40,643 nucleotides of DNA from a virus, in IMG/VR virus record IMGVR_UViG_3300035698_003916, positions 1 through 40,643 of that record; one strand, 5' to 3'. Every line of letters starts with the position of its first letter. Positions within the stretch are counted from its first letter, which is position 1. Both the position numbers and the translations under genes were made by a program. Under the pieces are notes generated by a model. That model was not told where the DNA came from, searched no databases, and saw only the letters and a list, made by a program, of their open reading frames with translations. Of this stretch, positions 1 to 40,643 are shown piece by piece.

Positions 1-333
1 CAGGTTCAGGGATTGGAAGCAACATGGCTAGGAGGAGCCACCGATACAGCCCCTAACCTTATTTTAAGACACCATATAGGAACAGATGGTAATACAGACT
101 GGACATATACTGGAAGCGGAGCTACTCCACCAACCCCGATAGCAGCAATGGCTACAGACCACTCTACTACTGAGGACAATATTGTTAACGGTGAAAACGG
201 AGCCTGGAAAAGAGACAATCTTTCAACGAATGTTTCTGGAAGCGGGAAATGTGGTACTATAATCGAAATAGTGACTACGGCCAATAAAGCCTTTGAATTG
301 GGAACGTTTTTACTTAGAGTTAGATCGAAATAA
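1..333 (+). CDS. C-terminal fragment of a tail/receptor-binding protein (5' truncated)
   Basis: The reading frame is open from base 1 and ends with TAA at 331-333, giving about 110 residues without a start. The TTG at 13 has no ribosome binding site, so this is the end of a larger gene. The fragment is beta-rich (EATWLGG, NLILRHH, GAWKRDN, FELGTFLLRVRSK) and looks like the C-terminal domain of a phage tail or fibre protein. The gene running off the 3' end of the window ends in a domain that, from memory of such proteins, normally precedes this one, so both may be pieces of one gene in a circular genome. Direct joining of the window ends is out of frame by one base, so some sequence would have to be missing. 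A promoter and terminator follow. Identification as a tail protein is inference. Confidence 0.6.
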   Translation, partial: QVQGLEATWLGGATDTAPNLILRHHIGTDGNTDWTYTGSGATPPTPIAAMATDHSTTEDNIVNGENGAWKRDNLSTNVSGSGKCGTIIEIVTTANKAFELGTFLLRVRSK

Positions 334-342
334 TAATTGGAT

Positions 343-372
343 TTGACAAGATACAGGTAAAGATGCGATAAT
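343..372 (+). promoter_or_regulatory. Promoter with extended -10, ahead of the tail-gene block
   Basis: TTGACA at 343-348, an 18-bp spacer, then TG at 364-365 and GATAAT at 367-372 form a near-consensus sigma-70 promoter with an extended -10. Transcription would begin near 379, give a leader of about 50 nt containing TTAGAAA at 391-397, and run straight into the terminator at 404-428. The same arrangement occurs ahead of the genes at 21723 and 37862. Confidence 0.75.
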
Positions 373-403
373 AGACAATAGGCAGATTGTTTAGAAAACT
401 ATT

Positions 404-428
404 GCCCCGTTTTATGCGGGGCCTTTTT
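404..428 (+). terminator. Intrinsic terminator/attenuator before the tail block
   Basis: GCCCCG (404-409) pairs perfectly with CGGGGC (417-422) around a 7-nt loop, followed by TTTTT (424-428). It lies only about 25 nt downstream of the predicted start of transcription and 18 nt upstream of the next start codon. It therefore terminates both read-through from upstream and the promoter at 343. TTAGAAA sits six bases upstream of the stem. Confidence 0.8.
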
Positions 429-445
429 AATGATTGGAGGTGAGT

Positions 446-1171
446 ATGACTAATAAAAGAGCAAGCGATCAGTGGATGGAGCCAGAAGTGGTTACCATAG
501 CCTCAGGAGCCACTGTTACAGCGGTTTTGAACTCTGGTGCTACAGTAACCGCTATTTTAAGCTCAGGAGCGACAGTGAATGCACTAATTTCTTCAGGAGC
601 CACTGTTACAGCAGTTATCAATTCTGGTGCTACTGTGACCTCTATAATGGTTTCAGGAGCCACTGTTAACGCTTTGTTGCAGTCAGGAGCTACCGTAAAT
701 TCCCTATTGCAGTCAGGAGCAACAGTTAACGCCCTACTTCAGTCGGGTGCTACTGTGAATGCTTTATTGGTTTCAGGGGCAACAATAACCCAAGTTGGAA
801 CAGCAACGGTTACTCCAATGGGAGCAGTTACTACCTCACCATCAGGACTGATGGCAGGTAACCCAACTACTGCACCAATAGGACTTTATAACAGCGGAAA
901 TGCGACTATCTTTGTTGCGACAAATACTTTTAAGATTACTCACTTAATGCTAGGTGTTGATGAAGCTGAAAATTTGAAGTTTTTAAGCGGGACAGACTAC
1001 ATGATGGGTAATGCCTCAATAGGATTGAGTTTAGCAGCGGAAGGTGGACTAGTTCAGGATGGTTCAGCGGAATCACCACTTTATAAGGCAACTGATAGCG
1101 CCAAAGGTTTTGTTATAAATTCTAGTGCTACAGGAGCTATCGGGGGAACAGTTAGCTGGATAGATAATTAA
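446..1171 (+). CDS. Virion protein with ten SGAT decapeptide repeats
   Basis: This 241-aa protein starts at ATG 446, eight bases after a GGAGGTGA site. An upstream in-frame TTG at 434 overlaps that site and is less likely. Residues 1-19 form a short head. Residues 20-119 are ten consecutive decapeptides of the form SGAT[VI][TN]xhhx, where the hydrophobic pair alternates with the polar SGAT segment. That is the pattern expected for a beta-solenoid or a trimeric fibrous shaft. Residues 120-241 are a Gly/Ala/Ser/Thr-rich domain ending in GGTVSWIDN. Its place at the head of a tail-gene operon suggests a fibre, spike or decoration protein. The protein encoded at 38169 has a related composition and one similar segment (ALPSGATVTP). 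I do not recognise a named family; the structural role is inferred. Confidence 0.7.
   Translation: MTNKRASDQWMEPEVVTIASGATVTAVLNSGATVTAILSSGATVNALISSGATVTAVINSGATVTSIMVSGATVNALLQSGATVNSLLQSGATVNALLQSGATVNALLVSGATITQVGTATVTPMGAVTTSPSGLMAGNPTTAPIGLYNSGNATIFVATNTFKITHLMLGVDEAENLKFLSGTDYMMGNASIGLSLAAEGGLVQDGSAESPLYKATDSAKGFVINSSATGAIGGTVSWIDN
503..802 (+). repeat. Ten tandem 30-bp coding repeats (SGAT decapeptides)
   Basis: Ten 30-bp units encode SGATVTAVLN-like decapeptides in phase. The start of each unit is best conserved at DNA level ([T/A]C[A/T]GG[A/T/G]GC[C/T/A/G]AC), while synonymous and conservative changes are spread along the rest. Units 6 to 9 (SGATVNALLQ type) are closest to each other, which points to recent local duplication. 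Copy number could vary by slippage or recombination. Confidence 0.9.
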
Positions 1172-1184
1172 AAAGGAGAAATAA

Positions 1185-2018
1185 ATGGCAGACGCCACTG
1201 GCGGAACAATAACATATTCAGGCGGTAAAACAATCCATACCTTTAACGGAAATGGTACTTTTACCGTTCCTGGTGAGGGGAATGTTGAGGCCCTAGTAAT
1301 AGCTGGCGGTGGAGGCGGGGGTGCTAATCACGGAGGAGGGGGAGGCGCAGGGGGCTTTCTGACCGATGCGGTCTTCGCAGTGACCAAGCAAGCATATTCT
1401 ATTACTGTTGGAGCTGGTGGAGCAGCGGGAACAGGTACAACTGCTGGTACTAACGGTGCAAATTCAATATTTGATTCAATAGAGCCAACTGGGGGCGGAG
1501 GCGGAGGAGCAAGGGACGGAGATGCCGTTGGGGCAGCAGGAGGAAGCGGCGGAGGCGGAGGAGGAGCGCCAGGTTCGGGTGCAGGAGCGGGGACAGGAGG
1601 CCAAGGGAGCAATGGTGGATTAGGACATGACAATGGAGCTAACTCCTCAGGAGGAGGGGGCGGTGGACAAAGCGCAGTCGGAGCCAACGCTGGCAACGAT
1701 GATGGAGGAGATGGCGGAGCTGGGGGAGCAAGTTCAATTTCAGGAGGAGCAGTAACATACGCAGGAGGTGGAGGTGGAGGCACAAACCAGGGAGGTGGCA
1801 CACCAGCCCCAGGAGGAACAGGTGGCGGGGGATATGGCGGAGCCAACGGAACACAAGCTACTCAAGGAACAGACGCTTTAGGTGGGGGCGGAGGCGGAGG
1901 AGAGGGTGGTGGGGCTTCTGGAGGAGACGGAGGAGACGGAGTTGTTATTATCAGCTATGTCACGGGCCAGTTTCCAGGTGAAGGTGGAACTATGAATACA
2001 ATGAGTAAATTTTGGTAA
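1185..2018 (+). CDS. Glycine-rich adhesin-like tail protein 1
   Basis: This 277-aa protein starts at ATG 1185 after AAAAGGAG. Residues 1-45 (TITYSGGKTIHTFNGNGTF ... EALVIAGGGG) match the N-terminal signature of the Gly_rich_2-type domain often seen in phage tail proteins. Residues 45-260 are very rich in glycine, with many GGGGGG, GGAGG and GGDGG runs, a composition associated with polyglycine-II helix bundles in phage adhesins such as T4-like gp38. The segment GGDGVVIISYVTG closes the domain and is typical of the family. About 20 further residues end in MSKFW. The likely role is a receptor-binding tip. The long proline-rich antisense frame here is only the complement of GGN codons. Confidence 0.75.
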   Translation: MADATGGTITYSGGKTIHTFNGNGTFTVPGEGNVEALVIAGGGGGGANHGGGGGAGGFLTDAVFAVTKQAYSITVGAGGAAGTGTTAGTNGANSIFDSIEPTGGGGGGARDGDAVGAAGGSGGGGGGAPGSGAGAGTGGQGSNGGLGHDNGANSSGGGGGGQSAVGANAGNDDGGDGGAGGASSISGGAVTYAGGGGGGTNQGGGTPAPGGTGGGGYGGANGTQATQGTDALGGGGGGGEGGGASGGDGGDGVVIISYVTGQFPGEGGTMNTMSKFW

Positions 2019-2055
2019 ATTAAAATATAAATAACTTTTGAAAGGAGGTGGGATA

Positions 2056-2505
2056 ATGACTAATTTAAGAAATCTTGATGCAGAAACAGGAGCAAATTTT
2101 ATTGGGGATGACACAACCCCGAATTTGACCTTTGAAGGAACATCAAGCGGAGCAGTTTTGAGACTGCAAAACGCAGACGGAACAGGAGAACAGTTAAGTA
2201 CTGTTTCTTGTCCTACTACATCACTAAACATTGCAAGCACAGGAGGGTTAGCTGCAAAGCTAAGGAGCGGAGCAACAGAGTCACCGGTTTTGGATGTGGC
2301 TCACGGAGTAGCGGTAGGAAGTGCAACAGTTGCGGTTATGAAGTTTGGTAGCTCAGTAGCAAGTGGTCCCGCTTTCGAGTTCTCAGGAACTTGTGTGGCT
2401 TCGGCCAACTCTGGTGCTACAATCGGAGCAATGGTGCGTGTAAAAGTAGGAGATCTTTATTTTTGGAGTCCGCTCATGGTAGATGCTGATACTTCGGCAC
2501 TCTAA
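2056..2505 (+). CDS. Small beta-rich virion protein, unknown
   Basis: This 149-aa protein starts at ATG 2056, after an AAAGGAGGTGGG site at 2041-2052. An in-frame TTG at 2038 lies upstream of that site and is not used. The sequence is rich in Gly, Ala, Ser and Thr with alternating hydrophobic residues. It begins TNLRNLDAETGANFIGDDTT and ends in a compact segment (GAMVRVKVGDLYFWSPLMV). There are no membrane segments or cysteine clusters beyond two isolated cysteines. Its position between an adhesin-like gene and the tail adaptor suggests a minor fibre, tip or capsid-decoration protein. No family is recognised. Confidence 0.65.
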   Translation: MTNLRNLDAETGANFIGDDTTPNLTFEGTSSGAVLRLQNADGTGEQLSTVSCPTTSLNIASTGGLAAKLRSGATESPVLDVAHGVAVGSATVAVMKFGSSVASGPAFEFSGTCVASANSGATIGAMVRVKVGDLYFWSPLMVDADTSAL

Positions 2506-2525
2506 CGTAAGCATAGAAAGGAAAA

Positions 2526-3206
2526 ATGGCTATATCGGTAAATGAAATACAAAAACGAGTCGCAGCCGTTGTGGATCAAGATGAAGACGCAATCACTAAC
2601 GGTAGTGCTGATTGGGATTTAAGACTCAAGTATATGAACATGGCCCAACTTGAATGGGCTAGTCTGAATGAGTGGCAGTCTCTCTATAAAGAGTTTAATT
2701 CTGTGACGAGTCAGAGTACTAGTAATGCTACTGTTGCACTACCTAGTGACTTCAGAAAGCTATCTAGTTTCCCAAGAATCACTGCCGATGGTGCGAGTAC
2801 CTACGATTATCCTGAGATTCGACCTCAGACTAAAGGACAGTACAACTCAACCGACAGATATATTTATATCCTAGGCAACGAGAGCGATGGTTATAAAATG
2901 ATAGTTCACCCAGAACCAACAGTTAGTGGGGCATCTATCAGCGTACCTTATATCGCAAGTCCGGCCTCTTTAGCGAGTGGGAGCGACATTTCAATGTGTC
3001 CCGACCCGTCTTATCTAGTTCAAAGGACAATCGCCTGGTTATGGGAGTCTAGGGGAGACGAAAGATTCCCGGAGGCAAAGGCGGAAGCTGATAAAATCTT
3101 AGGAAGATTACTAGAAATGGAAGGCACACCCAACGATGCATCAGTTGACGCAGACATTCAAACTGACGAGAAAGCAAAATTTGGCTTCCGTTGGGGAAGG
3201 GATTAG
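2526..3206 (+). CDS. Tail adaptor (head-tail connector) protein
   Basis: This 226-aa protein starts at ATG 2526 behind GAAAGGAAAA. The N-terminal helix (VNEIQKRVAAVVDQDEDAIT), the WASLNEWQSLYKEF segment, the VALPSDFRKLSSFP strand and the C-terminal WLWESRGDERFPEAKAEADKI helix match the general pattern of podovirus tail adaptors (SU10-adaptor or T7 gp11-like). Such proteins form a 12-mer ring between portal and nozzle. The next gene, three bases downstream, encodes a nozzle-like protein, the usual adaptor-nozzle order. Assignment rests on pattern recall and gene order, not an alignment. Confidence 0.7.
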   Translation: MAISVNEIQKRVAAVVDQDEDAITNGSADWDLRLKYMNMAQLEWASLNEWQSLYKEFNSVTSQSTSNATVALPSDFRKLSSFPRITADGASTYDYPEIRPQTKGQYNSTDRYIYILGNESDGYKMIVHPEPTVSGASISVPYIASPASLASGSDISMCPDPSYLVQRTIAWLWESRGDERFPEAKAEADKILGRLLEMEGTPNDASVDADIQTDEKAKFGFRWGRD

Positions 3207-3209
3207 ACT

Positions 3210-5144
3210 ATGCCGATTCTAAACACTAGGGCACCACGATTCAGGCCCAGAAAAGACAAAGAATTTTCCTGGGATAACTTTAGGAAGGGATTAAACACCC
3301 TCCTTAAAGATAGTGAAATAAAGAGTGACGAACTAGCTCAGGCAGATAATCTAATTTTAGTAGGAAAAGGGGTACCAACAAAGAGATGGGGTTCAAAGGC
3401 TTATTTTCTGGCTAACGCTACTGGAGCTGGCCGGGGATTAAAAGGCTATTACCCATCAGGAGGTACTCCCGAATTACTAGCTACGACAGATCAGGGTTAC
3501 ATGACCAAAAGGTCTGGAGCAAGCTACAGCTCTTTAACAGGCGCATCGTGGGCCTCAGGATATAATATAGAAATGGCCCAACTAGACGATAATATGTACG
3601 TTGTCGGAGGCAACAGGGAACTGGTCAGATATAACGGGACCTCTCTTGTCGGCTTTCCGACTGTTTCTACTCCGTCTGATGCTTTTGCTACTCAAATATC
3701 AGGAGCAAGCGGAACAAATCTTTACTCTTATAGAGTATCAGCCACAACCAAGGTAGGAGAGACACTAGCAAGCTCATCAATAACTACAGATAGTCAGCCA
3801 CAGGACCTAGGACTTGGAGCGATAGAATTGACCTGGACGGCACCGTCAGCAGCCAGTGGAACATTAAAAGCATTTAATATCTACGGCAGGGACGAGGGAG
3901 ACGAAAGATTCCTGGGAACCGTTGATTGGCAAAGTACACAATTTCTTGATAACGGTGATTCATTACCCCAAGAGTTTACTTTCCCACCAACAGCAGACAG
4001 CACGGGTGGAGTCAAGGCAAAATATGTAACCAGGCATCAAGACAGGTTGGTTTACGCAGGAATAGATGGGGAGGGAAGCAAAGTTATTATCTCAGGGAGA
4101 ACCCCGCATCAAGAAAGCACAGACATTTCTTTGGGTGGAAATTATATCAGGATTGAGCCAGACGCAGGTGATGATGTGACACAAGTTGAATCACTCGGAG
4201 AAAAGATAATTGTTTTCAAGGAGCGGTCAATTTGGGAAGTAACTTTATCAAATATTTCAGTCGGCAATTATTCTGTTACTCAACCAAAGGCAAGGCTTTT
4301 AACTTCATCAGTTGGATGTATTGCCCCTAGATCGGTAGTAGCAGTAGAAAATGACATCTTCTTCTTATCAAGAAACGGGATTTACACCCTCGGACAGGAA
4401 GCCGGGTTTATAGGCGATGTTTTAAGAAGTAATGAAATATCAGCTAAGGTAAGGCCATTTTTTGACGGTCTTTCTTCAACCCAAAAAGCAAATGCTTGTG
4501 CAAAGTACTTTAAGTTTAAATATATTTTATCGGCACCGGGGAAAGATAAGTCAATCGTATTCGATAGGGAAAGATTAGCTTGGATGGGTCCCTGGACAAG
4601 AGACGCAAATGGCTATGAGGTCTTCTTTGACTCAAGTAATGACGAAAAGCTAGTCTTTTTACAGGATGATTCACCAACAGTAGTTGAATACGACCCATCA
4701 TACGGAGATGATGAAGGAGTAGCAATCAACACCATTTTAAGAACAAAGAAAGAAGATTTTGGAGACTGGGTAAGATTTAAAACAGTCAAGCAAATTTACA
4801 CACGATGGAGGAATGTTTCTGGAGAGGTAGACGTTGACATAAAACTACAAGAAAGAACAGGAAATGTTATCACGGCAAAGAGTTTCACAGTCAATACAAG
4901 TGCTGGTAACTCAGGTTGGGGATCAGGTCAATGGGGAGACTTTTTATGGGCAGACTCAGAGGAAGAAGGCGGTGCATCAGATATTAATGAATTATACCGT
5001 TGGGCTAATCTGAACAAGTCGGCCAGGAACGTACAGCTTATTATAAAAACAGACAACAGGAATGACAATTATGAATTATTAGGCATCCGAGGAATAGCAA
5101 AACCTATGGGGTTGGGCTTTTTACCATCGGGTGAGAAAGTATAA
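3210..5144 (+). CDS. Tail nozzle / stabilisation protein (T7 gp12 or P22 gp10-like)
   Basis: This 644-aa protein starts at ATG 3210. Its N-terminus (WDNFRKGLNTLLKDSEIKSDE ... ADNLILVGKG) has the signature of podovirus nozzle proteins, in which a GGxNT/DNhhL motif opens a beta-propeller. Residues about 155-250 resemble a fibronectin-III-like insert (LYSYRVSATTKVGETLAS, IELTWTAPSAASGTLKAFNIYG). Residues 270-480 contain repeated blade-like strands (DRLVYAG, EKIIVFKERSIWEV, DIFFLSRNGIYTL). The protein would form the hexameric tip of the short tail, attached to the adaptor encoded just upstream. Length is within the usual range for this class. Confidence 0.75.
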   Translation: MPILNTRAPRFRPRKDKEFSWDNFRKGLNTLLKDSEIKSDELAQADNLILVGKGVPTKRWGSKAYFLANATGAGRGLKGYYPSGGTPELLATTDQGYMTKRSGASYSSLTGASWASGYNIEMAQLDDNMYVVGGNRELVRYNGTSLVGFPTVSTPSDAFATQISGASGTNLYSYRVSATTKVGETLASSSITTDSQPQDLGLGAIELTWTAPSAASGTLKAFNIYGRDEGDERFLGTVDWQSTQFLDNGDSLPQEFTFPPTADSTGGVKAKYVTRHQDRLVYAGIDGEGSKVIISGRTPHQESTDISLGGNYIRIEPDAGDDVTQVESLGEKIIVFKERSIWEVTLSNISVGNYSVTQPKARLLTSSVGCIAPRSVVAVENDIFFLSRNGIYTLGQEAGFIGDVLRSNEISAKVRPFFDGLSSTQKANACAKYFKFKYILSAPGKDKSIVFDRERLAWMGPWTRDANGYEVFFDSSNDEKLVFLQDDSPTVVEYDPSYGDDEGVAINTILRTKKEDFGDWVRFKTVKQIYTRWRNVSGEVDVDIKLQERTGNVITAKSFTVNTSAGNSGWGSGQWGDFLWADSEEEGGASDINELYRWANLNKSARNVQLIIKTDNRNDNYELLGIRGIAKPMGLGFLPSGEKV

Positions 5145-5156
5145 AGGAGGTGAAGT

Positions 5157-6023
5157 ATGGCAAATTATTACAAGGCACCAACAGCTAATTTTATTAGCAC
5201 AACATTAAATGGGAGCATAAACGACTCAGACACGACAGTTACCGTTAACGATGCTTCTAAGTTCCAAGCCCCAGGATATGCCGTCATTAATAGAGAAGAC
5301 GGAAACGGTACGGCAACTCCAGACTCAAGGGAAGTGGTCTATTTTACTGGAATTTCCAGCAATGATTTGACAGGAGTTGAGAGAGAAGCAGATAGCTCAA
5401 CGGCTCGCTCACACGCAGACGGGTCTTTGATTGAGGCTGTTTTAACTGTAGGAATGTGGAATGATTTAAGAGATGGAGTTGCAGCAGCACTGTCAACAGA
5501 CGGAACTAACCTTCACGTCAGTACGGCTACAATATCAGGGAAAACACACCTAACACAAATGGCATTATCAAGCATAGCTTCTATAACAGAGCTACACACG
5601 CCAGCAGCGTATATTTCTACCTTAACTGTCTCAACCCTTATAAACGCATCAGGAGCATCCCTAGTGGGAGATTTTGGAGGCGGAGGGGGAGGAGTACCAT
5701 CAATGGGAGTTCAAGGGACCCTGGTAACAGGAGCAGCTCAAACATTGCCGAACCTTATCTCTGAAGATTTTACTTTGAGTTCAGTTTCAGCAAGACTGGC
5801 GTCAGCCAGTTCGGGAGCGTCAGTTGTTGTTGACATAAACCAAGATGGTTCGTCAATTTTCGCCACGGCCACCAGGATTCATATTCCAGAGGATACAAGT
5901 TATTATTCAACGGCCAGTATTAAAACAGTATCATTGACTGGCGGAAGTTTCTTAGATCTGGATATTGACCAGGTGGGTTCTAGTTTTTCAGGATATAATT
6001 TAATTGTTGCATTCGAGGTATAA
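5157..6023 (+). CDS. Tail fibre-like virion protein
   Basis: This 288-aa protein starts at ATG 5157 after AAAGGAGGTGAAGT. Residues 15-105 (NGSINDSDTTVTVNDASKF ... GYAVINREDG ... VVYFTGISSNDLTGVEREAD) resemble a domain common at the N-terminus of phage tail proteins that fold as small beta sandwiches. The middle (residues 110-175) has coiled or stalk-like Ser/Thr/Ala repeats, followed by a glycine hinge (GGGGGG near 180). The C-terminal 100 residues are beta-rich (VVVDINQDGSSIF, GSFLDLDIDQVG, YNLIVAFEV), resembling a trimeric tip domain. The call is from architecture and neighbours. Confidence 0.65.
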   Translation: MANYYKAPTANFISTTLNGSINDSDTTVTVNDASKFQAPGYAVINREDGNGTATPDSREVVYFTGISSNDLTGVEREADSSTARSHADGSLIEAVLTVGMWNDLRDGVAAALSTDGTNLHVSTATISGKTHLTQMALSSIASITELHTPAAYISTLTVSTLINASGASLVGDFGGGGGGVPSMGVQGTLVTGAAQTLPNLISEDFTLSSVSARLASASSGASVVVDINQDGSSIFATATRIHIPEDTSYYSTASIKTVSLTGGSFLDLDIDQVGSSFSGYNLIVAFEV

Positions 6024-6025
6024 AT

Positions 6026-7129
6026 ATGAGCCAATACTTAGGATATGGTTTTGGAAAAGATGGGGTTGCCCCTACCACTGGCACCTATGCAGGGACAAAT
6101 GAGTCTTGTGCAGGGACGGCTGGTGCGGTAACCCTGACTTGTGGTGGAACTTTTACCGCAGGAGATCTAATCCTTATAGAACAATCTAGGGGAACGGGAG
6201 TAGGAGGGTGGGAGTTCAACAGAATCGTTTCTGACAACGGAGCAACTTTAACAGTACTATTGCCACTTGTGAATACCTATACTGACTCAGGAGCTTCTCA
6301 GGCTCAAGTTATAGAGGTTAAAGAATATTCGGGCGGAGATGTTTCTGGTACGTTAATTTGTAACGCCTGGGATGGGAATAAGGGTGGGATATTACCAATA
6401 TTTTGTAATGGTCCTCTTGTTGTTAGTGGCGATATAAATGCGGACGGATTAGGACACTTAGGAGCAGCTTCGTCAGCACCAATAGATACAAGCGGTACAC
6501 AGGGAGAGGGTACAGCTGGTGCCAGGGGTACAACCGCAACTACAGCGAATGGGAGTGGAGGAGGCGGTGGACTTTGGCCTTCAAATAACTCAGGTCGTGG
6601 TGGTGGCGGAGGTGGAGGGAATGGAACCGCTGGAGCAAATGGCGAAACAAAAGCTGACGGTACTGGTGGAACCGGGGGAGGCACAGGAGGAGCAGCGGAT
6701 TTAGTGACAGGAATATTAGGAGGCGGAGGGGGAAGTGGATCTGTTTCAGCATCAGGCTCAGGAGGAGCGGGTGGCGATGGTGGGGGTTTGATTATGATTA
6801 TTGCCAGGACACTAGAAATCACTGGAACAGTTAGCTCAGAAGGTGCTGCCGGTTCTAACGGTGTAACCAACGGAGCAGGTGGTGGTGGAGGAGCAGGCGG
6901 ATCAATTCTGATAAAATCTATCAAAGGAACTTTGGGAACTAATAAAATAACTGCCGGGGGTGGGGCAGGTGGGACAAGAGCGTCATCTGATGAAGGTGAC
7001 GGAGGAGCAGGTGGAGACGGAAGAGTTAGAGTAGAAGCCTGTTCAATATTCGGATCGGCAAATGACCCAACACCAAGCGAAGACGAGGGGGGAAATGAAT
7101 GGTGCGGGGCAGTAGGAATAATTACTTAA
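6026..7129 (+). CDS. Glycine-rich adhesin-like tail protein 2
   Basis: This 367-aa protein starts at ATG 6026, nine bases after GAGGTA, which overlaps the end of the previous gene. Residues 1-150 form a beta-rich head (SGGDVSGTLICNAWDGNKGG, SGDINADGLGHLG). Residues 155-345 are glycine-rich with runs GGGGG, GGTGGG and GGGGGSG, broken by hydrophobic strands (LIMIIARTLEITGTV, GSILIKSIKGTL). The acidic C-terminus ends in NEWCGAVGIIT. It differs in architecture from the adhesin-like protein at 1185, so the phage carries two distinct glycine-rich surface proteins. The role is probably tail tip or receptor contact. The proline-rich antisense frames are complements of glycine codons. Confidence 0.7.
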   Translation: MSQYLGYGFGKDGVAPTTGTYAGTNESCAGTAGAVTLTCGGTFTAGDLILIEQSRGTGVGGWEFNRIVSDNGATLTVLLPLVNTYTDSGASQAQVIEVKEYSGGDVSGTLICNAWDGNKGGILPIFCNGPLVVSGDINADGLGHLGAASSAPIDTSGTQGEGTAGARGTTATTANGSGGGGGLWPSNNSGRGGGGGGGNGTAGANGETKADGTGGTGGGTGGAADLVTGILGGGGGSGSVSASGSGGAGGDGGGLIMIIARTLEITGTVSSEGAAGSNGVTNGAGGGGGAGGSILIKSIKGTLGTNKITAGGGAGGTRASSDEGDGGAGGDGRVRVEACSIFGSANDPTPSEDEGGNEWCGAVGIIT

Positions 7130-7157
7130 TATTTATTACCCTGAGAGGAGGTGGAAT

Positions 7158-8465
7158 ATGGCAATCAAAAATTTAATAGGGCAAGGTTTACAGAATATCG
7201 GGAGTTCTTTACACTTACCAGAATTGGGTCTTTCTGAAAGATTCGGGGTCACTACCCCTAGTCAAGGAGCAGGAGGGACTTCAATGCTACCAACACCAGT
7301 TCCAACGCCAACTCCACCAGCGCAAGGTTCTTCACAGGGTTCTTCATTAATACCCTCAGGGGGTTCTAGTGGTACTCTTGCTGGACCAGGACAAGGAATA
7401 TTTGGGCCAACTGATGTTTTTCAATCATCAACGGGAGGCGGAACGGCATCAACTGGAGGCGGGGCAGCACCCCCACCAGACCTCTCTAATCCGGCCAAGA
7501 TAACTGAGTTTCTTAATAGCCAAGCGTTACTAGAACAGGCACCTCAACAGCCACAGTTTGACTTTGACGCCTTGATTGCGCCAGGATTGCAAGCGTTAGA
7601 TCAGCAAGAGGCAGCATCAAGACAAGAATCAGAGGCAACTATTGGTGGTATCAATACCAGCCTAGAAAATATCAGAACAGGACAGGCAGGAGTTGTTAGC
7701 AGAGCAGGTGCAGAAACAGAAGCTCAAAAAGTCAGAGAAACTGGAAGGGTCGGAGAAACAATAGGAGAAACCAGAGAAGAAGAAAAGGGAGTTATTGGAG
7801 AAGCAAGGCGAATGGCAAGCCAGCTCCAAAGAAGCATCCAGTCTCAGTTCGGGGGTACAACGGGCACGGGACGATTTGCCAGTGAGATTCTTGGAGCGCA
7901 AGCAACAAGGAATATAGCTGGAGTAAGAAAACAGGCTATGCAGGTAGTTGGAAACCTTCAAGGTAGGCTAACAGAGTCGTTAAGTCAGATTAATACAATC
8001 TTTCAGAATGTTAAATCTAAGGCCGAAGAAGCAGTTGTAATGGCAGAGAGAGAAACAACCTCTCTAGTCGCTCAAGCGAGGGCAGTTCTTGAACAGAACC
8101 TAGCCAATATCGGAGCTAAAAGAGGAGAATTGCAGTCTTTCAAAGCACAACAACAAATTCAGGCAATCAAAGAATTTCAAGTTGAGTCCAGGGCAGTTGA
8201 AGCTAGGAACCTTGACTTCAAGAGAACCGTGGCAGCGAACCAACAGGCAGCCGAACAAAAGCTAAACGAAGCTAAAAACAGGACTGTTCAAAATGTCTCG
8301 ACTGACATTCGTAAAATAGCATTGACTCTTAAAGACTTGGGACTAACTATAGAACCAGAGGCAGCAGAGGAATTTATCCGAACTGGTCAACTATTACCAG
8401 GTTCATTAATTCCAAAGACTGACGAAGAAAGTGAAGAAGGAGATCTATTCACTGATGATGAATAA
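7158..8465 (+). CDS. Coiled-coil internal virion (ejection) protein candidate
   Basis: This 435-aa protein starts at ATG 7158 behind GAGAGGAGGTGG. Residues 1-115 are low complexity, rich in Pro, Gly, Ser and Thr (TPVPTPTPPAQG). Residues 140-390 are strongly helical with many Gln, Glu, Ala and Arg, such as REEEKGVIGEARRMASQLQ and KAEEAVVMAERETTSL. The C-terminus is very acidic (TDEESEEGDLFTDDE). No cysteine or transmembrane segment is present. Position between tail genes and the very large protein at 8490 fits a podovirus internal or ejection protein released with the DNA. No named family is recognised. Confidence 0.6.
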   Translation: MAIKNLIGQGLQNIGSSLHLPELGLSERFGVTTPSQGAGGTSMLPTPVPTPTPPAQGSSQGSSLIPSGGSSGTLAGPGQGIFGPTDVFQSSTGGGTASTGGGAAPPPDLSNPAKITEFLNSQALLEQAPQQPQFDFDALIAPGLQALDQQEAASRQESEATIGGINTSLENIRTGQAGVVSRAGAETEAQKVRETGRVGETIGETREEEKGVIGEARRMASQLQRSIQSQFGGTTGTGRFASEILGAQATRNIAGVRKQAMQVVGNLQGRLTESLSQINTIFQNVKSKAEEAVVMAERETTSLVAQARAVLEQNLANIGAKRGELQSFKAQQQIQAIKEFQVESRAVEARNLDFKRTVAANQQAAEQKLNEAKNRTVQNVSTDIRKIALTLKDLGLTIEPEAAEEFIRTGQLLPGSLIPKTDEESEEGDLFTDDE

Positions 8466-8489
8466 AGAGTTTATTTTTTAGGAGGTTAA

Positions 8490-11400
8490 ATGGCATCTAT
8501 TTTCGATGAAATTCGTCTTGCATTTAAAAGGCGAATACCAGGCACACAAGAAAGGAAAACGGCTTTACAGGATATAAAAGCAAAAACTATCAAAGCCGTT
8601 AGTCCTTTCGTGGAAGAATTTAAGGCCCAGGAAAGAGTGAAAAAGGAAGTCTTTGCCCCGGCAATAGGACGACAAATACAAAAGCCAGCAGCAAAAGTAA
8701 GACAGTTCGGTGAAAAAATCATTGAAACGAAACTACCAAAACCATTAATGGCTCTAGAGTTCCCCAAATCGTTTGTCGGGGGTACCATTCAAGGTCTAGG
8801 GGCAGGAGTGGAAAGGACAGGGCAATTTCTGGAAGACCCAGACCTAGCGGTTAAAAAGGCCCTTGATCTTCCTACCTTCACAGTAGAGAGCTTGTCAGAC
8901 TTTAACAAACCATCTAAGGTTAGTTTAGCTCTTGACCTCTTGGGGCCAGGTATAGATATAACAGACTTTGCTAAATTCGGACTTGTCGGATTAATTGCAA
9001 GCGGTGGAAAAGACGTTGGAATCAAAAAGATATTATCAATGCAGGACGATATAGCGCAAGCGGTCAATCAGACTAAAAGATTTGCCTCTGATCCAAAGAT
9101 CCAGGGTGAATTATTGGGGAATATAATAAAAGTAGCTGATGATATTGCCCCAGATTTAACAAAAAGTAAACAAATGAAAACCCTACTTAAATCAGATCCG
9201 CAAAAATGGGTGGAGCATATTGGTAAGACTTTAGAGAATAGACTGAGTTTTGCCCGCACATCACGCCTAGATAAAACTCAGAAAGCGATTAAACTTACTG
9301 ATGACCCTGTAAATAAACTGAGTAACGCTTTTGAAGCATCAAGGGGATTTAAGAAAGAGCGAAAAGGGTTAAAAACTATTCGGTCCCAATTTTTAGACAG
9401 ATTGGCACCAGTTCAGGATTTTGTCGAATCAGCAGGGAAAAATATACCAGCCGAACAAAACCCGTATAAACGGATGAGGTTATTTGCTGGCTTATCTGGC
9501 AAGATAGAGGAAACTCTAAAGAGGGGGCTTTCCCCAACCCTAGTGAGAGAAAAAGACAGGTTAGAAGACCTCTCACAACTCCTAGCGATTGAACAAATGG
9601 ACGAATTAGCTAAAAGCGGGCAGAAAACCTTCTTGACGGGAGCAGAAAGACAAAACATTCTAACAAGACTGGCAGACAAGGGTGACCTACCAAGCCTCAA
9701 ACAATCAGCACAAGAGATAAGGAATTTCGGAGACTCTTTAATAAAGAGGCTGGTTGATACTGGAATTTTTAGCAAGAAGACCGGGGAGAAAATAGCCAAA
9801 AAGAATCAATTTTATACAGCCCTAGAAATAGCTGAAAATATTTCTGATAGTGTTGAAAAGGGCAATTATACAAAATCTAGTTTTAATGTAGCTAGTAAAG
9901 AGGTGGCAAAAATATTTAAAAAGGGAAGGGCTACGTCTGATCCGATAGAGTCTTTGGCGAGACGGACTGCAAAGATTTTCTCGCTAACAGAGAAAAATGA
10001 ATCAATCAAGACCTTAGTCAATCTTAGGAACCTTGACCCAAGCATGGAAAAAGTAATTAGACCATTAAAAGGGGCAGCAGCAAAGGGTGAGGAAGTTATT
10101 TCATTCTTTGATAATGGAAAGATTGTTAAATATGCAGTACCAGAGGATGTTGGCAGGGCAGTTAAGAACCTAGATGCAGAGAGTACAAATATACTCGTAA
10201 AAATGCTGGCACCACAGGCTAAACTCTTACGAGCCGGAGCGACTGGTTTGAATATTGGTTTTATACTTCCAAACATAGTCAGGGATGCAGCAGATGCAAT
10301 ATTCGGAGAAGCTACAGAACAGGGAATAAAACAAGCAGGACAACTAATTGCTTCATATCCAAGCGCTATTGCTTCAGCTTTTAAACAAGATGATCTATAT
10401 TTAGATTGGTTGTCTTCTGGGGCTGCTAGGTCAACCATGACCTCTCAGATATTTAGAAAAACACAAAAGAGCGTTAAAGAACTAGCCGGGATTAAACCTG
10501 GTTTTATACAGCAAGTACTTTCAAAACCAAAAGAATTGATCGACTTTACTAATAGAGTAGGAGAGCAGTCAACAAGACTCGCCAGGTTTAAGGTAGGCTT
10601 GGCTAGGGGAGAGTCTACGCTTGAAGCTGGACTCAAGAGCAGAGATATTACTATCGATTTTGCCAGGTCGGGAGACTCTATCAAGATATTGAACCAGGTA
10701 ATTCCATTTTTAAACGCTAATATTCAAGGTGTTGATAGACTGGTAACTCTCGTTAGAAAGAACCCCAAAAGAGCAATGGTTGCAATCGGGTCGATGATTA
10801 TTGCCCCAGAAGTTCTCTTGTACCGTCATAACCGTAAATTCCAAGACTACAAAGATATTCCATCATATGAAAAAGATAACAACTGGATTATTCTTGCCAG
10901 AGACAGAACACCAGAGGAAAAACAAGCCGGAGAGCTTATAAAGGGGATTAAAATACCAAGAGGGCATCAGTTGACTCCTTTTGCCAATATTACAAGGTCA
11001 TTCTTAGAGTATGCTGACAATAGGGACCCCCAGGGCCTCTCAGGTGCGTTTGCAGACACTTTAGAGAACCTTTCACCTATAGGACTACCAACAAGCAGGG
11101 AAAGGCTGGGAAAAACGCTTTCAACGGTTTTACCGCCTGGAGTACAAGTGCTAACAGAGCAGTTTTCAAACAGACTGTTATTTCAAGATAGACCAATAAT
11201 TCCGAAATCGCTAGAAGGGGTAGAGCCGGGGCAACAATTCAAAGAATCAACCCCAGAAGTCTTCAAGAAACTTGGCAAGCTAGGTATCTCTCCACTGAGG
11301 GCACAATCAGTAGTAGAGGGATTGACTGCTGGCGTTGGAAAACAAGCAGCAAAGCTTTTGAGTGGCGATATAAAGGGTGGTACAGTAGAACCAGTGACTA

Positions 11401-11840
11401 GCAGGTTTCTTGATATCAGGGGCGGGGCTGCAACAAACAAACAATTTGAAAAAGTCAATGAATTAAGAGAAGAATCAAGGTCAGAGAGTGTAAAACGAAA
11501 AAGAACAGCAGAGGAACTTTACGAAGAACTGTCTGCACTACCTCTAGCTGAGTCAAATGCTAGAGCAAGAGAAATAAAAGAGTCTGACCCACAACTTTAT
11601 AAGAAATTAAAAACAGTAGTAACTGAGGCAAAGGCTGGGTTAAGTTCGCTTGAACGTTCAATAAAGACGCTTCCAGTGATGGATGGAACAAGGGCTAATT
11701 TTATCTTTGATGAATTAATGAAGCTAGAAACAAACAAGGAAAAGAACGCTCTCGTAAAAGACTGGAGAGCCAAGAAAATAATATCTGATATAGTTTACAA
11801 ACAAATTAAAAAACTAATTTCGGAGGGAGGTGAAAAATGA
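8490..11840 (+). CDS. Giant internal virion protein with LPD38-like region
   Basis: This 1116-aa protein starts at ATG 8490 after TTAGGAGGTTAA and is the largest complete gene here. It is mostly helical and rich in Lys, Arg and Glu. Residues about 575-770 (ATGLNIGFILPNIVRDAADAIF, LIDFTNRVGEQSTRLARFK, ITIDFARSGDSIKILNQVIPFLNA) resemble the large polyvalent protein associated domain LPD38, found in big phage virion proteins injected into the host. Residues 760-780 (MVAIGSMIIAPEVLLY) form a hydrophobic, possibly membrane-inserting segment. The C-terminal 150 residues are charged and helical (RKRTAEELYEEL). The role is probably ejection-channel or internal core protein. I see no lytic transglycosylase motif. 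Confidence 0.65.
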   Translation: MASIFDEIRLAFKRRIPGTQERKTALQDIKAKTIKAVSPFVEEFKAQERVKKEVFAPAIGRQIQKPAAKVRQFGEKIIETKLPKPLMALEFPKSFVGGTIQGLGAGVERTGQFLEDPDLAVKKALDLPTFTVESLSDFNKPSKVSLALDLLGPGIDITDFAKFGLVGLIASGGKDVGIKKILSMQDDIAQAVNQTKRFASDPKIQGELLGNIIKVADDIAPDLTKSKQMKTLLKSDPQKWVEHIGKTLENRLSFARTSRLDKTQKAIKLTDDPVNKLSNAFEASRGFKKERKGLKTIRSQFLDRLAPVQDFVESAGKNIPAEQNPYKRMRLFAGLSGKIEETLKRGLSPTLVREKDRLEDLSQLLAIEQMDELAKSGQKTFLTGAERQNILTRLADKGDLPSLKQSAQEIRNFGDSLIKRLVDTGIFSKKTGEKIAKKNQFYTALEIAENISDSVEKGNYTKSSFNVASKEVAKIFKKGRATSDPIESLARRTAKIFSLTEKNESIKTLVNLRNLDPSMEKVIRPLKGAAAKGEEVISFFDNGKIVKYAVPEDVGRAVKNLDAESTNILVKMLAPQAKLLRAGATGLNIGFILPNIVRDAADAIFGEATEQGIKQAGQLIASYPSAIASAFKQDDLYLDWLSSGAARSTMTSQIFRKTQKSVKELAGIKPGFIQQVLSKPKELIDFTNRVGEQSTRLARFKVGLARGESTLEAGLKSRDITIDFARSGDSIKILNQVIPFLNANIQGVDRLVTLVRKNPKRAMVAIGSMIIAPEVLLYRHNRKFQDYKDIPSYEKDNNWIILARDRTPEEKQAGELIKGIKIPRGHQLTPFANITRSFLEYADNRDPQGLSGAFADTLENLSPIGLPTSRERLGKTLSTVLPPGVQVLTEQFSNRLLFQDRPIIPKSLEGVEPGQQFKESTPEVFKKLGKLGISPLRAQSVVEGLTAGVGKQAAKLLSGDIKGGTVEPVTSRFLDIRGGAATNKQFEKVNELREESRSESVKRKRTAEELYEELSALPLAESNARAREIKESDPQLYKKLKTVVTEAKAGLSSLERSIKTLPVMDGTRANFIFDELMKLETNKEKNALVKDWRAKKIISDIVYKQIKKLISEGGEK

Positions 11841-11992
11841 CCTGTAAAAAAGGAGTAATTAAATTCAGGAGGCCAAGGAAAAAGCTAACAAGAGTAAGAG
11901 CAAGACTAGAAAAAGTTAGAATGACTCTAAAAGTAAAAAAAGTAAATGTTAAGAAGATTAAGGCTTTCCTTAGAGTCAGGAGAAAGAAATGA
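11837..11992 (+). CDS. 51-aa extremely basic protein
   Basis: The ATG at 11837 follows GGAGGGAGGTGAAAA and overlaps the end of the preceding gene (ATGA). The stop at 11990-11992 overlaps the next start, so the frame is translationally coupled on both sides. The 51-residue product has 14 Lys and 10 Arg but a single acidic residue (Glu25), with blocks such as RRPRKK, VRARLEKVR, VKKVNVKK and RVRRKK. Such a charge suggests binding to DNA or RNA, for example as an internal DNA-condensing virion component, or interaction with anionic membrane. No family is recognised; function is inference from composition and neighbours. Confidence 0.65.
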   Translation: MTCKKGVIKFRRPRKKLTRVRARLEKVRMTLKVKKVNVKKIKAFLRVRRKK

Positions 11993-12351
11993 AAAAGAAG
12001 AAAAGATTTTTTAGCAAGGAAACATTCCAGTTATTCAAAGACAACTTCAAGTTTTTCGTGATGGTTGTGACTGTGATTGTCCTTCCTACTTTCGGGGCTA
12101 TTTTATCTTGGAATAATAGAATGACAAAGGTTGAAGCCAAACAGTCAACAATGGTCGAAGATGGCGTCAATCTAAGAAATGACTATGAGGAATCAGTCAG
12201 AGAAATTAAGATTGAAATTGACGAGGAACTTTTAGAGCAAGTGGAAAAGATTGCCGAAGCGGTACAAGAAATCCAACTAGGCCAAGCAGTATTGGTTAAC
12301 GACATGAGTTATTTAAAGAGGGCTATAATCTTCGGGGAAGTTGAAGAATAA
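11989..12351 (+). CDS. Single-pass membrane protein with coiled coil (lysis/entry candidate)
   Basis: This 120-aa protein starts at ATG 11989 within the ATGA overlap. It opens with a basic stretch (KKKKR), has one transmembrane helix at about 22-41 (FFVMVVTVIVLPTFGAILSW), then a predicted coiled coil at about 45-105 rich in Glu, Val and Ile. N-terminal anchor plus coil resembles i-spanins and some phage holin-associated proteins, and the next gene also encodes a small membrane protein. Together they form the best lysis-gene candidates here, but no lipoprotein o-spanin or endolysin accompanies them. A membrane component of the DNA-ejection apparatus is an alternative. Confidence 0.55.
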   Translation: MKKKKRFFSKETFQLFKDNFKFFVMVVTVIVLPTFGAILSWNNRMTKVEAKQSTMVEDGVNLRNDYEESVREIKIEIDEELLEQVEKIAEAVQEIQLGQAVLVNDMSYLKRAIIFGEVEE

Positions 12352-12366
12352 AAAAGGAGGTGAAGT

Positions 12367-12552
12367 ATGGCAAAAGAAAAGTTCGATAATAAAATAAGTA
12401 CAGCCAAGGTTACATTTCAATCATTGTCTAATTTCCTATTCATTGAAGCCGGACTCTTGTTTTTAGATAAAGAGTACTGGTGGGGATTGGGAGTTATTGG
12501 TTCAGCAGTCATCGTCTTATCTATAAGAGAGTTTATAATTAAGCGATGGTAA
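12367..12552 (+). CDS. Small two-helix membrane protein (holin candidate)
   Basis: This 61-aa protein starts at ATG 12367 after AAAAAGGAGGTGAAGT. It has a charged N-terminus (KEKFDNKISTAK), a first hydrophobic helix near 18-33 (FLFIEAGLLFL), a short turn with KEYWW, a second helix near 38-57 (LGVIGSAVIVLSIREFI) and a basic end (IKRW). Size, two helices and charged tails fit class II holins. It follows the coiled-coil membrane protein and closes the virion block, immediately before the tRNA-like gene. No sequence family is recognised. Confidence 0.55.
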   Translation: MAKEKFDNKISTAKVTFQSLSNFLFIEAGLLFLDKEYWWGLGVIGSAVIVLSIREFIIKRW

Positions 12553-12555
12553 CCT

Positions 12556-12650
12556 GGGGCGGTGACCGAGTGGAAAAGTACTGGAAAGGTATCTGCGGGG
12601 CATCCTTGGCTATTCCGCAGGTCGTTGGGTTCAAGTCCCAACCCGCCCCG
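12556..12650 (+). tRNA. Class II tRNA-like gene, probably tRNA-Ser(GGA), atypical
   Basis: Acceptor strands GGGGCGG (12556-12562) and CCGCCCC (12643-12649) pair perfectly, with discriminator G12650 and no encoded CCA (CAC follows). The T arm is TTGGG-TTCAAGT-CCCAA (12625-12641), extended by one pair G12624-C12642. The D region has CCGAGTGG as in serine tRNAs. CTGGAAA at 12581-12587 matches the serine GGA anticodon loop. Two things are unusual. The best anticodon stem (GTAC 12578-12581 with GTAT 12589-12592) leaves U33 at the first loop position. The variable arm (CTGCGG 12593-12598 with CCGCAG 12615-12620) has a 16-nt loop. It may be a divergent functional tRNA, a decoy, or a decaying copy. 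Confidence 0.6.
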
Positions 12651-12661
12651 CACATTTAAAC

Positions 12662-12690
12662 TTGACAACGTATGCCTTTTTTGAGATAAT
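12662..12690 (+). promoter_or_regulatory. Promoter ahead of the rtcB leader
   Basis: TTGACA (12662-12667), a 17-bp spacer, TG at 12682-12683 and GATAAT (12685-12690) repeat the extended -10 design seen at 343. Transcription would start near 12697 and pass through the structured leader at 12748-12803. It lies 12 bases after the tRNA-like gene and about 360 bases before rtcB. Confidence 0.75.
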
Positions 12691-12747
12691 ATATTTAGTC
12701 AACCGAGTTATAGAGATTAGTTATTAAGGGGGTGGAAAACCTTTTTT

Positions 12748-12803
12748 TCTGGCGGACAATTTAGACCCCCCTCTTTAGGGTCTGCCAGACAAGAGGGTTT
12801 TTT
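12748..12803 (+). promoter_or_regulatory. Attenuator-like leader with two competing hairpins
   Basis: One hairpin pairs TCTGGCGGAC (12748-12757) with GTCTGCCAGA (12780-12789), ten pairs including one G-U. A second pairs CCCTCTT (12769-12775) with AAGAGGG (12791-12797), followed by TTTTTT (12798-12803), a standard intrinsic terminator. The terminator's left arm lies in the loop of the first hairpin and its right arm lies outside, so the two cannot form as simple nested helices. This is the usual logic of an antiterminator/terminator switch. What controls the choice is not visible. Confidence 0.65.
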
Positions 12804-12804
12804 A

Positions 12805-12839
12805 GTTAACAATAGTTAACCAACCGAATGGAGGTTAAC
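12805..12839 (+). repeat. Three GTTAAC boxes
   Basis: The palindromic hexamer GTTAAC occurs at 12805-12810, 12815-12820 and 12834-12839, directly after the terminator in the rtcB leader. The first two are exactly ten bases apart (one helical turn) and the third is 19 bases further on. This could be an operator cluster. The region from 12653 to 13046 holds no convincing gene: it contains the promoter, attenuator, these boxes, a hairpin (TGGGGTT 12929-12935 with AACCCCA 12954-12960) and the direct repeats at 12966. Confidence 0.35.
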
Positions 12840-12965
12840 GAACTTGAACCTTCTTATTTTATAGGCATAGAGAGTTGTGGGGGTTTGCCCGAATAAAAAG
12901 AATAAGGCAAGCAGGCTCCATATTAAGTTGGGGTTAATAAGAACACCACCCTCAACCCCAGGGGT

Positions 12966-13026
12966 AAATCTGGGCAGATTTTATAGAAAATAGTCGAAAT
13001 CTGGGCAAAAAAAATTGTAATATAAT
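12966..13026 (+). promoter_or_regulatory. Direct repeats and -10 element of a proximal rtcB promoter
   Basis: AAATCTGGGCA occurs twice, at 12966-12976 and 12997-13007, 31 bases apart (three helical turns). A TATAAT box follows at 13021-13026, 20 bases before the rtcB ATG. No good -35 exists, and the second repeat covers the -35 position. The arrangement fits an activator- or repressor-controlled promoter. Confidence 0.5.
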
Positions 13027-13046
13027 AGTAAACTTATTTGTAAAGT

Positions 13047-14219
13047 ATGAAAGTAGATAATTCACAAAGAATACCAATTAAGCTCTGGGTCAACGAGCTT
13101 TCAGATATTGAAGAAGGCTGCTGGGAACAAGCCAGAAACCTCGCCAACCTTCCTTTTGCTTTTCGTCATATTGCAATAATGCCGGATGCCCACCAGGGCT
13201 ACGGTATGCCTATTGGCGGAGTGATGGCTACTAAAGACGTGATAGTCCCAAACGCCGTAGGAGTTGATATTGGGTGCGGTATGTGCGCAGTTAAGACTTC
13301 TTTAAAAGAAATAGAAACCGATACTCTTAAAAAGATCATGGGGGAGATTAGAAAAGCGGTTCCAGTGGGGTTTAATAAGCACAAAGAAAAACAAGAAGTT
13401 TCCCTTTTACCTAGTCCAACTGGGTTCAGCATTATCGTTCAAGAGCAAATTACCAACGCCTTGAAGTCTATTGGCACGCTTGGTGGGGGCAACCATTTTA
13501 TAGAGTTTCAGAAGGGTTCAGACGGCCATATTTGGATTATGATTCACTCAGGTTCGAGAAACCTAGGCTTCAAGGTAGCCAACTATTATAATAAACTAGC
13601 GGTTAACCTCAACGAAAAATGGCACTCAAGCGTACCCAAAAGCTGGGAGCTGGCATTTCTACCCATAGGCTCTAGGGAAGCAAGCGACTATATTAAGGAC
13701 ATGAAATATTGCGTTGATTTTGCCCTAGCCAACAGAAAACTAATGATGAAACGGGTTGTCGATGTTCTTATTGAAACCCTAACATCAAAAACAGTCTTTC
13801 CCCTGATTGAAGATTCTATAAACATCGCCCACAACTATGCCTCTTTAGAGAACCATTATGGTACCAATGTATGGATTCATAGAAAGGGAGCTACAAAAGC
13901 CTCTAAGGGCCTCAGGGGTATCATTCCAGGGTCACAGGGAGCCAAGAGTTACATTGTAGAGGGTCTTGGGAATAAAGAGTCTTTTATGTCCTGTTCTCAT
14001 GGTGCTGGTAGAAAGATGGGTAGGAAGCAGGCTAAAAGAACTCTAAACCTTGCCGAAGAACAAAAGAAAATGGAGGGTATTATTCATGGAATCAGGAACG
14101 AAGACGACTTGGACGAAGCACCTGGAAGTTATAAAGATATTCGGGAAGTTATGGACAACCAGAAAGACTTAGTCAAGGTCCTGGTTGAGCTTACGCCACT
14201 AGCAGTTATCAAAAGCTAA
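13047..14219 (+). CDS. rtcB: RNA-splicing/repair ligase RtcB
   Basis: This 390-aa protein is a full-length RtcB, a GTP- and Mn2+-dependent ligase that joins RNA ends carrying 2',3'-cyclic phosphate or 3'-phosphate to 5'-OH. Visible family motifs are DAHQGYGMPIGG (from residue 47), GVDIGCGM with metal-binding Asp74 and Cys77, HSGSRNLG (near 167), and SHGAGR near 317-322 holding the histidine that becomes guanylylated. Length is close to the usual roughly 400 residues and no key motif is missing. The ATG at 13047 lacks a clear ribosome binding site (TTTGTAAAGT precedes). Next to a tRNA-like gene and behind a controlled leader, it probably repairs tRNA cut by host anticodon nucleases. Confidence 0.93.
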   Translation: MKVDNSQRIPIKLWVNELSDIEEGCWEQARNLANLPFAFRHIAIMPDAHQGYGMPIGGVMATKDVIVPNAVGVDIGCGMCAVKTSLKEIETDTLKKIMGEIRKAVPVGFNKHKEKQEVSLLPSPTGFSIIVQEQITNALKSIGTLGGGNHFIEFQKGSDGHIWIMIHSGSRNLGFKVANYYNKLAVNLNEKWHSSVPKSWELAFLPIGSREASDYIKDMKYCVDFALANRKLMMKRVVDVLIETLTSKTVFPLIEDSINIAHNYASLENHYGTNVWIHRKGATKASKGLRGIIPGSQGAKSYIVEGLGNKESFMSCSHGAGRKMGRKQAKRTLNLAEEQKKMEGIIHGIRNEDDLDEAPGSYKDIREVMDNQKDLVKVLVELTPLAVIKS

Positions 14220-14223
14220 AAAT

Positions 14224-14484
14224 ATGTATAAATATTCTTTTATAGCAATGTCAGACGGCAAAGAGGTCAGACGACTTTATGCCAAAGAGAGCCGTAGAAG
14301 GCGTTTCCTTAATCAGATAAAGCTAACCACAGCCAAAAAACCCGCCAAATACTATCTCAAGGTGTACTATGGTAGGTTTGAAGATATCACAGGTAAAAAA
14401 GTAAACTTTATAAACGAAGGGTGGTACACCAACAAGGGGGACCTCATAAAAGCATTTAACGCATTTAAAAAAGAAAATTACTAA
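14224..14484 (+). CDS. Small basic protein downstream of rtcB, unknown
   Basis: This 86-aa protein starts at ATG 14224, five bases after the rtcB stop. No Shine-Dalgarno is visible, so expression probably depends on coupling to rtcB. An alternative ATG is at 14248. The sequence is basic and aromatic (KESRRRRFLNQIK, YYLKVYYGRFED, NEGWYTNKGDLIKAFNAF), has no cysteines or membrane helices, and looks like a compact alpha/beta domain. A role with RtcB is possible only by position. No family is recognised. Confidence 0.55.
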   Translation: MYKYSFIAMSDGKEVRRLYAKESRRRRFLNQIKLTTAKKPAKYYLKVYYGRFEDITGKKVNFINEGWYTNKGDLIKAFNAFKKENY

Positions 14485-14525
14485 AAACTGCTCCACTTTA
14501 GGCACAAATTGGTACCCCAAAATCC

Positions 14526-14554
14526 TTGACATGGGATATTTAATATGCAATAAT
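14526..14554 (+). promoter_or_regulatory. Promoter of the early/replication block
   Basis: TTGACA (14526-14531), a 17-bp spacer, TG at 14546-14547 and AATAAT (14549-14554) form another extended -10 promoter. The leader of about 30 nt leads to TTAGAAAGGA and the ATG at 14593. No terminator intervenes, unlike the virion-gene promoters. The gap 14485-14592 holds nothing else that I can see. Confidence 0.7.
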
Positions 14555-14592
14555 AAGAACAGTTAAGATAAGATATAAGTTAGAAAGGAAAC

Positions 14593-14850
14593 ATGGACAA
14601 ACAAAATGAAGGGGAAAAAGTAAGTTTTGAAAGGCTTGATAAAGCCAAGGTAGAGCTTGTAGCGGCACTAGGGAGTAAGCCTAGAATAGAAGAAAACAGG
14701 GTTTATGATGCCAAGGAAGTCTCAATAATGGTTGATATTCACGAAAAGACCATTGCTCGGTTCTGCCGAGAGGGTAAAATCAAGGCAGTCAAAGCCAAGG
14801 AGTGGAGAATACTAGGAAGTAATCTTTTAGGTTTTTTGAAAGGCGAATAA
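14593..14850 (+). CDS. Excisionase/MerR-like helix-turn-helix regulator
   Basis: This 85-aa protein starts at ATG 14593 after AGAAAGGAA. Residues 38-85 (YDAKEVSIMVDIHEKTIARFCREGKIKAVKAKEWRI) match the winged helix-turn-helix of the excisionase/MerR DNA-binding family: a first helix with the VSIMVDIHEKTIARF turn, then a wing with GKIKAVK. The N-terminal 35 residues are charged and may mediate dimerisation. As first gene behind the early promoter it is a candidate transcription regulator. With no integrase in the window, excision is unlikely to be its job. Confidence 0.7.
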   Translation: MDKQNEGEKVSFERLDKAKVELVAALGSKPRIEENRVYDAKEVSIMVDIHEKTIARFCREGKIKAVKAKEWRILGSNLLGFLKGE

Positions 14851-14879
14851 TTTATTTTTAATTGAAGGGGGGTGAGAAT

Positions 14880-15167
14880 ATGAAAAAGGAACTTTGTAAA
14901 GAATGCAACGGATTTAAAGCAATCGAAAGAGACAACACTTGTTTTGAGTGTGTATCAGCAACGTGCATGGAATGGCATAGAGAACTCGGAGTAAAACACG
15001 TTTGTGTAGAGTGCGAAGCTCGTATGAAACTTAGAAAACAACAAGCTCTTAAAAAGTTTTTTAGTGCTTTCAACGAATTATCAGTTAGTATGGAAAATTT
15101 CTCTAAAATCGTTAAGAGAACAAACGAAGAAATTAAAAATACTAGATTTGAAGATTTGCCTTTTTAA
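14880..15167 (+). CDS. Cys-rich zinc-binding small protein
   Basis: This 95-aa protein starts at ATG 14880, after a GAAGGGGGGTGA site. An in-frame TTG at 14862 lies upstream of that site. The N-terminal half carries four Cys pairs or singles (CKECNGF, CFECVSATC, HVCVECEAR), consistent with one or two zinc-binding knuckles. The C-terminal half is a basic helix (MKLRKQQALKKFFSAF) followed by an acidic tail. Such early phage proteins often modify host transcription, but nothing here specifies the target. No family is recognised. Confidence 0.6.
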   Translation: MKKELCKECNGFKAIERDNTCFECVSATCMEWHRELGVKHVCVECEARMKLRKQQALKKFFSAFNELSVSMENFSKIVKRTNEEIKNTRFEDLPF

Positions 15168-15179
15168 GTCTTGCGGGTT

Positions 15180-15205
15180 GGGTTGTTTTCGCAAGGCAAC
15201 AACCC
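15180..15205 (+). other. Intergenic hairpin
   Basis: GGGTTGTT (15180-15187) pairs perfectly with AACAACCC (15198-15205) around a 10-nt loop. No U run follows, so it is more likely an RNA stability or processing element than a terminator. It lies between two early genes, in a 77-base gap. Confidence 0.5.
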
Positions 15206-15244
15206 CGCCAACGATAACTTAAATATTAAAAAGAAGGGGGAAAA

Positions 15245-15406
15245 ATGAAAAAATGTTTTAACACTATAACCGGAAAACATAAATGGAGCCAAGAATATAT
15301 TTGGGATACAAAGACAGTAAATGGTGCAGACAGGGCCAGGAGTCCAAAGTGTGAATTTTGTGGAATAGTTGACGACAGGAAGATTATAAATAAGGGGGAA
15401 AAATGA
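15245..15406 (+). CDS. 53-aa early protein with CxxC motif
   Basis: The ATG at 15245 follows AAGAAGGGGGAAAA and the stop at 15404-15406 overlaps the next start (ATGA). The product has Cys4 near the N-terminus and a CEFC pair in its C-terminal third, possibly one small zinc site, with aromatic residues between (HKWSQEYIW). It is too short for a family call. Good ribosome binding site and coupling to the next gene support it being real. Confidence 0.55.
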   Translation: MKKCFNTITGKHKWSQEYIWDTKTVNGADRARSPKCEFCGIVDDRKIINKGEK

Positions 15407-15555
15407 CAAACGAAAAAAGAAATGCTATCGCCAAAGAACTAAGAGGCGCAAAGAACTCTTTTGCCCAAGATAACTTTAAGGACTGGGCAGACGGATTTCT
15501 GACAAGATACAGCAGGTACTCTACAGAGGAGTATCGGGCCTGGTTAAGTAAGTAA
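15403..15555 (+). CDS. 50-aa early protein, unknown
   Basis: The ATG at 15403 lies in the ATGA overlap and is preceded by TAAGGGGGAAAA. The 50-residue product is helical and charged (NEKRNAIAKELRGAKNSFAQ, DWADGFLTRYSRYSTEEYRAWL), without cysteines or membrane segments. No family is recognised. It sits in a run of small early genes expressed from the promoter at 14526. Confidence 0.55.
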   Translation: MTNEKRNAIAKELRGAKNSFAQDNFKDWADGFLTRYSRYSTEEYRAWLSK

Positions 15556-15579
15556 TTATTTTTAAAGAAAGGAACAACA

Positions 15580-15753
15580 ATGACAACAACAGACGACAAC
15601 GCTTCGCCAAAGCCAGCTTATTTTGCACAAACTTGTCCTCTATGTAAGGGGTACAAAAAAATTCATTACGGAAGCAAGGATTGCCCAACCTGTGAAGGTG
15701 AAGGGTTCCTAAAAATTCCTATTAAAGAAGAAGGGGACAGTCATGGAAACTAA
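15580..15753 (+). CDS. 57-aa DnaJ-type zinc-finger mini-protein
   Basis: The ATG at 15580 follows AAAGAAAGGAACAAC. Two CxxC pairs, CPLCKG and CPTCEGEG, separated by 13 residues, reproduce one zinc site of the DnaJ cysteine-rich domain, including the CxxCxGxG form of the second pair. The remaining sequence is short and charged. The end overlaps the start of the next gene at 15743 by 11 bases. Similar free-standing zinc ribbons are common in phage early regions; a chaperone function cannot be claimed. Confidence 0.6.
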   Translation: MTTTDDNASPKPAYFAQTCPLCKGYKKIHYGSKDCPTCEGEGFLKIPIKEEGDSHGN

Positions 15754-16363
15754 AAAATCTTGGAAACAACCAATTCCAGTATTCATTGAAGAACTAGAAA
15801 GCCGACCTTTTGATAAAACTGTTTTTCAATTATTGCTGATAAGAAGTAGTAATAAAAAAAGGACTGTTTCGGTTGGTGAAGACTATGTAAATCTGGAAAG
15901 AGGACAATGTGTTGCAGGACGATTTGAACTAGCTAATTGCTTCGGCCTAACCAGGGGTCAAGCAGGAAAAGTGAGAGGCGCATTAAAAAGATTGGAAAAT
16001 CTAACCAAACTAATAACCAAACAGAGAACAAGGAATTGTAGCATAATTACGATTAAAAACTATGATTTTTGGGTAAATCTGGATGATTCTAACCAAACAA
16101 ATAGCCATACCGTAACCAAACGAAAACCAAACGAAAACCATACGGGAACCACTAACAAGAGTGTAAAGAAAGATAAGAGTGTAAAGAAAGATAAAGAAAA
16201 ACCTTTTATTCAATCTAAGGAAAAACGGAAAACGGGAACTGAAAAGTTGGTTGAACTTGCAAGTACCAAAGAAGGACAGAAACATATTTTTGATATGATG
16301 GACCAAACTAAACAGGGTTCTGCTCCAAACATTAATTACTTACTAAGGGGGGAAAAGACATGA
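15743..16363 (+). CDS. Winged-helix replication initiator-like protein
   Basis: This 206-aa protein starts at ATG 15743 after AGAAGGGGACAGTC. Residues 30-115 (VGEDYVNLERGQCVAGRFELANCFGLTRGQAGKVRGALKRLENL ... IITIKNYDFW) resemble the winged-helix domain of phage replication proteins such as the lambda O or DnaD-like class. A hydrophilic linker at 115-160 contains Asn/Thr/Lys repeats, including a tandem KSVKKD. The C-terminal 45 residues may bind the helicase. The gene is followed directly, with a four-base overlap, by the primase-helicase gene. The linker-coding DNA holds iteron-like repeats, so it may also contain the replication origin, as in lambda O. Confidence 0.65.
   Translation: METKKSWKQPIPVFIEELESRPFDKTVFQLLLIRSSNKKRTVSVGEDYVNLERGQCVAGRFELANCFGLTRGQAGKVRGALKRLENLTKLITKQRTRNCSIITIKNYDFWVNLDDSNQTNSHTVTKRKPNENHTGTTNKSVKKDKSVKKDKEKPFIQSKEKRKTGTEKLVELASTKEGQKHIFDMMDQTKQGSAPNINYLLRGEKT
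16002..16143 (+). repeat. AACCAAAC iteron-like repeats inside the initiator gene
   Basis: TAACCAAAC occurs at 16002-16010, 16014-16022, 16090-16098 and 16113-16121. It is followed at strict 11-bp steps by AACCAAAC (16125-16132) and the variant AACCATAC (16136-16143). An 11- or 12-bp period is not a multiple of three, so the repeat is conserved as DNA and not as peptide. These are good candidates for initiator binding sites. Confidence 0.6.
16157..16192 (+). repeat. Perfect 18-bp tandem repeat next to the iterons
   Basis: AAGAGTGTAAAGAAAGAT is present twice back to back (16157-16174 and 16175-16192), encoding KSVKKD twice, and is followed by a purine-rich, A-rich stretch (to about 16210). It lies directly after the AACCAAAC cluster and could be the asymmetric, easily melted part of an origin. 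Confidence 0.6.
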
Positions 16364-18141
16364 TTGATTTAACAACAATAAAAAAGGATTATCCGATTGT
16401 TTCGGTTGCCGAAAAGCTAGGACTTAAACTAGAGGGCTATTCTGGAAATACAAGAGCAACCAAGTGTTTCAGCCACGAAGACAGTAAACCTAGTTTAGTT
16501 ATTTATCCTAAAGCTAATAGGTTTGAATGCTTCGGGTGTGGGATCAAGGGTGACACACTAGACATGATTATGCAGGTTAAAGGATTAGATTTTAAGGGGG
16601 CGGTTAAATTTCTTAGTCCAGAAACCACCTTCAAGAAACCACAAACTCCGAAAGAATATCTCAGTAATAGGGGTATAACAGAGGAAACTCAGAAGAAGTT
16701 CGGTTTAGTGGCAGAGGAAAAGAGGTTAGTAATTCCGTTACCGACTGGAATGAAATACCGAGTGTTTGGCGAAGACCAAAAGTTTGTCCACAAGCCCGGC
16801 ACAACTTCTTGCCTTTTCAAGACTACGAAGGCAGCTAAGAAGGTAATTTTAGTTGAGGGAGAGATTGACGCAATAGTTGTCTGGCAAAATACAGGCTACC
16901 CGGTCTGGACAACAACTAACGGGGCCTCAACATTTAAAAAAGAATGGGTTGAACAGTTTGAGGGAATCGAGAAAGTATATATTGGTTATGATAACGACAA
17001 GGCTGGAAAAGAGGGATTTACCAAGACTGCTAACCTACTAGGACGGGGACGGTGCTATGAACTTTGCGTCCCTGAGAAGGTTGGGAAAGACTGGTCAGAC
17101 TATTTTCGGATGGGATATACAAAGGATGACTTCAACGTCCTTCTAAAGAGCGCTAAGGGGGCTGATGTGGTTCCTTTGTCAGAGAGGTTAACCGACACTG
17201 AGCCAGTTGAGTCCGTACAGTCAGGCTTTAAACTCCTAGATTCGCTTGTAAACGGGTTCAGAGTTGGCAATACCTACCTGGTGGCTGGATTAGAAAAATC
17301 AGGCAAAAGTTCTTTTCTGATGAATATTGCAGACAGCCTACTTCAATCAGGGGAGAATATCGCTTTTCTGAATACTGAGTTGACTGATAGGGAGTTTGTT
17401 GACAGAATGTCGTCAATACAGAGAAATGGGCCGATAAGCGAAGCAGAGGCAGATTACATGATCGGAAGGGAGTGGTCAAAAAAGAATACCAATATTCAAT
17501 ATGCTGGTATCTCTGATCTGACCCTTGAAAACGAGATAAGTTTTGCAAGAACGTTACAACTAATGGAAATTTTTGCTTCTAAAGGGGCAAAGGTATTTTT
17601 CCTAGACAATCTAACAACCTACAATACTCAAGCAAAGGGGAATAGATCAGGCTGGGAGAACTTAGCTAGTTGCGTCTCAACGATTGTTAACTTTGCTAAA
17701 GAGCTGGGAGTGGTTATATTCTTTGTTATTCACACTAAGCCACAGGTAGTTTTTAACGAGACGCCTCAGGGAGTTAGGGGTATGATTACAGAGAACAATC
17801 CACAGAAGATTTTTGAAGAGTCGCTAACGGTTGTAAGAAAACCATCTCTCTCAGACGTCTATGGCGGTGGAGGGGCACACTCACAGATAAGCGGTGCCTT
17901 GTTAGTATGGCGACCATTCCAGAAATTCGGTGATTCTCAGATTTCATCAATGTCAATGATTCTGCTCGATACATTCAGGCACGCACCAAGCGGAAATAGC
18001 GTGAGAATGGTTTTCCAAGGTGGAAAGTCACGATTTGTTGAAATGGACATAGAGAATGGCATGACTAGGAAAGTAGCTGAAGCAGAGAAAATATTTAATG
18101 AAGAAGAGAAACAGGGGGAACTAGATGAATTACCAATTTAA
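16360..18141 (+). CDS. DNA primase-helicase (CHC2 zinc finger, TOPRIM, DnaB/RecA-like)
   Basis: This 593-aa protein starts at ATG 16360 after AAGGGGGGAAAA. Domains in order are: a CHC2-type zinc finger with Cys36, His39, Cys57 and Cys60; a TOPRIM fold with VEGEID near residue 163 and YDNDKAG near 209; and a DnaB-like RecA fold with Walker A GLEKSGKSS near 310 and Walker B VFFLDN near 412. This is the architecture of T7 gp4-like proteins, which synthesise primers and unwind DNA at the replication fork. All key motifs are present. It is coupled to the initiator-like gene upstream. No DNA polymerase is recognised in the window, so the host's may be used. Confidence 0.9.
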   Translation: MIDLTTIKKDYPIVSVAEKLGLKLEGYSGNTRATKCFSHEDSKPSLVIYPKANRFECFGCGIKGDTLDMIMQVKGLDFKGAVKFLSPETTFKKPQTPKEYLSNRGITEETQKKFGLVAEEKRLVIPLPTGMKYRVFGEDQKFVHKPGTTSCLFKTTKAAKKVILVEGEIDAIVVWQNTGYPVWTTTNGASTFKKEWVEQFEGIEKVYIGYDNDKAGKEGFTKTANLLGRGRCYELCVPEKVGKDWSDYFRMGYTKDDFNVLLKSAKGADVVPLSERLTDTEPVESVQSGFKLLDSLVNGFRVGNTYLVAGLEKSGKSSFLMNIADSLLQSGENIAFLNTELTDREFVDRMSSIQRNGPISEAEADYMIGREWSKKNTNIQYAGISDLTLENEISFARTLQLMEIFASKGAKVFFLDNLTTYNTQAKGNRSGWENLASCVSTIVNFAKELGVVIFFVIHTKPQVVFNETPQGVRGMITENNPQKIFEESLTVVRKPSLSDVYGGGGAHSQISGALLVWRPFQKFGDSQISSMSMILLDTFRHAPSGNSVRMVFQGGKSRFVEMDIENGMTRKVAEAEKIFNEEEKQGELDELPI

Positions 18142-18166
18142 AACAAGTGTCATCATATGTTATACT
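18137..18166 (+). promoter_or_regulatory. Possible internal promoter
   Basis: TG at 18158-18159 and TATACT at 18161-18166 form an extended -10. The -35 region 17 bp upstream (TTAAAA) is poor. It would drive the small genes from 18192. Weaker than the other promoters. Confidence 0.4.
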
Positions 18167-18191
18167 GATATAACAAAAGAAAGGAGGGGGA

Positions 18192-18284
18192 ATGACTAGA
18201 GACTTTTACGCAATGCTGATTGGCTTAACAGCTGCCGTTATTGGCATAGCAATTATTTTCGGACTTCCGAGTCCAGTTTTTTAA
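18192..18284 (+). CDS. 30-aa single-helix membrane peptide
   Basis: The ATG at 18192 follows an excellent GAAAGGAGGGGGA site. The 30-residue product is a transmembrane helix at about 8-25 (MLIGLTAAVIGIAIIFGL) with a short charged N-terminus. The strong ribosome binding site and lack of a better explanation support it. A membrane-active phage peptide is plausible; function unknown. Confidence 0.5.
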   Translation: MTRDFYAMLIGLTAAVIGIAIIFGLPSPVF

Positions 18285-18294
18285 GGGGAGAGAT

Positions 18295-18591
18295 ATGATG
18301 GAAAGAAAAAGAAGGGCCTGTGTAGGCAGGACAACTAAAAACGGTTATATTTGCGTTCTGGTGCCTAACCACCCATACAGTTTCGATAGCGGATATGTTT
18401 ACGAGCATAGGTTGGTCATGGAAATGTCGATTAAGAGGTTTTTAAAGTCGGAGGAAGACGTCCATCACAGGGACGGGGACAAAATGAATAATAAGCTAAA
18501 AAACCTACAGCTATTATTGCACTCTGACCACTCCAGGATTAACGCATTGTTAAAGCCGAGGAATAAACTAGGAAGATTTATGGTAATGTAG
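18295..18591 (+). CDS. HNH endonuclease (HNH_3-like)
   Basis: This 98-aa protein starts at ATG 18295 after GGGGAGAGAT (ATG 18298 follows directly). The core EHRLVMEMSIKRFLKSEEDV-HHRDGDKMNNKLKNLQLL matches the HNH_3 family: EHR, then HHRDGDKxNN with the catalytic histidine, then NLQLL. Such free-standing HNH proteins in phage genomes are usually homing endonucleases or nicking enzymes. Between the replication genes and the terminase genes it could also assist packaging, but its sequence fits the homing type better. Confidence 0.8.
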   Translation: MMERKRRACVGRTTKNGYICVLVPNHPYSFDSGYVYEHRLVMEMSIKRFLKSEEDVHHRDGDKMNNKLKNLQLLLHSDHSRINALLKPRNKLGRFMVM

Positions 18592-18604
18592 TTTAAACTT
18601 TGAG

Positions 18605-18650
18605 GACCCCTCTCAGTAGTGATAACTTGCTACTTGGGGGGGACCCTGAG
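18605..18650 (+). other. Intergenic hairpin after the HNH gene
   Basis: AGTAG (18615-18619) pairs with CTACT (18630-18634), flanked by CCCC (18607-18610) and GGGG (18636-18639). An alternative outer pairing uses CTCAG and CTGAG. An A-rich stretch and no U run follow. It may be a transcript-end or processing structure. The gap 18592-18757 holds no gene: it contains this hairpin and two perfect palindromes. Confidence 0.4.
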
Positions 18651-18661
18651 GGCTTAAAAAA

Positions 18662-18677
18662 GTGCAGCCGGCTGCAC
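18662..18677 (+). promoter_or_regulatory. Perfect 16-bp palindrome
   Basis: GTGCAGCCGGCTGCAC is a perfect inverted repeat without a spacer, which suits a dimeric DNA-binding protein better than an RNA hairpin. Its centre is 31 bp from the centre of the next palindrome, so both lie on the same face of the helix. Confidence 0.5.
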
Positions 18678-18691
18678 ACCAGGCATATAAC

Positions 18692-18709
18692 TTTGCAAGG
18701 CCTTGCAAA
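18692..18709 (+). promoter_or_regulatory. Perfect 18-bp palindrome with CAAGGCCTTG core
   Basis: TTTGCAAGGCCTTGCAAA is a perfect 18-bp inverted repeat. Its core CAAGGCCTTG recurs in the palindrome at 23910-23927. It may be an operator or another protein-binding site ahead of the gene at 18758. Confidence 0.5.
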
Positions 18710-18757
18710 CCTCGTAGGATTATCAACAAAGTCAATTAATTATTTAGAAAGCAAAAC

Positions 18758-19099
18758 ATGAAAACGATAAAGACAAGAGTTATACTAACAAGCATAAGGT
18801 CAAAGGTTGATAAATCTCTGGGGCTAACATTGTCAACCCCGGAACTTACAACGCTAGAAAGAGCAGAGTTTATGGACTTACAGGGGGTAGAGCTGGAAGC
18901 ACTGTTTAACCCGGTAGACGACCCAGAGGCTAAAGAGTTTAGAATTGATAAACCGATAGGCCATAAGTCTCAGAGTAAAAGAATCAGATCGTTATTATTT
19001 GTTATCTGGAGAGAGAAGGGGGGAAAGGGGAGCTTTAACGAGTTCTACCGAAATATGACTGAAAAGTATTTAGATTATTTAAAGAGAGATTTACGATAG
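18758..19099 (+). CDS. Conserved-looking phage protein, unknown
   Basis: This 113-aa protein starts at ATG 18758, after TTAGAAAGCAAAAC, a poor ribosome binding site. It has the look of a small protein often found near replication or packaging genes: a beta strand (RVILTSIRSKVDKSLGLTLS), a short acidic segment (LEALFNPVDDPEAKEF), then a basic helix region (KSQSKRIRSLLFVIWREKG ... FYRNMTEKYLDYLK). No catalytic motif is visible. From memory, similar proteins are annotated only as hypothetical. Confidence 0.6.
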   Translation: MKTIKTRVILTSIRSKVDKSLGLTLSTPELTTLERAEFMDLQGVELEALFNPVDDPEAKEFRIDKPIGHKSQSKRIRSLLFVIWREKGGKGSFNEFYRNMTEKYLDYLKRDLR

Positions 19100-19106
19100 G
19101 AGTAAC

Positions 19107-19187
19107 ATGACAGATTTTCTATTATTTTTGATTTTAATGACACAATTAATTTTAGTCGGAGATGTCTTCGACAGAGAAAGGAAATAA
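19107..19187 (+). CDS. 26-aa membrane peptide
   Basis: The ATG at 19107 follows GATAGGAGTAAC. The product is a hydrophobic helix (FLLFLILMTQLILVGDVF) with a charged tail (DRERK). It fills the gap between two genes exactly and has a fair ribosome binding site. Its reality is uncertain because of its length. Confidence 0.35.
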   Translation: MTDFLLFLILMTQLILVGDVFDRERK

Positions 19188-19189
19188 AC

Positions 19190-19507
19190 ATGAAACTAAC
19201 ATTCAAAAAGGAAAAGATCGAGTCTAAAGTAGGGGTTGTTGGAGCAACCTGTGATTTTTGCGGAGAGTACAGTTCTAATTGTTTTAGGAGTCAGATTGAG
19301 GCTTTCAGTGATAAGATAATTACAGAACAGCAGTATGCTAGCCCAACAAAGCCAAAACTGGGACTGCTTTCGCTTACGAAGTATTATATAAAAAACTTTT
19401 CTTTGCAGGAAGTAATAGTCAAAAGAAAGTTTGAGCTAGTACCTGGAGACATTGATATCTGCCTGGGCTGTGTAAAACAGATGGCAGCATACAAGGAGGC
19501 AAAATAG
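19190..19507 (+). CDS. Small protein with two CxxC pairs, unknown
   Basis: This 105-aa protein starts at ATG 19190 after GAAAGGAAATAAAC. An N-terminal CDFC pair (near 21-24), another Cys near 32, and a C-terminal CLGC pair (near 94-97) suggest a zinc ribbon made from the two ends. The middle is basic and aromatic. The stop TAG shares its last base with the GTG start of the small terminase gene. No family is recognised. Confidence 0.6.
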   Translation: MKLTFKKEKIESKVGVVGATCDFCGEYSSNCFRSQIEAFSDKIITEQQYASPTKPKLGLLSLTKYYIKNFSLQEVIVKRKFELVPGDIDICLGCVKQMAAYKEAK

Positions 19508-19929
19508 TGAACCAGTCATCACTGGCAGTAGTCGAAAAACTAACGGTTAAGCAAAGGAAGTTTTTGAAAGAGTATATTGAGACAGGAAATGCTACTAAAT
19601 CCTATCTTAAAATATACGGTTCAGCTACTTATGGCTCTGCTGCTGTAATGGCTTCAAGATTGTTAAAAAAGGCTAAATTTACACTGCGGGAACTGATGGA
19701 AAGAAAGGGTCTGAGCATGGGGACACTGATTGATAAAATACAGGATGGTCTCGATGCTGATAAATCATTTGGGTCAGGGGAGGAAGTTATCACCACTCCT
19801 GACCACCAGACTCGTCATAAGTTTATAGAAACAGCAAAGAAATGGCTTGACGGCACAGACAATGGGGAGAACCCTACCCCCGGCTCTGGTCGGAGAATAA
19901 CCCTGGAGGAGTGGAATAATGGATTATAG
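19507..19929 (+). CDS. Terminase small subunit
   Basis: This 140-aa protein starts at GTG 19507, preceded by AAGGAGGCAAAATA and touching the previous stop. Residues 11-60 (KLTVKQRKFLKEYIETGNATKSYLKIYG ... AAVMASRLL) match the helix-turn-helix of Terminase_2-type small subunits (LTxKQxxFhxEYhxTGNAT). These form a ring that recognises phage DNA and hands it to the large subunit. The C-terminal part (TRHKFIETAKKWLDG ... RRITLEEW) is the usual oligomerisation and large-subunit contact area. The next gene, overlapping by 11 bases, is the large terminase. Confidence 0.8.
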   Translation: MNQSSLAVVEKLTVKQRKFLKEYIETGNATKSYLKIYGSATYGSAAVMASRLLKKAKFTLRELMERKGLSMGTLIDKIQDGLDADKSFGSGEEVITTPDHQTRHKFIETAKKWLDGTDNGENPTPGSGRRITLEEWNNGL

Positions 19930-21373
19930 GAAATATATCGAAAGAAGTTTTGAGATTATCGACAAAGATAATAAAAGAGTTTCTTTTATTCTGAATAAGG
20001 CTCAATCGAAATTCATTGAAACAATGACTGGCCGGGACTTTATCTTGAAAGCTAGACAAGAGGGCTTTTCATCTTTGATTCTTGCTATTTTCCTGGTAGA
20101 TTTCTTAACCCTAGAAAACTCAAGGGGAGTTGTTATCAGCCATGAGACAGAGGCAACAATAAAACTCTTTGATAGGGCGAAATTCTTTCTTCAAACTTTG
20201 GCTGACAAGGGCATTGATATCCCTCTGAAATATAGCTCAAGACGGGAAATGGTCAATGAGGCCCTAAACTCAACGCTTTACATTCAGACAGCAGGAGCCA
20301 AGGGTCTACTCAGAGGAGAGACAATCACTAATCTGCATTTCTCAGAACCAGCTTTCTATGCCAACGACCCGGAGAAAATATGTTTAGGTGCTATGCAGTC
20401 AGTAATACCGAGCGGTAGGATAATCTTTGAGTCAACAGCTAACGGGATAGGTAATTACTATCACAGGGAATGGGTCAGGGCAGAGAGGGGCGAATCAAAC
20501 TTTAAGCCTCATTTTTTCAGCAGAGAGTTTTATGATAATAAGTTTCTGGACGATAAGCGGAAAGAGTTTGCGGAGGAGTCATTGTTTAACCAGGAGTATC
20601 CCCTGACCCCCTTAGAGGCGTTTATAGCCTCTGGCAGACCATTCTTTAACCTAGAAAACCTGCAATGGTATTTGGACCACCTAGTGAAGGCTCCTATAAA
20701 AATCGGGTACTTAATGGCAGGTGACCCAATTCATATTGACGAAAACCCAAAGGGGTATTGGAAGTTCTGGGAATTACCACGACCAGGAGAGTCCTACATA
20801 ATTACCTGCGATATTGGTGAGGTTTCTGATTATTCAGCAGCATCAGTGTTGAAAAGAAAAACAAATGAGGTTATTGCTACTTTTCATGGGCATTTAGATT
20901 CTGGAGAGCTGGCAGCTAATCTTGCAACCGCTGGTAGATGGTTCAACAATGCAGTCATAGCACCAGAGAAGAACGGTTTAGGAATGGGAGTTCTAACAGG
21001 CCTCAAGGGTTTGAGTTACGGAAATATATACAGGAGGAAGACACACGACAAGTTAACCGACAAAACTGGCTACGACCAGGGATGGCTCACTACATCCAGC
21101 ACGAGGCCATTAATGTTGTCTAACTTACAAACAATGATTACCGATAAGGGTTTAAAGGTTTATGACAAAGATTCTATTGAAGAATTAATGACCTTTTATC
21201 GGGACGAGAAAACTGGCAAGCCAGAGGCTCAGGTCGGTTGCCATGACGATAGAGTTATTTCTTTAGCTATTTTAGCTAGGCTGATTGAGGAACAGCCGAC
21301 TTCAATGGAGACAGAAGATGAAAAATTTGACCAAGCAGATTATAATAACAAATGGAGGATAGGAAAAAAATGA
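19919..21373 (+). CDS. terL: Terminase large subunit
   Basis: This 484-aa protein starts at ATG 19919, after CTGGAGGAGTGGAATA. It is the packaging motor: ATPase plus nuclease. A Walker A-like ARQEGFSS lies at 45-52 (the relaxed form seen in many terminases), a Walker B-like LHFSE near 140, a coupling motif FESTANG near 165, and an RNase H-type nuclease with CDIGEVSD near 297 and GCHDDRVISLAI near 441. All parts are intact and length is normal. It is followed by a four-base overlap with a small gene, then a promoter-attenuator and the portal gene. Confidence 0.9.
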   Translation: MDYRKYIERSFEIIDKDNKRVSFILNKAQSKFIETMTGRDFILKARQEGFSSLILAIFLVDFLTLENSRGVVISHETEATIKLFDRAKFFLQTLADKGIDIPLKYSSRREMVNEALNSTLYIQTAGAKGLLRGETITNLHFSEPAFYANDPEKICLGAMQSVIPSGRIIFESTANGIGNYYHREWVRAERGESNFKPHFFSREFYDNKFLDDKRKEFAEESLFNQEYPLTPLEAFIASGRPFFNLENLQWYLDHLVKAPIKIGYLMAGDPIHIDENPKGYWKFWELPRPGESYIITCDIGEVSDYSAASVLKRKTNEVIATFHGHLDSGELAANLATAGRWFNNAVIAPEKNGLGMGVLTGLKGLSYGNIYRRKTHDKLTDKTGYDQGWLTTSSTRPLMLSNLQTMITDKGLKVYDKDSIEELMTFYRDEKTGKPEAQVGCHDDRVISLAILARLIEEQPTSMETEDEKFDQADYNNKWRIGKK

Positions 21374-21627
21374 ATAGTACACCAACGATAAGCCATTTAA
21401 GCAAAAAAGAGTTCAACGGACAATGGATTGCTTTTAAGAGCGCAGTAATGAAGACTGGTATCAACCTACCAGCAGTAATGGAAGTAATGGACGCTTTTAT
21501 CAAGGTGCATGAGGCAGGAGGGCATGGAAAAGTTCAGCTCTCAATTCAAAATGATAGAATAAGCCATGTGAAGATAGAGGGTAGCAGAGATACTAGCTTT
21601 AACTTGTTTTGGGAAGAGCGAACTTGA
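21370..21627 (+). CDS. Small protein between terminase and portal, unknown
   Basis: This 85-aa protein starts at ATG 21370 in an ATGA overlap with the terminase gene, ten bases after GGAGGA. An in-frame ATG at 21352 overlaps that ribosome binding site and is less likely. The sequence is mixed alpha/beta (FNGQWIAFKSAVMKTGINLPAVMEVMDAF ... VQLSIQNDRISHVKIEG). No motif is visible. Its stop overlaps the -35 box of the promoter at 21624. No family is recognised. Confidence 0.6.
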   Translation: MNSTPTISHLSKKEFNGQWIAFKSAVMKTGINLPAVMEVMDAFIKVHEAGGHGKVQLSIQNDRISHVKIEGSRDTSFNLFWEERT

Positions 21628-21652
21628 CTTTTTTAATTAAAGATATTAAGAT
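21624..21652 (+). promoter_or_regulatory. Promoter ahead of the portal gene
   Basis: TTGACT (21624-21629), a 17-bp spacer and TAAGAT (21647-21652) form a moderate promoter. TTAGAAA follows at 21671-21677, 18 bases after the -10, exactly as at the 343 promoter, and then a terminator. The -10 lacks the TG extension. Confidence 0.55.
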
Positions 21653-21680
21653 ATATAAGAAGCTCAGAGGTTAGAAACCC

Positions 21681-21717
21681 AAGAGTCGTGTTTAATGATG
21701 CGGCTCTTTATTTTTTT
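21681..21717 (+). terminator. Terminator/attenuator before the portal gene
   Basis: AAGAGTCG (21681-21688) pairs with CGGCTCTT (21701-21708), eight pairs with one G-U, followed by a U-rich tract ending in seven Ts (21711-21717). It lies 22-29 bases after the predicted transcription start and six bases before the portal ATG, which has no Shine-Dalgarno of its own outside this structure. Confidence 0.8.
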
Positions 21718-21722
21718 ATATT

Positions 21723-23738
21723 ATGTCAGAATTTTTGATAAAAGGTACAAAAGCGGAACGCAAGAGATTTTCTGAGGTAGTCCGCCATTACTCAATGGCA
21801 AAGGAGGACCTTGAAGCTCGTATACCCGGCATGGACAAAACCGACGAAATGGTCAGGTCTTACATAAACGAAGAGAACTGGCCCTACGATTCAATGGTTT
21901 TTGACCCCCGAAGTTTCACCGCTATTTTTGAAAAGACCGCAAGACTTCTAGCAAGAAAGCTCAGAGGCCGAATGGTACCCCGTGAAGGTGGCGATTCGCT
22001 TGGAGCAAAAATCAATAATGAACTTTTGTCATTTCAGTGGGATGAGGTAGCTAGGCTAGATGGCTTTTCAATGTTGGCAAGGTGGGCAAGAATGGATCAG
22101 AACGCCAGGAAGTATGGCGTTTCTTTTGGTATAGCCCCTTGGCATTATGAAACCAGGCCAGGTTATGAAGCCGGAGACGAAAGAAGAGTTTATTTTGACG
22201 GTCCAACATTTAATCCCCTAGTAAACAGAGATTGTTTACCTAACCCATCTTATTCAATTATCAAGAACTGGTTCCAGTCAAGAGAATATAAAACTATTCA
22301 GGACTTGGAGAGAGTCAATGATGCAAGCAGGTCAAAGCCAGTCTACAAAAACCTTTCTATCCTCAAGGATTCAGTTAAGATACTTACCAAGAACCAGTCA
22401 AAGGGCAAAATGGACTCAAGGGATCAGAACTGGGCATCAAGAAATAAATCAATTAAAGGACTTACTGATTATTTGGGTAAGGACGAGATTTATAGAGTAA
22501 TTGAGGTTGTCACTGAATACGGAGAAGACAGATGGGTTACTTTCGCACCAAAGCACGGTATTATACTCCGGGATATCCGCAACCCATACAAACATGGTCA
22601 AATTCCAGTTGTAATGCTTAAATATTACGAGGTTGATGATGACCTTTATGGATTGCCGGAACTAGAGCCAGTTGCTTCTGAACAACAGGCAATCAACGCT
22701 TTAATTTCTCAATATTTGGATTCAATTAACAGGAGCCTTAACCCGATCCTAAAAGTCCGGGCTACAGGGGTTAAAATGCATACGATTAAATTTGGAATGG
22801 GCAAGAAATGGATTATGAATGACCCGGCAACAGATGTTTTACCTCACACGACTTCAGTCAAAGGAGTAACTGAGTTTGCCTCTACATATCGCTTTTTAGT
22901 TGGAGCAATGCAGGAGGGGCTAGGAGAGGCCAGTGCAGCCACGTCTAACCTCGCACCTGGTAGGGAAGATAAGACAGCGACAGAAGTGCGTGATACAGCC
23001 TCTCAGAGACTTGCACGGGATAACTTCAACCAGTTAGCATTATCTGAATCAATTAAAAGACAAATGACTCTTTGGCAATTAATGAACAAACAGTTCTTCT
23101 TCAATGACCCAAAGGAAAAGGAGAGGATAATTCGTATCTCAGGCAAAGATGCTATTCGTTATTTCCAACGAAGGGGATTAGACCAGATGGCAATTACAGA
23201 AGAAGGCATAGAGGCAATTAAGATTGCAGAGAGTAATGGCGTTCAGGTCAAGGCTGAAGATTTCTTGGAGCCGATGCATAAGACAAAAGATGGTAAACCA
23301 AAAATGGAGGTTGAAGATGGTGGAGAAACAGCTTCACTTATTCTCGAAGAAGAAGATATGTCGGGAAATTACGACTATATCCCAGATGTAGAATCAATGA
23401 GTATTCCAAACGATTCTCAACTATTGGCCTTGAAGTCTAAAATGATAGAGACAATCAAGGATCCGAACGTTACAGGACTCTTGCAAAGGGAAGGTTATAA
23501 GGTTAAAATGAAAGAGGTTCTTGAAGATTTCTTTGAGGACGCAGGAATGAAAGACGCAGAAAAATATTTTGAAAAAGCAGAGGAGGTAATAGATGAAACT
23601 CAACAAACAGGAGGAGCAAGCGCTGGATCAGTCCAGCAAGCTAGTGGGAATGTCCAAGCACCCAGGATGGGCGGAGGTACTCCAACCGTTGTTAGAGGCC
23701 AAGCGGGACAAAGTGTTCCCCGACCCGGCAGAGTTTAA
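21723..23738 (+). CDS. Portal protein
   Basis: This 671-aa protein starts at ATG 21723, close behind the terminator and without a clear ribosome binding site. It forms the dodecameric ring through which DNA enters and leaves the head. The N-terminal region (AERKRFSEVVRHYSMAKEDL), RNPYKHGQIPVVMLKYYEVDDDLYGLPELEPV near 285, the helix EQQAINALISQYLDSINRS, and TATEVRDTASQRLARDNFN near 420 follow the podovirus/SU10-type portal pattern. The tail from about 620 is Gly/Gln/Pro-rich (GGASAGSVQQASGN). The last 146 bases also encode the start of the next gene in another frame. Confidence 0.82.
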   Translation: MSEFLIKGTKAERKRFSEVVRHYSMAKEDLEARIPGMDKTDEMVRSYINEENWPYDSMVFDPRSFTAIFEKTARLLARKLRGRMVPREGGDSLGAKINNELLSFQWDEVARLDGFSMLARWARMDQNARKYGVSFGIAPWHYETRPGYEAGDERRVYFDGPTFNPLVNRDCLPNPSYSIIKNWFQSREYKTIQDLERVNDASRSKPVYKNLSILKDSVKILTKNQSKGKMDSRDQNWASRNKSIKGLTDYLGKDEIYRVIEVVTEYGEDRWVTFAPKHGIILRDIRNPYKHGQIPVVMLKYYEVDDDLYGLPELEPVASEQQAINALISQYLDSINRSLNPILKVRATGVKMHTIKFGMGKKWIMNDPATDVLPHTTSVKGVTEFASTYRFLVGAMQEGLGEASAATSNLAPGREDKTATEVRDTASQRLARDNFNQLALSESIKRQMTLWQLMNKQFFFNDPKEKERIIRISGKDAIRYFQRRGLDQMAITEEGIEAIKIAESNGVQVKAEDFLEPMHKTKDGKPKMEVEDGGETASLILEEEDMSGNYDYIPDVESMSIPNDSQLLALKSKMIETIKDPNVTGLLQREGYKVKMKEVLEDFFEDAGMKDAEKYFEKAEEVIDETQQTGGASAGSVQQASGNVQAPRMGGGTPTVVRGQAGQSVPRPGRV

Positions 23739-23895
23739 GACAACTAAAGAGTTCGCTTATGCTGCGATGGCAACAAGCGCCCTGAGAAAGGTTGTTGCGG
23801 AGATTTTAGAAGAAATAGAAAGTGCGGGACAGGTTGCCAAGAGTATAAGGGAGATGAAAAAGGAAAAAGTAAACAAAGCAAGAATCGGACAATAG
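23593..23895 (+). CDS. Helical small protein overlapping the portal gene
   Basis: This 100-aa protein starts at ATG 23593 after an excellent GAGGAGGTAATAG site inside the portal gene and overlaps it by 146 bases in a different frame. The first half (EEQALDQSSKLVGMSKHPGWAEVLQPLLEAKRD) and the helix ALRKVVAEILEEIESAGQVAKSI look like a genuine folded protein. Similar small proteins between portal and scaffold genes are common in podoviruses, with unknown roles. The overlapping portal tail is low complexity, so it tolerates double coding. Confidence 0.65.
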   Translation: MKLNKQEEQALDQSSKLVGMSKHPGWAEVLQPLLEAKRDKVFPDPAEFKTTKEFAYAAMATSALRKVVAEILEEIESAGQVAKSIREMKKEKVNKARIGQ

Positions 23896-23909
23896 ATTAT
23901 AAAATAGTT

Positions 23910-23927
23910 ACTCCAAGGCCTTGGAGT
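23910..23927 (+). promoter_or_regulatory. Perfect 18-bp palindrome with CAAGG core
   Basis: ACTCCAAGGCCTTGGAGT is a perfect inverted repeat in the 47-base gap between two small genes. It shares CCAAGGCCTTGG-type core sequence (CAAGGCCTTG) with the palindrome at 18692. A role as DNA operator or as RNA hairpin near the next ribosome binding site is possible. Confidence 0.5.
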
Positions 23928-23942
23928 GAAAAAGGAGACAAA

Positions 23943-24065
23943 ATGGAACAGTGCAAATGCGAGAATATTAGTTCTATCAAGGGTTTCGGTGTAGCCGAGT
24001 ACAAAGGCGAAGAAACTAAGGACGAGGGTGAATCAATTATTATTTGCGGGACAGTAGGTCAATAA
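23943..24065 (+). CDS. 40-aa protein with CxC and distant Cys
   Basis: The ATG at 23943 follows AAAAAGGAGACAAA, a strong site. The product begins MEQCKCEN and has one more Cys near position 36, with an acidic middle (KGEETKDEGES). Short but well supported by its ribosome binding site and by lying between two packed genes. No family is recognised. Confidence 0.5.
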   Translation: MEQCKCENISSIKGFGVAEYKGEETKDEGESIIICGTVGQ

Positions 24066-24078
24066 AGGAGGTGTAACA

Positions 24079-24339
24079 ATGAGTAAAAGAATTAGAAATA
24101 TCCATAATAGAATTTCCTTGGGTCATCCAGAAAATGACAAATCGAGTCCTAGTGGTGTGACTGTTCATTTTGACGGTCAGTCTTATTTTATCGGTCCTAA
24201 CGAGAGAATGAGTAACATGAACGATGGAATAATTGTTGGTCTAGTAGCACAAAATGCTGCGTCAGACGTTGAAGAGGACAGGACTGCCGATGATTCAGGA
24301 GGTTATCAAACAGAAAACGAGGGTGTTTTTGGAGCTTAA
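24079..24339 (+). CDS. Small head-region protein, unknown
   Basis: This 86-aa protein starts at ATG 24079 after AAAGGAGGTGTAAC. It has a basic N-terminus (SKRIRNIHNRISLG), a beta segment (GVTVHFDGQSYFIGPNERM) and an acidic C-terminus (DVEEDRTADDSGG). It lies in the portal-to-scaffold interval, where podoviruses often keep small head proteins. No motif or family is recognised. Confidence 0.6.
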   Translation: MSKRIRNIHNRISLGHPENDKSSPSGVTVHFDGQSYFIGPNERMSNMNDGIIVGLVAQNAASDVEEDRTADDSGGYQTENEGVFGA

Positions 24340-24355
24340 TTATTTAAAGGGAAAA

Positions 24356-24592
24356 ATGGGGCCAAGAGACGGAAAACAAAAAAGGCTAGACAATCTCCCA
24401 AGGAATGAAGATGAGTTTTGGGAAGGGGCTAACCAGATTGCAATTAAACCTCAATTGAGGGATTGCAAGCATTTCTTTCATCTGAATGGGCAGGAAGCAG
24501 AGTGCAAAGACTGCGGAGCAGGGTTCTTTCTGTCTAAAGGGTGGGTTGTTAAGAAGGGGCACATTTACAAGGGGAAGAAATTCGTTATTTAG
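24356..24592 (+). CDS. Small zinc-binding protein, unknown
   Basis: This 78-aa protein starts at ATG 24356 after TTTAAAGGGAAAA. A longer frame from 24254 would overlap the previous gene by 86 bases without a ribosome binding site. Residues 35-60 (CKHFFHLNGQEAECKDCGAGF) hold a Cys-His-Cys-Cys set like a small zinc ribbon. The N-terminus is basic with FWEGANQIAI. No family is recognised. A promoter follows 20 bases downstream. Confidence 0.6.
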   Translation: MGPRDGKQKRLDNLPRNEDEFWEGANQIAIKPQLRDCKHFFHLNGQEAECKDCGAGFFLSKGWVVKKGHIYKGKKFVI

Positions 24593-24610
24593 GTTATATT
24601 TGGCCTTTAA

Positions 24611-24646
24611 TGCTATAATACGCACTAGAGGCCAGCTATAAGCTGG
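24611..24646 (+). promoter_or_regulatory. Extended -10 promoter and 5' leader hairpin before the scaffold/capsid genes
   Basis: TG at 24611-24612 and TATAAT at 24614-24619 form a consensus extended -10. No good -35 is present. CCAGCT (24632-24637) and AGCTGG (24641-24646) make a six-pair hairpin with a 3-nt loop within about 10 nt of the predicted 5' end. This design often stabilises abundant mRNAs, fitting the capsid transcript. The rest of the gap 24593-24705 holds only the ribosome binding site GAAAGGAG. Confidence 0.65.
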
Positions 24647-24705
24647 AAATTATTTAAGGTCCGTGTATTCAGCACGCAAAATTGTAATATGAAAGGAGTT
24701 TCAAA

Positions 24706-25506
24706 ATGACCGATGGAACACAGGCTATAACAGCGGTTGAGGAAAAAGCTCAACCCGAAGCAATGCCTACTTCAGAACAAAAAGTACCGGAGCCAGCGAG
24801 ACAGGAACAGGAGGCACCCCCTGGGGCGACCAAACCTGAGGAAACTGGTAATGGATTAGCTCAAGGTGTTTCTGCCCGTACTACGGAGCAGTTTGAGAAG
24901 TTGAGAAACAAACTCAGACTTGCTAACGAAAGAGCGGAGAAAGCAGAACTCTTGAACAGCCAGCCTAAGACACCGCCAAAGCAGGTGACGGAAAAAGACT
25001 ATGTCGATCCTTCAACTGGGATGGTGAATGTTGAGAAGTTTAATAAGGTGATCAATACTGCTGCAAAGCAGGCTGATGAGGCTAAAAAGGCCGTTACCGA
25101 GCAGAGGCAGGAGGCGGAGAAGAAAGAGGAACAGGAGGCTTATAATAAGTTCCCTGAACTGAAGACTGATCCAAAGCTGAGGGCCAAAACTCGTGCATTA
25201 GTTTACGACTCGATGGTCAACCCGCAAGATTATGGGAAGACCCCAGGTCAGAGATTATCTTTAGAGGAGGCAATTATGGAGGTTCAAGGGAAGGGTGATA
25301 ACACTAAGGCCAAAGCTGATGCTAGTGTGGCGTCTAAACAACAGGCGTCTTTACAAACACCGAACCGTTCAGATCAAAACAGGGTACCTGCTGATGCAGT
25401 AGCTCAAAATGATCTGGCTGTAAGAACCCGTCAGGGTGATAGCAGCGCAATAGCCGAGAGGATGAAAAGTATTCCTTGGAAGAAGACGGTTGCAAGTACG
25501 ATTTAA
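24706..25506 (+). CDS. Scaffold protein candidate
   Basis: This 266-aa protein starts at ATG 24706 after GAAAGGAGTTTCAAA. It is rich in Glu, Gln, Lys, Ala and Pro. The first 60 residues are disordered (PEPARQEQEAPPG), residues 62-100 and 115-160 are charged helices likely to coil (LRNKLRLANERAEKAEL, ADEAKKAVTEQRQEAEKKEE), and the basic C-terminus (AERMKSIPWKKTVAST) may contact the capsid. No catalytic motifs are seen. Composition and position just upstream of the major capsid gene are typical of podovirus scaffolds. It is expressed with the capsid gene from the promoter at 24611. Confidence 0.7.
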   Translation: MTDGTQAITAVEEKAQPEAMPTSEQKVPEPARQEQEAPPGATKPEETGNGLAQGVSARTTEQFEKLRNKLRLANERAEKAELLNSQPKTPPKQVTEKDYVDPSTGMVNVEKFNKVINTAAKQADEAKKAVTEQRQEAEKKEEQEAYNKFPELKTDPKLRAKTRALVYDSMVNPQDYGKTPGQRLSLEEAIMEVQGKGDNTKAKADASVASKQQASLQTPNRSDQNRVPADAVAQNDLAVRTRQGDSSAIAERMKSIPWKKTVASTI

Positions 25507-25528
25507 AGGGAGGTGAATAAATTAATAT

Positions 25529-26437
25529 ATGGCATACGGATTACAAACATATCAAGATTCCGTTCGCAGAGAGGACCTAATTGACATTATTTCTGATGTT
25601 AGTCCTGATGCGAACCCACTTTCAACCATGTTGGGAGTTGCTGTCGCTACGCAGACTCTTCACGAATGGCCTGAAGATTACATCTCACGCCCAACAAGCG
25701 TGAGCGCTGCAATCGAAGGTGCTGCTGCAACTTATGCAGACCTTACTCAACCATCAAGAAGGGTTAACATTACTCAGATTATCGATGAAACATTTCGTGT
25801 TTCTGGTACTGAGATTAATGTTGACGTTGCAGGGATGGCGAATCCACTTGATTACCAAGCAGGGAAAGCCCTTACTGGATGGAAAAATAAGCTAGAGTAT
25901 TCACTTATCAATGGTGTACTAGCTTCTGGTTCTTCTGGTATTGGTCGTCAAATGAGCGGTTTGCAGGAACACGTGACAACTCACGCTACTGCTAGAAGCT
26001 CTGGAACATCTCTATCTGAAGTAGAGTTCAACTCAATGGTTAAAGACGCTTGGGACGATGTTGGTCAGGGTGACGTATGGGACTTGGCTTTGATGCCTTT
26101 CGGATTAAAGCAGAAGGTTTCTACGTTTACTGCTGGTTCTACTCGTTATGTTGATGCTAAGGATAAGAAACTTACTCGACCTGTCATGGTCTATGAATCT
26201 GACGGAGGAGTACACAGAATCATGGCTCATAAGGATGTTAATAACAGTGCTGGGACAACCCATTTCTTCGGAATTAGGGAAGACAAGTACAAAATTGCAT
26301 TCTTGCGACAACCTGTAAGGAAGATGTTAGCTGTCGATGGTGACCGTGAGAACGGTCAGATTGTCGGAGAAGCAACAGTCGAGTTCTTGGCTGAAAGAAC
26401 AGGCGTTAAGAGAAGCGGTTACAATCAGACTGGTTAA
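25529..26437 (+). CDS. Major capsid protein (SU10-like, DUF5309 type)
   Basis: This 302-aa protein starts at ATG 25529. The best ribosome binding site, AAAGGGAGGTGA, lies about 14 bases upstream, further than usual. The N-terminal REDLIDIISDVSPDANPLSTMLG, the EWPEDYISRPTS segment, the SRRVNITQIIDETFRVSGTE strand and the C-terminal FLAERTGVKRSGYNQTG follow the SU10/DUF5309 family of HK97-fold capsid proteins. The length fits. Its codon use is tuned to more U-ending codons than the neighbours (for example many GCT, TCT, GGT), as expected for the most highly expressed gene. A large hairpin follows the stop. Confidence 0.85.
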   Translation: MAYGLQTYQDSVRREDLIDIISDVSPDANPLSTMLGVAVATQTLHEWPEDYISRPTSVSAAIEGAAATYADLTQPSRRVNITQIIDETFRVSGTEINVDVAGMANPLDYQAGKALTGWKNKLEYSLINGVLASGSSGIGRQMSGLQEHVTTHATARSSGTSLSEVEFNSMVKDAWDDVGQGDVWDLALMPFGLKQKVSTFTAGSTRYVDAKDKKLTRPVMVYESDGGVHRIMAHKDVNNSAGTTHFFGIREDKYKIAFLRQPVRKMLAVDGDRENGQIVGEATVEFLAERTGVKRSGYNQTG

Positions 26438-26450
26438 ATTTTATGCCTAC

Positions 26451-26513
26451 GGGTGGAGGCTAGAGTGGCAATTTCTAGTTAACAAATAAGCTAGAGAAGT
26501 ACCACAACCACCC
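26451..26513 (+). other. Long hairpin after the capsid gene
   Basis: GGGTGG (26451-26456) pairs with CCACCC (26508-26513), with an inner stem CTAGA (26460-26464) / TCTAG (26474-26478), and GCTAGAG occurs twice (from 26459 and 26490). Only a weak ATTTTAT tract follows, so it could be an inefficient terminator or a stabilising 3' structure on the capsid mRNA. Nothing else is seen in the gap 26438-26535. Confidence 0.45.
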
Positions 26514-26535
26514 ATTTTATAAATTATTTAAAAGC

Positions 26536-26955
26536 ATGATTACAGCTCTAGTAAACGGAAAGATAAGACCCGCAGGTGCGGTTTCAGCAGCAGATAGTCT
26601 CATTGCTTTGAAAAAGAAGCATGGTAGCAATTTCTGGCCCGTAGTTGAGAAGATGGTAGATATTTGGGGACACGGAAAGCCAACGAGAGAAGCCCATATT
26701 ATTAGGATGAAAGACTTACGGGAAAGCAGAAAGAACACTAAGGTCTTTAACAAGAGGTTCAGGGGAGTATCGAAAGATAAAGTGACAGGTGGTTATTTAA
26801 CTTATTTGTTAGATATCCCCTCAAAGATTATCAACGGCCTCAGGGCTTTATACACCCCACAAGAACTGGTTTTTGATAAAAAGTTCTACCACGCTTTTGC
26901 CAGAAGATTTCCATTTTTTCTAGTCGCTGATAAAAAGCGTGTTGACAAAGGATAG
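26536..26955 (+). CDS. Unknown basic protein downstream of the capsid gene
   Basis: This 139-aa protein starts at ATG 26536, after ATTATTTAAAAGC, without a strong ribosome binding site. It is basic (many Lys and Arg, e.g. RESRKNTKVFNKRFRGVSKDK) with helical segments (SAADSLIALKKKHGSNFWPVVEKMVDIW). The C-terminal half (PQELVFDKKFYHAFARRFPFFLV) is aromatic-rich. No cysteines or membrane spans. It could belong either to head assembly or to the following cassette. No family is recognised. Confidence 0.55.
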   Translation: MITALVNGKIRPAGAVSAADSLIALKKKHGSNFWPVVEKMVDIWGHGKPTREAHIIRMKDLRESRKNTKVFNKRFRGVSKDKVTGGYLTYLLDIPSKIINGLRALYTPQELVFDKKFYHAFARRFPFFLVADKKRVDKG

Positions 26956-26973
26956 GGGAGGTGTGTTATACTT

Positions 26974-27132
26974 ATGAAGATGAAAGTAAAAGACCAAAAA
27001 ATGACAAAAGAAACCAGAGGCCACAGTGCCTCTAGGGTAGTTTTAAAGGCCAACGCAGAGGATAGAAAACTAAAAGCTGACCTTAGCAAGGCAGTTACAG
27101 CAGACAGTAAATTTAAAAATCAAATTAAATAA
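26974..27132 (+). CDS. 52-aa basic protein, unknown
   Basis: The ATG at 26974 follows GGGGAGGTGTGTTATACTT. The product is lysine-rich and helical (KMKVKDQKMTKETRG, VVLKANAEDRKLKADLSKAV). It ends one base before the start of the glycosyltransferase gene, which lacks its own ribosome binding site and may depend on coupling to this frame. No family is recognised. Confidence 0.5.
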   Translation: MKMKVKDQKMTKETRGHSASRVVLKANAEDRKLKADLSKAVTADSKFKNQIK

Positions 27133-27133
27133 A

Positions 27134-29602
27134 ATGGACTCAAATAAAATAGCTCTTTCAATGATCGTTAAGGGCAACAAAGAGGAAGCAAAAATGCTAG
27201 ACCGATGTTTAGCGTCTATTGCTTCTTTTGTTGATGGGATCTTCATAACTATTACTAACCCAGACAAACTCCCGGACAAGAAACTGGCGTCTTTAAAGAA
27301 AGTTTGCGAAAAGTACAAAGTCACAGTTTCATATTTTCCTTGGGTAAAAGATTTTTCCGCTGCAAGAAATTATAATATGAGCCAGATCACAGAGGAATAT
27401 TACTGGTTCTTCTGGCTTGATATTGATGACATTGTTAGGAATGGTGAAAAGTTGAGGGACCTGGCTAATATGGCACAGAAGAAAAAGCTAGACGCAGTAT
27501 TTTTAAACTACCTATACCAAGTAATTCTTAACGAAGACGGGACCGTGAGAGATATTTTAATAGAACATATGAGAGAGAGGCTAGTAAGGAATAACGGGGC
27601 CTTTAAATGGGTTGCTCCTATTCACGAGACTTTAATTGAACAAAGGCCAGTACAAAGGGCAGACTCAGTGGATTTTGACGTAGTTCATATCACAGACCAC
27701 GAGAGAATGAAAAAGGCTATCAAGAGAAATATCGATATTCTTGAAAAGCAGGTTGACGACAATAAGAGGAAAGACCCAAGGCCAATTTATTATCTTGCTA
27801 AAGCATACTACGACCTTAGGACCGAGGTTGATTTTAAAAATTCAGAGAAACTCCTTTATGAATATCTAGGGAAGTCTGGCTGGGCAGAGGAAAGATGCCA
27901 AGCCTGGGAGTACCTATCAGAGATTTACCGGGAATTTAGAGAATATAATAAGAGTATTAAGTCGTGTTGGAATGCCTTAAATGAGGCAGTTGTTTTCCCG
28001 GCCATATATTTGAGCCTAGCTTTGAATTATATGTTGAAAGAAGACTGGGATAAAGCCCTCCACTGGGTAAAGGTTGCTACTAAGGTACCTAAGCCAAGAT
28101 CGACTCTTGTTACTAACCCAAGAGACATGGCAGTCAGAGCTTTGAATATTATTTATAACTGCTCGATCAAAAAATCGAAGATTGATGATGCTTGGGCTGC
28201 TTCTCAGAAATTGCTAAAGTTTTTCCCAGGTGACGAGAATGTTCAAAAACAAGTTAAATTTACAGATTATTTAAGACAACAAAAGGTTGTTACTCAGTTA
28301 GTTTCTCGACTTGCCAAGTATTTGAACGCCACTGGAGAGAAAGACAAGCTTAAAGCTCTACTAGCAGCCGTGCCTAAGACAGTAGAGGATAATCCTTTTA
28401 TGGTTTCCTTTAGGCAGTCTATCCTTAAACCTAAACAATGGGGAGAAAACGACATTGCTATTTACTGTGGCCCAGGATGGACGAAATGGAGTCCGCTATC
28501 AATCAAAGACCCAGGACAAGCGTTTGTCGGAGGTTCTGAAGAGGCGGTTATCTATCTTTCTAACGAATTACAAAGGCTGGGTTGGAAAGTAACAGTTTAT
28601 GCTGACCCAGGCGATGAAAAGGGAGAGTATAACGGTGTTAACTGGCTTCCTCACTACGAGTTCAACAGAAAAGACGATTTTAATATTGTAATTAGCTGGC
28701 GACAACCGAATTTCGTTGATGCCAACATTAAGTCTAAGAAAACCTATATCTGGTGCCATGACGTTCAGAACCAGCTAGACTATACTCCAGAGAGACTAAG
28801 TAAGATTGAAAAGATTATTGTCCTCTCGGATGCCCACAGGAGAAACTTAAAAGATATTCCAGACGAGAAGATAATGGTTTCTAGTAATGGGTTTAAAGAA
28901 CACTTCTCAGAGATTAAGCCAAATAATAATCCCCACCAGCTTATTTGGGGTTCTAGTTATGACAGGGGATTAATTCACCTTTTGAATATGTGGCCTGAAG
29001 TCAAGAAGGCTGTGCCAGATGCAGAGCTTAATGTTTTCTACGGCTGGCAGTTATTCCAAAAGTTCTACGCTAATAACCCGGAGAGAATGGCCTGGAAAGA
29101 TAAGGTAAATAAATTAATGGAGCAACCAGGAATTACTCACCACGGGAGGGTTTCACTACCAGATATGGAGAAATGGACTAAAAAGAGCGGTATTTGGGCT
29201 TATCCTACTGACTTTTATGAGATTAACTGTATCAACGCTATTAAAGCTCAACTTTGGGGAGCGGTGCCAGTTGTTATCAATTACGCAGCCCTAGAAACTA
29301 CAGTAAAATATGGAACTAAGATTGACGGGGAAATTTATGACCCAGCAGTCAAGAAAAAGTATCTCGCTGCCTTAATCAAATCCTTAAAGGACACTAAATG
29401 GCAGGACGAACAAAGAAAACTAATGGGTCCTTGGGCTAAAGAGACATTCTCTTGGAGTAAGATTGCTACGGACTGGTCAAGGGAGTTTGAGGGTGGCGAA
29501 GCAACAGACGCAATGAATGTCCTATTAAAGCACGACAAGGAGCTAGAGAAGTTTATACCAGTAGGTTTACAAAAGAAACACGGTTTAAAGGAGACCAGCT
29601 AA
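27134..29602 (+). CDS. Bifunctional glycosyltransferase (GT2 + helical repeats + GT4-like)
   Basis: This 822-aa protein starts at ATG 27134, in TAAAATGG coupling with the previous gene. Residues 1-110 are a GT-A, family-2 transferase core (ALSMIVKGNKEEAKMLDRCL, DFSAARNYN, WFFWLDIDD near 92-97 with the metal-binding DxD). Residues 195-400 are TPR-like helical repeats (RPIYYLAKAYYDL, YLSEIYREFREYNKSI, AIYLSLALNYMLKEDWDKAL). Residues 440-800 are a GT-B, GT4-like transferase (FVGGSEEAVIYLSNELQRLGWKV, HHGRVSLPDMEKW, FYEINCINAIKAQLWGAVPVV). It opens the glycan cassette. Two fused transferases suggest consecutive sugar additions. Confidence 0.8.
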   Translation: MDSNKIALSMIVKGNKEEAKMLDRCLASIASFVDGIFITITNPDKLPDKKLASLKKVCEKYKVTVSYFPWVKDFSAARNYNMSQITEEYYWFFWLDIDDIVRNGEKLRDLANMAQKKKLDAVFLNYLYQVILNEDGTVRDILIEHMRERLVRNNGAFKWVAPIHETLIEQRPVQRADSVDFDVVHITDHERMKKAIKRNIDILEKQVDDNKRKDPRPIYYLAKAYYDLRTEVDFKNSEKLLYEYLGKSGWAEERCQAWEYLSEIYREFREYNKSIKSCWNALNEAVVFPAIYLSLALNYMLKEDWDKALHWVKVATKVPKPRSTLVTNPRDMAVRALNIIYNCSIKKSKIDDAWAASQKLLKFFPGDENVQKQVKFTDYLRQQKVVTQLVSRLAKYLNATGEKDKLKALLAAVPKTVEDNPFMVSFRQSILKPKQWGENDIAIYCGPGWTKWSPLSIKDPGQAFVGGSEEAVIYLSNELQRLGWKVTVYADPGDEKGEYNGVNWLPHYEFNRKDDFNIVISWRQPNFVDANIKSKKTYIWCHDVQNQLDYTPERLSKIEKIIVLSDAHRRNLKDIPDEKIMVSSNGFKEHFSEIKPNNNPHQLIWGSSYDRGLIHLLNMWPEVKKAVPDAELNVFYGWQLFQKFYANNPERMAWKDKVNKLMEQPGITHHGRVSLPDMEKWTKKSGIWAYPTDFYEINCINAIKAQLWGAVPVVINYAALETTVKYGTKIDGEIYDPAVKKKYLAALIKSLKDTKWQDEQRKLMGPWAKETFSWSKIATDWSREFEGGEATDAMNVLLKHDKELEKFIPVGLQKKHGLKETS

Positions 29603-30081
29603 TGGCATGGCCGAAGGGTAAGAGTCTTTCCAAAGAACATATAGAGAAAATTAGAAAGGCCAATATTGGCAAGCATGTGTTCAGCATGGCTGAAGAAACC
29701 AAAAGGAAAATAAGCAATACCCTCAAGGGCTATAAGAGGTCTAGGGAATCCATAGTAAAAGTGTCTGGTGAGAATCACTGGAACTGGAGGGGTGGAATAT
29801 CTCCAGAAAGTGAAAAAGTAAGAAAATCTATTGAATACAAGCTGTGGAGAGATGCAGTTTTAGCAAGGGATGGCTATGATTGTCAGAAGTGTCAAAAAAA
29901 GAGCGTCAAGCTACAATCTCACCATATTAAGAATTTCTCTGAATATCCAGAGTTGAGACTGGCGATTGATAATGGGATAACACTTTGTGCGGATTGCCAT
30001 ATTGAGTTTCACAAAAAACACGGGAAGAAGAAGAACACGCAAAAACAGTTAGTAATTTTTTTAAAGGAGACTTGTTTATGA
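29602..30081 (+). CDS. HNH homing endonuclease with NUMOD3 motifs
   Basis: This 159-aa protein starts at ATG 29602, sharing one base with the preceding stop. Residues 8-50 (LSKEHIEKIRKANIGKH, SMAEETKRKISNTLKGYKR) are two NUMOD3-like DNA-binding repeats, followed by GENHWNWRGG. Residues 96-142 are an HNH nuclease with CQKC, HHIKNF and CADCHIEFH: zinc cysteines and catalytic histidines all present. Such genes are selfish homing elements. It separates two enzymes of the glycan cassette, so it is probably a later insertion that kept the coupling on both sides. Confidence 0.88.
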   Translation: MAWPKGKSLSKEHIEKIRKANIGKHVFSMAEETKRKISNTLKGYKRSRESIVKVSGENHWNWRGGISPESEKVRKSIEYKLWRDAVLARDGYDCQKCQKKSVKLQSHHIKNFSEYPELRLAIDNGITLCADCHIEFHKKHGKKKNTQKQLVIFLKETCL

Positions 30082-30854
30082 AACTAGAAAAAGCATATAA
30101 AGTTATAAGGAAAGAACTTTTAATGAAAGATGAGCCTATCAAGGCGGTTGCTCTTGCTAAAGCACTGGGGAAGAAGGATGAAATAGCTGAGTCAATGATT
30201 GACCATCTTTATAACCCGGAGAAATACGAGACTCTTTATAAAGATGATAATTGTTTGGATTATGAAAAGATTGAACCAGAGAGCTTCGCTCTGGATGCCG
30301 ACAAGATCTACCATAGGTACGCCTGGGTAATGGAAGAATTAAGGAGACAGAAGCCAAAGACGATGGTTGACCTGGCTTGTTATGTCGGAAGTCTAGTTTT
30401 GACACTCTCTAACAAGGGTATAGAGGCAACCGGGGTAGATATGACCACTATAGCAATAGAGGCAGCTAAGAAGAGAGCTAAGAAGCTCAAGTTAGGGGCT
30501 AAGTTCTTCAATCAGAACCTTTTCGACCACAAAGGGAAATATGACGCTGTTATTTCTTTCGAGGTAATTGAACATATCGCAGACCCAAAGGCTTTTATTG
30601 ACCACTTGCTTTCTTTAACTAATCCTGGGGGCTGGTGCTATATCACGACTCCAAACGGACCATACGATGATGGACGTGGTAATGCTAGCAACTGGAACGG
30701 GAAGGGTCTTAGGGGTCACGTCAGAGCTTTCACGAAGGCATCTATAGCTGGACTATTGGAAGGTAAGGAGTTTTATATTAATGAAATGGCAGATAAGTTG
30801 CTTTGGATTAAATTTAGGAATAAGGAGGCCAAGAATGTTAAGACTAAAAACTAA
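30078..30854 (+). CDS. Class I SAM-dependent methyltransferase, divergent motif I
   Basis: This 258-aa protein starts at ATG 30078, eight bases after AAAGGAGA and overlapping the HNH stop (ATGA). The Rossmann core has motif I VDLACYVGSLVLTL near 96-109 (usual form D-x-G-C-G-x-G, here ACYVGS), motif II GVDMT near 120, YDAVISFEVIEHIADP near 155-170 as in UbiG-like enzymes, and a C-terminal TPNGPYDD loop. It probably methylates a sugar of the glycan made by this cassette. The altered motif I may weaken SAM binding or reflect a divergent branch. Confidence 0.75.
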   Translation: MKLEKAYKVIRKELLMKDEPIKAVALAKALGKKDEIAESMIDHLYNPEKYETLYKDDNCLDYEKIEPESFALDADKIYHRYAWVMEELRRQKPKTMVDLACYVGSLVLTLSNKGIEATGVDMTTIAIEAAKKRAKKLKLGAKFFNQNLFDHKGKYDAVISFEVIEHIADPKAFIDHLLSLTNPGGWCYITTPNGPYDDGRGNASNWNGKGLRGHVRAFTKASIAGLLEGKEFYINEMADKLLWIKFRNKEAKNVKTKN

Positions 30855-31014
30855 CTGCGAAATGTGTGGGGAGGAAGTCGAGTATATAGACATGAGGGAC
30901 GTCCCAGAAACTTGCGGTAAAAGAATATGCGTAACTAATTTGAAATATAAAAGACAACACGTTGACCCATTAACAGGTTCATCACCATCAAATGAAGAAA
31001 TTAAAAGTATTTAA
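30835..31014 (+). CDS. 59-aa Cys-rich zinc-binding protein
   Basis: The ATG at 30835 follows ATAAGGAGGCCAAG, inside the 3' end of the methyltransferase gene. CEMC near 8-11 and Cys27 and Cys32 (ETCGKRIC) make a four-cysteine zinc site. The remaining residues are charged. It overlaps the next gene by 23 bases. No family is recognised; similar zinc mini-proteins are found in many phages. Confidence 0.6.
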   Translation: MLRLKTNCEMCGEEVEYIDMRDVPETCGKRICVTNLKYKRQHVDPLTGSSPSNEEIKSI

Positions 31015-31897
31015 AATAGCGGTTGTAACCTCGATTCCCTCATACCATCTCTGGTGTGATGGGCTAAAAGACGCTCTAAAGTACCTCGGAGAAGATTTTT
31101 ACCTAGATGTTTATATCAAAGGCAAAAGGCCACCAGTGATTGACCTTTATGACATGGTAATTGGATGGGGTGGTTTTACTTCTAAAGAAGCCGAATATGT
31201 AGCCTCGCTTCCCAAGGGGATAAAAAAGGGATTGTTTCTGGCTGCTTCACACGCACACGAAAACCCAATAGCCCACAAATTTGATATTGTTTTTGTAGAG
31301 GATGCGATTGGATTAAAGAAACTACAAAAAATGGGAGTTGAAACAAGACTTGCCTTTGGGGTCGGGGACTGTTTCAGGCCAATTAAAATGAAAAAGCAGT
31401 TTGATGTTCTCAATATCGGGGCCTACGCAACCTGGAAAAGAAAACAGTTGTTTGCTTTGGCGGTTAAAGGATTGAGGGCAATATCTATCGGGCACCTTCA
31501 GGAGGTAGAACGAGAAGAATGGGACGCTTGCGTTAAGATGGGGGTAATGACCCTTCCGAACGTTCCACAAGAATTTGTCCCCTATTACTACGCCCAGTCA
31601 AAGTGTGTTGCTATTTCAGGATGGGCAGGAGGACAGAGGACTGTTCTTGAGGCTCTGGCAATGGGATTACATTGTATCGTCCCTAATGATGCCCCCCACC
31701 TTCTTTATTACTCTGATTCGGTTACCATGTATAACGCTGAACCCGGTGGTTTAAACGAAGCAATAAAGAAAATGAAAAACAAGACCAATAAAAATGGCAG
31801 AGAAGATGTTATGAACAGCTGGACTGCAAGACATTATGCAATGTCTGTTAAAGAAGGGATAAATTCGTGCCTAAAGCACCAAGCAAGTCACCAATGA
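30992..31897 (+). CDS. Glycosyltransferase (GT-B, GT4-like)
   Basis: This 301-aa protein starts at ATG 30992, without a clear ribosome binding site, overlapping the previous gene. The N-terminal half (KIAVVTSIPSYHLWCDGLKDAL, YDMVIGWGG) and the C-terminal half (FDVLNIGAYATWKRKQLFALAVKG, YAQSKCVAISGWAGGQRTVLEALAMGLHCIV) follow the GT-B plan, the latter with the nucleotide-sugar-binding ExAhAxG-type motif (LEALAMG). It is about 60 residues shorter than typical GT4 enzymes. It probably adds one sugar in the cassette's glycan. Confidence 0.72.
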   Translation: MKKLKVFKIAVVTSIPSYHLWCDGLKDALKYLGEDFYLDVYIKGKRPPVIDLYDMVIGWGGFTSKEAEYVASLPKGIKKGLFLAASHAHENPIAHKFDIVFVEDAIGLKKLQKMGVETRLAFGVGDCFRPIKMKKQFDVLNIGAYATWKRKQLFALAVKGLRAISIGHLQEVEREEWDACVKMGVMTLPNVPQEFVPYYYAQSKCVAISGWAGGQRTVLEALAMGLHCIVPNDAPHLLYYSDSVTMYNAEPGGLNEAIKKMKNKTNKNGREDVMNSWTARHYAMSVKEGINSCLKHQASHQ

Positions 31898-32367
31898 CCA
31901 TTGAGGAACGGGAAAAACTAAGGACTATATGCCTTGAGTTACCAGATAATTTTGTTGCAGTAGAGTTGGGATCAGGAAAGGGGTGTTCAACAAGGATAAT
32001 CGGTAAGATTGCTAAGGCAAAGCACGGGCACCTTTATACCATTGATAAAGTCGATTACAAGCTCAGGAGAAGGAGAACAAAGAATTTACCAGTAACTTTC
32101 ATCCAAGGCGATACACAAAGAGTAGAGTGGCAGGACGAGATTCATCTTCTTTGGATTGATGCCCTTCATACTTATCAAGGATTATTCGATGATTTAGAAC
32201 GCTGGGGACCATTCGTTAAAAAGGACGGTTTTATACTAGGACACGACTATGTTAACCTAAAGAGTGTCAGGAGAGCTTCAATGGACTACGCAAAGAAAAC
32301 TGATAAACTATTTCTAATAACTCCAACAATGTTTTTAATTGTTAAAAAAGAAATGGTCGGGGAATAA
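31867..32367 (+). CDS. Class I SAM-dependent methyltransferase (Methyltransf_24-like)
   Basis: This 166-aa protein starts at GTG 31867, seven bases after AAGAAGGGA. An in-frame ATG at 31894 has no ribosome binding site. Motif I VAVELGSGKGCSTRII is intact, YTIDKVD is motif II, and IDALHTYQGLFDDLERWGPFVKKDGFILGHDY matches the Methyltransf_24 group found in glycan clusters, often sugar O-methyltransferases. It overlaps the glycosyltransferase upstream by 31 bases. The substrate is unknown. Confidence 0.8.
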   Translation: MPKAPSKSPMTIEEREKLRTICLELPDNFVAVELGSGKGCSTRIIGKIAKAKHGHLYTIDKVDYKLRRRRTKNLPVTFIQGDTQRVEWQDEIHLLWIDALHTYQGLFDDLERWGPFVKKDGFILGHDYVNLKSVRRASMDYAKKTDKLFLITPTMFLIVKKEMVGE

Positions 32368-32399
32368 GAGACATTTATTATAAATTTTAAGGAGACAAA

Positions 32400-33377
32400 G
32401 TGGGAAAATTAAAGGTTTTTGTAACTGGGGCAACAGGATTCATAGCGGAGCATTTTATAAGGAGGTTTCACGATGAATATAAAATTGGTGTATTTGTGCG
32501 CAATAGTGTTCGCTATAATGGTATTAGCGACCAGCTTAATAAGTACTGTTCAAGAGTCTATCTTGGTGACCTAAAGGACAAGGACAGTATTGACCGGGCC
32601 TTGCAAGACTTCCAACCAGACATTATTTATCATCTAGGGGCGCAGTCTTCTGTCCAATATAGCTTCGATCACCCAGTAGAGGTGTCGGATGTCAATTATC
32701 TAGGTACGGTTAGATTAGCAGAGAGCGCCAGGCAGTACGTCCCTAAGCTAAAGAAGTTTATATTTGCTTCTACTATGGAGACATACGGTTATAGCCACCC
32801 TAGGGAGTCTTTTGATGAATCAGTCGAGTCTCGACCAAACTGCCCTTACGCAGTCGCTAAGAGTGCCTCAGAGCTATATTTAAAGTATCTTCATCACTCT
32901 TTTGACTTTCCCGTGATAATTGTTAGACAAACTAACGTCTATGGCAGGGAAGACAGTGATTTTTTCGTAGTGGAGGCCATTATCTCAAGAATGTTAAAGA
33001 ATAAGGACAAAATCAAGATGGGGACTGGTGACTCAATCAGGAACTTCCTACATATTGATGATTTGTTAGACTTAGACAAGAAAATGATTGAGTGGAAACA
33101 CGTTGAAGGTGCCCCGACAATTTTCGGTACAGTTTATAATACTGGTCCAGAAAATGGCGTCACTATTAAAGACTTGGCCCATACAATCGCTATTAAATTG
33201 GACTGGTGCGGGGAAATTGAATGGGGTAAAGTACAAATGCGACCAGGCAGGGGAGAAGTCTATTATTTAAACTCTAATGCTGATAAGGCGAAAGAAGACT
33301 TTGGATGGGAACCTGAAACAGAATTATCTAACGGTTTAGACAAAATTATAAAAGTATGGAAAAAAAAGTATCAATAA
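32400..33377 (+). CDS. NAD(P)-dependent sugar-nucleotide epimerase/dehydratase (extended SDR)
   Basis: This 325-aa protein starts at GTG 32400 after TTAAGGAGACAAA. The Rossmann motif TGATGFIAEHF (residues 9-19), FASTMETYG near 122-130, and catalytic YAVAK (Tyr150, Lys154) identify the extended SDR family. HLGAQSSVQYSFDHP and the RQTNVYGRED segment resemble GDP-mannose 4,6-dehydratase or related epimerases. It would make a nucleotide-sugar precursor, such as a deoxy or epimerised sugar, for the transferases beside it. The exact substrate cannot be told from sequence alone. Confidence 0.85.
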   Translation: MGKLKVFVTGATGFIAEHFIRRFHDEYKIGVFVRNSVRYNGISDQLNKYCSRVYLGDLKDKDSIDRALQDFQPDIIYHLGAQSSVQYSFDHPVEVSDVNYLGTVRLAESARQYVPKLKKFIFASTMETYGYSHPRESFDESVESRPNCPYAVAKSASELYLKYLHHSFDFPVIIVRQTNVYGREDSDFFVVEAIISRMLKNKDKIKMGTGDSIRNFLHIDDLLDLDKKMIEWKHVEGAPTIFGTVYNTGPENGVTIKDLAHTIAIKLDWCGEIEWGKVQMRPGRGEVYYLNSNADKAKEDFGWEPETELSNGLDKIIKVWKKKYQ

Positions 33378-34114
33378 TTATTACAAGCAAAGACAGACTA
33401 GAGGCGTTAAAAGCGTTTCTTTCTTCTATCGAGGGAAAAACAAAAGTCCCCTACGAGATTATAGTGGTTGATGACGCTTCTAAAGACGGTTCTCAGAAAT
33501 GGCTAGGCACGAGGGATGACATAAAAACTGTTTTAAATAAGAAGTCGGTACCAGTAGACGTTGCAAACAACCAGGGGGCTGAACTAGCCACTGGAGAGTT
33601 TCTAATCTTTGTTAATGAAGATATGGAGGCAACAGATGGCTGGCTTAAAAACCAGATACTTCTTTTAGAACAATTGGAAATGACCTACAAGGTCGGTTCT
33701 CTGGCTCAGAAAGTATTTTTAACTAACGGATCAATACAGTCAAGGGGCCATGCCTTTTCTGGGCTATATCAAATAAGTGTTCCCGGAGAAGATGTTGTTA
33801 AAAAAGTTGACTGGTCACCGTTTCCTTTTATGAGGAGAAGTGTTTTAGAGAAGGTTATGGGCTGGACTGTTCACGGTCAGATTTACTACGGAGATACTGA
33901 CCTGGGCCTAACACTACAAAAGGCTGGTTATACAAACTGGTATTGTCCATCTTCTGTTTTAATTCATCATACCCTTGGGCTGGAAGAAGGGACGGACTTT
34001 GACAAAGAGAGAAGGCAGCATAATGAATCAGTGGAACAGGTAAAATCAAAAATGTCTTTTATGAAGAAGTGGCAATTATGGTTAGAAACGGAGCATAGGG
34101 ACCTATTTACATGA
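33356..34114 (+). CDS. Family 2 glycosyltransferase
   Basis: This 252-aa protein starts at ATG 33356 without its own ribosome binding site, overlapping the SDR gene by 22 bases. The GT-A core reads VSIIITSKDRLEALKAFLSSI, YEIIVVDDASKDGSQKWL, then NNQGAELATGEFLIFVNEDMEATDGWL, where NED takes the DxD position. FPFMRRSVLEKVMGW and YYGDTDLGLTLQKAGY match the acceptor side. Typical of rhamnosyl- or other glycosyltransferases in surface-glycan clusters. The donor is unknown. Confidence 0.83.
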   Translation: MEKKVSIIITSKDRLEALKAFLSSIEGKTKVPYEIIVVDDASKDGSQKWLGTRDDIKTVLNKKSVPVDVANNQGAELATGEFLIFVNEDMEATDGWLKNQILLLEQLEMTYKVGSLAQKVFLTNGSIQSRGHAFSGLYQISVPGEDVVKKVDWSPFPFMRRSVLEKVMGWTVHGQIYYGDTDLGLTLQKAGYTNWYCPSSVLIHHTLGLEEGTDFDKERRQHNESVEQVKSKMSFMKKWQLWLETEHRDLFT

Positions 34115-35094
34115 AAGAAAGAAATGTCTTTGACCAGAACAGGAAAGTATTAAGATATCTCGACAGGGTGCATGAATATGCCTTTAAAGATATCACTCGT
34201 CCAGTCTCAATAGATATCAGTTTGACCGAGGACTGCAATCATGCTTGTCCTGGTTGCGTAGGGAACAGAGTGGACAGGCGTGTCTTAACCGCAGAAGGCT
34301 GGGGAAGGATAGCAGCAGAGATGAGAGACCGGGGAGTTAAGTCTATGAAAATTTCTGGCGGAGGAGAGCCTTTAATGCACCCAGACTATATGAATGTTAT
34401 TTGGGCGATTCGCAATACGGGGCTGGAGGTTGGATTGATTACCAACGGTCAGTTGATTGACAAAGATAACGCCAAGGGGTTGACAGACCTTTGCACTTGG
34501 ATTCGTGTTAGCGTTGACGCAGGCGACAGGAAAAGATTTAAAAAGGTACACGGGGTTGACCGCTACGATGAAATAGTCAAGAGCGTTAAAACTCTTGCTA
34601 GGCTCTCTGGCGAGTGTACCGTGGGTACAGCCTTTCTTATATCAAAGGACAATGAATGGGTTTTGGATGCTGTGCGACAGGCTTCCACCTGGGGTGTTGA
34701 TTATGCACAAATTAGGCCTTTTAATGGATTATTCTTTGAAAGCGATGAATTACTGGCAAGGGCAAAGCAATATGAGAAGCCAGGCTTTCAGGTTTTACAC
34801 TCTCCAACAAGATTTGATTCTAGTTTCAAGTTCCCAGAATACTGCCACGCTAAACATTTTATCCCCAGCATATCAACAGACGGGAAGGTTTACCCGTGTT
34901 GCCACCTGAGGGGCGTTGAAAAGTATCTGGTCGGGGACCTAAAAACCGAACCACTATCAACAATCTTGAATGAAATGAAACAGAGAACTGAGGATTTTGA
35001 TTTTGACTGTTGTGTGCGGTCTTGCCGAGGGAGCGTTGTTAATAATTTAGTTGATAAAATTAAGGAGCCAATTAAACATGAAGCCTTTATGTAA
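34111..35094 (+). CDS. Radical SAM enzyme with SPASM-like C-terminus
   Basis: This 327-aa protein starts at ATG 34111 in an ATGA overlap. The [4Fe-4S] motif DCNHACPGC (Cys42, Cys46, Cys49) and SGGGEP near 81-86 identify a radical SAM enzyme. The C-terminus has further cysteines (YCHAKHF, YPCCHLRG, CCVRSC) like the SPASM auxiliary-cluster domain. Such enzymes modify peptides or sugars, for example by dehydrogenation, epimerisation or deoxygenation. Among glycosyltransferases it is likely to alter a sugar or an attached group. Radical SAM enzymes are rare in podoviruses, but here the gene is intact and coupled to its neighbours. Confidence 0.88.
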   Translation: MKERNVFDQNRKVLRYLDRVHEYAFKDITRPVSIDISLTEDCNHACPGCVGNRVDRRVLTAEGWGRIAAEMRDRGVKSMKISGGGEPLMHPDYMNVIWAIRNTGLEVGLITNGQLIDKDNAKGLTDLCTWIRVSVDAGDRKRFKKVHGVDRYDEIVKSVKTLARLSGECTVGTAFLISKDNEWVLDAVRQASTWGVDYAQIRPFNGLFFESDELLARAKQYEKPGFQVLHSPTRFDSSFKFPEYCHAKHFIPSISTDGKVYPCCHLRGVEKYLVGDLKTEPLSTILNEMKQRTEDFDFDCCVRSCRGSVVNNLVDKIKEPIKHEAFM

Positions 35095-35917
35095 CAAGAA
35101 ATACCCATTTCCTCTAGCTTTAAACTATACCCTTCATAATAAATACTTATCGACTGGTGAATACTACACGAGGGCTGCCAAGAGGCTAGGAATGCCAATT
35201 AAGACAGCCAAAAAAGGAGATGCTTGTGTTTTAAATATTGAATCCCAGGGACATCCATTTTTAAAGGGCAAAGTAGTAACTGGTTATTATGACCTTGATG
35301 TTTTTATCCCTAGGGCTTTTAACATGGGGAAGTTTCAAAACGACAGTGACTTTTTGTTTACATCCCATTTTCCTAAATATGACATTAAACCAGGTGACCT
35401 CGATCACTATGTAGTTCTTCATGCCACCGATCCAGTATTGACCAAAAGGCGAAGAAAAAAGAAACACGATGTTGTTATCAGCGGGAGACTAGACTGGCTT
35501 TATAACGAAAGACTGGCCTGCTCTAAGCTACTACAGAAGCATTTTAATTGCTTAGTAATACCGCCAACACCAACCGTTGAATATATAAGTTTAATGACTA
35601 GCGGTAAAATTATTTTTAATTATTCTCTAACTGGCGATGTTTCAAGAAGACCCTTTGACGGAATGGCAACAGGGGTCCTTATCCACGAAAGGAATAATAA
35701 GATTCATGTTATTGGTGAAGAAAACAAACACTTCCTCGCCTTTGATTCTAGGGACGCTCTAGTCGAGATAGTAAAAGAACTTTTAAGAGACGAAGATTAT
35801 CTTGATAGGATCGACAAAGCTAGTACGGCTCATGTCTATAGCAAACATACCTACGATCACAGATTGACTTTTATTTATGATAAAATGAAAAAACTTTATC
35901 TAGAGAGGACAAAATGA
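35078..35917 (+). CDS. Glycosyltransferase-like protein
   Basis: This 279-aa protein starts at ATG 35078 after TTAAGGAGCCAATTAAAC, overlapping the radical SAM gene by 17 bases. An in-frame TTG at 35051 precedes the ribosome binding site. The C-terminal half (DVVISGRLDWLYNERLACSKLL, TVEYISLMTSGKIIFNYSLTGD, RPFDGMATGVLIHE) resembles the C-terminal lobe of GT-B enzymes of the Glyco_trans_1_2 type, and the N-terminal half would be the acceptor lobe. The assignment is weaker than for the other transferases. Context supports it. Confidence 0.62.
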   Translation: MKPLCNKKYPFPLALNYTLHNKYLSTGEYYTRAAKRLGMPIKTAKKGDACVLNIESQGHPFLKGKVVTGYYDLDVFIPRAFNMGKFQNDSDFLFTSHFPKYDIKPGDLDHYVVLHATDPVLTKRRRKKKHDVVISGRLDWLYNERLACSKLLQKHFNCLVIPPTPTVEYISLMTSGKIIFNYSLTGDVSRRPFDGMATGVLIHERNNKIHVIGEENKHFLAFDSRDALVEIVKELLRDEDYLDRIDKASTAHVYSKHTYDHRLTFIYDKMKKLYLERTK

Positions 35918-36579
35918 TTTTAAGCGGAAAAGAGGATATTCTTGTGTTAACGGCTCATGCCGATGATGAAACTATTTTCTGTGGGGGAACGATGATGGTT
36001 TGGCATAAATGCAACTGGACTGTTATCTGTTGTACTGGCACAAAGACTGATATGCGTGGAACACAGTTTGTCAGAGCAATGAAGTATTTTCAACATCTTG
36101 GGGTGAATATTGTTAAGTATGATATGTTGGAGCTTTACGATGATGGGATTGCTCCTACTCCATCGCAGGAAGAGTTATGGGAAAAGAAGATTAGAGCTTT
36201 GAATTTAAAACCAGACATGGTTCTTTCCCACAACGCAAGGGGAGAATATGAGTCTCCGTACCATATCACGCTCCATAATGTAGCCAAAAAGATTTATCCC
36301 AATATCTGGGAGTTTATATGTCCTGGTTCTTATAAAGTTTACCCTCAACCCTGGAAAGAGGAAGTAATGACTATTCCGTTGAGCCGACAGATGCTTGATC
36401 TAAAGACAGAAGTTTTCAATCGGTGCTACACTTCAGAATTATTATGCTGGAAGAATTTGCCGGGGGTTATGAATTACGAATTTAGACAGGGGCCAGAGCT
36501 TTTTACCAGAGGAGAACCACTGTGGGACCCTAAAACTGGAAAGGCGTTTAAAAAGAAGCCACAGGAGGCCATTAAATGA
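35914..36579 (+). CDS. PIG-L/LmbE-type deacetylase
   Basis: This 221-aa protein starts at ATG 35914 in an ATGA overlap. The metal motif AHADDETIFCGG (residues 14-25; the family consensus is AHPDDE) and a downstream YHITLHN segment near 117-123 giving the third histidine mark the PIG-L zinc deacetylases, which remove N-acetyl groups from GlcNAc-containing glycans or glycolipids. Ala for Pro in the motif is a mild variation. It suggests that the cassette's glycan contains an N-acetyl sugar that is deacetylated. Confidence 0.85.
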   Translation: MILSGKEDILVLTAHADDETIFCGGTMMVWHKCNWTVICCTGTKTDMRGTQFVRAMKYFQHLGVNIVKYDMLELYDDGIAPTPSQEELWEKKIRALNLKPDMVLSHNARGEYESPYHITLHNVAKKIYPNIWEFICPGSYKVYPQPWKEEVMTIPLSRQMLDLKTEVFNRCYTSELLCWKNLPGVMNYEFRQGPELFTRGEPLWDPKTGKAFKKKPQEAIK

Positions 36580-37343
36580 AAATTTCGATAATAACTCCCA
36601 CAATCCGAAGAAAAGGGCTGGAGATTGTCGCTAAGAGCCTCAGGAGGCAGGAATTTACAGACTTTGAGTGGCTAGTTGGGTCTAGTTTCAAGCCTTTTCA
36701 GCATAAACCAGTTTGGATCGAGGATAATTTCAAAGAAGGGTTCTGGTCACTTAATAGAATTTACAACAAATTGATTGATAGTGCCAAGGGGGAATTGATT
36801 GTCTCATGGCAAGACCACACTTTTGCTAATCCTGATTGTTTGTCAAAGTTTTGGTTTCACTACGAGAATAATAAAAAAGCTATTGTTTCAGCAGTTGGCG
36901 ACAAGTATGTTGATGATACCTGGACCACTAAGACCTGGCAGGACCCAAGAAAAAGAAAAGACTTCGGAAGTTTCTATGAAGTTAACTATCCTGACATTGA
37001 AGGCAATCTCTGCTCGGTTCCGAAACAGGCTATACTAGATGTTGGCGGTTTTGATTCTGGATTAGACTTTTTAGGATTTGGGATGGATTGGTACTCAGTC
37101 TTTAATAGGATCTTTGAAAATAAGGGGTACAAGTTCTACCTTGACCAGTCGTGCGAAAGCTTCTCATTGAGCCACCCACGGGTAGAGGGATGGGAAAAGA
37201 ATAATCTAATTCATAGCGGATACCACAAGAGGAGAACAGAGCTAAGGAAAGAAGGGAAATGGCTCAAACTTGAACGTCATGGTATGATAAAACGAAAAGT
37301 GAAAGGAGGTACGGATGAAAAAACATTTAAAAAAACATTGTAA
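36576..37343 (+). CDS. Family 2-like glycosyltransferase
   Basis: This 255-aa protein starts at ATG 36576 in an ATGA overlap. ISIITPTIRRKGLEIVAKSLRRQ is a GT2 start, SAKGELIVSWQDHTFANPDCL holds the nucleotide-sugar site with WQDH in place of DxD, and FDSGLDFLGFGMDWYSVFNRIFENKGYKFYLD matches the acceptor side (ED/DWD-like region). The altered DxD makes metal dependence uncertain. The last transferase of the cassette; a short membrane protein gene overlaps its end by 29 bases. Confidence 0.75.
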   Translation: MKISIITPTIRRKGLEIVAKSLRRQEFTDFEWLVGSSFKPFQHKPVWIEDNFKEGFWSLNRIYNKLIDSAKGELIVSWQDHTFANPDCLSKFWFHYENNKKAIVSAVGDKYVDDTWTTKTWQDPRKRKDFGSFYEVNYPDIEGNLCSVPKQAILDVGGFDSGLDFLGFGMDWYSVFNRIFENKGYKFYLDQSCESFSLSHPRVEGWEKNNLIHSGYHKRRTELRKEGKWLKLERHGMIKRKVKGGTDEKTFKKTL

Positions 37344-37581
37344 ATCAGGCTTATTGCCTTTTGTGTTGTTAGCTCTGATTCCTATTCTTTACTGGAATGG
37401 TATAAGACCAGCCAATATCAGAACCCATTGCCACTATAGTTCCCAAGAAATGGTTGAGGATGTTAGAGAGAGAAAAACTGGAAGCCATTCTGAGCCTGTT
37501 AGTTTTAGTTTCCACGAGATACTGGTTGATTATTACAAGGACATTTACACTAAGTGCCTACACAGAGAGGGATTAAAATAA
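37315..37581 (+). CDS. Single-pass membrane protein at the end of the glycan cassette
   Basis: This 88-aa protein starts at ATG 37315, preceded by AAAGGAGGTACGG inside the end of the glycosyltransferase gene. The basic N-terminus (KKHLKKHCKSG) and a transmembrane helix at 13-28 (LLPFVLLALIPILYW) suggest an anchor or uncleaved signal. The remaining 60 residues are hydrophilic, with His and Cys (THCHYSS, KCLHREG). It could hold cassette enzymes at the membrane or be exported. No family is recognised. Confidence 0.6.
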   Translation: MKKHLKKHCKSGLLPFVLLALIPILYWNGIRPANIRTHCHYSSQEMVEDVRERKTGSHSEPVSFSFHEILVDYYKDIYTKCLHREGLK

Positions 37582-37644
37582 TTTATTTCTCTTTGGTAAC
37601 CCTGGCCTATCATCTAATTGTTTATTATTATCTTTGGAGAAACG

Positions 37645-37782
37645 ATGGCAGAATTATTTAAAAACATTGAGGAGTTCGTGCAAATTACCAGAAAGAGGAA
37701 AACTAGGGTCTTTAAACCTCCCTGGAGTCCGAGTATAGAACTTTGCAATAAATTAAGGAGACAAAGAAAGAAAAAGGTTTGA
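37645..37782 (+). CDS. 45-aa basic protein, unknown
   Basis: The ATG at 37645 follows TTTGGAGAAACG. The product begins AELFKNIEEFVQITRKRK and ends with a strongly basic RRQRKKKV. The stop overlaps the -35 box of the promoter at 37779. The gap 37582-37644 holds nothing else that I can see. It may be a small nucleic-acid-binding protein. Confidence 0.45.
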   Translation: MAELFKNIEEFVQITRKRKTRVFKPPWSPSIELCNKLRRQRKKKV

Positions 37783-37807
37783 CTTTTTTTCGTATGTTTG
37801 CTATATT
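37779..37807 (+). promoter_or_regulatory. Promoter ahead of the second virion block
   Basis: TTGACT (37779-37784), a 17-bp spacer, TG at 37799-37800 and TATATT (37802-37807) form an extended -10 promoter. TTAGAAA follows at 37823-37829, 15 bases after the -10, then the terminator at 37836. The layout matches the promoters at 343 and 21624. Confidence 0.75.
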
Positions 37808-37835
37808 AGGGCAAGGTAATACTTAGAAAGTTGGA

Positions 37836-37857
37836 CCCCATTTTCGGGGCTTTTTTT
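37836..37857 (+). terminator. Terminator/attenuator before the second virion block
   Basis: CCCC (37836-37839) pairs with GGGG (37846-37849) around ATTTTC, followed by C and seven Ts (37851-37857). TTAGAAA ends six bases upstream of the stem, the same distance as at 391-404. The ATG of the next gene is only five bases after the T run, so the gene lacks its own ribosome binding site. Confidence 0.75.
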
Positions 37858-37861
37858 AATT

Positions 37862-38209
37862 ATGAGTTATCTTGACGAAATTGATTTTCATAGGGTTTCT
37901 GATTTTTTTGACATTCAATCCGATGACAGGAGGGACAGCCACCTGGCCTCAAGGGTTAATTTTGTATATGAATGGGGGAAAAAGCAAAGTGGAGGGGATA
38001 GAATAATGGCCTACAACGCTATTAGGCAGCTCCAAAGGGGCCTTGGGCTTCCAATGAAGGGTAAAGAATTAGTAAAGAAACTTTATCAATGGATCAGGCT
38101 TGATGAAAGCAGGAAGTCCATAGAGGAACGACAAAACCAATTATCTATAGATCAGGAGGTTAAACCAGATGCCAACGAACAAGCACCCGCAACAGATCCA
38201 CAGAGCTGA
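37862..38209 (+). CDS. Virion-block protein, unknown
   Basis: This 115-aa protein starts at ATG 37862, directly after the terminator and without a visible ribosome binding site, as for the portal gene. It is helical and charged (DEIDFHRVSDFFDIQSDDRR, VNFVYEWGKKQSGGDRIMAYNAIRQLQRGLG, KELVKKLYQWIRLDESRKSIEERQNQL). From memory, similar small proteins precede tail or neck genes in environmental podoviruses. No motif is recognised. The end overlaps the next gene by 41 bases. Confidence 0.6.
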   Translation: MSYLDEIDFHRVSDFFDIQSDDRRDSHLASRVNFVYEWGKKQSGGDRIMAYNAIRQLQRGLGLPMKGKELVKKLYQWIRLDESRKSIEERQNQLSIDQEVKPDANEQAPATDPQS

Positions 38210-38669
38210 ACATGATGAAACTAACCTAGCTAAAAGGGTTACTTTAATCTCTCCAGCTACTCTCAATGCAGTGGTTAACACCAGTGGGCCAACTGTTTTT
38301 CAAGGTGGTTCTCCCTGGAGTTCGTTAGCTACTGTGACAATTTCAGGACAAGCCACCATTGCTCTACCTTCTGGTGCCACAGTAACTCCAGCTAATCCAG
38401 CTCTAGGAGCAAACGCAACTTATGGCAATATCTCTCTTGGGACTGGGGCTACTCAAATTCTACCCTCTGATACCACAAGGCGTAGCGTTATGATTCAAAA
38501 CATTTCCACTTCTACTATTGTTGTCGCCACAGACAGTAATGTTACACTGGGCAACGGAATGAAACTTCAAGAAGACGATTTTATTATTATAGACCATTAT
38601 GACGGAGCAGTCTTTGGAGTCGGGGACGCCACGGGGCATCCTGTCAGATTCCTGGCTGAATTAGATTGA
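38169..38669 (+). CDS. Small beta-rich virion protein
   Basis: This 166-aa protein starts at ATG 38169, nine bases after AGGAGG. The first 25 residues are polar. Then follow Ser/Thr/Ala/Gly-rich strands (TISGQATIALPSGATVTPANPALG) and a C-terminal domain (RRSVMIQNISTSTIVVATDSNVTLGNGMKLQEDDFIIIDHYD) like those in small phage decoration or tail-tip proteins. It shares the SGATVT motif with the repeat protein at 446. The stop TGA overlaps the TTG start of the next gene. No named family is recognised. Confidence 0.62.
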   Translation: MPTNKHPQQIHRAEHDETNLAKRVTLISPATLNAVVNTSGPTVFQGGSPWSSLATVTISGQATIALPSGATVTPANPALGANATYGNISLGTGATQILPSDTTRRSVMIQNISTSTIVVATDSNVTLGNGMKLQEDDFIIIDHYDGAVFGVGDATGHPVRFLAELD

Positions 38670-40643
38670 GTAAAATAAAACTTTCAGGGCAATCAAGGTT
38701 TCTTAGGCTAGACACTAAAAACGATCCTTTAACCGGGAACTTAGAAATATTAAAGGCAGACCCGGAGTCAAGACTAACTGATTCAGGTGATAGCGAATAT
38801 ACAAGAGCTACTAGGACAGATACTTTAAAGAAAGCGACCCGATATAATAGAGTTACCAAGCAGGCAGATACGTCCGACTTCACAAGATATAAGCAAATCA
38901 CTATTGCAATCGGAGATAATATCAATGCTGACTACTCTCTTGATTTAACCTTTTCACACGAAGACCTAGTCGACGCTGGAGACTCAAATGCAGACGGAAG
39001 CGATATTGCTATATTCTATGACGCAAGTGGAGACTTCTCTGGTAGCCAAACAGAGCTAGATAGGGTTCTAGACGAAGAAAGCGCCTGGGATACAGCTACT
39101 ACTAAGATTTGGTTTAAGCTCCAAGCTAATCTAACCGCCAATGACTCAACCCACTATAGAATGCTTTATAAGAAAGATACTCATACTCCCCCTGCTGACC
39201 CAGACAATGTTTTTGATTTATATGACGACTTTGCTAGTTACGACACTACTAAATGGACTGATCCACAGCCAGCTCATGCCACTATAGTGAGCGGAGCCTT
39301 GAGGATATTAAGTGAGGGAGCAGGAGCAAAGTTTGTTAAATCTATAGACCAGTTTGCAGTCGGCCACGCATGGAGAATAAAGTTTAAAGAGGCTAACTTT
39401 GCTGCTTGGCTTGGAGATTTTGCAAATCATGACAGGGTTGGTGTTGGTGACGACGCTTTAAATTCAGTAATGAATGCCTGGGTCAACTACTCAGGTTGGA
39501 ATAACTTTACCTACGTCCATAACTCTTGGAACCCAGAAATAGGTGCCGGGACAATGGATGCTGAATACCATATTTATGATTTTAAATGGATATCTGGAAC
39601 CAAGGTTGTCGGGTCTGTTATCGACCCTGTATTGACTGCTACCGCTACTACCAATATTTCCACTACGACTGACGAATTTGTTATTTATGTAAACTCTGGT
39701 GGTGGGAAACCAGACTGTGACCTTCATGTAGACTGGGTTTATATTAGAGATATTGTTGACAACGAGCCAACTCAGAGCCTTGGAGCAGAAAAAGAGGTAG
39801 GTACGACCACAGTAGAAGCTCAAATCTGGTCAAGTCAAGACGGAGGGGTTTACCCAGAGGAGGGAATACAGACATTCGGGGATGCTGATGGTAGAACGAT
39901 CATACAGGGATTATCACAGAGGTTCTTTATAGGAGCCACAGAACAAATCAGATTGACTGATGGGGCATTGTACCCAATTACTGACAGCGATGTTGACCTT
40001 GGTGCTGCTGGTCTTTATTTTAAAAATGTTTATATAGATAATATAGTTGGACCAACAGTTGTTAACAATGCCCAAGCTAATGCCGACTTTAGAGTGGCAA
40101 CGGTTAATAATCCGAATGGGTTGCTGGTTGATACTTCTGCCGATTCTATAGGGATAGATGGAAAGGTAATTTGGACACCATCTTCTACCACTAACATAAC
40201 CGCTGCCGGAGGGATAACAATAACTAAAGGTTTGATGAGGGTTCAGGGTGATGGTGGAGCAATTGACATTACCGCTGATCCGCAAATAGCAGCCGGGATA
40301 GATGGACAAATTGTTATGATCGAAGGTAAAAGCGACACTAATACTGTTAAAATAGAAACTGGGACTGGGGTTAAATTATTTGGTGGTGGTGCTGCTGTAT
40401 TAGGACTCGAAGACACTATATTAATGTATTATGATTCGGAAGCTTCAGAGTGGGAAGAAATATCAAGAGGGTTTCCATCTTCAGAAAAGTCCTGGGCATT
40501 CAGATCTAGGGCTGGTGCTTCTGGAACAATTTACGCTGGTGGATTCTATTTACACTCTGGCAGTGCTAATGACTTTAGCGGTGGGCCTACTTTTGGAACA
40601 GCCAACTCATCATACGCAGCCCATTTCTTTATTGTTACAGGAG
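38666..40643 (+). CDS. Large tail/receptor-binding protein (3' truncated by the window)
   Basis: The frame opens at TTG 38666, overlapping the preceding stop, and stays open for 659 codons to the window edge. The first 110 residues are charged with a beta segment (TIAIGDNINADYSLDLTFSHEDLVD). Residues 180-360 (DLYDDFASYDTTKWTD ... GALRILSEGAGAKFV) resemble a lectin- or glycan-binding-like beta sandwich. LYPITDSDVDLGAAGLYFKNVYID near 430-455 matches the segment seen before the tips of tail spikes. The last 60 residues (SWAFRSRAGASGTIYAGGFY ... AHFFIVTG) begin a C-terminal domain whose end is probably the fragment at 1-333. The TTG start is chosen because an in-frame stop lies just upstream. Confidence 0.72.
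   Translation, partial: MSKIKLSGQSRFLRLDTKNDPLTGNLEILKADPESRLTDSGDSEYTRATRTDTLKKATRYNRVTKQADTSDFTRYKQITIAIGDNINADYSLDLTFSHEDLVDAGDSNADGSDIAIFYDASGDFSGSQTELDRVLDEESAWDTATTKIWFKLQANLTANDSTHYRMLYKKDTHTPPADPDNVFDLYDDFASYDTTKWTDPQPAHATIVSGALRILSEGAGAKFVKSIDQFAVGHAWRIKFKEANFAAWLGDFANHDRVGVGDDALNSVMNAWVNYSGWNNFTYVHNSWNPEIGAGTMDAEYHIYDFKWISGTKVVGSVIDPVLTATATTNISTTTDEFVIYVNSGGGKPDCDLHVDWVYIRDIVDNEPTQSLGAEKEVGTTTVEAQIWSSQDGGVYPEEGIQTFGDADGRTIIQGLSQRFFIGATEQIRLTDGALYPITDSDVDLGAAGLYFKNVYIDNIVGPTVVNNAQANADFRVATVNNPNGLLVDTSADSIGIDGKVIWTPSSTTNITAAGGITITKGLMRVQGDGGAIDITADPQIAAGIDGQIVMIEGKSDTNTVKIETGTGVKLFGGGAAVLGLEDTILMYYDSEASEWEEISRGFPSSEKSWAFRSRAGASGTIYAGGFYLHSGSANDFSGGPTFGTANSSYAAHFFIVTG

Follow-up and report, generated by a model that had tools for sequence, protein, structure and literature searches.

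Leader hairpins overlapping intrinsic terminators ahead of virion genes in uncultured phages: a putative late-gene antitermination switch

Introduction

Most of what is known of antitermination in phages comes from N, Q and put, and in the lambdoid phages each phage has its own N that reads its own boxB. The principle of mutually exclusive antitermination is already known as well. In the RAT hairpins the foot of the hairpin overlaps the terminator, the two structures are mutually exclusive, and the hairpin is stabilised by a protein of the BglG/SacY/LicT type (PMC9981650). The targets of the ANTAR proteins (EutV, NasR, AmiR) also carry a hairpin that overlaps the terminator stem, and the loop bases serve as the recognition element (PMC3369936, PMC8934654). 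LoaP, a NusG paralogue, reads a UNCG-tetraloop hairpin, which stands apart from the terminator since a pause site lies in between (PMC12691694), while the put RNA of HK022 (about 70 nt, two long stem-loops) acts in early operons and needs no protein (PMC9378689).

Here, we analyse a stretch of 40,643 bases (hereafter, the window), which constitutes an entire linear IMG/VR virus record and is possibly a fragment. An initial annotation of this DNA had pointed out that three virion-gene blocks begin with the same module (a promoter, the heptamer TTAGAAA and a terminator), and had proposed that it works as an attenuation or antitermination switch.

Results

Direct reading of the plus strand bore out the module at three sites, each with the same order of sigma70-type promoter, leader of about 30 nt, intrinsic terminator and virion-block gene. 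At site 1 the promoter (343-372; TTGACA at 343-348, an 18 nt spacer, GATAAT at 367-372, and a TG ahead of the -10) is followed by TTAGAAA at 391-397 and by a terminator at 404-428 (hairpin 404-422, T run to 428); the gene behind it (446-1171, ATG at 446) encodes a repetitive SGATVT protein and, judging by the synteny of the genes that follow, begins the tail-side virion block. Site 2 comprises a promoter at 21624-21652 (TTGACT at 21624-21629, a 17 nt spacer, TAAGAT at 21647-21652), TTAGAAA at 21671-21677 and a terminator at 21681-21717 (hairpin 21681-21708, T run to 21717), behind which lies the portal gene (21723-23738, PHROG portal match). Site 3 combines a promoter at 37779-37807 (TTGACT at 37779-37784, a 17 nt spacer, TATATT at 37802-37807, again with a TG ahead of the -10) with TTAGAAA at 37823-37829 and a terminator at 37836-37857 (CCCC/GGGG within 37836-37849, T run to 37857), and its first gene (37862-38209) belongs to a family with members in 18 of 22 related contigs, often placed behind a module there. 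The spacings first reported (15-18 nt from promoter to heptamer, then 3-6 nt to the terminator hairpin) are correct at all three sites. Few nucleotides separate the T run from several of the start codons, and no Shine-Dalgarno motif is visible there. The leaders of the three sites hold no ATG start, and leader-peptide attenuation was rejected on this ground.

TTAGAAA by itself proved a poor signature. It occurs 17 times in the window against a shuffled mean of 15.6, so the worry that such a 7-mer might arise by chance was justified for the heptamer, but not for the module, whose arrangement and hairpin are kept in relatives; it is on these two features that the reality of the observation rests. 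The combination of TTGACW, 38-60 nt and TTAGAAA is found four times in the window (shuffled mean 0.26), a number never reached in 100 shuffles. The fourth of these (14526-14586) has neither a terminator nor complementary flanks, its TTAGAAAGGA simply serving the gene at 14593 as ribosome-binding region, and it was set aside. A collection-wide scan of viral contigs for promoter, TTAGAAA and T run returned 110 stretches, 80 of which became loci, almost all of them chance; the heptamer was consequently dropped as a general signature. The search proposed at the outset, for TTAGAAA between promoter and terminator, hence yielded mostly chance.

In dozens of uncultured related phages the module lies ahead of the portal gene, and often ahead of further virion genes as well. 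Profile searches of viral contigs recovered 54 portal relatives. A promoter plus terminator was found just upstream of the portal in 26 of 40 distinct cases (1% in shuffles), with 20 carrying the two-helix element described below; about one third of the portal-upstream regions failed this strict test, in part since their terminators are long-looped. Thus, instead of the random placement of TTAGAAA in relatives that was named beforehand as a ground for discarding the module, we encountered a conserved arrangement, and the portal behind site 2 and those of its relatives agree with the initial view that the module directly precedes the starts of virion blocks. In the fetched contigs a promoter plus terminator also occurs upstream of the families of the genes at 37862 (12 of 21), 7158 (4 of 14), 2038 (4 of 14) and 5157 (2 of 17). 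With the settings used, the same test gave none upstream of the major capsid (0/20) and scaffold (0/19) genes of the fetched contigs, nor of the homologues of the genes at 26536 (0/20), 3210 (0/16) and 2526 (0/17). One G009 module (G and L handles denote individual relatives) precedes a 2526 homologue and misses the promoter score of that test. Upstream of TerL a promoter plus terminator was present in 1 of 24 cases, and there without the two-helix element.

Across the 22 contigs a strict scan gave 82 promoter-terminator pairs vs 30 in shuffles, and 52 vs 10 when the element was included; a looser descriptor was uninformative (251 real vs 198 shuffled), and the stricter one was used in its place. 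Single phages hold several modules: at least six in G009 (on the late strand), four in G013, and four or more in both G029 and G031. In G009 most of the genes at 191-8859 lie on the opposite strand, a region in which we saw no module. The modules flag the genes with which virion blocks open. Regarding the wider distribution, no detectably related portal was found among 50,697 GenBank phage records, and no relatives were recovered from a species-level genome collection with the capsid and portal profiles. The capsid relatives are distant (28-36% identity) and include LUZ24-like phages; LUZ24 itself and MW202524 showed no module by the same descriptor.

The sequences flanking TTAGAAA are complementary at all three sites of the window, and differently so at each (GTTTAGAAAAC, GGTTAGAAACC and ACTTAGAAAGT). 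They delineate a predicted hairpin composed of an outer helix (P1), an A-rich internal loop, an inner helix (P2) and the apical loop UAGAA. At site 1 (381-406) GGCA/UGCC forms P1 and GTT/AAC forms P2, with gatt and tat as the two sides of the internal loop; at site 2 (21662-21686) the helices are GCUC/GAGU and GGU/ACC (aga, caa), and at site 3 (37815-37837) GGU/ACC and ACU/AGU (aat, ugg). Relatives carry at the equivalent position GCTTAGAAAGC (G012), AATTAGAAATT and AGTTAGAAACT (G005), AGTTAGAAACT and CGATAGAATCG (G018), ACCTAGAAGGT (L159) and AGTTAGAAACT (G034). When modules were anchored on UAGAA only, a fully complementary 3-bp stem was found in nine out of nine, compared with a mean of 1.2 for permuted partners.

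In a MAFFT alignment of 12 such UAGAA elements all three P2 pairs have changed on both sides and 97% of the cells are paired, whereas shifting the partners by one column lowers pairing to 39-44%. P1, for which MAFFT gave no alignment because the internal loops vary in length, was assessed by folding and by permuting partners in a hand-parsed set. When 44 leaders were folded without supervision (each as 30 nt of leader plus the 6 nt that open the terminator), most adopted the same shape: P1 has 3-5 bp, the two sides of the A-rich internal loop measure 2-6 and 1-4 nt, P2 has 3-4 bp and the loop spans about 5 nt (mean z -1.53, combined p 3e-15 over the set). The hand-parsed set of 38 modules had P1 paired in 143 of 152 and P2 in 112 of 114 instances (permutation maxima 100 and 75, respectively); hand parsing favours P1, and it is the folding test and the arm-overlap test below that are independent of this bias. 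P1 is short and G-U pairs are frequent in it.

By these predictions the element is a hairpin conserved in structure, beyond a mere sequence motif. Since G-U pairs are tolerated and the stems vary in sequence yet stay complementary, it appears to act at the RNA rather than the DNA level. Of the two levels at which TTAGAAA had been suggested to work, RNA is thus retained, while a DNA-level element is unlikely, and a DNA operator was rejected on the grounds of the covarying stems and the tolerated G-U pairs. The heptamer itself is best regarded as part of a likely RNA recognition element, which would be the two-helix hairpin with its UAGAA apical loop and not the 7-mer.

The hairpin encroaches upon the terminator. 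At site 1 the 3' strand of P1 (403-406) runs into the terminator stem, which begins at 404, and at site 2 it (GAGU, 21683-21686) lies within that stem; overall, P1 has 2-4 nt in common with the terminator stem at each site, site 3 being the one with just 3 bp of P1 and 2 nt shared. As the terminator stem opens with the 3' strand of P1, hairpin and terminator should be mutually exclusive. Over the set of leaders, the 5' arm of the terminator pairs into its own leader with 3.9 of 7 nt vs 2.4 with shuffled leaders (p 3e-7), so that the RAT-like trait of a leader hairpin exclusive with an intrinsic terminator is present by prediction. The predicted energies of the hairpins at sites 1-3 (-5.5, about -5.5 and -3.0 kcal/mol) are weak beside those of the terminators (-14.2, -13.7 and -7.1 kcal/mol), and from this default termination would be expected. 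Site 3 has the weakest hairpin, which fails to fold by itself if cut before ACC.

Apical loops are shared within a phage and differ between phages: by classes assigned by hand, 50% of the pairs within one phage are identical vs 8% with shuffled labels. The UAGAA of the window recurs in G005 and G018, and other phages carry UAGUAA (UARUAA class; G013), AGAAC (G031), AGCAC/AGCAA (G009), UUUA (G033) or mixed loops (G029). GAAAA is found in G021 and G023, and GAAAA or GAGAA loops together in G021, G023, G026, L168 and L189, with other loops elsewhere; both are similar to the pentaloop of lambda boxB. Agreement of the loops within a phage is the pattern expected if every phage encodes its own reader, and differing hosts would be an alternative cause of it.

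In the search for such a reader, matches to CAT_RBD (PF03123), ANTAR (PF03861), NusG (PF02357) and the one Q family covered (PF06530) were absent from the 22 contigs, many of which are fragments. No universal Arg-rich gene was present across the contigs, which do hold several basic small ORFs; N proteins diverge fast. Most contigs share virion genes, glycosyltransferase genes and a gene for a DUF2292-like small protein (21352-21627, plus strand, about 90 aa), which is placed between TerL and the portal module and whose family occurs in 19 of the 22 contigs. The G013 member matches PF10055 at E 0.0045, below the curated cut-off, and the predicted fold (three helices and a beta hairpin) found no match in the PDB. 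Because its gene is the last one outside the control of the modules, we consider this protein a candidate for the trans-acting factor, speculatively so. Basic proteins encoded at 11837-11992 and 37645-37782 of the window are further candidates. A host-encoded factor, which might be a CAT_RBD or NusG-like protein, is also possible.

Discussion

The order of promoter, leader and terminator, its conservation in relatives, the covariation of the stems, the overlap with the terminator arm, the restriction to virion blocks and the phage-specific loops are established from sequence. We reason that late genes are probably switched on by factor-dependent antitermination at these leaders, which are built similarly to the RAT and ANTAR targets and furnished with boxB-like loops. 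Of the switch first proposed, then, the shared leader type before virion genes, kept in relatives, stands as an observation, and the switching itself, together with default termination, factor-dependent read-through, timing and the identity of the factor, is what we infer. Host RNA polymerase would start at the sigma70-type promoter, and the transcript of about 50-60 nt would by default stop at the terminator before the gene. Alternatively, the leader would fold into the two-helix hairpin with its apical loop of 5-6 nt, in which P1 captures the start of the terminator stem; on its own this hairpin would be too weak, and the terminator would prevail. The hairpin may be bound and held by a factor produced at an earlier stage of infection, most probably a protein of the phage that reads the phage-specific loop, so that the terminator is blocked and the polymerase proceeds into the virion genes. 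The terminator of site 2 would additionally stop early transcription arriving from the terminase region. We propose a stabilising factor since a default terminator joined to a weak, overlapping and loop-specific hairpin is the layout of the BglG/LicT RAT and of the ANTAR targets.

The resemblance to these systems has its bounds. As in the RAT of BglG/SacY/LicT, there is a single two-part leader hairpin with its foot overlapping the terminator; RAT, however, has a consensus sequence and serves sugar use, whereas here the stems vary freely, the loop is specific to the phage, phage virion genes follow, and CAT_RBD was not found in the 22 contigs. At the window sites Rfam gave no match up to E 1, the described RAT RNA family included, and none reached the gathering score in 14 related loci. 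The ANTAR targets share the hairpin overlapping the terminator stem, but theirs consist of a pair of hexaloops bearing A1 and G4, in contrast to the one hairpin with mainly pentaloops (UAGAA/GAAAA/AGAAC) seen here, and the contigs yielded no ANTAR domain.

A less probable reading, though one that deserves attention, is that the hairpin is a loading site of the boxB/nut kind, which would recruit a protein of the phage, alone or together with Nus factors, to the polymerase and render the latter processive, the overlap of P1 and terminator being incidental. The likeness to lambda N with nut/boxB lies in the short hairpin and its phage-specific pentaloop, which in some relatives is exactly GAAAA, and the GAGAA loops resemble boxB too; LoaP provides a precedent in that its dfn/mln leader likewise consists of promoter, small RNA hairpin, intrinsic terminator and operon, and acts via a polymerase-bound factor. 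Against it, the pairing of P1 with the terminator arm exceeds chance, no boxA-like element was noticed by eye in the leaders of the window, and every block has its own module, a repetition for which a processive system would have less need; the 22 contigs also lack a NusG-like gene. The differences from lambda N are that the hairpin here directly precedes and overlaps each terminator, at several late virion blocks; no N-like gene was recognised, but such proteins diverge fast. The hairpin of LoaP stands apart from its terminator.

We hold it improbable that the leaders serve ordinary insulation or mRNA protection, with the terminator ending an upstream operon or the hairpins acting as 5' stabilisers, and unregulated, leaky read-through supplying the genes. 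Site 2 is indeed the first strong plus-strand terminator past the early and terminase genes, and in several cases the T run ends right next to the start codon; yet a promoter lies upstream of the terminator every time and would be wasted, and the covariation of P1 and P2, the phage-specific loops and the restriction to virion genes call for a specific reader.

Lambda Q (qut) and HK022 put had initially been named as parallels in principle, with differing sequences; a P1 built on the terminator's own 5' arm indicates a mutually exclusive antiterminator instead. That the leader RNA itself modifies RNA polymerase with no dedicated protein, as put does, is very unlikely: the element does sit directly behind a phage promoter, and put RNA requires no phage protein, but put RNAs with their two long stem-loops are far larger than the single element of about 26 nt found here (in leaders of 19-40 nt from -10 to terminator), the loops vary between phages while agreeing within each, and constitutive read-through would leave the adjacent terminator pointless. 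Equally remote is a protein that binds promoter DNA, loads during a sigma-dependent pause and passes the terminator, as lambdoid Q and AlpA do at promoters followed by terminators before late or lysis genes, given that a -10-like pause element shows no enrichment (23 of 56 leaders vs 32 expected; G013, with its TA-containing hexamer at a constant distance after each -10, may be an exception), that the conserved feature is an RNA structure, and that PF06530 had no match in the 22 contigs.

We did not find a multi-site late switch of phages with phage-specific loops in the open-licence literature. It may well be, though we advance it tentatively, that the hairpins represent an undescribed family of RNA antiterminators that controls virion genes clade-wide and whose candidate phage-encoded reader has diversified together with the loop, the DUF2292-like protein being one possible reader. 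With an antiterminator hairpin that overlaps the terminator and differs in its loop from phage to phage, phage antitermination would gain a RAT-like solution, along with a range of compact RNA switches that are possibly orthogonal. The proposed switch predicts a new RNA-binding protein and offers a sequence-defined, testable mechanism for the passage from early to late expression in phages for which no portal-level relative turned up in the GenBank phage records searched. For this large set of uncultured bacterial viruses, it looks like a new RNA switch for late virus genes.

Leader features in related modules

On G009, a related uncultured phage contig (loci L141/L142), a conserved ATATAGTTCAAA-like stretch is common to six late modules, in most copies, and lies immediately upstream of the hairpin. 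On a second such contig, G013 (loci L143-L145), the -10 element of each of the four modules is followed, at a distance of exactly 5 nt, by a hexamer that contains TA (TAGACT, TATACC, TAGGCT and TAGCTC) and resembles a sigma-dependent pause element; across the leaders of the whole module family, no enrichment of such a hexamer was found.

Other elements of the window

A tRNA-like sequence (12556-12652) combines a 7-bp acceptor-type stem (GGGGCGG/CCGCCCC) and a canonical T-arm (GGGTTCAAGTCCC) with a long middle part, and received no call from ARAGORN or Rfam; the RNA ligase gene rtcB (13047-14219) follows after a short distance. The stretch at 12662-12806 has a strong promoter (TTGACA-17-GATAAT), behind which some 110 nt fold as a long hairpin with a T run (z -2.8). 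It may represent a small RNA or a further terminator-gated leader, with a design that differs from that of the three promoter-hairpin-terminator modules of the window.

Flanked by a large virion gene on one side and small membrane-type genes on the other, 11837-11992 encodes an extremely Lys/Arg-rich protein of 51 residues, for which no family match was obtained. The virion block also includes 10 kb (27134-37343) in which glycosyltransferase, methyltransferase, epimerase and deacetylase-like genes follow one another; most relatives have part of this series.
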